Source: Spirochaetes bacterium GWE1_32_154
GTDB taxonomy: Bacteria; Spirochaetota; GWE2-31-10
Direction: 5' to 3'
NCBI GenBank assembly: GCA_001829315.1
Contig: MIAY01000025.1
Coordinates: forward strand, 124,928-188,927
Length of the DNA stretch: 64,000 nucleotides
Below are positions 1-64,000 of the stretch, one piece after another. A program made the position numbers and the translations under genes. The stretch's first letter is position 1, and every line of letters begins with the position of its first letter. Under the pieces are notes generated by a model. It was not told where the DNA came from. It saw nothing but the letters and a program-made list of their open reading frames with translations, and did no database searches.

Positions 1-161
1 TTATCATCAGTAAAATTTTTATTATGAATTAGAATTTCTTTTTCTTCCGGTTTATATAAACCGTGCACTTTTTTACTCATTTTACCGGTAAAAACAAGAA
101 GGAAGTCAGGTGCTTGCGGGTACAAACTTACGAGTTTTTCTTTAACCTGTTCTATATTCAT
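1..161 (-). CDS. N-terminal part of a hypothetical protein, truncated by window edge (MNIEQVKEKLVSLYPQAPDFLLVFTGKMSKKVHGLYKPEEKEILIHNKNFTDDN...)
   Basis: Open reading frame on the minus strand from ATG at 161 to the window edge with no stop; GGAG-like SD upstream (cggagatactaATG). Not in the ORF track because it lacks a stop. Confidence 0.6.
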   Translation of the reverse strand, partial: MNIEQVKEKLVSLYPQAPDFLLVFTGKMSKKVHGLYKPEEKEILIHNKNFTDD

Positions 162-276
162 TAGTATCTCCGATATTGAAATTATTTGATATTTAATAGT
201 GAAAAAAATTGGAAAGTAATGTATAGTATTAATAGTGATGATTGTCAATTTTATATATTACACAAGATGGAGCGTT

Positions 277-2832
277 ATGAGAATATCTTTATTTTTTTGT
301 GTATCTTTTATAATTTTTTCGTGTAATTTCAGTAATGAATTAGGTTTTTATTTAAGTAATGAAGCACCGGTAATTTCCGGTTCTATCTATACTAATACAA
401 CAAAACCGCAATGGCAATGGAACGCTCTTCCCGGTGCCGTGAAATACCGGTTTAGAATTGATAAGTCAGAATGGATTGAACAGACTGCATTGTTGTATGT
501 CTCACCAAAAGAATTAAAAGAAGGTACACATACTGTAGAGCTTCAGGCATACAATAAAGGGAAATGGACCAGTCCGTCATTTTATACCACAATAGTCGAT
601 TTAACATATCCAGCAATACATCCCGGCAGTTCTCTCTATACAGGTTTGGATAGTGTTGATTTAAAAGCAAATTCGTATGATGAGTTGTCAGGAGTTGGCA
701 CGATTGCATGGCGTGTTAATCCTGCATCAGCAGTTTTATCAGCCCCCGGTTCGCTTGAAACAACATTGAAACTTTTTGAGTATGGTGAATATACTGTAAC
801 ACTTCGGGTTACCGATAAAGCGGGGAACGGTAGTGAAAGTTCATTAATAATTTCATATTTCCCTCAAAAAACGTTGTATGTCGCAGCTGATTCAACGAGT
901 GTAAATCCTACCGGCGAAATAGCAGAGCCATATAAAACAATTTCCCAGGCATTAGCAGTTATTTCTGATAAGGCCGGGTTGGGGTATTTAATTAAAGTTT
1001 CTCAAGGTGATTATTTTGAAAAAATAACCATTAATGCATCCAATATTACGATTGAAGGCAGCTTTGAAAATGTCACAACGATTACTTCATCTTCAAATTC
1101 TCAGGGAAGCATCGATAATCCAAATGCAACGGTTACAATTCAAAACGTTCATAATGTGTCAGTCAGAGGTTTTACAATAATCGCCCCTGATTCTTCCGGT
1201 TCTATGTATTCGAGTGCTATTTTTGCGTCACAATCTGTAGCAGATATACAAAGATGCAGAATATCAGGTTTCAACGGGCAATTCAGTTCGGCAGTAACAA
1301 TAAGCGGAGAAAGTAAAATATCTATTTTCAATAACCTGATTAATGGCGGTGACGGCGTACGAATATCAAGGGGTATTTTTATAACTCCGAAAACATCCAA
1401 TTCTCAACTCATTGCTAATAATACTATTTGCATCGGTACAGGGAAAATGTCTGCATTCGGTGTTCATAGTATGTCTGATCTGCCGGTTTTTATTTACAAT
1501 ACAATTATTGGTGTCGCAGATGGTTTTGATTATACCCTTGTTCAATCTGTTGCGGTAGAGGGCGCTGCTCTTTCATACTATAATGCTATCGGCATACAAA
1601 ATAAAATGCAATTTGTTCCTTATGTTAATGACACATACAGTATTTACAGTCCGGTTTTTTTGTTGCCTGACGGTCTGCCGGCTGGCGGGGAAATTGAGAG
1701 CATAATTAGAAAATGGGGTGTTGATATAAATGTTGTCTTTAACGGCTTGTTTTCCACTGATTTTTTTGGTAACCCGAGAACTTCTGAAAATGGTTTTGGA
1801 TATAGCGTTGGTGCTGTAGAATATGATACAGCTGACCCGGTTCAATGGGGAAGTTTTTCTGAAATACCAATAGTGTTTACTTCGTTTAATTTTTTTAATT
1901 CTATAAACAATCAAAATTATGGTGCGGGACTGCAAAAAGATGGTCGTTTTGCACTGTATGAAAAAGACACTACCGGCAATCAATTTGTATTGGATTATAT
2001 AAGTAGTGATGTTTCATATTCAAATGGAAATTCCGGTCAATTTGATTTTGAAGTAACTTACAGCGGTATGGGCAGTTATAAAGTTCTTGATGCAAGCAGT
2101 GATACAGCACGTTTGTCTGTTGTATATGAAGATACTATCGGATGGCAAGCGCTATCTTTACCCGATTGTGATATTTCAAAAGAATCGGGACTTGGTTTTA
2201 AAACCGTAGGGGATTATAGAGCCGTATTTATTTATCAAAATAACGATGACAGATTGGTTAGTTTGTTATATAACAACGGAGAACTTGTTTTTCTCGATTT
2301 TCCGTTTAAAGAAAAAGGTACATATACCGATATATCGCTTGTTAAAGATAGTATGGGGAAATTGTTTTTTGGATGTTACCATGCAGAATCGAAACAATTT
2401 ATTTCAGCAGTTTTCAGTGGCTGGAAATGGAGTGTTCTTAATACATCCGGTATCTTACCTTTTTCAAAAAAAGCATCTGATTTGACACTCAGTTTAAAAT
2501 GTGATGGAAAAAATCTTTATTGTATCAATTCATTTGATAATAAAACTAATTTATATCGATACAATTCAAATGAAGACAGATGGGTTACATTATCAACTAT
2601 TGCAGAATATGGCGATGTCAATTTAGATGTATATCGCGGAACACCGGTTTTTTCAATCAATACTAAAACGGCAAAACCAAAAATGTATTATTATAATGGT
2701 TATTTTAGCAGTTATATTACTGATTTATCGGTAATTTGTGTGAAATCGGTTTTGTTTAATGATTCCAACAATATTTTTGTTGGAATTCAGGAAAAAACTG
2801 ATAGCTTTATCAAAATATATAAGATTGAATAA
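277..2832 (+). CDS. Lipoprotein with Ig-like N-terminus and right-handed beta-helix (DUF1565/pectate-lyase-like) region
   Basis: Start at 277 (MRISLFFCVSFIIFSCN, lipobox) preferred over 235; 'KTLYVAADSTSVNPTGEIAEPYKTISQAL...' is typical of the beta-helix family entry motif. Confidence 0.7.
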   Translation: MRISLFFCVSFIIFSCNFSNELGFYLSNEAPVISGSIYTNTTKPQWQWNALPGAVKYRFRIDKSEWIEQTALLYVSPKELKEGTHTVELQAYNKGKWTSPSFYTTIVDLTYPAIHPGSSLYTGLDSVDLKANSYDELSGVGTIAWRVNPASAVLSAPGSLETTLKLFEYGEYTVTLRVTDKAGNGSESSLIISYFPQKTLYVAADSTSVNPTGEIAEPYKTISQALAVISDKAGLGYLIKVSQGDYFEKITINASNITIEGSFENVTTITSSSNSQGSIDNPNATVTIQNVHNVSVRGFTIIAPDSSGSMYSSAIFASQSVADIQRCRISGFNGQFSSAVTISGESKISIFNNLINGGDGVRISRGIFITPKTSNSQLIANNTICIGTGKMSAFGVHSMSDLPVFIYNTIIGVADGFDYTLVQSVAVEGAALSYYNAIGIQNKMQFVPYVNDTYSIYSPVFLLPDGLPAGGEIESIIRKWGVDINVVFNGLFSTDFFGNPRTSENGFGYSVGAVEYDTADPVQWGSFSEIPIVFTSFNFFNSINNQNYGAGLQKDGRFALYEKDTTGNQFVLDYISSDVSYSNGNSGQFDFEVTYSGMGSYKVLDASSDTARLSVVYEDTIGWQALSLPDCDISKESGLGFKTVGDYRAVFIYQNNDDRLVSLLYNNGELVFLDFPFKEKGTYTDISLVKDSMGKLFFGCYHAESKQFISAVFSGWKWSVLNTSGILPFSKKASDLTLSLKCDGKNLYCINSFDNKTNLYRYNSNEDRWVTLSTIAEYGDVNLDVYRGTPVFSINTKTAKPKMYYYNGYFSSYITDLSVICVKSVLFNDSNNIFVGIQEKTDSFIKIYKIE

Positions 2833-2850
2833 TATAAACGGGGTTAATGA

Positions 2851-3810
2851 ATGGATAAGGAAAAGATAGATACTCAAATTGAGTATCTGATTAATAGAAT
2901 TAAGAAAAATGAGAAGTTACTCCGTAAATGGCGTGCTAAAGAAAATATAACCTGTTACCGGATATATGATAAAGATATACCGGAAATACCTTTGGTTATT
3001 GATATTTATAATGATTATATTCACGCTGCCGATTACCGGACTTTTAAAGTTGAGAATGAAGATGCCCGTGAAAAATGGTTAAAAAAACTATTAGTTGAAG
3101 CCGGTAAGGTTCTTAATATTCCTGAAAAAAATATATACTTTAAGTTTCGTAAAAGACAGAAAGGTTTATCGCAATATGAAAAATTTGATAAACGCTCAAA
3201 AACAATAACAGTGACAGAATCAGATTTGCAGTTTGAAGTTAATTTGTCCGATTATCTTGATACCGGTTTGTTTTTAGATCATCGAATTACAAGAGGACTT
3301 GTTCGTAACGAATGTAAAGATGCAAGAGTTCTAAACCTTTTTGCGTATACAGGCAGTTTTACAGTGTATAGCGTAGCCGGAGGGGCAGCTAAAACAGTTA
3401 CCATTGATATGTCAAATACATATATTGAGTGGGCAATGCGAAATCTTAAATTAAACGATTTGTATTCTAAAAAACATACATTTATCAGAGAAGATGTAAG
3501 CAAAGCTGTTGATTTTCTAAAAGAGGATAATCAGTTATTTGATATTATTATTTTAGATCCTCCGACTTTTTCAAACAGTAAACGAATGGAAGGTGTTTTT
3601 GATGTTCAACTTGATCACGTAGAGCTAATAAATAAATTATTAAAATTACTGGATGATAACGGGGTGATTTATTTCTCAACAAATTTCACAAAATTTAAAA
3701 TAGAATCAGAGAGTATTAAAGCATTCAAAATTGAAGATATAACAGAAAAAACCATTCCGCCTGATTTTAGAAATAAAAAAATACATAAATGTTATAAAAT
3801 TTTTAAATAA
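2851..3810 (+). CDS. Class I SAM-dependent rRNA methyltransferase, RlmK (C-terminal half of RlmKL)-like
   Basis: 'VRKRQKG..QYEK', 'NLSDYLDTGLFLDHR', 'NLFAYTGSFTVYSVAGGA', 'DPPTFSNSKRM' motifs. Confidence 0.85.
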   Translation: MDKEKIDTQIEYLINRIKKNEKLLRKWRAKENITCYRIYDKDIPEIPLVIDIYNDYIHAADYRTFKVENEDAREKWLKKLLVEAGKVLNIPEKNIYFKFRKRQKGLSQYEKFDKRSKTITVTESDLQFEVNLSDYLDTGLFLDHRITRGLVRNECKDARVLNLFAYTGSFTVYSVAGGAAKTVTIDMSNTYIEWAMRNLKLNDLYSKKHTFIREDVSKAVDFLKEDNQLFDIIILDPPTFSNSKRMEGVFDVQLDHVELINKLLKLLDDNGVIYFSTNFTKFKIESESIKAFKIEDITEKTIPPDFRNKKIHKCYKIFK

Positions 3811-3831
3811 TAAAAAAAGAGGAGTTTCTAA

Positions 3832-4560
3832 ATGGCCGATTTAAAAACCATTGCAAAGTCAAATGTAACAATGTTATCTTCAAATCAATATCCCGGAAGA
3901 GGTATCATTCAAGGGTTAACCCCGGATGGTAAAAACCTTGTACAAGTGTATTTTATTATGGGGCGAAGTGAAAACTCGAGAAATCGTATTTTTATCGAAG
4001 AACAGGGTTTTGTACGGACTCATCCTCATGATGCTGCAAAAATGAAAGATCCTTCATTAATTATTTATTATCCCGTGCGATTTTTCAATAACATTCATGT
4101 CGTTTCAAATGGTGATCAGACAGACACAGTGTATGAAGGCTTAAAAAATGGCACATCATTTGAAAATTCATTGAAAACCAGAGAATTTGAGCCTGATAGT
4201 CCTAATTATACTCCAAGAATTACCGGTTTAATTGATTTAGATGATAAACAATGTGCATATAAATTCTCAGTGATTCGATCATCGTTTAATAACCCTGAAA
4301 TCTGTGAGCGTTTTTCTTTTGTATATGAAAAGCCAATTGCCGGTTTTGGTCATTGTGTTCACACGTATGATGGTGATGGCGATCCGTTACCTTCATTTTC
4401 TAAAATACCGTATATAATTCCTTTGGATAATGATATTTCAGTTACGATGAATACTGTATGGGGTTGTTTGAATAAAGATAATAGAGTTTCTTTGCTTGTG
4501 AAATTTATTGAAACTGCAAGTAAAAAAGTGGATATAAAAATTATTAATGCAAATACATAA
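3832..4560 (+). CDS. IMP cyclohydrolase, PurO-like (archaeal-type family)
   Basis: 'SSNQYPGRGIIQGLTPDGKNLVQVYFIMGRSENSRNR' N-terminus and overall 242-aa length match the PurO-like family by recall. Confidence 0.75.
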   Translation: MADLKTIAKSNVTMLSSNQYPGRGIIQGLTPDGKNLVQVYFIMGRSENSRNRIFIEEQGFVRTHPHDAAKMKDPSLIIYYPVRFFNNIHVVSNGDQTDTVYEGLKNGTSFENSLKTREFEPDSPNYTPRITGLIDLDDKQCAYKFSVIRSSFNNPEICERFSFVYEKPIAGFGHCVHTYDGDGDPLPSFSKIPYIIPLDNDISVTMNTVWGCLNKDNRVSLLVKFIETASKKVDIKIINANT

Positions 4561-4566
4561 ATGTAT

Positions 4567-4601
4567 GGGCGCCTCTAAAAATCAGGATTTTAGCGGAGCC
4601 C
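4567..4601. repeat. Imperfect hairpin downstream of the purO-like gene
   Basis: GGGCGCCTCTAAAA/TTTTAGCGGAGCCC pair with two mismatches; no U-tract directly after. Confidence 0.4.
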
Positions 4602-4627
4602 TATGCAATATTAAGAATATTTTTGCA

Positions 4628-4655
4628 TTGACTGAAAAATTATAAGTGCTATAAT
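4628..4655 (+). promoter_or_regulatory. Predicted sigma70-type promoter for the GGDEF gene
   Basis: TTGACT-16 bp-TATAAT, -10 box ending 6 bp before the ATG at 4662. Confidence 0.6.
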
Positions 4656-4661
4656 CCATGA

Positions 4662-5771
4662 ATGTTAAATAAGTTTAAAAAGATTGTTATTGGTGATAAT
4701 GCTCATAAATTCGAAGAATGTGTTTTTCTCTTTATTTCATTTATGAGTGGTTTAGTTTCACTGATTTTTGTAATTCCATTAAATCTCATCCAGAAATATC
4801 CTTTAATTCATAGTCTTTTTGTTATTGTGTTTATTCTATTCTCTTTTATATTCTGGTCTATTGCGAGATTTAAACGGATTTTCTTTATGTTTTCATTTGT
4901 TTTAACAGTAAATATATCGTTATCTTTCATTTATATATATAATGCAGGAATTAAAGGATCAATTCCATATTTTCTCTGTCAGATATTTTTATTTACTATA
5001 ATACTTTTGAGAGGGAATAAAAGAAGAGTAATGGTCCTTATTCAAATAATTTCTCTTATGATACTTTTTTCAATTGACATTATAAAACCTGAGTGGATTA
5101 TACAATATCCTGATGAAATGCAAAATTATTTTGATCATATTACTTCAATTGGTCTTGTTTTTCTTATATCCGCTATACTTATTTGGCAGTTAGTCGCTAC
5201 TTTTGATATAGAAAGACGAAGTATTAAGGAAGAACTGGCTGTTGAGTCAAAAAAAGCTGTTATAGATTCATTAACGGGCCTATTTAACAGGCGTTATCTC
5301 GATGATTTTATTAAACATCTTAAAAACAGACTTGAGTATAGTTCTTTTAGCTATTCAGTTATTATGGGAGATATTGATTTATTTAAACAAATTAATGATA
5401 CATACGGGCATCAAGCCGGGGATCAGGTATTAACAAAAGTTTCTGAAATTATGCAATTGCAACTGAGAAAAACTGACGTTGTTGGTAGATATGGCGGGGA
5501 GGAATTTCTTTTTATATTACCTGAGACACAAGTCTTAAATGCATTATTACTTGCAGAAAAAATCAGAAAATCTATTATGGAATTTAGATGGGATTTAATA
5601 ATTCCTGATTTACAGGTTACAATGAGCTTCGGTATTGCCGGTTATTCACATATAACCGACGGAATAATAACAAAGAAATTTATGCCCCATGAACTTATCT
5701 GTAAGGCGGATAGTGATTTGTATATTGCAAAAGAAAATGGCAGAAATCAATCTTTTTTATCTGATTCCTGA
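4662..5771 (+). CDS. Membrane diguanylate cyclase (GGDEF)
   Basis: N-terminal hydrophobic helices; 'DSLTGLFNRRYLDDF', 'GDIDLFKQINDTYGHQAGDQVL', 'GRYGGEEF'. Confidence 0.93.
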   Translation: MLNKFKKIVIGDNAHKFEECVFLFISFMSGLVSLIFVIPLNLIQKYPLIHSLFVIVFILFSFIFWSIARFKRIFFMFSFVLTVNISLSFIYIYNAGIKGSIPYFLCQIFLFTIILLRGNKRRVMVLIQIISLMILFSIDIIKPEWIIQYPDEMQNYFDHITSIGLVFLISAILIWQLVATFDIERRSIKEELAVESKKAVIDSLTGLFNRRYLDDFIKHLKNRLEYSSFSYSVIMGDIDLFKQINDTYGHQAGDQVLTKVSEIMQLQLRKTDVVGRYGGEEFLFILPETQVLNALLLAEKIRKSIMEFRWDLIIPDLQVTMSFGIAGYSHITDGIITKKFMPHELICKADSDLYIAKENGRNQSFLSDS

Positions 5772-5788
5772 TTTTTGCAAGAGCCTCA
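5771..5788. repeat. Half copy of the palindromic intergenic repeat
   Basis: ATTTTTGCAAGAGCCTCA overlapping the TGA stop of the GGDEF gene. Confidence 0.65.
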
Positions 5789-5819
5789 CTAAATTAAATA
5801 TAAAAATAAAGATGGTTAT

Positions 5820-6680
5820 ATGAAAATGTATAAAATTGTGTGTATGCTGGTTATCATTATGTTTTACTCATGCTCTACGGGAAGTGAAGACAATAAACAG
5901 GAAGATATTTTCAATCCTTCAACTGTAGAAGGTGTTCTAAGGGAAGTAACCGGTGAGTGGACTGACAGGATTTATGATTATACAATACCCGGTCAATATT
6001 CAGATATACAATCAAGAAGGATTACAGTTGTACTTCCGCCTGATTATAATAAAGCAACTGAATATGATGCTATTTATATGCATGACGGTCAGAATCTTTT
6101 TAATTATGACCAGTATGGTCATGGTGGCTGGCAGGCTGATACTACTATCAACACTCTTGTTAAAGAAACGAGTATTAATCCGCTTCTTCTGGTTTGTATA
6201 CCCAATGCAGGTTCAAAAAGAGAATATGAATATACTGATGAAAAAACCGGAGCGCCTCATTACATGGATTATATTGTAAAAAGAATAATCCCGGTTATAG
6301 AACATAATTTTTCAGTAAAGAAAAACCGTGAGGGCAGAATAATCGGTGGTTCATCATACGGCGGGGTTATTTCATTGTATGCCGGCTGGCAATATAGTTC
6401 TGTATTTTCAAAAGTTATCGCAATGTCACCGAGTTTACACAAGCAATGGATTGTCAATAAAACCCTTACAGAGGTTAAACCGGATATTAAACTGTATATA
6501 GATACAGGTAATTTAGAGGATCCTGACAATTACACCAATAATTTTAATATTGCCTTACAACAAATCGGGTTTATTACAGACACTAACTTAAAATATGTGT
6601 ATGGTAGCGGGCAAGATCATAATGAAAGAGCATGGAGAGCAAGACTCCCTGAAGCTTTGAAGTTTATGGTAGCAAAATGA
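5820..6680 (+). CDS. Lipoprotein alpha/beta-hydrolase, esterase (Esterase D-like) family
   Basis: Lipobox 'MFYSC'; 'YDAIYMHDGQNLF', 'IIGGSSYGGVISLYAGW' (GxSxGG nucleophile), C-terminal HN. Confidence 0.8.
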   Translation: MKMYKIVCMLVIIMFYSCSTGSEDNKQEDIFNPSTVEGVLREVTGEWTDRIYDYTIPGQYSDIQSRRITVVLPPDYNKATEYDAIYMHDGQNLFNYDQYGHGGWQADTTINTLVKETSINPLLLVCIPNAGSKREYEYTDEKTGAPHYMDYIVKRIIPVIEHNFSVKKNREGRIIGGSSYGGVISLYAGWQYSSVFSKVIAMSPSLHKQWIVNKTLTEVKPDIKLYIDTGNLEDPDNYTNNFNIALQQIGFITDTNLKYVYGSGQDHNERAWRARLPEALKFMVAK

Positions 6681-6712
6681 TTCAGTTTCATTTCGCGGTT
6701 AATTATTCTTAG

Positions 6713-6737
6713 AAACAGTGTGAAAACTGTTTTTTTT
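6713..6737 (+). terminator. Rho-independent terminator
   Basis: AAACAGT-GTGAAA-ACTGTTT followed by a T-run. Confidence 0.7.
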
Positions 6738-6816
6738 CCACAAGCTTATTAGTTGATGTTTATGAGTTTATAAATACCGGTCAATAGTTAATTTCCTTGT
6801 AATATAAAAAAATATA

Positions 6817-6845
6817 TTGACACATTGTTGTTTTTTTTCTATTTT
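6817..6845 (+). promoter_or_regulatory. Predicted sigma70-type promoter
   Basis: TTGACA-17 bp-TATTTT upstream of the 6877 lipoprotein. Confidence 0.5.
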
Positions 6846-6876
6846 TAGACAAAATATATTGTTTTAGGAGAAAAGA

Positions 6877-7278
6877 ATGAACAAGATTATTGCTGGTATT
6901 ATGCTTATCGCTACTTTAGCTATTTTCGCAGGATGTGCTGTTAATGAAACTACAGGGTCAATTACTGTTGTAAATTCTTCTGACAAAGATGCATTAAATG
7001 TAAAAGTTGGTGATGTTTTTATTGGAACAGTTTTAAAAGGTCAAATAACTACAGTTTATTTTTATACTGCAAAAGATGCTTCTGCAGTAGCTGCAGACGG
7101 ATTTGAGGTACCAACTGCACTGGTTAAACTTGACGGAACAGTTGATTTAAAACTTAATTTTGGATATCAAATGGGGCTTGCTTTAAATGATGGAAAATAT
7201 CAATTCAGTGTTTATGGTCGAAAAATGGGAACTGATTATAAAGACTTAACAGATAGTGATTACGTTAGTATGAAATAA
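6877..7278 (+). CDS. Small hypothetical lipoprotein
   Basis: AGGAG RBS; 'MNKIIAGIMLIATLAIFAGCAV' lipoprotein signal. Confidence 0.7.
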   Translation: MNKIIAGIMLIATLAIFAGCAVNETTGSITVVNSSDKDALNVKVGDVFIGTVLKGQITTVYFYTAKDASAVAADGFEVPTALVKLDGTVDLKLNFGYQMGLALNDGKYQFSVYGRKMGTDYKDLTDSDYVSMK

Positions 7279-7305
7279 TTGAAAATTAATTCACGTTAGT
7301 ATAGT

Positions 7306-7336
7306 GAGCACCGTTTTTTCGGGGCTCTTTTTTTTA
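7306..7336 (+). terminator. Rho-independent terminator running directly into a repeat half-copy
   Basis: GAGCACCG-TTTTTT-CGGGGCTC then TTTTTTTT. Confidence 0.7.
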
Positions 7337-7359
7337 TCTCGAATTTTTGCAAGAACCTC
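7336..7359. repeat. Half copy of the palindromic intergenic repeat
   Basis: ATCTCGAATTTTTGCAAGAACCTC, same motif as the 48738 and 57394 copies. Confidence 0.7.
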
Positions 7360-7438
7360 TATAAAATTCAATTACCTTTTATTGTAAAATGTGTTATTAT
7401 TTTTGTTTTGTGATATTATATGATTGCGGGGTAAGTAG

Positions 7439-8170
7439 TTGGAAAATAAAAAGAAAAAGCTTAATTTCATTTTAATGTTCAGATTGATGATTGTTTTAAC
7501 ATGGATTGTAATATTTTATTTTCCGATGTTATTTGTTCCGTTTAGCTTGCATTTTCCTTTTTTCTATCAGATTGCTATCCGTTTTTTTTTATGGGCAACA
7601 AAAGTAAAGATAACCGATTTAAGTACCTTTGATATTAATGCTAAATGCCCGGCTATTTTTGCATCAAATCATAAATGTTTTGCTGATCCGGTATTTATTG
7701 CACGATTTATAATGAAGAAATTTTCATTTAGCATGTCAAGTCATGTGATGGACATGATTCCGCCGTTTAGATTGATTGCCTGGAAAATGAGATTTATCGG
7801 CATCAATAAAAAGAATTTTAATTCCATTTTACGATCATTTGATCAGATAAAAAAATCGGTTAATACAGGTTCATCGGTTATTTATTTTCCTGAAGGGTAT
7901 TATACAATAGACAAACCGGTTGGAGAAATGCGCGGCGGTATTGCAAAAATTGCAAAACTCACCGGAGTCGGCATTATTCCGATTGCAATTTACGGTATTA
8001 ACCAGGATTTTATATATGAAGAAAAATTAGAGTGGAAACAGGTATATTTAAAAGCCGGAGAGATGATAAAGTTTGAAGAATATCCTGACGAAAGATCGTT
8101 TGTACACGAGTTGACTTTAAGGATAGAAAAACTGTACATGGAAATCGAGTCAACTGTTTCTACCCGGTAA
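7439..8170 (+). CDS. 1-acyl-sn-glycerol-3-phosphate acyltransferase family (PlsC-like)
   Basis: 'ASNHKCFADP' (HX4D) and 'VIYFPEGYYT' motifs; TTG start with GGGG RBS. Confidence 0.85.
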   Translation: MENKKKKLNFILMFRLMIVLTWIVIFYFPMLFVPFSLHFPFFYQIAIRFFLWATKVKITDLSTFDINAKCPAIFASNHKCFADPVFIARFIMKKFSFSMSSHVMDMIPPFRLIAWKMRFIGINKKNFNSILRSFDQIKKSVNTGSSVIYFPEGYYTIDKPVGEMRGGIAKIAKLTGVGIIPIAIYGINQDFIYEEKLEWKQVYLKAGEMIKFEEYPDERSFVHELTLRIEKLYMEIESTVSTR

Positions 8171-8174
8171 ATTT

Positions 8175-9572
8175 ATGCGTAAGGGGAACTCCGTGCCCTC
8201 CAGCAACGCGGGTGTCTCTGTGGTGGAAATTATTCTAAGGATTCTGAGAAGAGTTACTCGTAAGGGGGATTATATCAGATTTATAATACTCATAGCATGT
8301 ATATTCACGATTTTTTCATGTGCAACTAAAGTTGAAATGGTAGAAAGAAAAAATCAAACCAGGATTGCGAGAGTCTTTTCAAATTTTGAAAGTGAGTTTA
8401 AATTTAACGGTTCGGTTTTAATCTATTTTAATGATAAAATAATTATTAACAAAAGTTACGGTTATGCAGATGAAGAATTCGGTATTAAAAACATCACCGA
8501 AACGAAATTTATGATTGGTTCTTATACAAAACAGTTTACTGCAGCAGCCATTATGTTGCTTGATGAAGAAGGTAAACTCAGTATTGAAGATAGTTTAAAT
8601 CTTTATATTCCTGATTTTCCGATTGGCCGTTCGATAAAAATAAAGCATCTTCTCAATCACACTTCCGGGTTGCCAAGAGAAGCCGATTATCGCTTTATTA
8701 TTAACACAATTCCGGAATCGTATGTGAATGAAAATATACTACCTGTCATAACTGATGAAGCTATACTTCAGGATTTTTTCGGGAAATATGAATTGCGTAA
8801 AGGGGTGTATGTATTAAAAAAAACAGTAAGTGAGACTGAGGCGTTTAATCTTGCATACCTTCTTTTTTCATTGGGGTTTGATTTTGACGATAAAACAGAT
8901 TCAATAACCAAAGGTGTTTTAAAAACAGTAAAAAATTTTAAATTACGAAGAATAAATCCCGGTATAAATTATCGTTACAGTAATCTTGGATATATGATTT
9001 TAGGTTTGATTATTGAAAAAGCATCCGGTATCAGATACGAGGATTTTATCACTTCAAGGATATTTTATCCATTAAATATGGTGCGTTCGGGGTTTAATTT
9101 TGACCCTGCAAATTCAACCGGGTTTGCCCAGGCGTGGTATCAGAATGAGAACGGTAAACGGCATAAAATTACGAAACGAGTCAATGGTTATTTATGGCCC
9201 GGTTCGGCAGGAATGTTGTATTCAACGGTCAATGATATAAATATATGGCTTAATGGAATTTCTTTTATACTCAAAGAAACATCGATAAAAAAAATGTACG
9301 AAGGGTATGTTAATTCAAATGTGCTTGATTCAAAATACGGGTACGGTTACTTTATAAGTCGCAGAAAAATTAAAGGAACTGACAGATTATCAGTCTGGCA
9401 TGACGGCAGAATCTATAATTACCGCTCGCTGGTTTCTGTTTTTCCCGATGATAATCTTCGGGTTATCATTCTTTCAAACAGTTTGAATAATAACAGTATC
9501 TATTACTGGCCTTATATTATTGCAGACATTCTTTTAAACATTTCTGAAAACGAGGAAGAAAATGAAATGTAG
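8175..9572 (+). CDS. Lipoprotein serine hydrolase of the class C beta-lactamase/PBP-like family
   Basis: 'MIGSYTKQFTAAAIMLL' (SxxK), 'INYRYSNLGYMILGLIIEKASG' (YxN), lipobox 'FTIFSCATK'. Signal peptide interrupted by an 81-bp in-frame insertion. Confidence 0.85.
   Translation: MRKGNSVPSSNAGVSVVEIILRILRRVTRKGDYIRFIILIACIFTIFSCATKVEMVERKNQTRIARVFSNFESEFKFNGSVLIYFNDKIIINKSYGYADEEFGIKNITETKFMIGSYTKQFTAAAIMLLDEEGKLSIEDSLNLYIPDFPIGRSIKIKHLLNHTSGLPREADYRFIINTIPESYVNENILPVITDEAILQDFFGKYELRKGVYVLKKTVSETEAFNLAYLLFSLGFDFDDKTDSITKGVLKTVKNFKLRRINPGINYRYSNLGYMILGLIIEKASGIRYEDFITSRIFYPLNMVRSGFNFDPANSTGFAQAWYQNENGKRHKITKRVNGYLWPGSAGMLYSTVNDINIWLNGISFILKETSIKKMYEGYVNSNVLDSKYGYGYFISRRKIKGTDRLSVWHDGRIYNYRSLVSVFPDDNLRVIILSNSLNNNSIYYWPYIIADILLNISENEEENEM
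8178..8267. repeat. 72-bp GC-rich insert bounded by 9-bp direct repeats CGTAAGGGG
   Basis: CGTAAGGGG at 8178-8186 and 8259-8267; removing 81 bp leaves MRKGDYIRFIILIACIFTIFSC. Confidence 0.7.
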
Positions 9573-10155
9573 TCGTTGCGGGATGGAATATGGGGTTGTG
9601 CATAATTACTGTAATAATTGCGGAATGAAATTAAAAAGAACCGGGAAAATTAAGTTTTTTAATGGTTACAGGAAATATGAATATCTTTTGTTGTTGAAAA
9701 ATATACCGGGCTTTAAAGTGTATATACTTTTGTTGTTTTCTATAGTATTTTCTTTTTTTACAGGCTGGTTCTGTGCGGAATATGGCGCAGGTAGTTTGTT
9801 TTTGAACAGACTGTCTTTCTTTTTGTATATTACAGGATCATTGTTACTTCTTGCATGGTTTATTCTTAGGTATTCTGTTGTGTATAAACTTCTTTACCAG
9901 TCGAAAACCAATGATGCTGTTAATCCTGCGTTGACCGTTTTTTTATTGATGGTACCATTTTTCGGGTTTGTATGGCATTTTCTCGTATATTTTAAATGGA
10001 GTTTACGCGAATTAGAACATCATGACCCGTTTGTATTTTTTTTGTACTCATTATTAAATGTACTGATTTTTATACCCGGCTTTTCAATATATTTTTTTCT
10101 TCCTTATATAGTCGCGGATATATATGTTCACAAAATTATTTATAGTAGAATCTAA
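9562..10155 (+). CDS. Zinc-ribbon membrane protein, unknown function
   Basis: 'MKCSRCGMEYGVVHNYCNNCGMKL' N-terminal CxxC pairs followed by TM segments; overlaps the upstream gene end. Confidence 0.7.
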   Translation: MKCSRCGMEYGVVHNYCNNCGMKLKRTGKIKFFNGYRKYEYLLLLKNIPGFKVYILLLFSIVFSFFTGWFCAEYGAGSLFLNRLSFFLYITGSLLLLAWFILRYSVVYKLLYQSKTNDAVNPALTVFLLMVPFFGFVWHFLVYFKWSLRELEHHDPFVFFLYSLLNVLIFIPGFSIYFFLPYIVADIYVHKIIYSRI

Positions 10156-10164
10156 GAGGTTTTA

Positions 10165-10944
10165 ATGGAATATTTAATTGGATATAGACAGTGGTTCAAT
10201 TCATATACTAGTGAATTATTAAAAGATTTACAGTATAAACCTGACAATTTTCACTTGAAAATTGTTCATACTGACCGGGTTATTGAAAACACCATCCTGA
10301 TTTCAGAGTCATTGAAGTTAAATGATTTTGCACATAAATCGGCAGTTCTTTCTGCATTATTTCATGATATCGGACGATTTAATCAATATTGCAGATTCGG
10401 CACATTCAAAGATGAAATCTCTTTAGATCACGGGAATTATGGGGCTGAAATACTTAAAGAATTTACTGTTTTAGATGATTTATCTTCTCAGATGAATGAG
10501 GTGATTAATAATACAATTATTAATCATAATAAACATATAATGCCGGATAATTTGTCTGATGAAAATACTGTTATTTTGAAAATAATTAGAGATGCTGATA
10601 AAATAGATATTTTTAGAATTATTTCAGAACAAAATAAAATGGAACAATCGGATCGGACCGTTATGCTTGATTTAGACCGGAATCATGCTGTTTCAGAGTC
10701 GGTTTATAAGCAGGTAATGAAAGGAGAAAATGTAAAATATAGTGAACTCAAATCATTCGATGATTTTAAAGCACTCCAGTTGGGGTGGGTTTATGATATT
10801 AACTATCCAATATCGTTTAAAATAATACAACAACATAATTATCTCGAAAATATTTATAAAAGCATGGCACAAAACAAATATTCTGATGATATTTATTATT
10901 CTGTAAAAAACTATGTAGAATCCCGTCTTAAAGATAATCAATAA
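10165..10944 (+). CDS. HD-domain phosphohydrolase
   Basis: '[32 protein letters not shown]', 'NHNKH', '[12 protein letters not shown]'. Confidence 0.85.
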
Positions 10945-11020
10945 ATTTGTCGAAAATCTAAACGTAAATTGCAACGGGATATTGAACCTTATTTGTGTAA
11001 ATAATTCGTATGGAGTACCT

Positions 11021-12859
11021 ATGAAATTCAGAATGAAAATATTACTTTTAAATATTCTAACAATGGCAACGTTGTTAACTATGGTTTATGTAGTAATATT
11101 TGTTAGTTTTAAACAGTCTTATACGAAGAAAATTACAATCTTTGAAGAAGAGTTATATAATTCAAAAAAAGTGTATTTACAGGATTTATTGTCCTTCACC
11201 AATGTAACATTGATGAATTTATATTCAGAAGCAATTTTTGAAAGCAATGAATATAATTCTCAGACAGAAAAAAATAAAGTGATGAATCGATATAAAAATC
11301 AGGCTATACAATTGATGTCTTCAATTCGACATAGTGCCGGAACAGGTTATTTTATTGGAGTCAGTTTTGATGATGATGAGAACCCTTATTACGCTTTTAA
11401 TGGTCTTGATGAGAAACAAAATGGTACAAAAATTGTGAAAACTTCTCAATATATGAAAGAGGTTTTAGCAGGTGGCAGGCCAAAATCAGGTGTTTCAGCA
11501 AAAACCGGTGTAATAATTGAATCGGTAGAGAAAAACCCTGTAACAAAGCAGGAAGAAACAAAGTATTCATCGATGATTTATTTCAGACAGTGGAACTGGA
11601 TTGTTGTCACCGGTTTTTTCTCAAATGAACTTGAAAATAAAGTTGCTGTATTGCGGGATCAATTATTGTATGATCAGTTTATTATTATACTTATAATAAC
11701 AATTTTATCAATTTTAATAATGGTGATACTTTCAGGTATATTGGTTGTTGTTTCCGGCCGGTTGATTAAACCTCTAAGTGATATTTCAGATCATGCTTTA
11801 TTTGTATCTGAAGGAAATTTAATGCAATATAATAAAGTGTATAATAATAAAAGCAAAGATGAAATTGCAAAACTGATATTCAGTTTCAACAGGTTAATAG
11901 CTAATTTTACCGATAGTGCCAGGGGAATGAGTGATATTGCCGGGCATCTTGAAGTTCTTGTTAATAAAAATAATGCAATGTCTGATACACTTTCTGAAAT
12001 TACTTCTCTTGAAGCATCTTCAATTGAGCAGATTTCTGCAAGTTTGGAGCAATCATCAACATCAATTAAGCATATTTCCGAAAGTGCAAATAGCGGGGCA
12101 ATGCGGTTAGGTGAAAATGGTAAAATCGCAGAAAATGGTTCTATATTTATTGATCAGATAACAAAAAGTATAGAAAATATATCAAAACATTCATCAATAA
12201 TTGAAAAATCAATCGATCAGATTTTTGGTATTGCTGAACAAACAAACCTTCTTGCACTTAATGCTTCAATAGAAGCTGTAAAAGCCGGGGATAGGGGGAA
12301 AGGGTTTTCTGTTGTCTCTGATGAAATTAGAAAATTAGCAGATAAATCTAAAACAATTGCAAATAGCGTTAATGAGAGCATTGAAGAAAATGCAATTATT
12401 GTCAAAGATGCAAAAGAACTTATTGTAAAATCCGAGAAAACATTTAAATCAATAATTGAAGGTACAATACACTCTAAAAATATTATATCAGAAATTGCAT
12501 CGGCTATACACCAGCAGGCAGTTGGCGGTAGTGAGATGATGCAGAGTGCTTCAAATATATTTGAAGCATCACAGAAAATGGTTTCTATAGCAGAAACAAG
12601 TCGTAAAAATAGCCGGACAATTGAAAAAGCGTTTAATGATTTAATTGATATTATCAGGCTTTTCAAATTTGAAAGAGATCAGGATAAGGATTGGAATACA
12701 GTTAAATCAAATAAATTTAAACCGGTACTTGATAAAGAAGATTATTCGTATGATGATCATATTTTAAATAGTCATAAAAATATTATAAGTAAAGATGAGC
12801 ATATGTCTTATTCGGATAATGATCATGAGGACGTTGAAGAACTGGAAGATTTTGCATAA
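11021..12859 (+). CDS. Methyl-accepting chemotaxis protein with Cache-type sensor
   Basis: '[22 protein letters not shown]' sCache-like; HAMP; '[41 protein letters not shown]'. Start at internal ATG 11021. Confidence 0.93.
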
Positions 12860-12963
12860 ATTGAGTTCTAAAGAGGCTTCTGGAAAATATTTTGTAAAAA
12901 TCTTGATTTGTCATTAAAAAAAAGTTAATTTGTCTGGTACAATATAAATATTAGGAGCAAATA

Positions 12964-14943
12964 GTGAGTGATAATAGAGGGGACAACAAAAATAATAATC
13001 AGGTTCAACCGCCTAACGCTAAGAGACTGTTTTTCTTTATGCTGATTTTATCAGCAGTGTTAGTTTTTTTGTGGTTCTATAAAGGTATAGATGATAAAGA
13101 ACAGGTAACGTATAATGTATTTCTTGAATTTGTGAAAACGGGTAGAATATTTACCGATAAAGAAAACCCTCTTATCATTTTTGATACAAATAAAATTACA
13201 GGTAAATATAAGGATCGTGATACAACAAAAAGTTTTCAGACGTCTATACCGCCTATTTTTGATAAAGGTGATTTGTATACACTACTGACAGAGTCCGAGT
13301 ATAAATTTACTTTTAAAGGTGCAACAGAACAAAATCCTATGTTGTCTGTTATTCTTTTAAACCTTCTGCCAATTGGTATTTTATTCGTTATGATATGGTT
13401 TATGTTTAAACAGTTTCAAGGCGGAGGCAATAAAGCTTTTTCATTTGGTAAATCGAAAGCCCGTAAATTTGAGTCGAAAGACAAAATTACCTTTGCAAAT
13501 GTAGCCGGTGTTGATGAAGCAAAAGAAGAACTTCAGGAAGTTGTTGAGTTTTTAAAAGATCCGACAAAATTTACCCGGATAGGTGCAAAAATACCTAAGG
13601 GCGTTTTATTGGTTGGTCCTCCCGGAACTGGAAAGACATTGTTATCCCGTGCGGTTGCCGGAGAAGCCGGAGTCAGTTTTTTCTACATGTCAGGTTCTGA
13701 TTTCGTAGAAATGTTTGTTGGTGTCGGTGCATCACGGGTTCGTGATTTATTTGAGCAGGGTAGAAAATCAGCTCCTTGTATTTTATTTATCGATGAGTTG
13801 GATGCAGTCGGAAGAACCAGAGGTGCCGGATATGGTGGCGGACATGATGAACGTGAACAGACTCTTAATCAGTTGCTTGTCGAAATGGATGGTTTTGATC
13901 CGACATTAGGGGTTATATTAATTGCTGCGACAAATAGAGCGGATGTACTGGATCCTGCACTATTACGACCGGGCAGATTTGACAGACAGGTTGTTGTTGA
14001 TAATCCTGATGTGAAGGGAAGAGAAGAAATTCTAAAAATCCACATGAAAAATATATCATTATCAAAGAAAATAGATGTTCAGAAAATTGCACGGGCGACT
14101 CCCGGTTTTTCCGGTGCTGACCTTGCAAACCTTGTTAATGAAGCTGCCTTACTTGCTGCGAGATTTAATAAATCAAGAGTAACGATGCATGAGTTTGAAG
14201 AAGCACGTGATAAGGTTATGATGGGCGTTGCACGAAAATCGAAAGTTATTACACCGAAAGATAAGAGAATTACATCATATCATGAGTCAGGACATGCTTT
14301 ACTTACAATTTTATCCGAGCATGCGGATTCTCTTCATAAAGTGTCTGTAATTCCAAGAGGAATGGCAGCCGGTGTTACATTCAGTCTTCCGGCTGATGAT
14401 CATCATGTATCTAAGAGTAAATTGCTTGATCAAATCTCAATTTTAATGGGTGGTAGAGCCGCTGAAGAACTGGTTATCGGTGATATTTGTACCGGTGCGG
14501 TTAATGATATCAATGTTGCTACTGATCTGGCACGAAAAATGGTTACTCAATGGGGTATGAGTCTTGATATCGGCCCGATTGCGTATGGTCAGAAAGATGA
14601 GCCGATTTTCATCGGTAAAGAAATTGCAACTCATAAAGATTATTCTGATAAAACTGCAGAACAGGTTGATGCGGAAATAAAGAAAATTATATTCGGTCAA
14701 TACAATAATGCACGATCATTACTTGAACAACATAAAGAAAAGCTCGTGTTATTAGCTGAGACGCTATATGAAAAAGAAACAATGGATGCTGAAGAAATCT
14801 ATCAGTTACTCGATATTACTCCGATTACTTATAATCCTGAGTTTGCATTAAAAGATGATGGAACTGACGACGAAGAAGATATGCCGGTTACTGAAAAACC
14901 TTTGGAACCTGGTAAAAAAGAAGCAGATAAAGAGGGTCAATAA
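12964..14943 (+). CDS. ftsH: ATP-dependent zinc metalloprotease FtsH
   Basis: '[23 protein letters not shown]', '[15 protein letters not shown]', '[20 protein letters not shown]', 'HESGH' zinc motif. Confidence 0.97.
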
Positions 14944-16280
14944 TGTCTTTAAAAGCATCAATATCAGGTATACGGGGTGTTGTCGGTGATTCTCTTACAC
15001 CACAGGTGATTGTTGATTATGCAAGTGCATTTGCATCGCTACTGCCTGAAGGTGACATAATAATCGGAAGAGATTCAAGACCGACGGGCCCTTTTATTAC
15101 ATCGCTCGTTGTTGCTATTTTAAACAGTATGGGAAGAAACGTTGTTGATGTTGGTATTGTGCCGACACCAACAGTGTTGTTTCTTGTCGGGAAAATGAAA
15201 TGTGCTGGTGGTATTGTTATTACAGCAAGTCATAATCCGATTCAATGGAATGCATTAAAACTTGTAAACAGTAAAGGAAGGTTTTTATCTCCTCTTGAAT
15301 TTGATCAGTTAACCCGGCTCTATGAAAAAAAGCAATTTACATATTCTCATTACAATACAATCGGTTCATCTGAAACCAATTATGTTCTGCCTTCAAGTCA
15401 TATTGATACCATTTTGCGATTTGTCGATAAAGAGCTCATTTCATCAAGAAAATTCAAGGTTGCATTAGATACCGTCAATGGTGCCGGTGGTCCGATGGCA
15501 GTTGATTTATTAAAACAATTAGGTTGTGAGGTCATAGAGTTAAATACAGAACCAACCGGCATATTTGCACATCCGCCTGAACCGACACCTGAAAATCTGC
15601 AATGTTTATCAGATGGTGTTTCTGCGAGTAAAGCACATATCGGGTTTGCACTTGACCCGGATGGAGACAGGTTAGTGATTTGCGGAAGCGATGGGGTGGT
15701 TCTTTCTGAAGAATATACATTAGCGTTGTCGATTAATCATTATCTCAATTCAAGAGGGCCGTCTGATGTTGTCATTAATTTGAGTACATCACGATTATCA
15801 ATAGATGCTGCTGAAAAATATGGTTGTACTGTGATAAAAGTGCCAACCGGTGAGATTCATGTTACAGAAGCTTTATTTAAAACCGGTTCAAAAATCGGCG
15901 GTGAAGGTAATGGTGGTGTGATAATCCCTGAAGTTAACTCATGCAGAGATGCATTACTTGGCATGGCATTGATACTTGAATCGCTTTCAAAAGGTGAGGA
16001 TAAAGTTGAAGTTGTCGCATCCGGTATGAAAAAATACACATTAATTAAAGAAAAGGTGGAAACATCTGTTTTTGATATGGAATCAACATTAGAAAAACTT
16101 AAAAAGAAGTATTCTGATTGTACCTATAACACAGAAGATGGTTTACGTATTGATTTTAATGATAAATGGGTGTTAATCAGAAAGAGTAATACAGAGCCGA
16201 TTGTGAGAGTTTTTGCCGAAGCAGTCGGTTTTGAAGCTGCCGGAAAGTTACTTTCAGAAATTAAGGAAGCTGCATTTTAA
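14943..16280 (+). CDS. Phosphoglucosamine mutase / phosphomannomutase family
   Basis: 'GGIVITASHNPIQWNALK', 'FALDPDGDRL', 'GEGNGGVI', 'RKSNTEPIVRVFAE'. Confidence 0.92.
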   Translation: MSLKASISGIRGVVGDSLTPQVIVDYASAFASLLPEGDIIIGRDSRPTGPFITSLVVAILNSMGRNVVDVGIVPTPTVLFLVGKMKCAGGIVITASHNPIQWNALKLVNSKGRFLSPLEFDQLTRLYEKKQFTYSHYNTIGSSETNYVLPSSHIDTILRFVDKELISSRKFKVALDTVNGAGGPMAVDLLKQLGCEVIELNTEPTGIFAHPPEPTPENLQCLSDGVSASKAHIGFALDPDGDRLVICGSDGVVLSEEYTLALSINHYLNSRGPSDVVINLSTSRLSIDAAEKYGCTVIKVPTGEIHVTEALFKTGSKIGGEGNGGVIIPEVNSCRDALLGMALILESLSKGEDKVEVVASGMKKYTLIKEKVETSVFDMESTLEKLKKKYSDCTYNTEDGLRIDFNDKWVLIRKSNTEPIVRVFAEAVGFEAAGKLLSEIKEAAF

Positions 16281-16309
16281 TTTCCTGGCGAGAGACCCTG
16301 GAGGGGACT

Positions 16310-18241
16310 ATGGGATGGTTTTTTAATAAGTTTCTGCTGTTTTGCTTTGTTTTCTTTTCATTATCATCAGTTTATTCAGAAAACGACGAAATAAGTAAAA
16401 ATTATTTAAGAAGGGCGTTAGTAACTGTTGATACCGATGTTCGATTGGCTAATGATTTTCTTAATAAAGCAGGTGACTATTCAAAAAACTTTCCCGAATA
16501 TTATTACGGACGATATCTGATACATCGTAAAAATAATGATGCATCCAAAAACGTTTTTTTTGCTGAAAAAATGCTTGAAACTGTTTCTCAGGGGTTTATT
16601 TTGAGTGTATTTGATGTATATAGAACTGCTGCATTAATCTATACCGAACAAAGATATTATCAAAAGGCTCAAGAAGTTTATAAAAAGGTTTTTAAAAATA
16701 ATCAGGGCGTTACGCTCAATGATAGCAATAATTATTTAGATATGCTTTTTAATGGTGATTTAACCAGTGATATTCCTGAAGCGATTGAAAATGCTCAGAA
16801 ATTAATGTCGGGAAGTAATCTTACTTATTTTAAAGCATTGTATTCTTTGCGTTTCGATGATCATACATGGGGGAATCCTCAATTACTAATAAATACTCTT
16901 AAATCCGATAATTATTCACCGAAAAAGATTGCATATCTTGAGTCCTATACCGCAAAAACAGAGGATTCAATAATTACTTTGTTAAATCTGTTGCAAAATA
17001 GTTCCTTTAGTAAAGAGTATACTAAAAATACTGTATATAACTGTATGAAATTTAATGATAATCTTTCACTTGAGAATTTTGAACGCTCATTTAGAATATA
17101 TCTTGCGAATGAAGGTAATCGGGATTTTAGAACAATAAGCCTTATTGAAAATTCACTTTTTAAAACATTGTGTGAAACTCAAGCTGATCTATCATCAGAT
17201 GTTTTGCATTATACGGGTGAGCGAATTTCCGATACCGATTCAAACGGTAGTGCGGAAATTGTGTATACTTTTAAAGAAGGTGTAATTATAAAAAAAATAT
17301 TTGATCCTAATCAGGATGGTCTTTTTGAATTTGTATATGTTTACCAGGATGATGGCAGAATTAATCGCATAACGAGAAGAATTAGTGATGGTTCTACAAT
17401 TCAATATTTATATAATTTGAAAGATTCAACACTTAATTATGTGTATAATTATGAGAATGATGTGAAAAAGTCTGGGTTTATTATTGAAACAGGCAATGTG
17501 CCTTTTGTAGAAGGTGTTATACCGGATGAAGAATTTTTAAAAAAAGTTTGTATAAATGAAGAGTTGTATACAAATGGTGTGACCCGAAATAAATATTATA
17601 ATGGAGAATTGGTTTATTCAATAATTGACAGGGACAATGATGGTTATTTTGAATATAAACAAATATTTGAAAATGGTATATTAATTGAGGGGCATTTGGA
17701 CACAAAATCAAATGGTACGTATGATACATTAGAAGTATATGAGAATGGTGTTATGAAAGCGGTGTATTGTAAATCGGTGCCTTATTATTCGGGGTATGAT
17801 TATAAAGAATTGTCTTTTACTGATAAAACAGAAAAATTCTGGGATGACGACTTTAATAGTTCATTTGAGCTTAAGGTTATTGCACGAAAGAATGGTTTAA
17901 CCGAAACGTATTTTGACTTTAATAATGATTCATTGTATGATTTTGTGCAAACGAAGGATTCCAGGGGAGTTGTAAAGGTTTTTTCAATTAGTGATGACAA
18001 ATGGGTTGAGTATTATACTTTAGTACCGGAAAAAAAATCAAAATTACTCGGTTTTAATGTAGTAAGTGCAAAAATACCTGCAAATCTGATTATACCGGAA
18101 TCAATCAATTTTCTAAACACCAACACCGGTACATTCTATTATAAAAATAAAAAATACCACTTCAGTGATGGAATAATAATTTCTGATGATTTTACCTATC
18201 GGGTTATGAAAAATCGATTTGGTGTTTTTTTATTTGATTGA
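16310..18241 (+). CDS. Secreted protein with TPR-like N-terminus and repeated DxNxDG-type motifs
   Basis: Signal peptide 'FLLFCFVFFSLSSVYS'; DTDSNGSAE, DPNQDGLFE, DRDNDGYFE, DTKSNGTYD, DFNNDSLYD. Confidence 0.65.
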   Translation: MGWFFNKFLLFCFVFFSLSSVYSENDEISKNYLRRALVTVDTDVRLANDFLNKAGDYSKNFPEYYYGRYLIHRKNNDASKNVFFAEKMLETVSQGFILSVFDVYRTAALIYTEQRYYQKAQEVYKKVFKNNQGVTLNDSNNYLDMLFNGDLTSDIPEAIENAQKLMSGSNLTYFKALYSLRFDDHTWGNPQLLINTLKSDNYSPKKIAYLESYTAKTEDSIITLLNLLQNSSFSKEYTKNTVYNCMKFNDNLSLENFERSFRIYLANEGNRDFRTISLIENSLFKTLCETQADLSSDVLHYTGERISDTDSNGSAEIVYTFKEGVIIKKIFDPNQDGLFEFVYVYQDDGRINRITRRISDGSTIQYLYNLKDSTLNYVYNYENDVKKSGFIIETGNVPFVEGVIPDEEFLKKVCINEELYTNGVTRNKYYNGELVYSIIDRDNDGYFEYKQIFENGILIEGHLDTKSNGTYDTLEVYENGVMKAVYCKSVPYYSGYDYKELSFTDKTEKFWDDDFNSSFELKVIARKNGLTETYFDFNNDSLYDFVQTKDSRGVVKVFSISDDKWVEYYTLVPEKKSKLLGFNVVSAKIPANLIIPESINFLNTNTGTFYYKNKKYHFSDGIIISDDFTYRVMKNRFGVFLFD

Positions 18242-18287
18242 TCCAGATTATTTATTGAGTAAACAGGGAATGTAATAAGGAATATAC

Positions 18288-20078
18288 ATGAAAATTATAA
18301 ATTTATTTTTGATTGTCACAACATTAGTTTTTGTTTCGTGTTTAAATGATAATAAAGTAATTTATCCATACAATACCCGTGTTGAAAATCTTAGAGATAA
18401 TATTAAAAATGGAACAATTGATCTTTTTGAAGCATTTATGGAAGCTCAAGTTGAATTGCGAAATCATCCTGGTGCTGACTCTGAGATGTTTCTTACATAC
18501 GTCACTGATTTAATGAATGAAGAGTTAAAAAAACTGTATGAATCAGGGAAGTTTGAGGAAGCCTGCGTGATGGCTGATAGTCTTGTTGTTGCAAATGTAA
18601 CAGACTTAGCATATCCCATAGAATTATGTTATAACAGGTTTCTTGATAGTACAATTCAAACGAAGGATAAGTTTACAATTTCCGAGTTGCGTAATCGAAT
18701 GGTTGAGAAGAAAATATCCGGTGTTTTTGATGCGTATTCAATTTTAAATGAATATTATGAAGAGAAGTCATCCGGGCTATTTATTTATTATATTTCAAAA
18801 TATGCTCAAATATTTCCTGATCTTCTTTCGAAATATCCCGATTTATTAAAGAAAAAAGCTGAATTAGAGCAATACAGAAATCTTGATTTTGAAAAAATGA
18901 TGAAATCTGTAGTTACTGTTTATCTTGATAAGGGAATGGCTATAAAAAATGGTATGGGTTTTCAGGAAAAGTCAATTGGAACAGGTTTTTTTATTGACGA
19001 TAAAGGGTATATTTTAACAAATCATCATGTCATTGCAGATCATGTTGATCCAAAATATAAGGGGTTTACAAAAGTTACCGTAGCGTTACGCGATGATCCT
19101 GATACTGAAATCAGTGCGAAAGTTATCGGGTATGATAAAGTGCATGATGTGGCACTTTTAAAGGTTGAAACGCATAGCAAAGAACATCTTGTGCTTGGAA
19201 GATCGCATAATATGCGCACCGGGGATAAAATATATACCATTGGTAATCCGATTGGGTTGCGATATACGGTGACAAGCGGTATCATTTCAAATAAGGAAAT
19301 AAACTTTTTTCAAATGGGCAGGGCATTTCAGGTTGATGCTGCGATAAACCCCGGTAATTCAGGCGGTCCGCTTATCGATGAAAGCGGTCAGGTAATCGGT
19401 ATTGTTTTTGCAGGTGTTCCCCAATTCCAGGGGATTAGTTTTGCGATACCATTTGAGTGGGTACGTCAGTCAATTCCTCTTTTATATCGTGGAAATCAGG
19501 TTGAGCGCTCATGGATTGGCGCGGGGGTGTATGAGGATCGGGATAAAAAGGAACTTTCTTTCTATTATATAATGCCCGGTTCAGGTGCTGATAAATCGGG
19601 TTTGCAATTAGATGATATTTTAGTATCGATCAATGATCAGAAGGTTACAACATTGGAAGATGCGCAAACAGAAATTGCATTTAACAGAAGTCCTTCAATT
19701 ATAAAGGTTGAAATTATTAGAAATGGTATTACGATGGTTTTACCGGTTAAAACTGATGCCCGACCGTATATTCCAATTGAAAAGGCATTTATGAAAGATA
19801 AACAGGCGAATCTTGTGAGTCTTGTTTTTGGTCTTAGAATGAGTTTGATGAGTAAAATGCTGGGAGCCCGAAGTTACAAAGTTGAGCGTATTTATAAAGG
19901 ACTAACGGCATATACACTTGATATTTCAGAAGGTGACCCGGTAATGATTTACGGGATTAAGTATATTGAAAAAGATAAAATGATTTTAATGCAAATCAGA
20001 TATCTTGATAAAGACGTTGCTGCTATGGAGAGAATGTTTACTTTACAAATTTCTGCAGAAATTAATACTTTGTTGTAA
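18288..20078 (+). CDS. HtrA/DegP-like trypsin-like serine protease lipoprotein with PDZ domain
   Basis: Lipobox 'LVFVSCLND'; 'GTGFFIDDKGYILTNHHVIADH', 'HDVALLKV', 'INPGNSGGPLIDESGQVIGI'; PDZ-like region after it. Confidence 0.93.
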   Translation: MKIINLFLIVTTLVFVSCLNDNKVIYPYNTRVENLRDNIKNGTIDLFEAFMEAQVELRNHPGADSEMFLTYVTDLMNEELKKLYESGKFEEACVMADSLVVANVTDLAYPIELCYNRFLDSTIQTKDKFTISELRNRMVEKKISGVFDAYSILNEYYEEKSSGLFIYYISKYAQIFPDLLSKYPDLLKKKAELEQYRNLDFEKMMKSVVTVYLDKGMAIKNGMGFQEKSIGTGFFIDDKGYILTNHHVIADHVDPKYKGFTKVTVALRDDPDTEISAKVIGYDKVHDVALLKVETHSKEHLVLGRSHNMRTGDKIYTIGNPIGLRYTVTSGIISNKEINFFQMGRAFQVDAAINPGNSGGPLIDESGQVIGIVFAGVPQFQGISFAIPFEWVRQSIPLLYRGNQVERSWIGAGVYEDRDKKELSFYYIMPGSGADKSGLQLDDILVSINDQKVTTLEDAQTEIAFNRSPSIIKVEIIRNGITMVLPVKTDARPYIPIEKAFMKDKQANLVSLVFGLRMSLMSKMLGARSYKVERIYKGLTAYTLDISEGDPVMIYGIKYIEKDKMILMQIRYLDKDVAAMERMFTLQISAEINTLL

Positions 20079-20243
20079 TGAGGCTTATGCAAAAATCAAG
20101 AGTACTTAATTTTGCTTTCGCCATATGCGATATAATCGCATTAGCCTCTGGTCGTAATGGTTACATTACTGCTCGAGCATGCAACCGGGGGTAGCCTCTT
20201 GCAAAAATTCGAGATTAAAAGAGTATTTTTGCAAGAGGCTCTA
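20079..20243. repeat. Composite palindromic intergenic repeat (copy C1)
   Basis: GAGGCTTATGCAAAAATCAAGAGTACTTAATTTTGC... + TGCGATATAATCGCA + GCCTCTTGCAAAAATTCGAG...GTATTTTTGCAAGAGGC; aligns to 51277 and reverse complement of 57394. Confidence 0.85.
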
Positions 20244-20882
20244 ATGGAAAAAATTGTATTTTCTTTCATTCTGTTACTATTTCAAATATTGATTGTAAAA
20301 TGCTTTCAGTATTTTACATCGTTTGATTATTACACAATTCTTTTTATAAGTTTTATTATTTCATTTATCGTGATATGTGCGTATCAGTATACAAAAAAAT
20401 ATGAACATTGGAGACTTTCCGGGAATTTGTTTTATGCTGTTTTGTATGGCTTAATTGCATATTCTGTCAGTGCTTTTTGTACAGTGCTGATATTAAAATT
20501 CCTTCCGATACATACCGTTGATTTTCTTTCAGAAATTATAATTAATAATTTAAACTCTCTTAACCCGGAAAAAATAGTACTTGTGTTTCTTGTAACCGGT
20601 ATTTTTGTTCCGGTTTTTGAGGAATTAGTCTTTAGATATTATTTTTTTAACGGTATTACGACAATAAAAATGGTGTATAAAAATGCAGATATTATTATAA
20701 CGGTGATTTTTTTCAGTTTATGTCATCTCTATTCAATTAAAGCTTTTGTATTTTCTGTATTTACAGGACTTTTTATAACTTTTTTTTATAAAATGTACAA
20801 ATCCATTGTTTTTTCTGTTATAATGCATTTTACTATAAATACTACAGGTTTATTAGTCGGGTATTTATTACATATTAATTAA
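20244..20882 (+). CDS. CPBP family intramembrane metalloprotease
   Basis: 'PVFEELVFRYYFFNGI', 'FFSLCHLYSI', 'VIMHFTINTTG'. ATG at 20244 preferred; the longer 20157 start translates the repeat. Confidence 0.85.
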   Translation: MEKIVFSFILLLFQILIVKCFQYFTSFDYYTILFISFIISFIVICAYQYTKKYEHWRLSGNLFYAVLYGLIAYSVSAFCTVLILKFLPIHTVDFLSEIIINNLNSLNPEKIVLVFLVTGIFVPVFEELVFRYYFFNGITTIKMVYKNADIIITVIFFSLCHLYSIKAFVFSVFTGLFITFFYKMYKSIVFSVIMHFTINTTGLLVGYLLHIN

Positions 20883-20892
20883 AGGATTTATT

Positions 20893-21681
20893 ATGACAAA
20901 TATTGATATTTCTATTGCTAATTCACTCGAGAAGTTAGGCTTAACTCAAAATGAGGCAAAAATATTTTTGTATCTTGCAGAAAAGCCAAATTCCAACGGA
21001 TATGAAATATCAAAAAATACTGGCATTTCCCGGTCACTTGTCTACGGTTCATTAGAAAAAATGACGAGTACCGGTATACTTGAGTTGACTCAAACAAACT
21101 CATCATCCTATAAACTTAAACCAATAGAAGAAATTAAAGACATTGTTGAACGAGGGATAAATAAAGCATTTAATGTATTAACCGAAAAATTATCCGAGAT
21201 AAAACCAGATACGGCTGATGAACTTTTTATCACCATTCAGGATAGAGATAATCAAAAAGCAAAAATGCGCTATTTAATAAAAACGGCGAATGATGCAATA
21301 TTTATAAGTGCCGGTATGCGGGAACTTGACTGGATAAAAGAAGAGTTGAATAACGTTCATGAATCGGTAAAAGTTCATATATTCAGCCTTGCAAAAATTG
21401 ACGGAATGCAGGGGCGATTTAATATATACTCAAAAGAGATGGATGATTCTTTTATTCAAAGTATGAAGTCTTTAAAGAATAAATGGAGAATTCTGATTAT
21501 TAAAGATGCAAGTGAAATGATCCTGTGTGGTGGCGATGATATAAAAAATGGAGTGGGTATATATACTAAAAATCCTATGACGGTAACATTTGCCCGTGAG
21601 CATTTTATTCATGATGTGAAAATATATAATATTGAACGTAAGTATACAATTGAAGATAATACTGAAAATTTATTTAGTTAG
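20893..21681 (+). CDS. TrmB-family transcriptional regulator
   Basis: 'LEKLGLTQNEAKIFLYLAEKPNSNGYEISKNTGISRSLVYGSLEKMTSTGIL' winged HTH. Confidence 0.87.
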   Translation: MTNIDISIANSLEKLGLTQNEAKIFLYLAEKPNSNGYEISKNTGISRSLVYGSLEKMTSTGILELTQTNSSSYKLKPIEEIKDIVERGINKAFNVLTEKLSEIKPDTADELFITIQDRDNQKAKMRYLIKTANDAIFISAGMRELDWIKEELNNVHESVKVHIFSLAKIDGMQGRFNIYSKEMDDSFIQSMKSLKNKWRILIIKDASEMILCGGDDIKNGVGIYTKNPMTVTFAREHFIHDVKIYNIERKYTIEDNTENLFS

Positions 21682-21721
21682 AACTCTTGATTATTTTTAA
21701 CAATTAAATTAGATTGTAATC

Positions 21722-22951
21722 ATGAAACTACTTTTTTTTAAACCGGGATCGATTTTATTTCCAATTGCTTTGCTTGCTATTATATTTTTCAGTAAACAAT
21801 TATTTATAAACTTTTTATCAGCATCTATTTTATTTTTATCAATGTATTGCATTGTTATTTCGGGAATAGAATATATTAGAAAGAAAAAAGATATTGATAT
21901 TCTGGTGAAATATGTGCCGGAATTTTTTCCTGGTCAATCGGGTCTGATTGAAATCGAGATTTCAGGCATTAACGATAATCTACCGGGGTATTTGTATTAT
22001 ATTTCATTTGGCGTTTTTGAAAAAGGTCTGAGAATTGATTCCCGGCTTGTTCGATTAAAACAAGAGCGTAAGCATGTGTTTAGTTTTGAATTTTCTTCTG
22101 AAAGACATGGTGAGTTTGATCTGAAGGATTTTCAATTAGTAACAACAGATATTTTCTTTTTTACTGAAACCGTCAAATATTCTGTTAATGAACTGCGGGT
22201 ACAGGTTTCTCTTAATCCTTCAGACTCGGGTTTAATCAGCTCGTTTTTCAATCAGGGGGGAGAAAAGCCGATTAAATCAAATATTATGCTTAATTCAACA
22301 GATTTTTTTGATGTGAGAAAATACTACCCCGGGGATGATTTGCGAAAAATGAACTGGAAAATATTTGCTCATACCGGTGAGCTTCATGTGAGAGAACAGG
22401 AAAAAATACCACCTGACAATGGAACAATATCATTTATTTTCTCACCGTATTCAAAAGATATTAAAGAGTACGAATTAATATCAGCTATTTTCTATAAAGC
22501 GGTTTTGGAATTTACAAACATACATATACCTGTAAAAATTTATCATCCGTCTTCAAGCGAACCTGCTGTTATTTCAAACGAGAATATTTCTGATTTATAT
22601 ACAATTTTGAATAATGCATATATCCCATTTCATAATTTTGTTACCATACCGCTATCGTCAATCGCCGGTGGTTTTTTCTCAGCCCAATCATTGTGTGAGG
22701 CGGGTACTCATTCTATTTTCTTTGAGAATTCAAAGATTTTTGTATCATTCTATAATTATAGTGTTACTTTTAGTACAGTAAAGAAAACATTGTATACGAT
22801 TCAATCGAGTGACAGTATCATTTCTGATATGCGAAAAATCATAATGAAAAATAAACAATCGCGGAATAAACAAAAAAAGTTAAATGAGAAAATAGAGTTA
22901 TTTTCTCAAAAAAAAATAAAGATTAATATAATAGAAGAGACTTTTGTATAA
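21722..22951 (+). CDS. DUF58 domain-containing protein
   Basis: 'DFFDVRKYYPGDDLRKMNWKIFAHTGELHVREQE' signature. Confidence 0.9.
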   Translation: MKLLFFKPGSILFPIALLAIIFFSKQLFINFLSASILFLSMYCIVISGIEYIRKKKDIDILVKYVPEFFPGQSGLIEIEISGINDNLPGYLYYISFGVFEKGLRIDSRLVRLKQERKHVFSFEFSSERHGEFDLKDFQLVTTDIFFFTETVKYSVNELRVQVSLNPSDSGLISSFFNQGGEKPIKSNIMLNSTDFFDVRKYYPGDDLRKMNWKIFAHTGELHVREQEKIPPDNGTISFIFSPYSKDIKEYELISAIFYKAVLEFTNIHIPVKIYHPSSSEPAVISNENISDLYTILNNAYIPFHNFVTIPLSSIAGGFFSAQSLCEAGTHSIFFENSKIFVSFYNYSVTFSTVKKTLYTIQSSDSIISDMRKIIMKNKQSRNKQKKLNEKIELFSQKKIKINIIEETFV

Positions 22952-22976
22952 ACAGATAAAAAAGCAAGGATTGATA

Positions 22977-25900
22977 ATGAAGATTTTGGTAGTACCGCCA
23001 ATTAGATTAATACTGAATATCGTTTTGTATTCAATAATCTTTATACTTGTTTCATTAAAATCAGATAAAGTATTTAATTATACTATTGGAATACTCATTA
23101 TTATTATCGCAGTTACTTTGGACTATTTTTTAGCACGATTAAAATACCGCTGGTTTGTACGTTTTTTTTTGACATCAATTATTATAGTTGTATTTTTTAT
23201 TATCACATTAATTTCATCAGAGTTGTTTTCTGATAAGCAAACACTCAATTTCTTTGATTTTATTTCTTACTATTTTTTAAAAGATTGTATTCCGGCAATT
23301 ATCTTTATTGCGTTTTATTATTTTTTTGATTCTGAACGGGTTGTGAAAAGAAATATGTATTCGTATGGTGTGTCTACTATTCTACTACTGCTTGGTTTAT
23401 ATTATATAACGTCGATAAAAAATACTATAGAAGATAGTATTTTTGTTAATTATTTTAATTATTCATTTGTGTTATTATCAATTTTGATACTGATTATACT
23501 GCGGCATATTACCATGTTTTCAAAAGACAAAAAGATCGTTTTGAAAGATTATCTTCTATTAATATTCATTTTTTGTGGAATGATATTTTTTCTCATTTCA
23601 GTAACCCTTAGTAGTTTTGTGAAAGGGTCGGGTAATAATTCAGGGGGATTGTTTGAGTCAGGTCTTTTTAAATTTGATTTTAATAATTTTCTTGAATTGA
23701 AAGACAGTATAAAATTAAGTGAAGACAGAGTATTGATTCTTGAGTTGGATGGCAGTGAAAAGTTAAGTGATACTTTTGTTCGTGACGATTGGAACAGGCA
23801 ATTATATATAAAACGGTTTTCCCTTGAAGAATTTGTTAGTCCGGGAGGGTTTAAGGTGTCCTCACGTCATACTGAACCCGATGCTCCGCCTCCTTTTCTT
23901 ACCGGATATTCGTGGGAGAGGCCGTTAGCCGGTGATTATTTTGCATCTCAAAGTTTAGTAGAAACGTTGTATATAGTAAATATTGATCCTTCAAGTGTGT
24001 TAGGCAGCGAGTTTTTGTATAAAATTGTTCCAATTGAATTATGGAAAGATGCACCGTTTAAACAGGTTTATAAATCTTTTTCATCGGTATATGTCGGGGA
24101 TTACAATGACATTTACGCTGATTTACCACAACAGAATGATTTATTGAACGCTATTTCGGTTGACCGGAAAAATCTTTTACTCGATTGGGGGGGTGAAAAA
24201 GATTTTGAGAAAAGAATTCAGACGTTAGCTCAAAGTTTAACTGCTGAGTATCCTGATCCGTTTATGAAAACGGTGATTATTCAGAATTATTTGCGGGATA
24301 ACTATTATTATTCATTAAAACCGGGTTTATCCGGTAAACTTTCGCCTGTAGAGTACTTTCTGTTTGAAGCAAAAAAAGGTTATTGCTCCTATTTTGCATT
24401 CAGCATGACAATAATGCTTCGTTCAATCGGAATTGCAAGTCGTGTTGCTGTCGGGTTTGCTCCTGATATGAATAATAAAACGATGAATTTTTACGATGTC
24501 CGGGTAAATGACGGCCATGCCTGGGTAGAGGTCTTTTTTGACGGATACGGCTGGGTTAACTTTGACCCGACGAGCAGTACTATTTTACCCGATGAGGAGT
24601 TTTCATTACCAAAAGACAGAAAAGACGAACGGTTATCACTGGTGGAAAATATTATGCAAAATAAAGACAATATGATTGAGGTAACCAGGAAACCAGATAT
24701 TATTACCAATGTATTTTCAAATTTTAAATCATTAATAAACAGATCAATACGGTTAATTGGTGTTGTATTTTTAGCTTTTTTTGTAACTCTGCTGTTTCTT
24801 GTTCTTTTTTTCAAAAAGAATGTACATCTTATAGCTTTTTATTGTTCACATTCTGATAGAAAAAAGATAAAATATCTCTGGCGTTATCAAATGACCGGTT
24901 TGCTTGCTCTGGGGTACCCGATTGAAAAAAATGAAAGTATTACAGAGTATGCACAAAGAATTTCTGATACAACCGGTATTGATATCCGGACACTGACTGC
25001 GTTATATCAGGAAGTTATATTTGGTAATGAAACATCACTATTTGATAAACCTGAAAAATGGTTATATGCTTATAAACGTGACATAAAAAAAATACCTTTA
25101 CGAAAAAGAATACAGTCATATTGTTCAATTTCAATTTTATTCCGCCGTATAGTACCGTTGTTTGTCATACTGTTTATTCCTTATTTTTCGTTTGGTGATG
25201 AGAATAGTATACGGGATTATATGCTGAGAGCAAAAGAGGCTGTACATAATAGTTATTATGATATGGCAATTAAGATTTTAAATGAGGCCGAAGAAAAATT
25301 CCCTGAATCATATCTGCCGGATTATGAAAAAGGAACAATTTATTTTGATAATGAAATTTATGGAATGGCAGTTAAGGAATTTACTGATGCTAAAAAAAAG
25401 GGTTTACAGAATGAGGATATTTATACACAAATAGCAAATTCGTATAGTAAACAGGGCAAAGATGAATTGGCACTATCGACTTATGAAGAGGCAATCACGA
25501 TTATTAATGAATCGGTTGATCTTGTAGATAACCTTGGCTGGCTTTATTACAAGACTCATAACTATACAAAAGGAATTGAGTTTATTGAATCAAAACTTAC
25601 TGTATATGGTAAAGACCCGGATATTCTTATGACCTTAGGGACTTTATATTCTTCGATATGGGATTATGAGAAAGCAAAATCATGTTATATTTCTGCTATT
25701 TCAAATTCGTACTCGTATAAATTGAGCGAGTTTAGAGCAATCGTATATTATAATCTGGCACTTATTGAGGAGTCTTTTTTGTATTATGATAATGCACACA
25801 ATTCAATGCTTGCATCACTTGCACTGATGGAGCGAAGTTCTGCATATATGGGGCTTGCATACCTTAGTATGAGATTGATGAATCTGAAAGAATCGTATAA

Positions 25901-26867
25901 TTACATTCAAAAAGCATCGTCTTTACCCCCGAAAACAGCGTTTCCGGAGTCTGCTTTGTGTTATTTGTATACCATTTCGGGTAATGTTGATGAGGCAATT
26001 ACATTATCAGAGTTAATTTTAAATAACCAGGATTTTTCCTGGATGATGTATTTTGGAACGAGTATTGAAGGTTTCAATGGTGATATTTATAAAGTGCTGT
26101 CAACAGCATATAATTATAAAAGTGCAATGATTTCGTTTTCAGAAAAAGAATCATTCGTACATACAATTATCCGGCCGTTTAAAAAGAAATATTATCAGCT
26201 GAAGTCACTCTATTATAACTTTGTATACAGTACCATTTTCATCCGGCTCGGGAATAAGAAAATTTCCGGAGGAAGTGATCTTGACGGACTTAATCAAATT
26301 ATTTCGGGACTTGAAGAAATTGCTCCCCGCCGTGCACTCAAGGTTTCACGAATTGCCAAGGGTATTGAGATCCCGTTAAACAGGAATAAGCAAAGGATTT
26401 ATGATGCCGAAGAATCGTTATTATCTACAAATGAATTGTTTGTATCAAAAGAAACAAAAATTCAAAGAATCGTAGAGGCTATGAATGGACTTGATCCAAA
26501 GTGGGAAAAAGATATGAAATCACTTTTGCTTGTTGAAGCTATACAATTATCAAATAACAAAAAATATAACTATTTAAAGGAAATGTTATTTGTAGAATAT
26601 CCTCAAATGGCACCATTGAATGGTATTAAAATTCCTGCGATTATTTATGGTGAGAAGCATAATGCGGAAATTATAAAAAAAATCAAAAAAAGAGGCTTTT
26701 ATGAGTCATATAAAAGTAAAATTGAAATAATAGTTTCTGATTTGGATGATGAAAAGATTAAAATTATGATAAAATATAAAGATTCAGTATTGTATGATTT
26801 TGATTGTACGAGAAAAGATTGTGGTGTTGAGTTGTATGAGCGGATTTTTAAAGTTAAGTTGTTGTAG
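22977..26867 (+). CDS. Membrane transglutaminase-like (TgpA-type) protein fused to TPR region
   Basis: 'EAKKGYCSYFAFSMTIMLRSIGIASRVAVGF', 'DGHAWVEVFFDGYGWVNFDPT' (Cys-His-Asp core); C-terminal TPR-like repeats. ATG 22977 with AAGGA RBS. Confidence 0.88.
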   Translation: MKILVVPPIRLILNIVLYSIIFILVSLKSDKVFNYTIGILIIIIAVTLDYFLARLKYRWFVRFFLTSIIIVVFFIITLISSELFSDKQTLNFFDFISYYFLKDCIPAIIFIAFYYFFDSERVVKRNMYSYGVSTILLLLGLYYITSIKNTIEDSIFVNYFNYSFVLLSILILIILRHITMFSKDKKIVLKDYLLLIFIFCGMIFFLISVTLSSFVKGSGNNSGGLFESGLFKFDFNNFLELKDSIKLSEDRVLILELDGSEKLSDTFVRDDWNRQLYIKRFSLEEFVSPGGFKVSSRHTEPDAPPPFLTGYSWERPLAGDYFASQSLVETLYIVNIDPSSVLGSEFLYKIVPIELWKDAPFKQVYKSFSSVYVGDYNDIYADLPQQNDLLNAISVDRKNLLLDWGGEKDFEKRIQTLAQSLTAEYPDPFMKTVIIQNYLRDNYYYSLKPGLSGKLSPVEYFLFEAKKGYCSYFAFSMTIMLRSIGIASRVAVGFAPDMNNKTMNFYDVRVNDGHAWVEVFFDGYGWVNFDPTSSTILPDEEFSLPKDRKDERLSLVENIMQNKDNMIEVTRKPDIITNVFSNFKSLINRSIRLIGVVFLAFFVTLLFLVLFFKKNVHLIAFYCSHSDRKKIKYLWRYQMTGLLALGYPIEKNESITEYAQRISDTTGIDIRTLTALYQEVIFGNETSLFDKPEKWLYAYKRDIKKIPLRKRIQSYCSISILFRRIVPLFVILFIPYFSFGDENSIRDYMLRAKEAVHNSYYDMAIKILNEAEEKFPESYLPDYEKGTIYFDNEIYGMAVKEFTDAKKKGLQNEDIYTQIANSYSKQGKDELALSTYEEAITIINESVDLVDNLGWLYYKTHNYTKGIEFIESKLTVYGKDPDILMTLGTLYSSIWDYEKAKSCYISAISNSYSYKLSEFRAIVYYNLALIEESFLYYDNAHNSMLASLALMERSSAYMGLAYLSMRLMNLKESYNYIQKASSLPPKTAFPESALCYLYTISGNVDEAITLSELILNNQDFSWMMYFGTSIEGFNGDIYKVLSTAYNYKSAMISFSEKESFVHTIIRPFKKKYYQLKSLYYNFVYSTIFIRLGNKKISGGSDLDGLNQIISGLEEIAPRRALKVSRIAKGIEIPLNRNKQRIYDAEESLLSTNELFVSKETKIQRIVEAMNGLDPKWEKDMKSLLLVEAIQLSNNKKYNYLKEMLFVEYPQMAPLNGIKIPAIIYGEKHNAEIIKKIKKRGFYESYKSKIEIIVSDLDDEKIKIMIKYKDSVLYDFDCTRKDCGVELYERIFKVKLL

Positions 26868-26879
26868 CCGGAGGGTGTT

Positions 26880-27509
26880 GTGAATAAAATTATTATTGTT
26901 GGCAGTGGCAATGATTTTGATGCAAAGAAGATAATCGATGAAGCACACTATGCTGATTATATAATCGCTTCAGATGGTGGTTATACTATTTTAAAAGATT
27001 GCGGTATTAAACCTGATATAATCATTGGTGACATGGATAGTATTACATGTGAAATTGATCAAGATATAACAATTAATAAATATCCTGTTGATAAAGATTT
27101 AAGTGACAGCGAATTATCATTGCAATACGCTATTTCTATGAATCCTGTTATTATCAAATTATTTGCAGTAACCGGATGTTATTTTGATCATTCATTTGCA
27201 AATGTATTGAATTTATTCAGAAATGATACCGAATCTACAATGATTGAAATTGTAACCGCTAATTCAACCATTTTTACGGTAAAAAGTGGAGGGTATTCTC
27301 TATCTAATCTTAATGGCCGAAGAGTTTCTCTGTTTTTTTTGTCACCGGTAACCGATTTCAGATTAACCGGGTTTAAATATAATTTCTCACAAACAGATTT
27401 AAGCCCTTTTGATTATAGTTTAAGTAATGTTATCAATGATGATGATGCTGTTATTAGTTTTACTGACGGGAAAGTAATTTGTATTGTATTTGATGGTGGA
27501 TATGAGTAA
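26880..27509 (+). CDS. Thiamine pyrophosphokinase
   Basis: 'IASDGGYTILKDCGIKPDIIIGDMDSI', 'PVDKDLSDSELSLQYA', 'VTGCYFDHSFANV'. Confidence 0.9.
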   Translation: MNKIIIVGSGNDFDAKKIIDEAHYADYIIASDGGYTILKDCGIKPDIIIGDMDSITCEIDQDITINKYPVDKDLSDSELSLQYAISMNPVIIKLFAVTGCYFDHSFANVLNLFRNDTESTMIEIVTANSTIFTVKSGGYSLSNLNGRRVSLFFLSPVTDFRLTGFKYNFSQTDLSPFDYSLSNVINDDDAVISFTDGKVICIVFDGGYE

Positions 27510-27840
27510 TCCATATTTGTATGTATTAAAAAAGATTATGCAGCTTTCGGGAAAATTTATTACTTTATTGTTTATTATTAGAATATTGATACTGATATTT
27601 TTTGGTATTGGTAATGTTCAGTATTTTACGAATGAGTCAATGGTTTTTATTATCAGAGCCGGTTTGATTATAGACTCATTAATTATTCTGGCAGGAACTT
27701 TAAACTTACCATGGTGTTTTTTTAAATGGAAAAGAAAATTATATATAGTACTGGATATATTCAGAACTTTTTTTTATTTGGCATTTTCTTGTATAACGAT
27801 ATTTACAGGTTTATTTATTCTCGCTGTAATTACAGGCTGA
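27502..27840 (+). CDS. Small hypothetical membrane protein
   Basis: Overlaps thiamine pyrophosphokinase stop; three hydrophobic segments. Confidence 0.55.
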   Translation: MSNPYLYVLKKIMQLSGKFITLLFIIRILILIFFGIGNVQYFTNESMVFIIRAGLIIDSLIILAGTLNLPWCFFKWKRKLYIVLDIFRTFFYLAFSCITIFTGLFILAVITG

Positions 27841-27856
27841 TTTTGCAAGAGGCTTT
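27838..27856. repeat. Half copy of the palindromic intergenic repeat
   Basis: TGATTTTGCAAGAGGCTTT between two convergent stops. Confidence 0.65.
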
Positions 27857-28586
27857 ACAGAATATTATTGAGAAATTGCTTAGTTCTCTCGTGCTGCGGA
27901 TTGTTAAAGATTTCATCCGGTGAACCCCGTTCGATTATTTCACCATAATCCATAAATAATACCTTATGTGCAGCAGCTTTTGCAAACCCCATTTCGTGTG
28001 ATACTACAATCATTGTCATTCCTTCCTGAGCAAGATCTTCCATAACGGTTAAAACTTCTTTCGTCATTTCAGGATCAAGTGCGGATGTCGGTTCATCAAA
28101 CAAAATTATTTTAGGCGACATGGCAAGCGCACGTGCAATAGCAACTCTTTGTTGTTGTCCACCCGATAATTGTGACGGATACGTATCTCTTTTGTCGAAT
28201 AACCCGACCCTTTTTAACAGGTTTTCAGCATTGTCAATTGCCTGTTCTTTTGGCATTTTTTTTACCATTACCGGTGATAAGGTAATATTGTGAAGTACAG
28301 TAAGATGTGGAAATAAATTAAAAGACTGAAAAACCATCCCGGCATTTTCTCTGATTTTTCTCACGTCGACCTGATGAGATGTGACGCATTGGTTTTCAAT
28401 CCAAATAGTTCCGCTTGTAACATGTTCTAATCTATTAATACATCTGATTATCGTACTTTTCCCGCTGCCCGACGTACCGATAATGAATACAACTTCACCT
28501 TTACAAACATCAAATGAAACACCTTTTAGGGCTTGTACTTGCCCGTAATTTTTTATTACATTTTCAATTTTTACTATTGTATCCAC
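27855..28586 (-). CDS. Polar amino-acid ABC transporter ATP-binding protein
   Basis: '[20 protein letters not shown]', '[35 protein letters not shown]'. Confidence 0.95.
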
Positions 28587-28588
28587 GA

Positions 28589-29674
28589 TTAACCTCTTTT
28601 TTTCAGTTGTTCTTCCATAATTCCTACTACTCTTGAGAAAAAGAGTGTAAGTATGAGATACACTAATGCAATAACTGTATATGTTTCAAAGTAGTAAAAT
28701 GTTTTGGATGCATATTCTCTTCCTCTTCGCAATAAATCAGCTACGGCAAGAATTGAAACAAGTGATGAATCTTTTAACAGTGCTATAAATTCATTTCCAA
28801 TTGGCGGTAATACAACTTTAAAAGTCTGAGGAAGAATAATTTTCATAATCGCCTGTGATCGTGTCATTCCAAGTGCCAGAGCTGCTTCCATCTGACCTTT
28901 TGGTATTGACTGAATGCCGGCCCGGAAAATCTCACCGATATACGCTCCGTAACAAACCGACATTGCGATAACGGCTGAGGCAATACCTTCTATGTTTACA
29001 ATTTTTGCCAAGGCATAGTATATGTAGAATAGCTGTACAAGAAGCGGAATCCCCCGTATGATTTCAACGTATATTGTTGCGATTCTATTAATGAATGTAA
29101 TTCTTGAAATACGTCCGAGACCGACTAACAGACCTATGAGGGACGCAAAAAATATAGCAAGAACGGTAACGATGAATGTTGTTTTAATTCCGTCAGGAAC
29201 AAATTTCAGTGCTTCTGCAAAAGGGTTTATCAAATATACCGAATATATTGTATCAAGTACAAAAACCTTTTCTTTTTCACTTAAACCCGGTGAAATTTCA
29301 AATATATCACTCTTTTCATCATACATATACAATGACATAAATTTCTTTTGTATGTTTGTCTTTCGTACAGGTTTGATAATTCGCTCTCTAAATACATTGC
29401 CCGGTATTGTAGAAACTGACAACTCATTTTTGATGTTGTTATGTGACTCTAAAGTAACTGATTGATTAATTGTGTATGATACAAAAACCATGATTCTACG
29501 AAGATTTGATTCAGAAAAAAAGAATAAAATAAATAAGAGAGCAATAGCACCGACAAATGATATTCGCCATGCTGAAAAAATGGTGTTCTCATTCCTTTCA
29601 GGAACGAGAACACCATCGGTCATATCAATTTTAAAACTATTCTGCTGATTTGTATTAGTGTCTATCGCAGCCAT
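28589..29674 (-). CDS. Polar amino-acid ABC transporter permease with N-terminal extension
   Basis: '[34 protein letters not shown]', '[34 protein letters not shown]'. Confidence 0.93.
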
Positions 29675-30420
29675 TTTTTCTCAATTTCCTTGTATTTATC
29701 AGTTCCAAGAACTAATTCAATACCGGCATTAATTAAATCAAGCGCTTTTTTATTACCTTTTTGAATTGCGATGCCATAGAATTCATCAGTAAAGGGAACA
29801 CCGACAATTTTCAATTTACCTTTGTATCCGGGATTTTGCAGTGCGTAATTTGCTGCAATAGGTGTGTCTGCAACAACACCGTCTAATCTTCCGTTTATGA
29901 GATCTTCAATAGCGAGTCCTAATTCATCATAATTTTTGCTGATAATAAGAGGGTTTTTTGTTATTTCTAAAGCCCCTGTTGTTCCAATTTGTGCACCAAG
30001 TTTTTTTTCTTGAAAATCAGCCATTGTGGTAAGACCTTCACTTTCTGCTCTTACGATAATAACTTGACCGGCGTTGATATATGGTGTAGAAAAATCCATT
30101 TGCTGTTTTCTTTCATCAGTAATTGTTACCGATGAAATAACACCGTCATATTTTTTACTGTTTAACCCTGTAAAGATTCCATCCCAGGCAACATTTTTTA
30201 CTTCTACTTCAAACCCGGCAGCTTCACCAACCGCTTTTATAAAATCAATATCAAAACCGACAATATTTTTATTTTCATCAACCATTTCCATAGGTGGCCA
30301 TGTTGCATCGGTAGCAAAAACGAGTTTTGTAATATTCAAGTCAGATTTTTTCTTACAACCTGCAAGTGACAGAGTCATGCTGACTGCTATTAAAAGTAAT
30401 AGTAAATTTTTGAATTTCAT
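29662..30420 (-). CDS. Amino-acid ABC transporter substrate-binding lipoprotein
   Basis: Lipobox 'LSLAGCKKK'; 'VFATDATWPPMEMVDENKNIVGFDIDFIKAV'. Confidence 0.94.
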   Translation of the reverse strand: MKFKNLLLLLIAVSMTLSLAGCKKKSDLNITKLVFATDATWPPMEMVDENKNIVGFDIDFIKAVGEAAGFEVEVKNVAWDGIFTGLNSKKYDGVISSVTITDERKQQMDFSTPYINAGQVIIVRAESEGLTTMADFQEKKLGAQIGTTGALEITKNPLIISKNYDELGLAIEDLINGRLDGVVADTPIAANYALQNPGYKGKLKIVGVPFTDEFYGIAIQKGNKKALDLINAGIELVLGTDKYKEIEKKWLR

Positions 30421-30659
30421 AGTAACTCCTTGTGTGGTGAATTTTAAAACAATGAGGCTTAAAAATCAAGTGTTATGTGGGAAATAAAATAAATAATAGG
30501 TATCGTATAAAGCACCTCATATATTATTCAGATTTTACAAAATCGAAGTGTTATTGCAATTTTAAATAACATATTCATTGAATAACTTGAATTTGAATTG
30601 ATAATATATTTTGAATATCGCTCCCCAATCAGATAATAAATATTTTACTAATATTTCAT

Positions 30660-30688
30660 TTTACAAAAAAATCTATATATAATATAAT
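30660..30688 (+). promoter_or_regulatory. Predicted sigma70-type promoter for pnp
   Basis: TTTACA-17 bp-TATAAT, followed by AAGGAG RBS and ATG at 30720. Confidence 0.7.
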
Positions 30689-30719
30689 GATTTTCACATA
30701 AGGAAGATAAGGAGTAATA

Positions 30720-32891
30720 ATGCGAGTAATTAATGAAAAAAAAATAATGATAGGCGGAAAAGAGCTTATTATTAAAACCGGAGAGTATGCACACCAGGCA
30801 AATGGTAGTGTAACATTACAATGTGGAGAGACCGTTATACAGGCTGTTGTTGTAATGGGCCCGGAAAAAAATGATATGGATTTTTTCCCTTTACAGGTTG
30901 AATATAAAGAAAATCTTTACGCTGCAGGTAAAATAAAAGGCAGTAAGTTTACTAAAAGACCGGGCAGACCGACCGATGAATCAATTCTTAAAGGTCGAAT
31001 TATTGACAGATCAATACGACCTATGTTTCCTAAAGATTTTTCAAGAGAAGTTCAGGTTGTAATCAATGTTCTTGCTATCGATTATCATCATCCACATGAT
31101 GTCTTGAGTTTAACAGCTGTTGTTGCAGCGTTAGCAATAAGTGATATACCATTTGATTGTAATTTAGGTGGTCTTCGAGTTAGTAGAGTTGATGGTGCAT
31201 TAGTTATTAATCCGACACTTGAACAATATGCAAAACAGGATTTTGAACTGGTTCTTGCCGGTAATGATAAAAAAATTGTTATGATAGAGTCAGCAGGTAA
31301 ATTTATTACCGATGATGATATGTTAGGTGCTTTTAAAGCGTCATTTGAGCCTCTTGGAACTATTGCAAAAGCAATGAAAGAAATGGAAAAAGACTTTGGT
31401 ATTAAGAAAGTTTCTTATACAGATACGCCGGTTAATCAGGCTGTAATCGATAAGATTAAAGCAGTTGCCGATGAAAAAATCGAGTTTTTCTTTAAAGGCC
31501 AGGCTGATGGTTCAATTTATAGAAAACAGTTTGATGTGTATGTTCAGGAACCGGTTCTTGCTTTATTCACAGAAGAAGAATTGGAATCAACCTATTCAAA
31601 AAAAGATATTCTAACATGCATCGATTATATATTCAAAAAAACAGTACGAAAAAATCTGCTTGTTAATAAAAGAAGACTTGACGGCCGGGGTATTACAGAA
31701 GTCAGAGAGATTGAATGTCAAGTTGGTGTTTTACCGCGAATTCATGGTTCTTCAATGTTTTTACGAGGAGAAACTCAGGTTTTAAATATTTTAACACTTG
31801 GAGCTCCCGGAGAAGAACAACTTATTGAAAATATGGAAGGCGAAGAAAAGAAACGATATATACACGCCTACAGTGCATTACCTTTCTCTGTCGGTGAATG
31901 TGGCAGAATGTCAGGCCCGGGCAGAAGAGAAATCGGTCATGGTGCATTAGCTGAGAAAGCATTAGAGCCTGTTTTACCAAATGCAGAACAATTTCCTTAT
32001 GTTATCAGATTAGTTTCTGAAGTAATGGGACAAAACGGTTCTTCATCAATGGGGTCAACGTGTGCTTCTTCACTTGCATTAATGGATGCCGGCGTACCGA
32101 TTAAATCTCATGTAGCCGGTATTTCAGTAGGGCTTATTACCGGTGAGACTGATGATGATTTTATCACGATGACAGATATTCAGGGGCAGGAAGATTTTAG
32201 TGGTGATATGGATTTTAAAGTAACCGGAAATTATGATGGTATTACTGCAATTCAGATGGATACTAAAATTAAAGGTTTAACGTATGCGATTATTGAAAAA
32301 TCAATCAGACAGGCACATGAAGCAAGAAATACAATACTTGATAAAATGTATGCTGCTATCAAAGAACCAAGGGGTGATGTTTCTGCATTCGCACCACGAA
32401 TTGAATCATTATCAATTCCATCTGAAAGTATTGCAGCAGTAATCGGTTCAGGCGGAAAAGTAATTAAATATTTATGCGCTGAATATGATGTTATAATTAA
32501 CATTGAAGATGATGGTTCTGCAAGTATTGCCGGTGTTAATAAAGAAAAGCTTGAAGAAGCAAAAAGAGTTATTAAAGGTATAATTTCAGATCCTGTGGCT
32601 GGCGAGATATACGAAGCAAAAGTTGTTAGAATTATGGATTTTGGTGCTTTCGTAGAGATTTTCCCTGGTAAAGAAGGTCTTGTTCATATTTCAAAATTGT
32701 CAAAAGAAAGAGTCAACAATGTTAATGATATAGTTAAAGTCGGACAGAAAGTTCAGGTTAAATTACTGGAAATTGATGGTCAGAGAAGATTGAACTTTTC
32801 TATGAATCTTGATGATGAAGTTATTGCTGCGTCAGAAAGAAGAGATGTGAGAACTGATTCAAGAAGACCTTTTAATAATAACAGAAGATAA
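30720..32891 (+). CDS. pnp: Polyribonucleotide nucleotidyltransferase
   Basis: 'RPGRPTDESILKGRIIDRSIRPMFP', 'GRREIGHGALAEKAL', KH ('AVIGSGGKVIK') and S1 ('DFGAFVEIFPGKEGLVHISKL') domains. Confidence 0.98.
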   Translation: MRVINEKKIMIGGKELIIKTGEYAHQANGSVTLQCGETVIQAVVVMGPEKNDMDFFPLQVEYKENLYAAGKIKGSKFTKRPGRPTDESILKGRIIDRSIRPMFPKDFSREVQVVINVLAIDYHHPHDVLSLTAVVAALAISDIPFDCNLGGLRVSRVDGALVINPTLEQYAKQDFELVLAGNDKKIVMIESAGKFITDDDMLGAFKASFEPLGTIAKAMKEMEKDFGIKKVSYTDTPVNQAVIDKIKAVADEKIEFFFKGQADGSIYRKQFDVYVQEPVLALFTEEELESTYSKKDILTCIDYIFKKTVRKNLLVNKRRLDGRGITEVREIECQVGVLPRIHGSSMFLRGETQVLNILTLGAPGEEQLIENMEGEEKKRYIHAYSALPFSVGECGRMSGPGRREIGHGALAEKALEPVLPNAEQFPYVIRLVSEVMGQNGSSSMGSTCASSLALMDAGVPIKSHVAGISVGLITGETDDDFITMTDIQGQEDFSGDMDFKVTGNYDGITAIQMDTKIKGLTYAIIEKSIRQAHEARNTILDKMYAAIKEPRGDVSAFAPRIESLSIPSESIAAVIGSGGKVIKYLCAEYDVIINIEDDGSASIAGVNKEKLEEAKRVIKGIISDPVAGEIYEAKVVRIMDFGAFVEIFPGKEGLVHISKLSKERVNNVNDIVKVGQKVQVKLLEIDGQRRLNFSMNLDDEVIAASERRDVRTDSRRPFNNNRR

Positions 32892-32903
32892 TAAAAAAAT
32901 AAT

Positions 32904-32939
32904 AGTGCCATAAAAAACAATTATGTTTTTTATGGCACT
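32904..32939. terminator. 16-bp perfect hairpin downstream of pnp
   Basis: AGTGCCATAAAAAACA-ATTA-TGTTTTTTATGGCACT; A-run upstream, no T-run downstream, so a plus-strand terminator role is uncertain. Confidence 0.65.
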
Positions 32940-32958
32940 CAATTTATAAGGAGATGGT

Positions 32959-33180
32959 ATGATAACTAAATCAAACGATGTTGCATTTGAGCAAGCTATG
33001 AAAGCTATGGAGAGGAAAATACGTGATATTAGTGAAACTGTTTCTGCGAATATAATACCGGAAACGAAACAGATGTTAATTGGTAATATTTTTAAGACAA
33101 TTGTAGTGGCATTTACAATCGGACTTATTTCCGGCTTAATGATGTCGCTATTTGGAAGGCACAGTGGAAAAAGAAAATAA
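32959..33180 (+). CDS. Small membrane-anchored hypothetical protein
   Basis: AGGAG RBS; single C-terminal TM. Confidence 0.6.
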   Translation: MITKSNDVAFEQAMKAMERKIRDISETVSANIIPETKQMLIGNIFKTIVVAFTIGLISGLMMSLFGRHSGKRK

Positions 33181-33496
33181 AAAAAGTAAGCTTAAATTTG
33201 GCATTTTAAAAAGAATATTGTCACCCGTTACTTTTGTATCAGAAATTCTAATTGACGGTGCTGTGAAAGAAATTTCCGCTGTCGTAAAAAAATATGTTAT
33301 CGTTGGTGTTAACTTTTTACTATCCTTATTATTCTTTTTCTTTTTCTGGTTATCTTTTAATGTTTTATTTGTATTTGGTTTAAACAAGTTCTTCGGGTTG
33401 GATTATTTTTTATCAGTTCTTATAATCATGAGTGTAAATCTTGTTTGCAGTATTGTTTTTTTCTTAATGGCAAAATCAAAACTTAATCAAAAATAA
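33164..33496 (+). CDS. Small membrane protein (holin/DUF1469-like topology)
   Basis: GTG start with GGAAGG RBS overlapping the upstream gene; two TM segments. Confidence 0.5.
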   Translation: MEKENKKSKLKFGILKRILSPVTFVSEILIDGAVKEISAVVKKYVIVGVNFLLSLLFFFFFWLSFNVLFVFGLNKFFGLDYFLSVLIIMSVNLVCSIVFFLMAKSKLNQK

Positions 33497-33533
33497 TGGA
33501 ATGTAAAATCTACGCACATTACGGTGGTACCCT

Positions 33534-34829
33534 ATGAGAGCTGTTGATTTGATTATTAAGAAAAGAAACAATGAGATTTTATCAAAAGATGAAATTGATT
33601 TTATGATTAATGGCTATGTAAACAATACAATACCTGATTACCAGGTCGCATCTTTTCTGATGGCAATTTTTTTTAACGGTTTATCTTTTGAAGAAACAAA
33701 AATTCTAACAGATTCAATGATCAAATCAGGTGAAAAACTTGATTTTTCTTATTTTACCGGAATAAAAGTTGATAAACATTCAACGGGCGGGGTGGGTGAC
33801 AAATTAAGTTTGATTATTGCCCCGATTGCTGCAAGTTGTGGATGTATTATTCCGATGATGAGTGGTAGAGGTCTGGGGCATACCGGCGGTACTCTTGATA
33901 AATTTGAATCGATTCCCTGGTATAATGTATTTCCTGATCCTAAAACTATTGATACAATACTAAACGAATGTTCTTTTGTGATGATGGGCCAGACAGATAC
34001 TTTCGTACCCGCTGATAAAAAAATATATGCTCTTCGGGATGTAACCGGCACTGTTGAGTCAATTCCATTAATTACTGCCTCAATTATGTCTAAAAAAATA
34101 GCTGAAGGTTCAAATGCTCTTGTTATTGATTTAAAATGCGGAAAAGGTGCGTTCATGAAAACTAAAAATGACGCTCTATGTCTTGCGGAATTCATGATGG
34201 GTGTCAGTAAGGCGTCAGGTGTTGATATGAGGGTTGTTATCAGTGATATGAATACGCCTTTAGGTCGTGAAGTTGGTAATTATAACGAGGTGATTGAAAG
34301 TTATGAAGCTCTTTCGGGGCGGGGTGAATTAAGAATGATGGAATTAGCTTATCGTCTTGCAGGCTGGATGATTTTTATTTCACAAAAAGCCGGTTCGATT
34401 GAAGAAGGTGTTTATAAAGCAAAAAATGCTGTTGAGTCCGGGGCTGCTCTTGATTATTTTATGAGAAATATTACACTGCAGGGTGGGGATATTGATTATA
34501 TTACCCATCCTAAAGTTTTATATAGTAAATCGGTGAGGGTTAAAGCGAACAAAACCGGGTATATTAATTCCATAGATGCATACAAAATTGGAATTGCTTC
34601 CATGTATATAGAGTGCGGGCGCAAAACAAAAGATTCACCTATTGATCACTATGCCGGTATATCGTTGTTGAAACTTGTTGGCGAGTATGTTACAAGTGGT
34701 GATGAAATATTCAATATTACATATAACCGTGGCGATATTGAAAATTGCTTAGTGTTATGTAACGACGCAATTGTGATCGATGAACAAAAAATGAATATAG
34801 AAAGTATAATTATAGAGGAATTAGGTTAA
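33534..34829 (+). CDS. Thymidine/pyrimidine-nucleoside phosphorylase
   Basis: 'KVDKHSTGGVGDKLSLIIAPIAASCG', 'SGRGLGHTGGTLDKFESI'. Confidence 0.96.
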   Translation: MRAVDLIIKKRNNEILSKDEIDFMINGYVNNTIPDYQVASFLMAIFFNGLSFEETKILTDSMIKSGEKLDFSYFTGIKVDKHSTGGVGDKLSLIIAPIAASCGCIIPMMSGRGLGHTGGTLDKFESIPWYNVFPDPKTIDTILNECSFVMMGQTDTFVPADKKIYALRDVTGTVESIPLITASIMSKKIAEGSNALVIDLKCGKGAFMKTKNDALCLAEFMMGVSKASGVDMRVVISDMNTPLGREVGNYNEVIESYEALSGRGELRMMELAYRLAGWMIFISQKAGSIEEGVYKAKNAVESGAALDYFMRNITLQGGDIDYITHPKVLYSKSVRVKANKTGYINSIDAYKIGIASMYIECGRKTKDSPIDHYAGISLLKLVGEYVTSGDEIFNITYNRGDIENCLVLCNDAIVIDEQKMNIESIIIEELG

Positions 34830-34836
34830 GTTATTT

Positions 34837-36726
34837 ATGAAAGTATTAAAAAAAGAAATTGATATTGATTTTGTAAAAAAATGGATTGATCGCGGGCTAA
34901 ATCCGATTGTTCTTTCTATATTAAATAGACGTGGAATTAAAACAGATAATGATTTGTATCGATTTCTTAATTCCAATAAAGCGGGTATGATTCCGTCTCC
35001 TTTTATATTTGAGGGGATTGAAAAAGCGTATCAACGAATTGCAGATGCAGTAATGAATAAAGAAAAGATTCTGGTATTTGGCGACAGGGATGTTGATGGT
35101 GTAACTTCTGTTCATATACTTACACAATTTTTAAAAAGTATTAATGCCGATGTTGATTTTATTGTACCGGTTGGAGCTGATCCGTATGGGGTGAATCCTG
35201 AGAGTATTAAGAATTGGCCCGGCAAATACGGCCTTGTTATCACTGTTGATTGTGGTATTACCAATGTTGATGAAGTTGCATTTCTTAAACAGAATGGCAT
35301 TGACACAATTATTTTAGATCATCATCATGTTCATGAAAAAATCCCTTTTGCATATTCAATTATAAATCCTAAATATCAAATCAATTATGAAATGTCGGAT
35401 ATGGCAGCTTGTGTTGTAGTTTTCCTTTTTGTTATGGGATGGTATTTTTGGAAATCTGAATATTTTAACCGGGTTTATTACATTAAATATAACGGGACTG
35501 AATATACAATTAAAAATCTGCTTTTTATTGAATCTGAAAAGTATGATAAAGACATGACTGATTATTTTAGTAAACGTTTTGTTTCTTCCAAAACGTTTAT
35601 TGATGATAGTATTGAAAAAGATGAATTACTGGTTTTATTTAAAGATGAAATTTTTAAATCGATTCCCGGTTTTTCCAAAATAATTGAAAGTTATATTCAA
35701 TTTGCAACATTAGGAACAATTGCTGATATTATGCCATTAGTCGGTATCAATAGAGTCATTGTATCTCTCGGAGTTGATTTGATACGAAAGTCACCTGAGA
35801 ATGCAATAAAAATGCTGATTGAAAAGAATGGTATTGATGGTTCGATTATTACTGCAACCGATATTGCATGGAAGATTACACCGATTTTGAATTCTCCCGG
35901 TCGTATGGGTGATGCCAGGTTTGCTGTTGATTTTTTAGCAAGCGGTAGTGATAATCTTGCTACTACAATTTTATTAATGAATGATGAGCGAAGAAAGCAA
36001 GGTGATGAGGCGTACAATTCATTGATTAACGATGTTGATGAGAATGCACAATTATATGATAATAAAATAAATGTTTTTGAAAGCAGAAGTATTTCACGCG
36101 GTGTTATTGGTATTACCGCAAATAAGATTTCTGAGTTTACCGGAAGACCGGCGATAGTTTGTGCTGTGGATGATGAGATTACAATCGGATCTATGCGTGG
36201 TGATCTTACATGCCATCTTGTTGAATACTTAGATGGCGCAAAAGCTATTCTTGATGAATTCGGCGGGCATAAATTTGCAGCGGGTTTTCGATTGAAAACG
36301 AAAAATTTTGAGGCTTTCAAAGAGTTTGTTAAACAAAGTTCTCATTTGCTGATAAGCGGTGTTGTTGAAAGTGACGGTTTATCAATTGATGCTGAGATTC
36401 CGGTGCAGTACTTATCGGATAATCTCTATTCTGATATATCCATCATAGAACCATATGGTGAATGTAATGAAATGCCGCTTTTATATACAAAAAGTATTAC
36501 GGTAGAAAACTTTTCTGTTGTAGGAAAAGATCAGAGTCATTTAAAACTGACATTAAATACCGGTTCCGGTGTTTTGAATGCTGTATATTGGGGGAAGGCG
36601 GGTTGGTTTAAGTCTCTTCATAATGAAAGTAATCATTATGATATTGTATATAAAATAGATTTGAATCATTTTAAGGGTAATATTACAGTTCAACTTAAAA
36701 TAGTGAATATGGAATTGAGTGTTTAG
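34837..36726 (+). CDS. recJ: Single-stranded-DNA-specific exonuclease RecJ
   Basis: 'FGDRDVDGVTSVHIL', 'ITVDCGITN', 'ILDHHHV', 'ATLGTIADIMPL'. Confidence 0.92.
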   Translation: MKVLKKEIDIDFVKKWIDRGLNPIVLSILNRRGIKTDNDLYRFLNSNKAGMIPSPFIFEGIEKAYQRIADAVMNKEKILVFGDRDVDGVTSVHILTQFLKSINADVDFIVPVGADPYGVNPESIKNWPGKYGLVITVDCGITNVDEVAFLKQNGIDTIILDHHHVHEKIPFAYSIINPKYQINYEMSDMAACVVVFLFVMGWYFWKSEYFNRVYYIKYNGTEYTIKNLLFIESEKYDKDMTDYFSKRFVSSKTFIDDSIEKDELLVLFKDEIFKSIPGFSKIIESYIQFATLGTIADIMPLVGINRVIVSLGVDLIRKSPENAIKMLIEKNGIDGSIITATDIAWKITPILNSPGRMGDARFAVDFLASGSDNLATTILLMNDERRKQGDEAYNSLINDVDENAQLYDNKINVFESRSISRGVIGITANKISEFTGRPAIVCAVDDEITIGSMRGDLTCHLVEYLDGAKAILDEFGGHKFAAGFRLKTKNFEAFKEFVKQSSHLLISGVVESDGLSIDAEIPVQYLSDNLYSDISIIEPYGECNEMPLLYTKSITVENFSVVGKDQSHLKLTLNTGSGVLNAVYWGKAGWFKSLHNESNHYDIVYKIDLNHFKGNITVQLKIVNMELSV

Positions 36727-36735
36727 GAGTTAATT

Positions 36736-37839
36736 GTGGAATTTGTAAATCCTCTTGTTGCTTTGATTGATAGAAATGCTTTAAAAAATAATATAGATTT
36801 TATTAGGAAATTGTATCCTGATAAAGAAATAATTCTGCCGGTAAAAGCTAATGGGTATGGTCATGATGATTTGCTCATTGTTAATGAAGCCGCCACGTCG
36901 GGTGTGAGAATGTTCGCAGTAGCCCGTGTTGATGAAGGTGTTACGTTAAGAGAAAAGGGTGTTGTTTTCCCTATTCTTATACTCGGTGTTGAACGCGGTG
37001 AGAATGTAAAACTTGCGATTAAACATTCAATAGAGTTGTCTGTTTCAGATTTAGCGAATCTTATTGAAATTGAGAAGGTTGCAAGTGAAGTCGGGGTGAA
37101 AGTAAAAGTTCATATTCTTGTTGATACAGGAATGTCAAGGATGGGTGTCGAATTATCAGAGTTGAAATCAATTATTCAATGTATTAAGAAGTCTGAATAT
37201 TTACATTTAGCGAGTGTTTTTACTCATTTTGCCCGAAGTGACGAGAGTGTTTTTTCTATAAAAGAGCAACTTGTTATTTTTGAAAATGCACGGACAATTT
37301 TTTTAGAACATGACCTGATACCTGATTTTTTTCACTGTTCTAATTCAGGTGGTATTGAGAATTATAATGGACCGGATTGGACAAATGCTGTGAGGCCCGG
37401 TATTATGGTCTATGGGTATTCGCAAAAAATCGGTGGATCGGATAGTCTTATTCCGGTTATGACGCTTACTGCGAAAGTTATTCACTGTAAGGATGTTAAG
37501 AAAAATCGGGCTGTCGGCTACGGGCATACTTTTATTACATCTAAAGATGTGAGGCTTGCGACTGTTTCTATCGGCTATGCCGACGGATTGCCACGAATTT
37601 GTTCTAATAATCTCGTTGTTAGAATAAATGGCAAGGATTATAAACAATGTGGTCGGATCAGTATGGATTTAACGGTTGTTGAGGTTGATAAAAAGGTTAA
37701 TGTCGGAGATACCGTGTATATTTTCGGAAGTCCGAAATATGCCCCTTTAAATGCAAATGATATTGCAAATAGATCAGGAACTATCAGTTATGAGATTTTA
37801 ACCGGAATCGGTAATCGCTGTTTAAGGAAAATACTATGA
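36736..37839 (+). CDS. alr: Alanine racemase
   Basis: 'PVKANGYGHDDLLI', 'VDTGMSRMGVE', 'VRPGIMVYGY', 'IGYADGLPR', 'CGRISMDLTVV'. Confidence 0.96.
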   Translation: MEFVNPLVALIDRNALKNNIDFIRKLYPDKEIILPVKANGYGHDDLLIVNEAATSGVRMFAVARVDEGVTLREKGVVFPILILGVERGENVKLAIKHSIELSVSDLANLIEIEKVASEVGVKVKVHILVDTGMSRMGVELSELKSIIQCIKKSEYLHLASVFTHFARSDESVFSIKEQLVIFENARTIFLEHDLIPDFFHCSNSGGIENYNGPDWTNAVRPGIMVYGYSQKIGGSDSLIPVMTLTAKVIHCKDVKKNRAVGYGHTFITSKDVRLATVSIGYADGLPRICSNNLVVRINGKDYKQCGRISMDLTVVEVDKKVNVGDTVYIFGSPKYAPLNANDIANRSGTISYEILTGIGNRCLRKIL

Positions 37840-38243
37840 TAAACCATGTTCGTTATGATGAAAGTCAGCTGACATTTAGTTTTGTTAAGTCTTCAGGTCC
37901 CGGCGGACAGAATGTAAATAAGGTATCTACTGCTTGCGAGCTTCGATATAATATTGTTAATGATGTTATTATTTCTCATTTTATTAAGAATAGATTAATG
38001 ATTCTTGCAAAAAACCGGTTATCAAAAGATGGTTTTTTAATTATTCAGGGTAATGAATACCGTACTCAAGAACAAAATAAACAGGCTGTTTTGAACAGGT
38101 TGTACGGCTTGTTACAGCAGGCAAAAATTATTCCTAAAAGAAGAGTTAGTACAAAACCTACTAAGTCGTCCGTTGAAAAAAGAGTTTCAGAAAAAAAACA
38201 GCGAAGCGTTTTAAAGAATTTTCGAAAGGATGTTTTTGAATAA
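37836..38243 (+). CDS. GGQ-domain peptide chain release factor-like protein (ArfB/YaeJ-type)
   Basis: 'KSSGPGGQNVNKVSTACELRYNI', basic C-terminal tail. Confidence 0.88.
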   Translation: MINHVRYDESQLTFSFVKSSGPGGQNVNKVSTACELRYNIVNDVIISHFIKNRLMILAKNRLSKDGFLIIQGNEYRTQEQNKQAVLNRLYGLLQQAKIIPKRRVSTKPTKSSVEKRVSEKKQRSVLKNFRKDVFE

Positions 38244-38403
38244 GGTCGTGCTATGATTTACTTTCTGTTTTCTATTTTTTTTGTGTACTTATGCAGATAG
38301 CTGAAATTTTTATGTAGAAAAACTTCCGGCTGAATAAAATTATTGTATTTGATTTGGTATTTTTTCTTTAATTATTCAGGAAATTTTGGGTGATTTGTTG
38401 TTT

Positions 38404-38892
38404 TTATGGGAATCCGTAAATTGTTTGTATTACATTGTTATCTGTGATTATTAATATACGGCTTATTTTATTTACAGCATCTAACATATGTGTCTGAATA
38501 TTTGAACAAACCCAAACTCTCCCCTCAGAATATTTTTTGAAAATCTCTAAAATCTCTATAATCGTATTTCTAAATCGAATTAAATACAGTCTTAGAAATC
38601 TTCTTAATAAACATGCAATACTAAATGTTCCAAATCTATAATGTAAATAGCGAAGTTTATTGTAAAACTCAACCTCTAATTTCACAATAATATTTTCAGA
38701 AAAATCCGTTTCACAGTCATCTAAAATAAAATCTGAAGGAAACAGATCGATTTCATTAATTACTACCATCATTTTTTTTAGAATCTGATTAATAACAACT
38801 GATTGGTCTAATCCGAAATATGCTCCCCTCCATTTTAAAACAGAAAGTAAATATTGATCTATTTTAAAATGAAATCTATGATACATAGTCAT
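38404..38892 (-). CDS. Hypothetical protein with two similar MetJ/Arc-like segments
   Basis: 'FKIDQYLLSVLKWRGAYFGLDQSVVINQILKKM' and 'VKLEVEFYNKLRYLHYRFGTFSIACLLRRFLRLYL'. Confidence 0.5.
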   Translation of the reverse strand: MTMYHRFHFKIDQYLLSVLKWRGAYFGLDQSVVINQILKKMMVVINEIDLFPSDFILDDCETDFSENIIVKLEVEFYNKLRYLHYRFGTFSIACLLRRFLRLYLIRFRNTIIEILEIFKKYSEGRVWVCSNIQTHMLDAVNKISRILIITDNNVIQTIYGFP

Positions 38893-38970
38893 GTCGCCCC
38901 CAAAAGATTTTTTATTTATATAATTAAATGCTTGAAAAGTGATTTTTCAATACAAAAATTAAAAAAAAAC

Positions 38971-38999
38971 TTGACGATTATGTTAGAATAAACTAATAT
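38971..38999 (+). promoter_or_regulatory. Predicted promoter of the feo operon, overlapping a TTAG-N6-CTAA inverted repeat
   Basis: TTGACG-17 bp-TAATAT. Confidence 0.55.
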
Positions 39000-39035
39000 T
39001 ATTACACGAGTCTATTATGTGTTTGGAGAATCAAG

Positions 39036-39260
39036 ATGAATTTATATAAACTAAAGAAAAATGATTCATTTTCTATTGTAAAAATAACAAGATCAGGTGA
39101 AATAGGAAAAAGAATTGCTGAAATGGGAGTTACAAAAGGAACGAGGGGCATCGTTGTTAGAAAAGCGTTTCTTGGAGGTCCAATTCAGATAAAAATATTA
39201 AATTATGACTTATCTCTCAGAAAAGATGAAGCAGAGTCAATAGATGTTGAGGAGGTGTAA
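39036..39260 (+). CDS. feoA: Ferrous iron transport protein A
   Basis: SH3-like small protein immediately upstream of feoB ('IAEMGVTKGTRGIVVRKAFLGGPIQIKI'). Confidence 0.9.
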   Translation: MNLYKLKKNDSFSIVKITRSGEIGKRIAEMGVTKGTRGIVVRKAFLGGPIQIKILNYDLSLRKDEAESIDVEEV

Positions 39261-39262
39261 TT

Positions 39263-41425
39263 ATGGCAGACAAAACGATAGTAGTAGGGATAGCGGGAAA
39301 TCCAAATTCAGGTAAAACGACTATATTTAATGAGTTAACAGGTGCACATCATAAAGTTGGAAATTATGCGGGTGTAACTGTTGAGAAAAGAGAGGGGATA
39401 AGGAAATATAAAGATTATACGATAAAAATATATGATTTACCCGGAACTTATAGTTTGACTTCATACTCCTTAGATGAGTTAGTGGCAAGAGATTTTATAA
39501 TAGATGAAAAACCAGATGTAATTATTGATGTCATGGATTCAACTAATATTCAACGACACCTGTATTTATGCATGCAAATACAGGAATTTGGAATACCTAT
39601 AGTCGGTTTATTAAATATGACAGATGAAGCAAAACAACATGGCATTGAAATAGATTCATTGGCGCTTGGAGATTTACTCGGTATACCGATGCTGAAAACT
39701 GTTGGACGTAAAAAAAGTGGCTTGGATGGGGTTTTTGATTTGGTACTCAGTACCTATGAAAATAAGAATAAACAAAAAAAGTGTTTGTTATACGGAAATG
39801 AACTGGAAATGCACATAGATAAAATTATAAACCTTATTTCTAAAGATGAAAAATTTATTAAAAATTATCCTCCTCGATGGATAGCTGTTAAGTTATTAGA
39901 AAAAGATCAAAATGTTTGTTCTAAATTGAAAACAAATGAAGCCTATGATCAGATAATTCATCAAAAAGATGAATCCATAAAGTGGATAGCCGGACATTTT
40001 AATAGAGATTCTGAAATAGTTGTGACAGAACAAAGGTATGGCTATATTCACGGTGCGGTAAAAGAAACTTTAAAGGTGTCTCTGGAAACAAAATTTTCAT
40101 TCAGTGAAGCAGTTGATAAAGTTGTATTAAATAATTACTTCGGGTTGCCATTATTTTTATTTATTATGTGGGGAATATTTCAGTTAACATTTAAGTTGGG
40201 TGAATTTCCGATGTCCATATTAGAGCTTATTTTTAATCAAATTGGAAATTTTGCAGGAAGTATAATACCTGATGGGTTAATAAAATCGCTTATTGTTGAT
40301 GGAATTATAGGCGGGGTTGGTGGGATGCTTGTCTTTCTTCCAAATATACTCATTCTGTTTTTTTGCATATCAATTCTTGAAGATACCGGTTATATGGCAA
40401 GAATTGCATTTTTGACAGACAAGTTTATGCATAAATTCGGATTACACGGGCAGTCATTTATTCCGTTTGTTACAGGTTTTGGTTGTTCCATACCGGCAAT
40501 AATGAGTGCGAGAACATTAAAAAATGAAAAGGATAGATTAATCACAATACTTGCAGTTCCTTTCTTTAGTTGTGGTGCTAAATTACCTGTCTATACATTA
40601 TTGATTTCTGCATTCTTTAGTGAATCGATGTCAGGAAATATATTGTTTTCTATCTATATGATAGGAATATTGCTTGGTTTGTTTTCTTCTTTGTTATTTA
40701 GAAAAGTAATCGCAAAAGGAATCTCCAGTCCATTTGTAATGGAATTACCACCATATAGAGCACCTGCAGCAAAAGGTATTGGATGGCATATGGCTGAAAA
40801 ATGCTGGTTTTATGTAAAAAAAGCTGGAACGCTTATAGTTGCTGCTTCAATAATAGTATGGTTTATAACAACATTTCCGCAACTGAAAACAGATGATGCA
40901 AAATATCAAAAAATCAGAATGGATATAGAAAATAAAATTATTAGTGAGAATGGTCTACTTGCTGATTCTGATATCAGGCAGATTAATCGTATTATTGAAG
41001 TATCTCAAGTCCAGGAAGCATTAGAATATAGTATAGCAGGAAAAATCGGTAAGATAATTGAGCCGGTAATAAAACCTTTGGGCTTTGACTGGAAAATCGG
41101 TGTGGCTATAATAACAGGTTTTGCGGCAAAGGAAGTCGTCGTTTCAACTCTTGGTGTTATGTATAAAGTTGGAAGTGACGTCACTGAAGAAGATGATTCA
41201 CTACGCGGAGCATTAAGAAATGACCCGTATTTTAATCCTTTGGTAGCGTATGTATTGATGTTATTTATTTTAATTTATGTACCTTGTATTGCCACTCTTG
41301 CAATAATAAAACAGGAATTAGGAAAATGGCGGTGGGTCTTCTTTACTATTTTTTATAATTCTGCCGTAGCATGGTTAGTTGCTTTTATCGTATATCAAAC
41401 CGGGAAAATAATGGGGTTAGCATAA
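39263..41425 (+). CDS. feoB: Ferrous iron transport protein B
   Basis: 'GNPNSGKTTIFNELTGAHHKVGNYAGVTVEKREG', Gate motifs 'GFGCSIPAIMSARTL', 'PFFSCGAKLPVY'. Confidence 0.97.
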   Translation: MADKTIVVGIAGNPNSGKTTIFNELTGAHHKVGNYAGVTVEKREGIRKYKDYTIKIYDLPGTYSLTSYSLDELVARDFIIDEKPDVIIDVMDSTNIQRHLYLCMQIQEFGIPIVGLLNMTDEAKQHGIEIDSLALGDLLGIPMLKTVGRKKSGLDGVFDLVLSTYENKNKQKKCLLYGNELEMHIDKIINLISKDEKFIKNYPPRWIAVKLLEKDQNVCSKLKTNEAYDQIIHQKDESIKWIAGHFNRDSEIVVTEQRYGYIHGAVKETLKVSLETKFSFSEAVDKVVLNNYFGLPLFLFIMWGIFQLTFKLGEFPMSILELIFNQIGNFAGSIIPDGLIKSLIVDGIIGGVGGMLVFLPNILILFFCISILEDTGYMARIAFLTDKFMHKFGLHGQSFIPFVTGFGCSIPAIMSARTLKNEKDRLITILAVPFFSCGAKLPVYTLLISAFFSESMSGNILFSIYMIGILLGLFSSLLFRKVIAKGISSPFVMELPPYRAPAAKGIGWHMAEKCWFYVKKAGTLIVAASIIVWFITTFPQLKTDDAKYQKIRMDIENKIISENGLLADSDIRQINRIIEVSQVQEALEYSIAGKIGKIIEPVIKPLGFDWKIGVAIITGFAAKEVVVSTLGVMYKVGSDVTEEDDSLRGALRNDPYFNPLVAYVLMLFILIYVPCIATLAIIKQELGKWRWVFFTIFYNSAVAWLVAFIVYQTGKIMGLA

Positions 41426-41580
41426 TGGATGTACAATTAATTATAGTAATAGTGCTTTTTTCGATTTCATTAATATTTGTGTTTTACAAAATATGGTCAA
41501 AATTCAAGAAAAGGTTGAAAAATAATAAATGTTCCGGATGTTCAGTGACTAATAAAAGTAATTGTAATTGCGGTGAGTAA
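41425..41580 (+). CDS. FeoB-associated Cys-rich membrane protein
   Basis: TAATG overlap with feoB; one TM then 'CSGCSVTNKSNCNCGE'. Start 41425 preferred over 41371. Confidence 0.85.
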   Translation: MDVQLIIVIVLFSISLIFVFYKIWSKFKKRLKNNKCSGCSVTNKSNCNCGE

Positions 41581-41582
41581 AA

Positions 41583-41616
41583 AAAAAGATCAGAGTAAAT
41601 TTACTCTGATCTTTTT
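41583..41616. terminator. Bidirectional rho-independent terminator
   Basis: AAAAAGATCAGAGTAAA/TTTACTCTGATCTTTTT between convergent genes. Confidence 0.9.
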
Positions 41617-41618
41617 CA

Positions 41619-43316
41619 TTATATTTTAAACTTTTTAATCTGTTCTTCAAGTTCACCAATATTGGTTGCGTTTAAACTACCTAAATCAGAAAGACTGAGA
41701 ACTGACTTTGAAATCTCTGACATCCCATTCGCAATTTCTGACATACCTGATAAGTTCTCTGCAGAAAGATTATTTGCACTTTTAAATCTATCTGAAATAT
41801 CATAAACACTCTGTTTCGTTTTATTTGAAGATTCATCGATATTTTTAGACATTTTAATTAAATCGCCTAATCTTTTTGAAACATCTTCTGATCTTGAATT
41901 AATTGTCGAAAATGTTGATAAAAGTTCTTGAATACCAGAATCCAACGTGTCAATTTCACCAATCATATTACTCATAACGGTTCCGGTCTTTTCAGTAACT
42001 TTAACCGTTGATTCAATCTTACCAATAATATCTTTTAATGAAACATTGATGTTTTTTGCATTCTCACCGGTGGTTTCAGCAAGAGACCTGATTTCATCTG
42101 CAACAACGGCAAACCCCTTACCTGAATCACCCGCGTGAGCAGCTTCAATAGCTGCGTTCATCGCCAGAAGATTCGTTTGAGAAGCAACATTATTGATGAT
42201 TTTTATAAGATCCATAATAAAATTAATTGAAGTTGAAATTTCTTTAATAGAACCAACAGTTTTTTGCATACTGCTTTCACCTTCTTTAGCAACCGTTACA
42301 AGTCGTTTAGATAACTCCATTTTTTCTTTTGATAATGCATTAGCATTCTTAATCTCACCTAAAGTTTCTTCAATTGCCATTGATGCATCAGTAATAATGC
42401 TGGATTCCAGACTTAATTCATCTTTTAAGAAATCAATAAATTGCTTAACATCATTTAGTAATGAACTGGAAGTGATTATTGAATCATTCAGTTTTGAATT
42501 CTCATTTTTCATTGATTGCACTGTAGCTGCAATTTCATTGATTGTCGCCGAGAGTTCTTCAGAGTTGACCGCAACAGAGTTACCTATCCCATAACTTTTT
42601 TCAGTTATTTTAATCAATTTTTGAATGATAAGTGATAACTTTCCTGTAAACTTATTAATATTTTCTGCAAGTTGACCTAGTTCATCATCACTTGAAACAG
42701 GAATTTTTTTTGTTAAATCACCGTCACCTTCAGCAAGATCAATAACAAGTTGCAACATTTTATTTAAGGGAATTATAAGAACAGAACGAAATAAGAAAAA
42801 TGAAGTGAAAATAACAATCATAATAATAATAAAAATCTGAATAAATACCTGAAATGTAATAGTTCCAAGTGCTAATTTATACTGCGTATCGTTAAAAGTA
42901 ATTTCAACAAATCCAAGTTTTAAATCTTCTTTGGTAATTTCTTTTTTTTTCGTTTTAATAATAACAATTTTATTTGCATCATCTCCATTGGCTTGTATAA
43001 TATCACCTGATTTGTTTTTAACATACTTGTGAGCTGTCATTGTGTCGGTGTCATCAAAAAGAGTAATAGAATAAACATTACTATCAGCCATTTCTAATTT
43101 AATAACATTTTCAATTTGTTTTTGATCAAAATTCCATATTGGAACAATCAGTGTATTAGCAAGCCTTGTTCCAATGATATCAATAGATGTTGCCATATTG
43201 TTTAGTATTTTTCTTTTCTCGATAGAAGTTAAAATAAACCCCAGTATAATAGCAACGGAAATAATTGAAATTATCAAAACAAATAAAATCTTATTTCCAA
43301 CCGATTTAATTTTCAT
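41619..43316 (-). CDS. Methyl-accepting chemotaxis protein
   Basis: TM-sensor-TM-HAMP; '[41 protein letters not shown]'. Confidence 0.95.
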
Positions 43317-43378
43317 AATAATACCCCGTAATAAAAATTCTACATTATATTATCGGACATTATAAAAATATAATCAAT

Positions 43379-43430
43379 AGAGCTTCTTGTAAAAATACTC
43401 TTTTTACTTTGAATTTTTGCAAGAAGCTGC
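43379..43430. repeat. Single-hairpin copy of the palindromic repeat (with degraded extension to about 43460)
   Basis: AGCTTCTTGTAAAAATACTC...GAATTTTTGCAAGAAGCT; then AAAGCGATTTTGCATTT resembling the central stem region. Confidence 0.75.
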
Positions 43431-43467
43431 ATATAAAGCGATTTTGCATTTACCTCAATAGGTTTTT

Positions 43468-43495
43468 AAAAAAAAGACCGCAATAATGTGCGGTC
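43468..43495 (-). terminator. Rho-independent terminator of the 43517-43720 minus-strand gene
   Basis: GACCGCA-N6-TGCGGTC with A-run upstream (T-run on minus strand). Confidence 0.85.
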
Positions 43496-43516
43496 CTGAA
43501 TAACAAGCTGAGTGCT

Positions 43517-43720
43517 TTATTCTGCAATAACGCCATTTAAATCATTAAGAAAATCATTGATGTTGATCCCATGTGCATTCAAACCTTGTTCTAATGTTTC
43601 ATAACTTGCTAAAGCACATCCAATACATCCGATTCCGTAGGCAGAAAAAACTCTAACTGAGTTAGGATGTTTCTGTACAAGTTCCCGTATATTCATATCT
43701 TTTGTAATTGTTACAGCCAT
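43517..43720 (-). CDS. DUF1858 / hybrid-cluster-protein-associated redox disulfide domain protein
   Basis: 'ITKDMNIRELVQKHPNSVRVFSAYGIGCIGCALASYETLEQGLNAHGI'. Confidence 0.85.
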   Translation of the reverse strand: MAVTITKDMNIRELVQKHPNSVRVFSAYGIGCIGCALASYETLEQGLNAHGININDFLNDLNGVIAE

Positions 43721-43895
43721 ATATATCCCCTTTAAAAAGTAATTTTAGTCAATATACTAACAAGTTAAAAAAAAATCAAATAATTTATTCATTTATTTTA
43801 TAAAATTTCTAAATTTTAATTAATAATTTTACTTGAAAAAAATATGTAAAATATTTATAGTTAAAAAATATTTTACTATTATTATGGTGGCATCG

Positions 43896-44768
43896 ATGAA
43901 AAGAAAGCATTTCTATCAAGTTCTATTAGTAATTATTCTTTTAGTTAATGTTTCATGTACTACATTAATTAAAGGTTTAACAAATGATTTAGCTTTCGGG
44001 GTATATCAGCAAAATGATATGAAACTCGTTCAAGAGGCAGCTCCGGCTTATTTATTAATACTGGAAAGCATGATTTACAAAAACCCTGGTAATCGTGATT
44101 ATTTAATGACTGGAATTCAGTTGTATACGTCCTATGCTACTGCTTTTATTAAAGATGAAGAACGATCAAAATTGTTTAACGATAAAATTCTAAAATGGGG
44201 AAATGAACTATTAGCTTCTTATCCGTTGTATAAAAAATATAATGCAATTTCTGCTCAGGATAGAGAAAAGAAGGATATTGCATTTACCAAATTTATTGCA
44301 GGTATAAAAAAAGCAGATGTTCCTTATGTCTTCTGGGGGATGTATTCAATCGGTATGGATGCATTAAAGAATAGTAACAGCCCTGCTGGTTTGTTGTTAT
44401 TGCCAAGACTTTTAGCAATTGCAGATAAAATTTATCAATTAGATGATACTTTTTTTAATGGAGCTCCTCATTTGTTTTTTGGATTATATTATGGTTCATA
44501 TCCCGAAGCGTTTGGTGGAAGTCCTGTTAAAGCAAAAGCAGAATTTGAAAAAGCAATTGAAATATCAGGTGGAAATATGCTTGCACATAAAATAATGTTT
44601 GCAGAAGTGTACTATAAATCACAATATGACAGGGACGGTTATGAGAAACTATTGAAAGAAGTAATTGATTTCAATATTGATCTTCATCCTGAATTAAGAC
44701 TAATGAATATTATGGCTAAACAGCAGGCTTATAAGTTGCTTGAAGAAATTGATGATGTCTTCTATTAA
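43896..44768 (+). CDS. TRAP transporter-associated TPR lipoprotein, TatT-like
   Basis: Lipobox 'LLVNVSCTT'; helical repeat protein directly upstream of TRAP P/Q/M genes, as TP0956 in T. pallidum. Confidence 0.8.
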   Translation: MKRKHFYQVLLVIILLVNVSCTTLIKGLTNDLAFGVYQQNDMKLVQEAAPAYLLILESMIYKNPGNRDYLMTGIQLYTSYATAFIKDEERSKLFNDKILKWGNELLASYPLYKKYNAISAQDREKKDIAFTKFIAGIKKADVPYVFWGMYSIGMDALKNSNSPAGLLLLPRLLAIADKIYQLDDTFFNGAPHLFFGLYYGSYPEAFGGSPVKAKAEFEKAIEISGGNMLAHKIMFAEVYYKSQYDRDGYEKLLKEVIDFNIDLHPELRLMNIMAKQQAYKLLEEIDDVFY

Positions 44769-44837
44769 TGTTTATAATAATGCTTTTGTACTTATCAGCA
44801 TACGCTGTTCAAAAATATAGTATCGAGGAGTTTACTA

Positions 44838-45851
44838 ATGATTAAAAAGTTTTTTGTTTTAATTTCATTATTTTTATTATCAATTCCGGTTTTCTCACAA
44901 ACTAAGAAAGAACCTAAATATGTTTTTAGAATTGCTTCTGAAGTACCTGCCGGGACATTATGGCATAATGCATTAATGGCTATCAATAAAGAATTGGCTG
45001 TGAAAACCAATGGCGAAGTCCGATTGCAGGTTTTTGCCGGTGGAGTAATGGGAGATCAAAGTTCTGTAATCAATAAAATACTTATCGGTCAATTGGATGG
45101 TGCAACTTTTTCAAATACCGGAATGCAGTTAGTTAATCACGACTTTGGGATAGTCGGTTTTCCTTTAATCATGAGAAGTGATAAGGAATATGATTATATG
45201 ATAGAGCAGGTTGGCAATGAATTTGTAAAGAAATTTAAAGAATTAGGTTATTCTCATTTATGCTGGACTGAAACTGGCCCGATTTATATTTATTCAAAAA
45301 AATCTATCGCTTCAGAAGAAGATATACGAAATGCCAAGGCATTCGTATTGCAGGGTGATAAAATTACAGAAATGCTTTTTAAAGAAATAAAAGCAACACC
45401 AATACCGGTACAAACCTCAGATATTTTAACAAGTTTAAAAACCGGACAGATTGATACTGTGTTTTCACCTCCTTATGGTTTAATCGCAATGCAATGGCAT
45501 TCCAGTATCAGTTATGTAACTGATTTTCCTATGACTTTTATGTTAGGGTCTATAATGGTTAATAATAAATTATTTGATTCAATGCCAAAAGAGTATCAAG
45601 CTATAATGAGTGAATTATTCAAAACTCATTTTGAGAAATTAAAAACAAAAATCAGACAGGATAATGTAGCTGCACAGGAAATATTACGACAAAATGGTGT
45701 TCAATCGATAACTGTAAGTGTAGCTAATCAAAATAAATTTTTTGAAGTTGGTAGAAGTGCCAATGAAAAATTAATAACACAATACGGGTATTCCAGGGAT
45801 TTATATAATCGTATTTATAAAATGATGGAAGAATTCAGAAAAAAGAAATAA
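44838..45851 (+). CDS. TRAP transporter substrate-binding protein (DctP family, TatP-like)
   Basis: 'FRIASEVPAGTLWHNALMAINKELAVKTNGEVRLQVFAGGVMGDQSSVINKILIGQLDG'. Confidence 0.92.
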   Translation: MIKKFFVLISLFLLSIPVFSQTKKEPKYVFRIASEVPAGTLWHNALMAINKELAVKTNGEVRLQVFAGGVMGDQSSVINKILIGQLDGATFSNTGMQLVNHDFGIVGFPLIMRSDKEYDYMIEQVGNEFVKKFKELGYSHLCWTETGPIYIYSKKSIASEEDIRNAKAFVLQGDKITEMLFKEIKATPIPVQTSDILTSLKTGQIDTVFSPPYGLIAMQWHSSISYVTDFPMTFMLGSIMVNNKLFDSMPKEYQAIMSELFKTHFEKLKTKIRQDNVAAQEILRQNGVQSITVSVANQNKFFEVGRSANEKLITQYGYSRDLYNRIYKMMEEFRKKK

Positions 45852-45861
45852 AGGTGCAATT

Positions 45862-46833
45862 ATGCAGGATAAAATAGTAAAAGTAACGGGCTTTATAAGG
45901 AAAATTGAAAAATATTTTCTCGTTATCGTTTTAAGTTTGATGATAGGTCTCTCGTGTTTACAGATATTCTTACGTACTTTTTTTAAAGCAATAACTTGGT
46001 TTGATATGTTTTTAAATTATTCTGTGTTATGGGCGGCAATGATTGCCGCAGGTATTGTAACGTATGAAACAAGTCATATTAAAATCGACTTAGTCGGTCG
46101 TTTTACAAAAGGCAAGATAAAAGAATCGGTTTATACATTCACTTCATTTTTTGCAGGAATGGTTTCAACAATTTTAATGATAATTTTTCTTGTTTATATA
46201 CTGGTAGTTGAGTATTTTTCAAAAACGGGCTCAAGCGGACCAGCTTCGCAAAAATGGCTGTTACTTATGATTTTACCGGTAGGGTTTTTAATTATAGCAG
46301 TACGATTTTTTAATCAGATGTTAACATATAATTATGATTTAACCGGCAAACGGGTAATGGGAGTAATAAATGCGGTTTTATCGATACTTATACCATCTGT
46401 TATAGTGGTTGGAGTATTTGTTCTATTATATGGTAATAAAGCAATGCTTCAAGCAGTGTTATATTTAGGTGAAGTTAAAATACTATATATGATAATTACG
46501 ATATCAATAATTGTTTCTGTTACTGCAATTATAAGCTTGATAAATTCAATTTTCTGGAAAAAACCACGATTAACATATTATCTTTCATCAGTACCGGGTT
46601 TATATTATACTGTATTATTTTTTTACTTTATTATCCAGTTTATTGATTTAAACATACGATCAAAATTAAATAATGAAATGATTTTATTCAGTAATTCACA
46701 GTTAAATTTTCTCTATGGTATTCCGGCATTATTATTTTTTCTTGCACACTATTCATTATTTTACCCCTTTTCAAACTATTTGTTAAAAGTATATCCAAGA
46801 CCCGATCATGAGTCTGAAGTGGAGGGTGTATGA
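45862..46833 (+). CDS. TRAP transporter small permease (DctQ family), enlarged
   Basis: 'TWFDMFLNYSVLWAAMIAAGIVTYETSHIKIDLVGRF' DctQ region plus ~150 aa of extra TM segments. Confidence 0.85.
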   Translation: MQDKIVKVTGFIRKIEKYFLVIVLSLMIGLSCLQIFLRTFFKAITWFDMFLNYSVLWAAMIAAGIVTYETSHIKIDLVGRFTKGKIKESVYTFTSFFAGMVSTILMIIFLVYILVVEYFSKTGSSGPASQKWLLLMILPVGFLIIAVRFFNQMLTYNYDLTGKRVMGVINAVLSILIPSVIVVGVFVLLYGNKAMLQAVLYLGEVKILYMIITISIIVSVTAIISLINSIFWKKPRLTYYLSSVPGLYYTVLFFYFIIQFIDLNIRSKLNNEMILFSNSQLNFLYGIPALLFFLAHYSLFYPFSNYLLKVYPRPDHESEVEGV

Positions 46834-48737
46834 GTATCGTGATTTCATTAATAATTTTAATTATTGCATTGATTGGCGCCCCATTATTTGCTGTAATTGG
46901 TTTAATGTCAATTACCAATTTTCATGGTGCTAATCAAAGTGTTCTGGTTGTTGCTCAGGAAATTGCATCAAAAATAGTTTCTGTGCCAATGTTATATAGT
47001 ATTCCATTATTTACTTTCGCCGGTTACATTTTGGCATCGAGTAAATTTTCATCGAGACTTGTCCGTTTTACCAAAGCAGGTTTAGGTTGGATGCCGGGTG
47101 GACTTGGTATTGTTACACTTATAACATGTGCGTTTTTCACTGCTTTTACCGGTGCTTCCGGGGTTACTATCGTGGCTTTAGGCGGTTTTTTACTGCCTGC
47201 GTTATTATCAGAAAAGTATGAAGAAAAATTCTCACTCGGGTTGGTCACTTCATCGGGTAGTTTAGGTCTTTTATTTCCTCCAAGTTTACCAATTATCATA
47301 TTTGGTGTTGTTGCTGGTGCCAATATCGATCATTTGTTTGCGGCTGGTGTTATGCCCGGTATTTTTAGAATTCTTATATTAGCTTTTTTTGTAATCTACA
47401 AAGGAATTACCGGAAAAGTTGAAACAATATCATTTAATTTTAAAGAATTATGGTTGTCATTTAAAGAAATTATGTGGGAAATACCGTTACCGGTTTTATT
47501 ATTTGCAGGTATTTATACAGGAAAATTGGCGTTGTCTGATGCTGCTCCTTTTACTGTTGCGTATGTATTACTTGTTGAAGTAATAATTAAACGGGATATA
47601 AAAATTAAAGAAATGCCTGAGATCGTAAGAAAAAGCATGATCATTGTCGGTGCAATTTTATTAATTATGTGTGTTTCATTTGCAGCAACAAATTATATCG
47701 TGTATCAGGAAATACCTCAGAAGCTGTTTGCTGCAATGCAGCAATTTATTACCAATAAATTTGTTTTTCTTATGTTGTTAAATATTTTTCTTTTAGTTGT
47801 TGGATGTGTTATGGATATTTTCTCGGCACTTGTTGTTGTCGTCCCATTAATTTATCCGATAGCATACGAGTACAATGTAAATATAGTTCATCTTGGTATA
47901 ATTTTTCTTGCCAATTTAGAGATTGGTTACTTAACCCCGCCGGTTGGAATGAATCTTTTTATTTCATCATTAAGGTTTAAGAAATCAATTATATTATTGT
48001 ATAAGGCAAGTGTAAATTTTATTCTTATTTCTTTGGTGACCCTTATGGTAATCACATATGTGCCCGGTTTGAGTTTATGGTTTTTTGAAAAACCATCAAT
48101 TTCTGGTAAATGGGAATTTAATAATCAGGATACCGGAGAGACTGATTTACTGGTAATGAAAGCCGGTGGAAAGTACTTACGAAAAAAAATTGATCCCAAT
48201 GATATATTTTCTATGATGACTCCTTATACTACCGGTGAATATATTTTAAATAAAAATACACTTTCTTTGCATACCGATGGTGGTGTTGAAGAGTATAAAT
48301 ATGAAATATACAATGATGGAGAGCGGTTATTACTAAAGAATACAGGTGAACCAAACATTACTGCGGAATCAGAAGTTGAATATGAAGAGGAAACTGTACA
48401 TGATGGTCGTGTTTTTTATATAAATCAAATTGATCCTCCATTGGGTGAGACCAACGGTAATTTAATAGGTCATTGGACTGGTGATAAATTGACAGTAAAT
48501 ATATTTTTTAATGGTAATATGTCATGGAATAATGATGGTGTATTAAGTGAATATTTTTATTCGATTAAAAAAGGGATTATTAAGTTAAGAGATGCGTCTC
48601 AAACCGGAAATAGTAGTATTTCTGTTGTTAAAGAATTGAAAGTTAAATTTATAAATTCTAAAAATATTATTTTAACAGATAAAAAAACAGGTGAAACGAG
48701 TAACCTGATTCTTCAGGATAGTAATAGCGATTTATAG
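46830..48737 (+). CDS. TRAP transporter large permease (DctM family) with C-terminal soluble extension
   Basis: 'FAGYILASSKFSSRLVRFTKAGLGWMPGGLGIVTL', 'GLLFPPSLPIIIFGVVA', 'NLEIGYLTPPVGMNLF'; about 215 aa after the last TM. Confidence 0.92.
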   Translation: MSIVISLIILIIALIGAPLFAVIGLMSITNFHGANQSVLVVAQEIASKIVSVPMLYSIPLFTFAGYILASSKFSSRLVRFTKAGLGWMPGGLGIVTLITCAFFTAFTGASGVTIVALGGFLLPALLSEKYEEKFSLGLVTSSGSLGLLFPPSLPIIIFGVVAGANIDHLFAAGVMPGIFRILILAFFVIYKGITGKVETISFNFKELWLSFKEIMWEIPLPVLLFAGIYTGKLALSDAAPFTVAYVLLVEVIIKRDIKIKEMPEIVRKSMIIVGAILLIMCVSFAATNYIVYQEIPQKLFAAMQQFITNKFVFLMLLNIFLLVVGCVMDIFSALVVVVPLIYPIAYEYNVNIVHLGIIFLANLEIGYLTPPVGMNLFISSLRFKKSIILLYKASVNFILISLVTLMVITYVPGLSLWFFEKPSISGKWEFNNQDTGETDLLVMKAGGKYLRKKIDPNDIFSMMTPYTTGEYILNKNTLSLHTDGGVEEYKYEIYNDGERLLLKNTGEPNITAESEVEYEEETVHDGRVFYINQIDPPLGETNGNLIGHWTGDKLTVNIFFNGNMSWNNDGVLSEYFYSIKKGIIKLRDASQTGNSSISVVKELKVKFINSKNIILTDKKTGETSNLILQDSNSDL

Positions 48738-48786
48738 AACCTCTTGCAAAAATACTCTTTTTATCTCGAATTTTTGCAAGAGTCAC
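48738..48786. repeat. Single-hairpin copy of the palindromic intergenic repeat
   Basis: AACCTCTTGCAAAAATACTCTTTTTATCTCGAATTTTTGCAAGAGTCAC immediately after the dctM stop. Confidence 0.85.
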
Positions 48787-48851
48787 TATAGATTTTGTCA
48801 GATTCAAAAGTTATGTAGTAACTTTATTATATTTTTTTTTAAGAGGGTTTT

Positions 48852-49856
48852 ATGAGTTATGATTTATTTGGGCTTGGAAATGCATTGATGGATGTCCAGG
48901 TGTTTATTGATGAGAAATTTTTAAATGATCACAATATTGAAAAAGGGATAATGACTCTTGTTGATGAGGACATGTCACGAAAGTTGATTTCGAGTATTGC
49001 TGGTTTACAATCTACAAGCGTACCTGGTGGAAGTTGTGGGAATACGATGAGTACTGTGGCAATGTTAGGCGGAAAAAGTGTTTTTACCTATGCCGTTGCA
49101 GATGATTTATATGGTAGATTATATGAAAAGCAACTTTCAGAAAGAGGGGTTAAATCTATTGTAAGTCTTAAACATAAGGGGCTTACAGGATCATCTATCA
49201 TACTTACAACTAAAGATGCAGATAGAACAATGTTAACTCATTTGGGTGTTTGTAGGGAATTTACAAAAAATGATATCGACATGGAAGTTTTCTCTGAATC
49301 AAAAGTTTTTCATACAACCGGATATGAATTAGATACTCCACTTCAGAAGGAAGCTTTAAACGAAGCAATGCTTCATGCTAAGAAAAGAGGTATTAAAGTT
49401 TCATTTGATATTGCAGATCCTTTTTGCGTTGAAAGAAATGCTACAGAAATTAAAGACTTGATTACTAATAATATTGATATTATATTTGGTAACCAGGATG
49501 AAGCGAAAATTCTAACAGGCAAAGCAGATCCAATTGAAGCCGGTAAAGTTTTAATTGAAATGGGAGCTGAGATTGCATTGGTTAAGGTTGGTAAAGACGG
49601 AAGTTATATTTTTACCAAAGATAATTATGCTAAAATACCAGTTTATAAAGCTCGTGAAGTTCTTGATTCAACGGGTTGCGGGGATATTTACGCAGGTGGT
49701 TTTTTATACGGCTATACCAAGGGAATTGATCCTGTTAAATCAGCACATATTGCAAGTTACCTGGCTTCTGAAATTATATCGGTTGCAGGAGTACAGTTGG
49801 AAAAACTTGATTTTGACCAAATCAATAAAAAGGTTAATGAGTTACAAAACGCCTAA
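48852..49856 (+). CDS. PfkB-family carbohydrate/nucleoside kinase
   Basis: 'VPGGSCGNTMSTVAMLGG', 'DSTGCGDIYAGGFLYGYTKG'. Confidence 0.94.
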   Translation: MSYDLFGLGNALMDVQVFIDEKFLNDHNIEKGIMTLVDEDMSRKLISSIAGLQSTSVPGGSCGNTMSTVAMLGGKSVFTYAVADDLYGRLYEKQLSERGVKSIVSLKHKGLTGSSIILTTKDADRTMLTHLGVCREFTKNDIDMEVFSESKVFHTTGYELDTPLQKEALNEAMLHAKKRGIKVSFDIADPFCVERNATEIKDLITNNIDIIFGNQDEAKILTGKADPIEAGKVLIEMGAEIALVKVGKDGSYIFTKDNYAKIPVYKAREVLDSTGCGDIYAGGFLYGYTKGIDPVKSAHIASYLASEIISVAGVQLEKLDFDQINKKVNELQNA

Positions 49857-49868
49857 ACCGCGACTGAT

Positions 49869-49903
49869 AAAAAAAAGCAATCTGTTACAGATTGCTTTTT
49901 TTT
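49869..49903. terminator. Bidirectional rho-independent terminator
   Basis: AAAAAAAGCAATCTGT-T-ACAGATTGCTTTTTTTT between convergent genes. Confidence 0.9.
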
Positions 49904-50237
49904 AAACCAAACAAGTACCTCTAATATAGAGTTTTTCCAAGTTGTAAAATTCTCTCGATTCTGCTTCAAAAATATGAAATATAATATCTGAGGCATCGAC
50001 TAAAATCCATGGATTATTAGTTTCAACATTTTTACTCATTAAATATTGTCCATAATTATTTTCAAGCAAAGCATCTGTTACGTATTTTGTCAGACTCTGG
50101 GCGTGAATATTAGAATTTGCAGTAACAATAAAAACAAATTTTGTTATTGTTGTAATTTCTGATACATCATACACTTTCAAGTTTTCACCTGATTTTTCAT
50201 TTATTAAAGAAACTAGATCTGAAATTAGTTTTTCCAT
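49902..50237 (-). CDS. rsfS: Ribosomal silencing factor RsfS (Iojap)
   Basis: 'FVIVTANSNIHAQSLTKYVTDALLE', 'PWILVDASDIIFHIFEAESREFYNLEKLY'. Confidence 0.92.
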   Translation of the reverse strand: MEKLISDLVSLINEKSGENLKVYDVSEITTITKFVFIVTANSNIHAQSLTKYVTDALLENNYGQYLMSKNVETNNPWILVDASDIIFHIFEAESREFYNLEKLYIRGTCLV

Positions 50238-50401
50238 TAAGAAAACTTCCTAGGGTTGGTATTTTGTTAATGTATAATATAATATCAAATAAAATTCAAG
50301 AAAGATAATTGTATTTGTAAAATAATTTAAAAACTAATGAATAATTAGTTTGATTATTACTATATTTTGATATAGTGTATATTTATTTGAGGAGAAACTT
50401 C

Positions 50402-51235
50402 ATGGTACATAAATTATTATTATACATTGCTATTTTGTTTTCATTCGTTGGTTTGCATGCAAATACGCTTTTAATCAATGATTTCATGAGTGAAAAAGAA
50501 ATCGCTGATGTTCTTTCAGGTTCAATCATTACAAGAATGTATTTGAAAAACAATGCACTTGGTGAAAATAGTGATGAATTTATTAAGGTTCCCACAACTT
50601 TTTTTTCAAAAGAATCATTTTCAGAATATGAAATGATTACCGATGAAAAAGCATTTTTTCCCTACAATCTATCAGAGAAAGATATAGTAGAATTTTATAC
50701 AATAATTAGTTCACCTTCAAAATTAAAAGGAACTCAATATTATTCACGACGTGATGAGAAAATCGATTATTTAATACTTGATTGTTATCAGATTGACGAT
50801 AAAAATAAACGGATAAATGATGCAGTTCAAACAGAAATTAAAGAGTATCTAGTTGGACGATTCAGGCAGAAAGATAATAAATTCGGTACATTAAATTTTA
50901 AAAGTGAGTTATATAATCAGGATAATAATTTTGTTATGATTGCAACATGTGAAAATGCGATTCCTTTAATATCAGGTAAGGATGAATATAAAATTCTTTC
51001 TTATTTTATATATGATGAAGTGAATAAAGGTTTTTTCTATTATTCAGTGTTTGCTATGCGAATTAGAACCGAAATGTTTCTTAAGAAAAATAGTTTGAAA
51101 ACATTAGCTCCTACAACATTTTCAAATAGATTGCGAGCAGCTACTGTGCAAATTGCACACCTTATTGGTTTAGACTGGTCTGATAAATATAATCCGTGGG
51201 AAAATGATCCGCTGGGAAGAGATAAATATAGATAA
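50402..51235 (+). CDS. Secreted hypothetical protein
   Basis: Signal peptide 'MVHKLLLYIAILFSFVGLHA' with GAGGAG RBS; start 50402 preferred. Confidence 0.65.
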   Translation: MVHKLLLYIAILFSFVGLHANTLLINDFMSEKEIADVLSGSIITRMYLKNNALGENSDEFIKVPTTFFSKESFSEYEMITDEKAFFPYNLSEKDIVEFYTIISSPSKLKGTQYYSRRDEKIDYLILDCYQIDDKNKRINDAVQTEIKEYLVGRFRQKDNKFGTLNFKSELYNQDNNFVMIATCENAIPLISGKDEYKILSYFIYDEVNKGFFYYSVFAMRIRTEMFLKKNSLKTLAPTTFSNRLRAATVQIAHLIGLDWSDKYNPWENDPLGRDKYR

Positions 51236-51276
51236 AAACACGGATATGTGGTATAATATGTTTAATGATTTAATAA

Positions 51277-51396
51277 AGAGGCTTTTGCAAAAATAATGAG
51301 TACATTTTTTTGCGTACGCCATATGCGATAAAATCGCATTATAGGAAGCCTCATGCAAAAATTCGAGATAAAAAGAGTATTTTAGCAAGAGGCTCA
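51277..51396. repeat. Composite palindromic intergenic repeat (copy C2)
   Basis: GAGGCTTTTGCAAAAATAATGAGTACATTTTTTTGCG + TGCGATAAAATCGCA + GCCTCATGCAAAAATTCGAGATAAAAAGAGTATTTTAGCAAGAGGCTC. Confidence 0.88.
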
Positions 51397-51409
51397 AAAG
51401 GAAAATATT

Positions 51410-52084
51410 TTGAATAAAAATTTGATTTTATTATTACTATTTTTTTCGTTTATTTCTATTAACGCAGCGGATATCATTTCAGACAATACTGATGATGAAT
51501 ATGTGAGTAAATCTTTATCAATGGAAGTAAAAAATTCTTTTGATAAAAAATATTCTCTTCCGGCGAAAGAATTCTTTTTTTTCAGGGGTGGGGTTCAGAT
51601 TACAGAAAAAGAGTTTGAATTAATTGTAAAAGATACATCAATACGTGAGAATAAGAAAAAACTCAAAGATAAAAGTGATTTTGGTTTTGGATCAACGTTA
51701 GTTCTTGGCGGAATGGCGACTGCCTTTTTGATTCCATCAATTGTGTTTGTCGTAACACAAACAACATATTCCCAAAATTACAGTTTATACAGTAATTATA
51801 CAGATTGGTTTAATTATTATAGTGATAATTATAATTATACCATACTACCGGGGCTTATCAATATAGGCTTAACGTTCGTTTTTTCTGTTGCGGCCGTTAT
51901 AAATCTTGCCGTAACATTCGGGATTATTAATAAATACAAATATAACGAAAATTTATACCGTGATATAATTGAACGGTATAATAGAAAATTACGATCACGA
52001 TATTCAGTGCTCCCGTCAATTTCAGTTGCAAATTTTGGTGAAAATGATGAACGTATTTGTTTTTCAATAAAAGTAACAATGTGA
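51410..52084 (+). CDS. Hypothetical membrane protein with signal peptide
   Basis: AAAAGGA RBS, TTG start; 'MNKNLILLLLFFSFISINA'; two TM segments. Confidence 0.6.
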   Translation: MNKNLILLLLFFSFISINAADIISDNTDDEYVSKSLSMEVKNSFDKKYSLPAKEFFFFRGGVQITEKEFELIVKDTSIRENKKKLKDKSDFGFGSTLVLGGMATAFLIPSIVFVVTQTTYSQNYSLYSNYTDWFNYYSDNYNYTILPGLINIGLTFVFSVAAVINLAVTFGIINKYKYNENLYRDIIERYNRKLRSRYSVLPSISVANFGENDERICFSIKVTM

Positions 52085-52099
52085 GTCTCTTGCAAAAGT
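52084..52099. repeat. Half copy of the palindromic intergenic repeat
   Basis: AGTCTCTTGCAAAAGT directly at the stop codon of the 51410 gene. Confidence 0.55.
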
Positions 52100-52101
52100 G
52101 T

Positions 52102-55100
52102 TTATTTTCTCATAATCAGAAGTTCTTCTAATGATTCATTATCAAATTCACTTATCCATTGTTCGTTATTTTCGACCGTAAGATTTGCAAGTTCTTTCTT
52201 TGTTTTCAACATACGATCTATTTTTTCTTCAAATGTTCCCTCAGTTATTAGCCGGTAAACCATTACGTTATTGTTTTGCCCGATTCGATATGCCCTGTCA
52301 GTAGCTTGTGCTTCAACTGCCGGATTCCACCATAAATCAAAATGAATTACATAATTTGCTGCAGTGAGGTTTAGCCCTGTTCCTCCTGCTTTTATTGTTA
52401 AAATCATTGTGGAAGCACAACCGTCCTGAAAATCTTTAACGGAAGCATCCCTTTTTTCCCGTGTTAAACCGCCATGAATATACAATACCGTATTATTATA
52501 TGTTTTCTGAATTTGCTGTTTTAAAATATCACCCATTTCTCTATATTGTGTAAAAATGATTACTTTATTACCCGATTCGTAAATATCATTCAATAACTCA
52601 AGCAGCAATATTGATTTACCGGAAAGTGAAGGCGAAATATCATCATTTTTCAAATAATTTGCCGGATGGTTACAAACCTGTTTTAATGCAGTAAGAAGTT
52701 TGAATATTAACCCACGCCGTTCCATCCCGGATAATGTTTTAATTTGATCCATTGCATTATCGACCAGACCCTGATAAATGGTTGTTTGTTCTGCTGTTAA
52801 GTGTGTTAACTCATCAATTTCGATTTTATCAGGAAGATCACTAATAATCGATTTATCAGTCTTAATTCTTCGCAGAAAAAATGGTGAAGTTATCTTTTTA
52901 AACCGTTCAATACTCTCAGCGTCAAATTCTTTTTCTATCGGATAGGCAAATCTTTCCTTAAAATGTTCAATCGTACCAAGATAACCGCGATTGACGACAT
53001 TCATAATTGACCAGAATTCCGTTAATCTGTTTTCAACCGGTGTTCCGCTTAAAGCAATTTTATGATCGGCTTTAATTTTCAGAGCAGCTTTTGTTCTGTC
53101 AGTATGAATGTTTTTTAAATTCTGAGCTTCATCAAAAATCACAACTGCCCATTTACATTCATTAAGTTTTTCAATATCGTTTCGCATAATGCCATAAGTG
53201 GTGATTACAATATCACAATTGTCAGGAAATAAAGATGATGACCGTATTGCTCCGTAATAGGTAAAATACCGTAAGTCATGAGTAAACTTTTCGATTTCCT
53301 TTTCCCAGTTTGTCAGAAGTGCTGTCGGTACGATTATTAACGCCTTTTTACTTTTGAAAACTCCCGTTTCTTTTAATCGTTGAAGAACAGAAATTGTTTG
53401 AATTGTTTTCCCGAGTCCCATATCATCAGCGAGAATTGAACCCATTGATAAAGAAATATTGCGGTTTAACCAGTTATAACCCGCTTTTTGATATTCACGA
53501 AGCGTTGCGTTAAGACCGGCCGGCAGTGGGAAATTTTTTAGTTGCAACCTGTTTTTTATGTTTTCCCGCAGTTCATCATCAGTGATTATTTCAAGGTTAT
53601 CATGACTTTCTTCAAGAATTGCCTGGAAGCTGTTTTTTTCGCTAATCGTTATCGGTTTTTTTATTCGTGAAATTATCTTTTCAATATCCTGTTTAGTTAT
53701 ATGTATGAATTGGTCTTTAATTTTAATAAGACCGGTTCGGTTATTTACCTCTTCGAGAAAAGTCGCAGGGTCAATAAAATTATTCCCCAATGCAATAGTA
53801 TAATTAAAACGGGTGATATCCTGCAATTGAAAATATGTGGTGGTATTTTCAGTACGTGCACTTGCTTTTATTGAAAGTGCAGGGTGTAACACCTTGTTAA
53901 GTTCTTTCGGTAGTAGAAGCTCAACACCGAGTATATTCAGAATAGGTAAAATTGTGTCAAAGAAGATAGAAAATTCATCAGAATTAAGCGTAAGAGGTGT
54001 CGAGCCGTTACTGTCGGTTATTATATTTAATTTTTCGTAATATTCTGCAATTGTTCCAAATTTCTTTAAAACCTGAAGACGTAAATCAGTGTAATTATCA
54101 TTGTATAATATTTTCTTAAGCGGGATATATTCGTTTGTATTAAAAAGTATTTCATACGATAATAGAAAATCATTTTCTTTCTCGGTGATTTTAATAACAG
54201 GTGTAAAATTACCCTGGGTGATGTTAAATTTTGAAAGCCATTTTCTAATTGAATATGGAATCTCGGATTCATAAAATTTCGAAACGGTATATCTGAATGT
54301 TTTAAAGAAAAACTCCTGAATCGGATCATCATTAGTTACTAAATAAGCGGCTTTTTTTCTTACCATCATTTCGAGGAATAAAGAAAGCATTACAAATGTT
54401 GCTGAATGAGAATCAAGTTGTTCCGGTTTTGAATCGGTAATATATGACTTTACCATAAATACCGGAGCGTTACGAAATCTCGATTGAATTGATTTAAAAA
54501 TTGTATTGGTTGCTTCCGGTATGAGATATGGAATATACTTTAATATAAAATATTTATCAGTAAATTTGTAAATAGCCGGGATAAAATTACCAGTTTCAAA
54601 AATTCTACATGCAAAGTGAAACGTATAAAATAAAAATGCAATATTATCAGTATGTTTTTCAATTGTATTTATGTTTATTTCATTAAGAAAGGTTTCAATA
54701 CGGTGAAAATCACGATGATTTGTTGCAGAAATTGACTGCTCTTCGGATTGAATAGTACATTCTTTAAGTGATAAAACCTCATCAAAGAGTATTGTTGATT
54801 TAGTAAATTCGTATGTTAAAGAGTGTTTGTATTCAGTCTCCTCATCACGATTTTTATCCAACTTTTTATATACTGTTGTAAGCATTTCTTTGAAATCACC
54901 AGCATTATAAAAAAAAGGTGATGGATTTAATAACGAAATAAGCCTGTCTTTCATATTTTCGATTTTTTTTAAATCCGGCACAAGGAACTCTTTATTTTCT
55001 ATAACTACAGAAGATTGCCGTATAAGTGATGAAATCCCGGGTATTTCATCTGATTTTGCATTAAGCATGTCAATACCATTCTCTTTGAGGCTTTTAACAA

Positions 55101-55584
55101 TATCAAAACCCCTTAGTTTAAAAATCAATGTCGGATCTCTGTCTATTTCAGCAGATAACATAAATGAAACAGCGGCTATGTGTTTGCAAGGTACAGAATA
55201 ATCAGGGCATGAGCATAGTGATTGTATATCACTCCATTTTTCAATAAACAAAGATATCTTCAAATCTTTAAAAACATCAAGAATTGATTCCGGCAAACTA
55301 CCGTTTAAGAGAGAAGAAAGAACTGTTCTATTATAGGTAATATTATTTGTTATCAGTTTAGCGTCATTTTCACTTATTTCTTTGAATTTCATGATGATTT
55401 TATAAGGTGTGGAACTTGACCCTTTTACTTTTGCAGAAACAACATTATCTTCAATTTTAAGATCTTTTACATGGCCGGTATTTGCATACGATTTTCCTCT
55501 TGAAAGCCTTCCGCCAATATCTATAGCATATAATGCTTCAAGCCATTTTTCAGACCACCAGCTTTTTCCGTAAATTTTAGCCAT
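52102..55584 (-). CDS. SNF2-family DEAD/H helicase with SWIM zinc finger
   Basis: 'CSCPDYSVPCKHIAAV' SWIM; 'ILADDMGLGKTIQTISVL', 'IFDEAQNLKN', 'ATDRAYRIGQNNNV'. Confidence 0.96.
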   Translation of the reverse strand: MAKIYGKSWWSEKWLEALYAIDIGGRLSRGKSYANTGHVKDLKIEDNVVSAKVKGSSSTPYKIIMKFKEISENDAKLITNNITYNRTVLSSLLNGSLPESILDVFKDLKISLFIEKWSDIQSLCSCPDYSVPCKHIAAVSFMLSAEIDRDPTLIFKLRGFDIVKSLKENGIDMLNAKSDEIPGISSLIRQSSVVIENKEFLVPDLKKIENMKDRLISLLNPSPFFYNAGDFKEMLTTVYKKLDKNRDEETEYKHSLTYEFTKSTILFDEVLSLKECTIQSEEQSISATNHRDFHRIETFLNEININTIEKHTDNIAFLFYTFHFACRIFETGNFIPAIYKFTDKYFILKYIPYLIPEATNTIFKSIQSRFRNAPVFMVKSYITDSKPEQLDSHSATFVMLSLFLEMMVRKKAAYLVTNDDPIQEFFFKTFRYTVSKFYESEIPYSIRKWLSKFNITQGNFTPVIKITEKENDFLLSYEILFNTNEYIPLKKILYNDNYTDLRLQVLKKFGTIAEYYEKLNIITDSNGSTPLTLNSDEFSIFFDTILPILNILGVELLLPKELNKVLHPALSIKASARTENTTTYFQLQDITRFNYTIALGNNFIDPATFLEEVNNRTGLIKIKDQFIHITKQDIEKIISRIKKPITISEKNSFQAILEESHDNLEIITDDELRENIKNRLQLKNFPLPAGLNATLREYQKAGYNWLNRNISLSMGSILADDMGLGKTIQTISVLQRLKETGVFKSKKALIIVPTALLTNWEKEIEKFTHDLRYFTYYGAIRSSSLFPDNCDIVITTYGIMRNDIEKLNECKWAVVIFDEAQNLKNIHTDRTKAALKIKADHKIALSGTPVENRLTEFWSIMNVVNRGYLGTIEHFKERFAYPIEKEFDAESIERFKKITSPFFLRRIKTDKSIISDLPDKIEIDELTHLTAEQTTIYQGLVDNAMDQIKTLSGMERRGLIFKLLTALKQVCNHPANYLKNDDISPSLSGKSILLLELLNDIYESGNKVIIFTQYREMGDILKQQIQKTYNNTVLYIHGGLTREKRDASVKDFQDGCASTMILTIKAGGTGLNLTAANYVIHFDLWWNPAVEAQATDRAYRIGQNNNVMVYRLITEGTFEEKIDRMLKTKKELANLTVENNEQWISEFDNESLEELLIMRK

Positions 55585-55589
55585 TATAA

Positions 55590-56735
55590 TTAACCTTTAT
55601 GGGAGCCTTTACTTTCAGAGACATTTTGAGTGATTACACTGAAAATTGTCTCTGATAAGAAACCAAATTCTTTTAATTGTTTATGAAGTGTACTAATGAC
55701 AACTTTAATAATAGCGATAACAGGAATAGCTGCAAGCATACCGACAAAGCCAAATAAATTACTTCCTGCCATAATTCCAAGTATTACAATTAATGGATGT
55801 AAATTGACTGATTTACCCAGAATTGCCGGTTTAATTATTTGATCTAATACTTGAGTAATTGCAACAACAATAAGGATTTTAATAATTGATGGTGATAGCC
55901 CGAAAATAGATACATTATCGATAGGTATGAGATTTAAAACATAGAGTGAAACACCAAGGATTGCACCGAATAGAGGACCAACATACGGTATTGCATTTGC
56001 TAAACCTGCAATTGATCCGGTAATAATAGCAGTACCCAGCTGAAAACCGCAAACATACCATCCAAGAGAAGTTAATATACCAATTACAAGGCTTTCCAGA
56101 AGTGTTCCGCGAATGTATGAACCGAAAATATTATCAACCTCACGTAGTGTGATAAGACTCATCTCAAAATATTTATTTGGTATAAATGAAAGAAGCCATT
56201 TTCTTATTTCGCGTTCATTCAACAGAAAGAAAAAAACGGTGAAAGGTATTACAATAAGTAATGAAAAAACACCAGAAATATTTGAAATTATTTTTGGAAT
56301 AGTATCAGTAAGGTTGAAACTTGATTTTATTTTATCAATTAATCCATCGTTAAGTTCATCCCAGTTGATTATTGGATATTTAATCTTTAAATCATCCTTC
56401 AGAATACTTAAATTTGTAATTGTTTTTGATTGAATCTCAGCCATGGATTTTTGTGAAGGGAAAAACTCTATAGTAATAAAAATGAGTCCTGCAATAATAA
56501 AAAAGACAGCAATAAAAATTGAAATTATGACCCAAATTCTTTGAATTTGTTGTCTTTCAAAATAACCGACAATTGGGTTTATAAGATATGATATGATAAA
56601 TGCAGTTATAACGCCTGTTAGAAGAGGAACTAATGAATATAAAGAAAATAAACCTATTGCGATAACAAATATATAAAAAAAGAATTTAATAAAGTTAACC
56701 TGCAAATATGTTTTAATTTTATTATCAGTGATCAT
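55590..56735 (-). CDS. AI-2E family transporter/permease
   Basis: 'GLANAIPYVGPLFGAILGV', 'ILGKSVNLHPLIVILGIMAGSNLFGFVGMLAAIPV'. Likely start at ATG 56735, 11-nt overlap with upstream gene. Confidence 0.9.
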   Translation of the reverse strand: MITDNKIKTYLQVNFIKFFFYIFVIAIGLFSLYSLVPLLTGVITAFIISYLINPIVGYFERQQIQRIWVIISIFIAVFFIIAGLIFITIEFFPSQKSMAEIQSKTITNLSILKDDLKIKYPIINWDELNDGLIDKIKSSFNLTDTIPKIISNISGVFSLLIVIPFTVFFFLLNEREIRKWLLSFIPNKYFEMSLITLREVDNIFGSYIRGTLLESLVIGILTSLGWYVCGFQLGTAIITGSIAGLANAIPYVGPLFGAILGVSLYVLNLIPIDNVSIFGLSPSIIKILIVVAITQVLDQIIKPAILGKSVNLHPLIVILGIMAGSNLFGFVGMLAAIPVIAIIKVVISTLHKQLKEFGFLSETIFSVITQNVSESKGSHKG

Positions 56736-57300
56736 TTTTAACCTCAGCAAGAAGTTTATATTTAACAAGTTCTTCATTAGCTTCTTTTAGTCTTTTCGTA
56801 ACCATTGCAGCTAAATCTTTTAATATTTTATTGCCTAGGAGCGGTTCTCTTGCGATAAGGTCAAACAGATCATGTCGGAATATAATGATTACGGTCGTAT
56901 TTGTTGTACATCGTGCATTTGCATTTCGTTCCGAGTCTTCGATGAGTGAAATCTCACCGGTAAAATCACCGGATATCAAAGTTGCATACACATCTTTTAT
57001 ATTTAGTTTGTTGGATTTTTCTATTGACACTGTACCGTTTTTGATAATAAAAACAGCAGAGCCTGGATTTCCTTCCTTAAAAAGGAATTCTCCGGTAGCA
57101 TATTTTCTTTCATATATAATATAACTTACTTTAATCAGCTCTTTTTTAGTTAATTGAGAAAAAATTGGAACTTTTTTTAGAATATTAAGAATATCAACAT
57201 CCTGATTTTCAGTTGCACCTCGAAAAATATTCTGCCATAGCGGGGTATAAATTTTTCTTAATTGTTCTTCCTGCGGTTTTTCATTTTTTTTAATATTCAT
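56725..57300 (-). CDS. Cyclic-nucleotide-binding domain protein
   Basis: 'ATGEFLFKEGNPGSAVFIIKNGTVSIEK', 'SGDFTGEISLIEDSERNANARCTTNTTVIII'. Confidence 0.88.
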   Translation of the reverse strand: MNIKKNEKPQEEQLRKIYTPLWQNIFRGATENQDVDILNILKKVPIFSQLTKKELIKVSYIIYERKYATGEFLFKEGNPGSAVFIIKNGTVSIEKSNKLNIKDVYATLISGDFTGEISLIEDSERNANARCTTNTTVIIIFRHDLFDLIAREPLLGNKILKDLAAMVTKRLKEANEELVKYKLLAEVKNDH

Positions 57301-57393
57301 AGAAGTTTTATCTCCATTTTCCTGTATTATATAACAAATTTTTTTTTTTTTATTATTAATAATTTTTTTTTACAATTATTAATATTTTATATG

Positions 57394-57515
57394 ATGAGGC
57401 TCTTGCAAAAATACTCATTTTATCTCGAATTTTTGCAAGAAGCTTCCTAAAGCGCAATTATATTGCGTAATTGCGGAAGCAAAATCAAGTACTCTTGACT
57501 TTTGCAAGAGCCTCT
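57394..57515. repeat. Composite palindromic intergenic repeat (copy C3, inverted orientation)
   Basis: Reverse complement aligns end to end with C1 and C2; central stem CGCAAT-TAT-ATTGCG at 57453-57467. Confidence 0.88.
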
Positions 57516-57553
57516 GATATTATTTTTTATGTGGATATAAAATTGGGGGATTA

Positions 57554-58021
57554 ATGAACAATCACGGAATGGATGTTGCAATAATTGAAGCCAAATCAGG
57601 TGTCGAAAACGGAGATGGCGGGCCTTTCGGGGCGGTTGTTATTCATAATGGAATAATCGTCGGGAAGGGACATAATGAAGTGGTATTACACAACGACCCG
57701 ACTGCACATGCAGAAATTGTTGCAATACGAAGAGCGTGTGCATACCTTGGAAGATTTGATTTATCTGACTGCGAATTATATACAACTTGTGAACCGTGTC
57801 CCATGTGTTTTGCTGCTGTTCAGTGGGCAGGGATAAAGAAAGTGTATTACGGTTGCAATCGCGATGATGCTGCACAAATCGGGTTTGATGATAAATTAAT
57901 ATATGACATATTGAATGGAAATAACACAACAGACGGACCTGAAATGATTAATTGTTGCAGAGATGAATCTTTTAAAATATTTGAAATGTGGTATAATAAA
58001 AACGATAAAGTGCAGTATTAG
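57554..58021 (+). CDS. Nucleoside deaminase (guanine deaminase GuaD/TadA-like)
   Basis: 'HAEIVAIRRAC', 'CEPCPMCFAAVQWAGIKKVYYG'. Confidence 0.92.
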   Translation: MNNHGMDVAIIEAKSGVENGDGGPFGAVVIHNGIIVGKGHNEVVLHNDPTAHAEIVAIRRACAYLGRFDLSDCELYTTCEPCPMCFAAVQWAGIKKVYYGCNRDDAAQIGFDDKLIYDILNGNNTTDGPEMINCCRDESFKIFEMWYNKNDKVQY

Positions 58022-58089
58022 TTGTAAAATCTTCGAAAAAGATTGTTGTTTTAATTAAAAATGGTATTTTGTTTATTAAGGGTGGATGT

Positions 58090-59319
58090 ATGAAAAAGTT
58101 TCTTATAGGTATATCAATTATTGTTTTGTTATCAGGCTGTTTTAAAAAGAAAGATATCAATTTGAAATTGTATAATATCAGACCTGATATCACTTCTTCT
58201 TTGGAGAAGACGGTTAATTTATTTAATGAAAAAAATAAAAATATTACAATCACGATTAATGATATACGAAATGATGCGATGAATATTCTTGATGCAAACT
58301 TCAGATCAAATGAAGCTGCTGATATTCTAATGATACCATCGTATACTTATCTGCATAAATATGCTGAAAACGGAGTGCTTGAAGATCTTTCAAAAACCTC
58401 ATTTGCTAAGAAAATACCTCAAAGTATACAATCAGGTATTATATCAAACAATAAAATATACGGGTTCCCGTTGAATATGAGTGTATTTGGCATCATTTAC
58501 AATGAAGCTATTTTTGAACAGCATAAGATAACCCCGCCACAGAATAGAAAAGATTTAATGACACTGTGCGATACTCTAAAAAACAATAGTATTTCTCCCT
58601 TTGATTCTTTCGCAAAGCAAAAATCAATACTCAATGTATTATTTGCAATGGGACATTCATCAACCATGGATATTAATCAATTTGAATGGTTAGAAGCAAT
58701 GAATGCGGGGAATGGCAGTTTTAAAACCGGTCGGATTGACGGTTTTTTTGATTCAATTGATGGTATACAAAAGTTCCTTACTATTGATAATTCAGAAACT
58801 AATAAAACAGCGTATACTAATTTTATTGAAGGTAATACTGCGATGATTTTTGAAAATGGACGGTTTTATAATCAAATAAAGAAACGTCATCCGTCTATTC
58901 GTATGGGAATATTTCCTTTACCGGTATCTGAGGATAATGATTCCAAGTTATTTACTGATATTGAAGCGGTTTTATCTATAAATTCAAAAAAAGGTGTTGA
59001 TAAAATAAAAGCCGCAAAGAAATATATTGAGTTTCTGGCAACAAAACAATGTCAGGACATACTGTACGAAGAAGCGCGATTTGTTACTCCTTTCTATACA
59101 GAGTCGAATAGTAATTCAGATAATTTTCATAATCAAATTGCCCAATATCTTCAAGCTGATAAAACAGTTCCGTACTCATATAAATTATGGTCGCCAAGTG
59201 TGTTTGAAAATTCGAGAGACAGTATGTATCACTATGTCACCGGAGAGAAGGACATGGCCGGTTTACTTCAAAATCTTGATGAAATATGGAAAAAATTTAA
59301 TCAAATTGAATTTAAATGA
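58090..59319 (+). CDS. ABC transporter extracellular solute-binding lipoprotein (sugar family)
   Basis: 'MKKFLIGISIIVLLSGCFKKK'; 'AADILMIPSYTYLHKYAENGVLEDLS', 'YGFPLNMSVFGIIYNEAIFEQ', 'GNTAMIFENGRF'. Confidence 0.88.
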   Translation: MKKFLIGISIIVLLSGCFKKKDINLKLYNIRPDITSSLEKTVNLFNEKNKNITITINDIRNDAMNILDANFRSNEAADILMIPSYTYLHKYAENGVLEDLSKTSFAKKIPQSIQSGIISNNKIYGFPLNMSVFGIIYNEAIFEQHKITPPQNRKDLMTLCDTLKNNSISPFDSFAKQKSILNVLFAMGHSSTMDINQFEWLEAMNAGNGSFKTGRIDGFFDSIDGIQKFLTIDNSETNKTAYTNFIEGNTAMIFENGRFYNQIKKRHPSIRMGIFPLPVSEDNDSKLFTDIEAVLSINSKKGVDKIKAAKKYIEFLATKQCQDILYEEARFVTPFYTESNSNSDNFHNQIAQYLQADKTVPYSYKLWSPSVFENSRDSMYHYVTGEKDMAGLLQNLDEIWKKFNQIEFK

Positions 59320-59595
59320 ACCTTAAATAAGTTTAATTTTTAATTAAAAATATAATTTTTACTTTTTTTTCGACTCCTTTATTCCAAATTGTATCGTAAT
59401 TATTAATCTTTTATAAAAAATATGTCGAAAAAATATATAATCTATTAAAATTTGTTTTTTTGTAATTTTTGTAGTATTATTACTATATGGGTTTGCTAAA
59501 TCTGTGTTTTATGGGGAAATGCAGGTTTGGGGTAATATAAAATTTAATAAGACGACATTATTATATATTCGCATATTGAGGGAAAAGGAGCATAT

Positions 59596-62500
59596 ATGAG
59601 ATCTATTAATTTAAAAGGCTTATTGATTCCGGTAGTAATATCGGGGTTTTTCTTATTTGCATTTGGCTGTAACCAGAATCCCTTTATAGGAATCGGTAAT
59701 GAGGTTGACGTCACGCCACCTAAAGTGAGTGTTACTTCTCATCGTAATGGAGAGTGGGTTTTCCAGGACTTTACTATCACGGGTGTCGTTTCTGATAATA
59801 TAGGGGTTGAAGGGGTTTCTATACGACTCATTGAAAGAGATTCTCTCGGTAATGAAACAGTAACTAACAACTGGGCTGCTGATGTAAATGGTGGCACCTG
59901 GACAAAGTCGTTTCAGCTTGAGGCCGATTTTGGTAATATAACCGGTCAGAAAACTCTTGATATTGCTGCGTATGATAAGAGAAGAAATTCTGCCTCACTT
60001 CGTATATTAATAGGGATTACAAATATAGAATCTGCTCCGGTTCTAACAAAACCCAGAGAAATTATACTTAAAAAAGTAAGCGATGGTGGCGGAGTATCAT
60101 ATTATGATGCTAGTAATGATGATGGCAGCACTAAATTTGATTTTAATGATTTTGGTAACCTTGAATATTTTAATAACGGTGTTGTAACTATAACAGGATA
60201 TAGTAAAACTCAATATGCTCCCGATAAGGCTATAACTATACAGTTATTCAACTCAGATGATTTAACAAACGATATTTATCATTCCACAATAACAGATGGT
60301 GTTGCTCTTCCTGCCGGAACAAGCGGTAATACTTCAAATTTTGAATTTAATATTGATACAATTGCATTGAATATTCCTAACGGAGTTTATCAGCTTGTTG
60401 TAACTGTACTTGAGGCAACAGGAGAAACACGTGAATATAATAAAGGTTTTATTTTAATAGATCAGAAAACAGATATACCAAAGATTTTTATTACTTCCCC
60501 GGGACTGCAAACGTTTCCTAATTCAGTTGCCGGTGGTACTGCATTTGATGATGATGGAATTAATGAAATTTATTATATAATTTATAAAGACGGGTTAATT
60601 CCCGGAACCGATTATACTCAATGGAAAAAATTTTCTGATGATTATGCGATAGCTAATCCGTCTGAAGGAACAAAAAATTTAATATATGGTTATATCGATT
60701 TAAAGAGTACAGTTCCGTATCAATACCCATGGATTGTTAATCCTACACCTTCAGGTGTGGGCTATTATAATATTATGGCAGTTATAGTTGATACCAAAAA
60801 TATTCTCGGAACTGCATTGCCATTTCGTTATCAACAGTTTACTTCTTCTGAACCACCATCAGTAACTTTTACGCAACCAAGTGATTTTTCAATTACAAAT
60901 AGCGGGAATATGAGTGTTACTGTTTGTGCTAAAGGATCAAGTGCTGATGTAAAGGAAATTCAATATAAGATTAGTTCTGCAGTAAAATCAACAGATTGGC
61001 AATCGGTCACTTCAGGTTGGACACCTAGTCTTGATAGTACTAATATGCCAATTGAGTATACTGTTGATTATACTTTTTCTGTAGATACAACTCAATTCAC
61101 TTCAAAAACTGTGCATGATATTACAATTACTACAAGAATAATTAATACTGAAAATATTCATTCTCATCCTGTAGATCCGGATAATCCTGTTGCAATTGAA
61201 GGGACTACAATTAATGTTAAAGCAGATAATTTTGAACCAACTGTAATAGTTGCAAATCCTTTTGCAAATTCAGGTTTAAATGGGGTTATATCACTAAGTG
61301 GATCGGTAAGTGATGATTACTCAGGAGTTAAGTCTATCTATATCGGATATTTTACACCAGCTTTAACAGATTCAGGTGCATCTGCATATACTGAAGCTCT
61401 TCTTGATATTGCAGTTACTCAGGCGAAAGCAGTTAAAATAGATGCCCCTCCTGCAGGTTGGACATATTTGTATGATACAACAAAAATACCTGATAATCCG
61501 TCATATAGTCTTTATTTATTTGCAGTTGATATTGTTGGTAATACAGGTTATAATAAAGTCAATTATACGATAGACCAGAATCTTGATATTCCTGTTACAA
61601 CGGTAACAACTCCTGCCAGTGATGCTGTCGTTTTTACCCAGTCAAATATTAATGGTACTGCAAAAGATGATGATGCATTACAGTATATATTCTATTCAAT
61701 TAGAAAAACAGCTGCTTCGGTACCTGCAATTCCTGATGCAGTTAACGGGTGGGGAACAGTTACTAATGGTGATGAATTAACAGGAAAAATTGATTTAAGT
61801 GTACCTAACCCTGTTGAATATTCATGGAATATTACTTCACCGGTAAATGAGGGTGATTATACTATTTATGTAAGTAGTGTTGATAAGAACGGTAAATTAC
61901 AAAGCGTAAATACTACAAGACGTTTTTTTCAATATTCAAATCATAATCCTACAATAGAAGTTGTTTTACCTTTGGTTTCAGTTACTCAAAAAGGTCTTGT
62001 TAATTTTGATCTGAAAGCAAATGGTGGAGCGAATTATACTGTAACTGATATACAGTATCAAATAATCTCAACTAAAACCGGGGCTGATACAAGTTTAAAA
62101 ACAATAGTTCCTCCGGCATTTACTTCTGCAAATATTGTTAATGTAACAATTCCTGTAAATACCGCTTTATACACTGATGCGTCTGTTCATGATTTTAAAA
62201 TTATTGCGTATTGTAAAAATAGTAAAAATGTTGAATCTGTTCATATAGAGTCTTCATATAAAGCAGATAATATACCGCCAACTGTATTGGTAACGACTCC
62301 CGCTAGTACAACTTCACCAGCCGGACTTAATAAAGTGGTTTCAATAGGTGGTACTGCAAGTGATGATTATTCAGGTGTTAAATCACTCTATGTAAGTTAT
62401 TTCACAGGTTTGGATGATACTGATGCGAATACTTATACAGAAGCAACGCTAGAGACTGCCCTTGTTGCCGGGGATGCAATAAAAATCAGTAATCCGTCAG

Positions 62501-64000
62501 CCGGATGGTCAGTGATCAATTATGATACTGAAAAGATATCTGCAACTGAAACTGATGCTGCTCATACCCTTTATGTTTTTGCTGTTGATGCTATGGGAAA
62601 CACCGGATGGGGTAAAATATCACATAATATCAATCAGATCCTTGATATTCCGGGATCAGATATTGCTATACCTGTTGAAAGTCAGCAAGTTCTTCCTCAG
62701 TCTGTAATCAGTGCAACTGCTACCGATGATGACGGGGTAAAAGTGGTTTATTATGCGATTCAGAAAACTTCCGCCGGTGTGCCGGTATGGAGTGATTTGG
62801 ATTCAACCAGTGATGGAATAATCGATGGCTGGGGGACTGTTACAAATCCTGATAAAATAGCCGGTATAATTACGGTATCGGGTAGTCCTAAGGTATATAC
62901 TCTTCCAGAATTAAAAACACCGACAGCTGAAGGTACTTATACAATTTACCTTAGGACTCTTGATATTGGCAATAAACTTCAGACAACAATTTTTACAAGA
63001 GAGTTTTCACAATACAGTTCTGCACTCCCAACGGCACAGATAACTAATACTAATACTACAACAATATTGAAGGGTTTTATTGATGTAGATATTAAAGCAA
63101 CCGGAGGTGGTACAAATACAGTAACTGAAATACAGTATGAAGTTGAAGACGGTATTTGGGAGTCTCTTACTGCACCGGGAGATTTTGCCTCAGGATTGAC
63201 CGAAGTTAACAAAACTATACAGATAAATTCTGCTACATATTCTACTATAACAAAACATGATCTTAAAATAAGAGTAAAAGCAAAAAATGATATAGGTGGC
63301 TGGAGTAATACAGAAGCGATTTATACTTATTTTACAGTGGATAACGAAGTGCCTACCGCTGAGATTACTTCACCGGTAATGAAAGCAGCAACTTTCTTCA
63401 GTCCATTACCTGATCCTGATAATGTAGATAACCTTCAATATTATAAGAATAACACATTTAAACTGAAAGGTGTTATATCTGATGATTTAAAAGCGAAGTC
63501 AGTATCAATAAGTCTTTTAGAGGATGGAGTCGGGGCTCCAATAGTTCTGGCAACAGATATGTTAACAACCAGTAGTTGGAGTTTGGATGTCGATACAACT
63601 ATTCTTACTGATGATAAAAGATTTCTGATCCGTATTACAAGTAAAGATGCTGCTGGAAATGAATCTGTTTCAACAGATGACTGGAATTTCTATGTAGATC
63701 AGGACATGGATAAACCCCGTGCAACTATTACGGCACCACTTGCGGCATCAACAACAATACCCGGCTCTCAAGTCGGCGGTACGGTGATTGATGATGACGG
63801 GGTAGCACAGGTTTTTTATAGTATACGAAAGACTGTCGGTACTCCGACTTGGACGAACGATACTGCCGGTTGGGGAACCGTCAATACAGCTGATGAAAAA
63901 GCAGGTGTTTTAACAGCTTCTGGTTCACAGAGTTTTACTATAGCAAATCTTACAACTCCTTCCGGAGAGGGAGAATACAGGATATATATGAGGATAAAGG
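59596..64000 (+). CDS. Giant surface lipoprotein with repeated Ig-like modules, truncated by window end (at least 1468 codons)
   Basis: ATG at 59596 with AAAAGGAG RBS; 'MRSINLKGLLIPVVISGFFLFAFGCNQNP' lipobox; my translation stays open to the window end. Missing from the supplied ORF track. Confidence 0.88.
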   Translation, partial: MRSINLKGLLIPVVISGFFLFAFGCNQNPFIGIGNEVDVTPPKVSVTSHRNGEWVFQDFTITGVVSDNIGVEGVSIRLIERDSLGNETVTNNWAADVNGGTWTKSFQLEADFGNITGQKTLDIAAYDKRRNSASLRILIGITNIESAPVLTKPREIILKKVSDGGGVSYYDASNDDGSTKFDFNDFGNLEYFNNGVVTITGYSKTQYAPDKAITIQLFNSDDLTNDIYHSTITDGVALPAGTSGNTSNFEFNIDTIALNIPNGVYQLVVTVLEATGETREYNKGFILIDQKTDIPKIFITSPGLQTFPNSVAGGTAFDDDGINEIYYIIYKDGLIPGTDYTQWKKFSDDYAIANPSEGTKNLIYGYIDLKSTVPYQYPWIVNPTPSGVGYYNIMAVIVDTKNILGTALPFRYQQFTSSEPPSVTFTQPSDFSITNSGNMSVTVCAKGSSADVKEIQYKISSAVKSTDWQSVTSGWTPSLDSTNMPIEYTVDYTFSVDTTQFTSKTVHDITITTRIINTENIHSHPVDPDNPVAIEGTTINVKADNFEPTVIVANPFANSGLNGVISLSGSVSDDYSGVKSIYIGYFTPALTDSGASAYTEALLDIAVTQAKAVKIDAPPAGWTYLYDTTKIPDNPSYSLYLFAVDIVGNTGYNKVNYTIDQNLDIPVTTVTTPASDAVVFTQSNINGTAKDDDALQYIFYSIRKTAASVPAIPDAVNGWGTVTNGDELTGKIDLSVPNPVEYSWNITSPVNEGDYTIYVSSVDKNGKLQSVNTTRRFFQYSNHNPTIEVVLPLVSVTQKGLVNFDLKANGGANYTVTDIQYQIISTKTGADTSLKTIVPPAFTSANIVNVTIPVNTALYTDASVHDFKIIAYCKNSKNVESVHIESSYKADNIPPTVLVTTPASTTSPAGLNKVVSIGGTASDDYSGVKSLYVSYFTGLDDTDANTYTEATLETALVAGDAIKISNPSAGWSVINYDTEKISATETDAAHTLYVFAVDAMGNTGWGKISHNINQILDIPGSDIAIPVESQQVLPQSVISATATDDDGVKVVYYAIQKTSAGVPVWSDLDSTSDGIIDGWGTVTNPDKIAGIITVSGSPKVYTLPELKTPTAEGTYTIYLRTLDIGNKLQTTIFTREFSQYSSALPTAQITNTNTTTILKGFIDVDIKATGGGTNTVTEIQYEVEDGIWESLTAPGDFASGLTEVNKTIQINSATYSTITKHDLKIRVKAKNDIGGWSNTEAIYTYFTVDNEVPTAEITSPVMKAATFFSPLPDPDNVDNLQYYKNNTFKLKGVISDDLKAKSVSISLLEDGVGAPIVLATDMLTTSSWSLDVDTTILTDDKRFLIRITSKDAAGNESVSTDDWNFYVDQDMDKPRATITAPLAASTTIPGSQVGGTVIDDDGVAQVFYSIRKTVGTPTWTNDTAGWGTVNTADEKAGVLTASGSQSFTIANLTTPSGEGEYRIYMRIK

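Follow-up and report, generated by a model that had tools for sequence, protein, structure and literature searches.

A dispersed palindromic repeat of a spirochaete genome as a very probable new family of modular, non-autonomous DNA transposons

Introduction

What kind of sequence are the palindromic repeats that recur in the genome of Spirochaetes bacterium GWE1_32_154 as half copies, single hairpins and composites? The question arises from a 64,000-nucleotide stretch of that genome (contig 25:124928-188927, hereafter the window; GC content 32.6%, in a genome of 4.03 Mb in 43 contigs), for which a sequence-only reading had proposed a non-autonomous mobile or regulatory RNA-forming element of REP/ERIC/Correia- or MITE-type shape. 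We find that the family very probably represents new, non-autonomous DNA transposons (MITEs) with ends GAG-N4-TTGCAAAAAT, a 4-bp staggered cut, a modular hairpin interior and some in-frame survivors, and that it is undescribed within the collections and literature compared. The mobile part of the earlier proposal is strongly supported by defined ends, a constant 4-bp target-site duplication (TSD), about 190 dispersed copies, copied module variants and gene-interrupting insertions, and the regulatory-RNA alternative is not needed; likewise, the MITE-type shape stands and the REP-type shape does not, given the 4-bp TSD and the lack of a detectable Y1/TnpA-REP.

Size of the Family and Copies in the Window

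Allowing one mismatch or none, the window contains the core 13-mer CTCTTGCAAAAAT 16 times, where 0.29 occurrences are expected, and 0 of 100 shuffles reached that number. Across the 4.03 Mb of the genome, exact matches number 190 (99 + 91) against 0 for the reversed control, so the repeat family is real. The genome-wide covariance-model search that the sequence-only reading had called for, with a model built from 27 copies, scored at least 150 sites; with about 190 copies counted and dispersed through the genome, the handful that would have spoken against a family is far exceeded. The 599 kb of DNA around these sites, which served as the sample for copy recovery, TSD counts and open reading frame (ORF) counts, yielded 136 near-full elements, most commonly 119 bp long within a range of 109-231 bp, together with 54 solo hairpins of about 50 bp, of which a few are weak matches. 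Elements of this size (109-231 bp, plus the 50-bp solos), without a transposase and present in about 190 copies, are short and abundant in the manner of MITEs. The identity of a copy to its nearest neighbour has a median of 93% and a maximum of 99%, which indicates that the family is, at least in part, not ancient.

The three composites first seen in the window are all members of the family, with refined ends at 20080-20241 (+), 51278-51395 (+) and 57396-57514 (-). The first, a full element of 162 bp with an optional C hairpin, lies within the TAATG stop/start overlap of two genes and comprises a central B hairpin (ATGCGAT-ATA-ATCGCAT, 20125-20141, +), the optional C module (CTGGTCG...GCATGCAACC, 20145-20191, +) and the right-end E hairpin (20193-20241, +). 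Its TSD was identified by sequence and by the TSD test: the left TAAT (20076-20079) includes the TAA that ends the serine-protease gene upstream and the right TAAT (20242-20245) overlaps the ATG (20244) of a CAAX-protease-like gene, such that the duplicated TAAT supplies both the stop of one gene and the start of the next. The second composite (118 bp) is flanked by the 4-mers TAAA and AAAA, which match at three of four positions, and the third (119 bp) lies between divergent genes for a cNMP-binding protein and a deaminase, with TSD TGAT at 57392-57395 and 57515-57518.

Both single hairpins are likewise borne out: one is a 50-bp solo hairpin (48737-48786, -) downstream of the stop codon of dctM (TRAP), with TSD TATA at 48733-48736 and 48787-48790, and the other is a decayed copy (43380-43429, or 43380-43445 in its longer delimitation, -) that retains the right E hairpin and part of the central hairpin, its ends lacking an exact TSD. 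The four supposed half copies fared unevenly. Two are clear: 5771-5787 (-; exact 13-mer, covariance-model E 0.001) is a left terminal repeat alone, located at the stop codon of a gene, and 7331-7375 (-, refined from 7336; 21 bits) is one half of a right hairpin, fused to a terminator-like hairpin that it lies behind; a third (52084-52100, +), again at the stop codon of a gene, matches the left terminal repeat with one mismatch and is a plausible and probable remnant, and the last (27838, two mismatches) is weak and may be a chance resemblance.

Ends and Target-Site Duplication

The elements are bounded by imperfect terminal repeats, GAGGCTCTTGCAAAAAT and GAGCYTCTTGCAAAAAT, with 82-100% conservation per position except at position 5 of the right end; as in MITEs, these are terminal inverted repeats, reading GAGGCTCTTGCAAAAAT on the left and GAGC[TC]TCTTGCAAAAAT on the right. 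With the ends fixed by profile, an exact 4-bp direct TSD flanks 87 of the 136 full copies, against 2.9 expected from mispaired flanks, and many of the 49 copies without one match at three of four positions. Other duplication lengths among the same 136 copies are near chance (3 bp, 8 copies with 3.8 expected; 5 bp, 1 with 0.4; 6 bp, 0 with 0.3), and the target duplication thus has the constant length, 4 bp, of a MITE. The duplicated site is AT-rich, most commonly TATA, C being over-represented just before it and G just after it (consensus C-TATA-G). Solo hairpins carry a 4-bp TSD in 20 of 54 cases (1.5 expected), and two longer length classes have TSDs of their own (15 of 25 and 18 of 25), which indicates that these module variants transposed after gaining their modules. 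In the mechanism that we propose, a transposase supplied in trans would recognise the observed GAG-N4-TTGCAAAAAT ends and make a 4-bp staggered cut at AT-rich sites of the C-TATA-G type, which would leave the 4-bp duplication.

Modular Anatomy

From left to right, the element consists of a left hairpin, an optional 20-bp extension, a central hairpin, optional nested hairpins and a terminal right hairpin. The left end GAGGCTCTTGCAAAAAT contains a short hairpin around AGTA, and the outer arm of the right hairpin is the right terminal repeat itself. The 20-bp extension is found in 31 of 136 copies, the C module in 22, and an additional D hairpin, either nested within the C module or next to it, in 6. 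The central hairpin has two forms, ATGCGAT/ATCGCAT (73 copies) and ACGCAAT/ATTGCGT (59), which combine almost freely with the types of left hairpin (46/34 versus 14/16). The interior is a string of hairpins in which modules have been added and lost, and the junctions of the solo hairpins suggest that these would arise by internal deletion between the repeated TTGCAAAAAT arms.

Location Relative to Genes and In-Frame Insertions

Although ORF calls make up 87% of the 599-kb sample, only 9 of the 136 copies lie within them, some in chance 5' extensions, which confirms the suspected intergenic enrichment. The neighbours of copies are co-directional in 74 cases, divergent in 32 and convergent in 14 (228, 45 and 54 for gene pairs without a copy), and copies are thus not concentrated behind genes, unlike terminators. 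Relative to co-directional genes, 46 copies have the same and 28 the opposite orientation, a modest bias suggestive of some effect at the transcript level. A cobalamin riboswitch directly adjoins one copy.

That no copy lies inside a core coding region holds within the window and fails genome-wide, where at least five copies sit in frame in genes and at least two disrupt them. The former are 119 bp long with the element open, and 119 + 4 bp corresponds to 41 codons. They are located in a histidine kinase, inside HATPase_c (C43:45430), in a ferric-reductase-like FAD/NAD protein (C14:131376), between the receiver domains of a hybrid kinase (C36:124580), and in the signal peptides, as read from sequence, of a lipoprotein (C17:94273) and a 7TMR-DISM protein (C19:132254); all have exact TSDs except the lipoprotein copy. 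At each, the host protein is predicted to gain about 41 amino acids. When the element and one TSD copy were removed, domain scores rose in both proteins tested, from 24.5 to 36.7 bits for HATPase_c and from 37.0 to 42.1 bits for FAD_binding_8. The disruptive copies are a 118-bp element with TSD GAGT that shifts the frame of a GNAT-like acetyltransferase gene (C30:4104) and one that breaks a CHASE2-like protein (C11:104170), both proteins being named from reading the sequence.

The chance that an intragenic insertion is both in frame (60 of 136 lengths) and open (about 24% of 119-bp frames) is about 1/10, and the in-frame state of five of the seven intragenic copies, a comparison of small counts that is biased by gene decay, points to the survival of tolerated insertions. 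Natural selection would remove most insertions from genes, and because 119 + 4 bp makes 41 codons and roughly a quarter of the frames of a 119-bp copy are open, some copies could survive as in-frame 41-residue inserts. Open frames occur in 39 of 46 copies against 13.5 in structure-preserving shuffles. Selection on the frame was considered as the cause of this enrichment and rejected, since the consensus is already open in two frames (as are 6.7% of shuffles, counting two or more) and codon positions are equally variable, with no codon-position bias of the kind that a conserved peptide or frame selection, as asked of RPE, would leave; the open frames look like founder luck and survivorship. It is possible, and we propose it tentatively, that the family is a coding-compatible hairpin transposon outside Rickettsia, whose modal length plus TSD equals whole codons and whose founder was open in two frames, so that 41-residue inserts enter signal peptides as well as functional signalling and redox proteins, and whose palindromes are continually re-perfected by template switching. 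If true, such a family would be a natural experiment on protein insertion and palindrome re-perfection.

Perfection of the Stems and Alternative Explanations

Local stems contain 62 two-sided changes, compared with 26 in shuffles and near zero in slid controls, and the changed pairs include hardly any wobble intermediates (about 3 one-sided versus 62 two-sided cells). Between the left and right terminal repeats there are 0 two-sided changes and no covariation, which indicates that the right end changes along with its own hairpin. Four copies show a left hairpin turned into a long near-perfect palindrome, apparently in one step and in both directions: the complement of the inner arm replaced the outer arm, terminal repeat included, in two of them (C11:104170 and C33:40042), and the complement of the outer arm replaced the inner one in the other two (C32:4443 and C39:105627). 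Corrections in both directions are as expected for replication template switching, which has been described for RNA hairpins, where one replication event gives compensating stem changes (PMC8794818). The likeness lies in these single-event compensating changes; those hairpins are RNA sequences, whereas ours belong to a transposon family whose many dispersed sibling copies, about 190 of them, allow template-switch repair of palindromes to be measured. Template switching at quasipalindromes, copying one arm from the other, would yield perfect stems, as the footprints in the four copies suggest, and for the bulk of copies we infer that such homogenisation is the main cause of the stem covariation.

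A rather unlikely alternative is that selection for transposition maintains the perfect stems, hairpin ends being required by the transposase or the replication intermediate; the right end indeed lies nearly always within a long hairpin, and variants of the right end retain this hairpin even as they diverge from the left end. However, two of the four perfected copies have lost the left terminal repeat and any recognisable TSD, and since these corrections destroy the transposon end, selection for jumping cannot explain these two. About equally improbable is the view that the 50-bp solos are an independent minimal mobile element, for which their own 4-bp TSD in 20 of 54 cases and their common fixed length of about 50 bp might speak. 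Internal deletion would likewise retain the TSD, though, and many solo left ends match the GAGG of the full element, as deletion between direct repeats predicts; rarer solos of 45-46 bp show another junction.

That the family is instead a selected regulatory RNA or mRNA-processing element, its transcribed hairpins acting on neighbouring genes, appears improbable. The strong local stem covariation, the intergenic location with 32 divergent and 74 co-directional sites, the copy beside the cobalamin riboswitch and the 46:28 orientation bias are in its favour; against it, the near-absence of G-U intermediates (about 3 one-sided versus 62 two-sided changes) fits a DNA-level process better, copies occur in both orientations, the hairpin is not followed by a U-run, there is no Rfam match, and the dispersal is explained by TSDs. 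Covariation within a repeat family is by itself no proof of RNA function, and we do not take it as such here; individual copies may have been co-opted for regulation. Spread as REP/BIME-type palindromes by a Y1 (RAYT) transposase has a negligible probability: the family shares with REP/BIME its high-copy, short intergenic palindromes, single or composite, but it differs in its paired terminal repeats, in the lack of a GTAG-type (or CGTC) tag, the ends GAGG/GAGC being directly bordered by the TSD, in the lack of a detected RAYT, with Y1_Tnp (PF01797) absent from the genome search (8 of 14 controls positive), and in exact 4-bp TSDs, which refute this reading barring a Y1 enzyme that duplicates 4 bp.

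Relatives and the Search for a Transposase

With strict patterns, the family is absent from the other genomes among 392 of the phylum; there is no match in the other genomes of the 84,980-species GTDB collection (the own genome's records may be left out there), and no plasmid, phage or Rfam match, in keeping with the earlier remark that the sequence is not a recognised named family. Terminal-repeat matches in viral contigs look like chance, without convincing partner ends. The genome of a sister genus in the same GTDB family (Spirochaetes bacterium MAG.183, JAKSBL01; G001) contains 228 instances of the same ends, compared with 37 in the control; its elements are shorter and have different interiors with the same ends, and 5 of 17 inspected have exact 4-bp TSDs. 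In view of the shared ends and 4-bp TSDs, both genera have probably experienced the activity of a transposase that is specific for these ends.

The transposase with matching termini suggested as a check was not found with PF01609, PF13751, PF13359, PF07592 and PF01797 in the own genome, most of which was covered by these five profiles only, with PF01609 in four relatives, or by a scan of the flanks. ISAzo13 (PF07592) was tried as a candidate for its GAG-type ends; PF07592, PF13359 and PF01797 gave 0 matches in the own genome, as did PF01609 in the four relatives. An IS982 copy (L064, the own-genome PF01609 match) and a broken IS1182-like remnant (L141, the sole PF13751 match) were rejected as partners, being without these ends. 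Two IS-like end pairs were also rejected: one of 1.99 kb in the sister genome (C311) holds ordinary genes and two separate short elements, and one at C12:52.5-54.5 kb encloses mnmA and a neighbouring gene. In the 599-kb sample, IS-sized end pairs with a TSD were below chance in number, and the collections contain no strain-level empty site.

Comparison with Known Repeat Families

RUP, Correia-NEMIS, ERIC and Nezha MITEs resemble the spirochaete family in being non-autonomous, AT-rich and mostly intergenic, with terminal repeats, TSDs and strong secondary structure; they differ in that their termini are mostly of the TA type and their terminal repeats are not the same (PMC2229807), and several have a proposed partner IS, which the spirochaete family does not yet have. 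By analogy, the family may be called RPE-like in its coding tolerance and BOX-like in its modularity. RPE are palindromic repeats of about 105-150 bp, located between genes and in frame within conserved protein genes, with frames open through the palindrome (PMC2229807, PMC10969869). The spirochaete family is likewise both intergenic and inserted in frame inside genes, a likeness of description between different phyla; nearly half of RPE are intragenic, whereas only about 5% of the spirochaete copies are, and the target duplication of RPE is listed as unknown (PMC2229807), in contrast to a clear 4 bp here. Protein-invading palindromes of the RPE kind have been discussed mainly for Rickettsia, without a clear target duplication; the present family places them in a spirochaete lineage with an unambiguous transposition signature, and for in-frame palindromes it supports ordinary transposition and the survival of harmless insertions over a special coding mechanism.

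The spirochaete family shares with BOX of Streptococcus pneumoniae (about 125 copies) a hairpin architecture whose middle modules are optional, terminal repeats, TSDs and a confinement to close relatives (PMC3049150). Its variable middle has an analogue, compared by description, in the +20, C and D modules (31, 22 and 6 of 136 copies). BOX carries tandem boxB, whereas the optional modules of the spirochaete family are different hairpins, some of them nested; further differences are that spirochaete copies lie in frame within conserved domains and that their TSD is documented as a fixed 4 bp.

Structural context of element copies

At window positions 7300–7340, a terminator-like hairpin with a T-run continues directly into a half copy of the element's right hairpin, and this remnant may therefore supply part of the terminator tail. 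The upstream border of a cobalamin riboswitch (L031:757–951, minus strand) coincides with the end of an element copy (L031:949–1129). In the composite copy at contig 11:74051–74156 (stretch L011), the tip of the optional C module holds a nested D-like hairpin with the loop GGTACC; a GTAC-type loop is common to several of the optional hairpins, as if hairpins accrete at the tips of other hairpins.

Transposases and other repeat families

A profile search of the same genome returned only one match to PF01609, a single-copy IS982-family transposase (L064:1411–2421, minus strand). Another repeat, CGACTCGGCTATTGTCACACAAA...TTAAACCGGAAGATTTC, is present on contig 28 at ~34.6 kb (L143:4080–4580, minus strand) as two diverged direct copies spaced ~400 bp, and adjoins a broken IS1182-like transposase remnant.

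Two MITE families were observed in a sister-genus genome, Spirochaetes bacterium MAG.183 (G001, JAKSBL01; loci L219–L238). The first, GAGGTTCTTGCAAAAATGCAACG...GCATTTTTGCAAAAGCCTC, is 98 bp long, and some of its copies are flanked by 4-bp target-site duplications. The right end of the second, GAGGTGTTTGCAAAAATAACCAT...ATTTTTGCAAACACCAAAG, is less clear, and a tRNA-like sequence (L222:2550–2600) lies immediately behind one of this family's terminal repeats.
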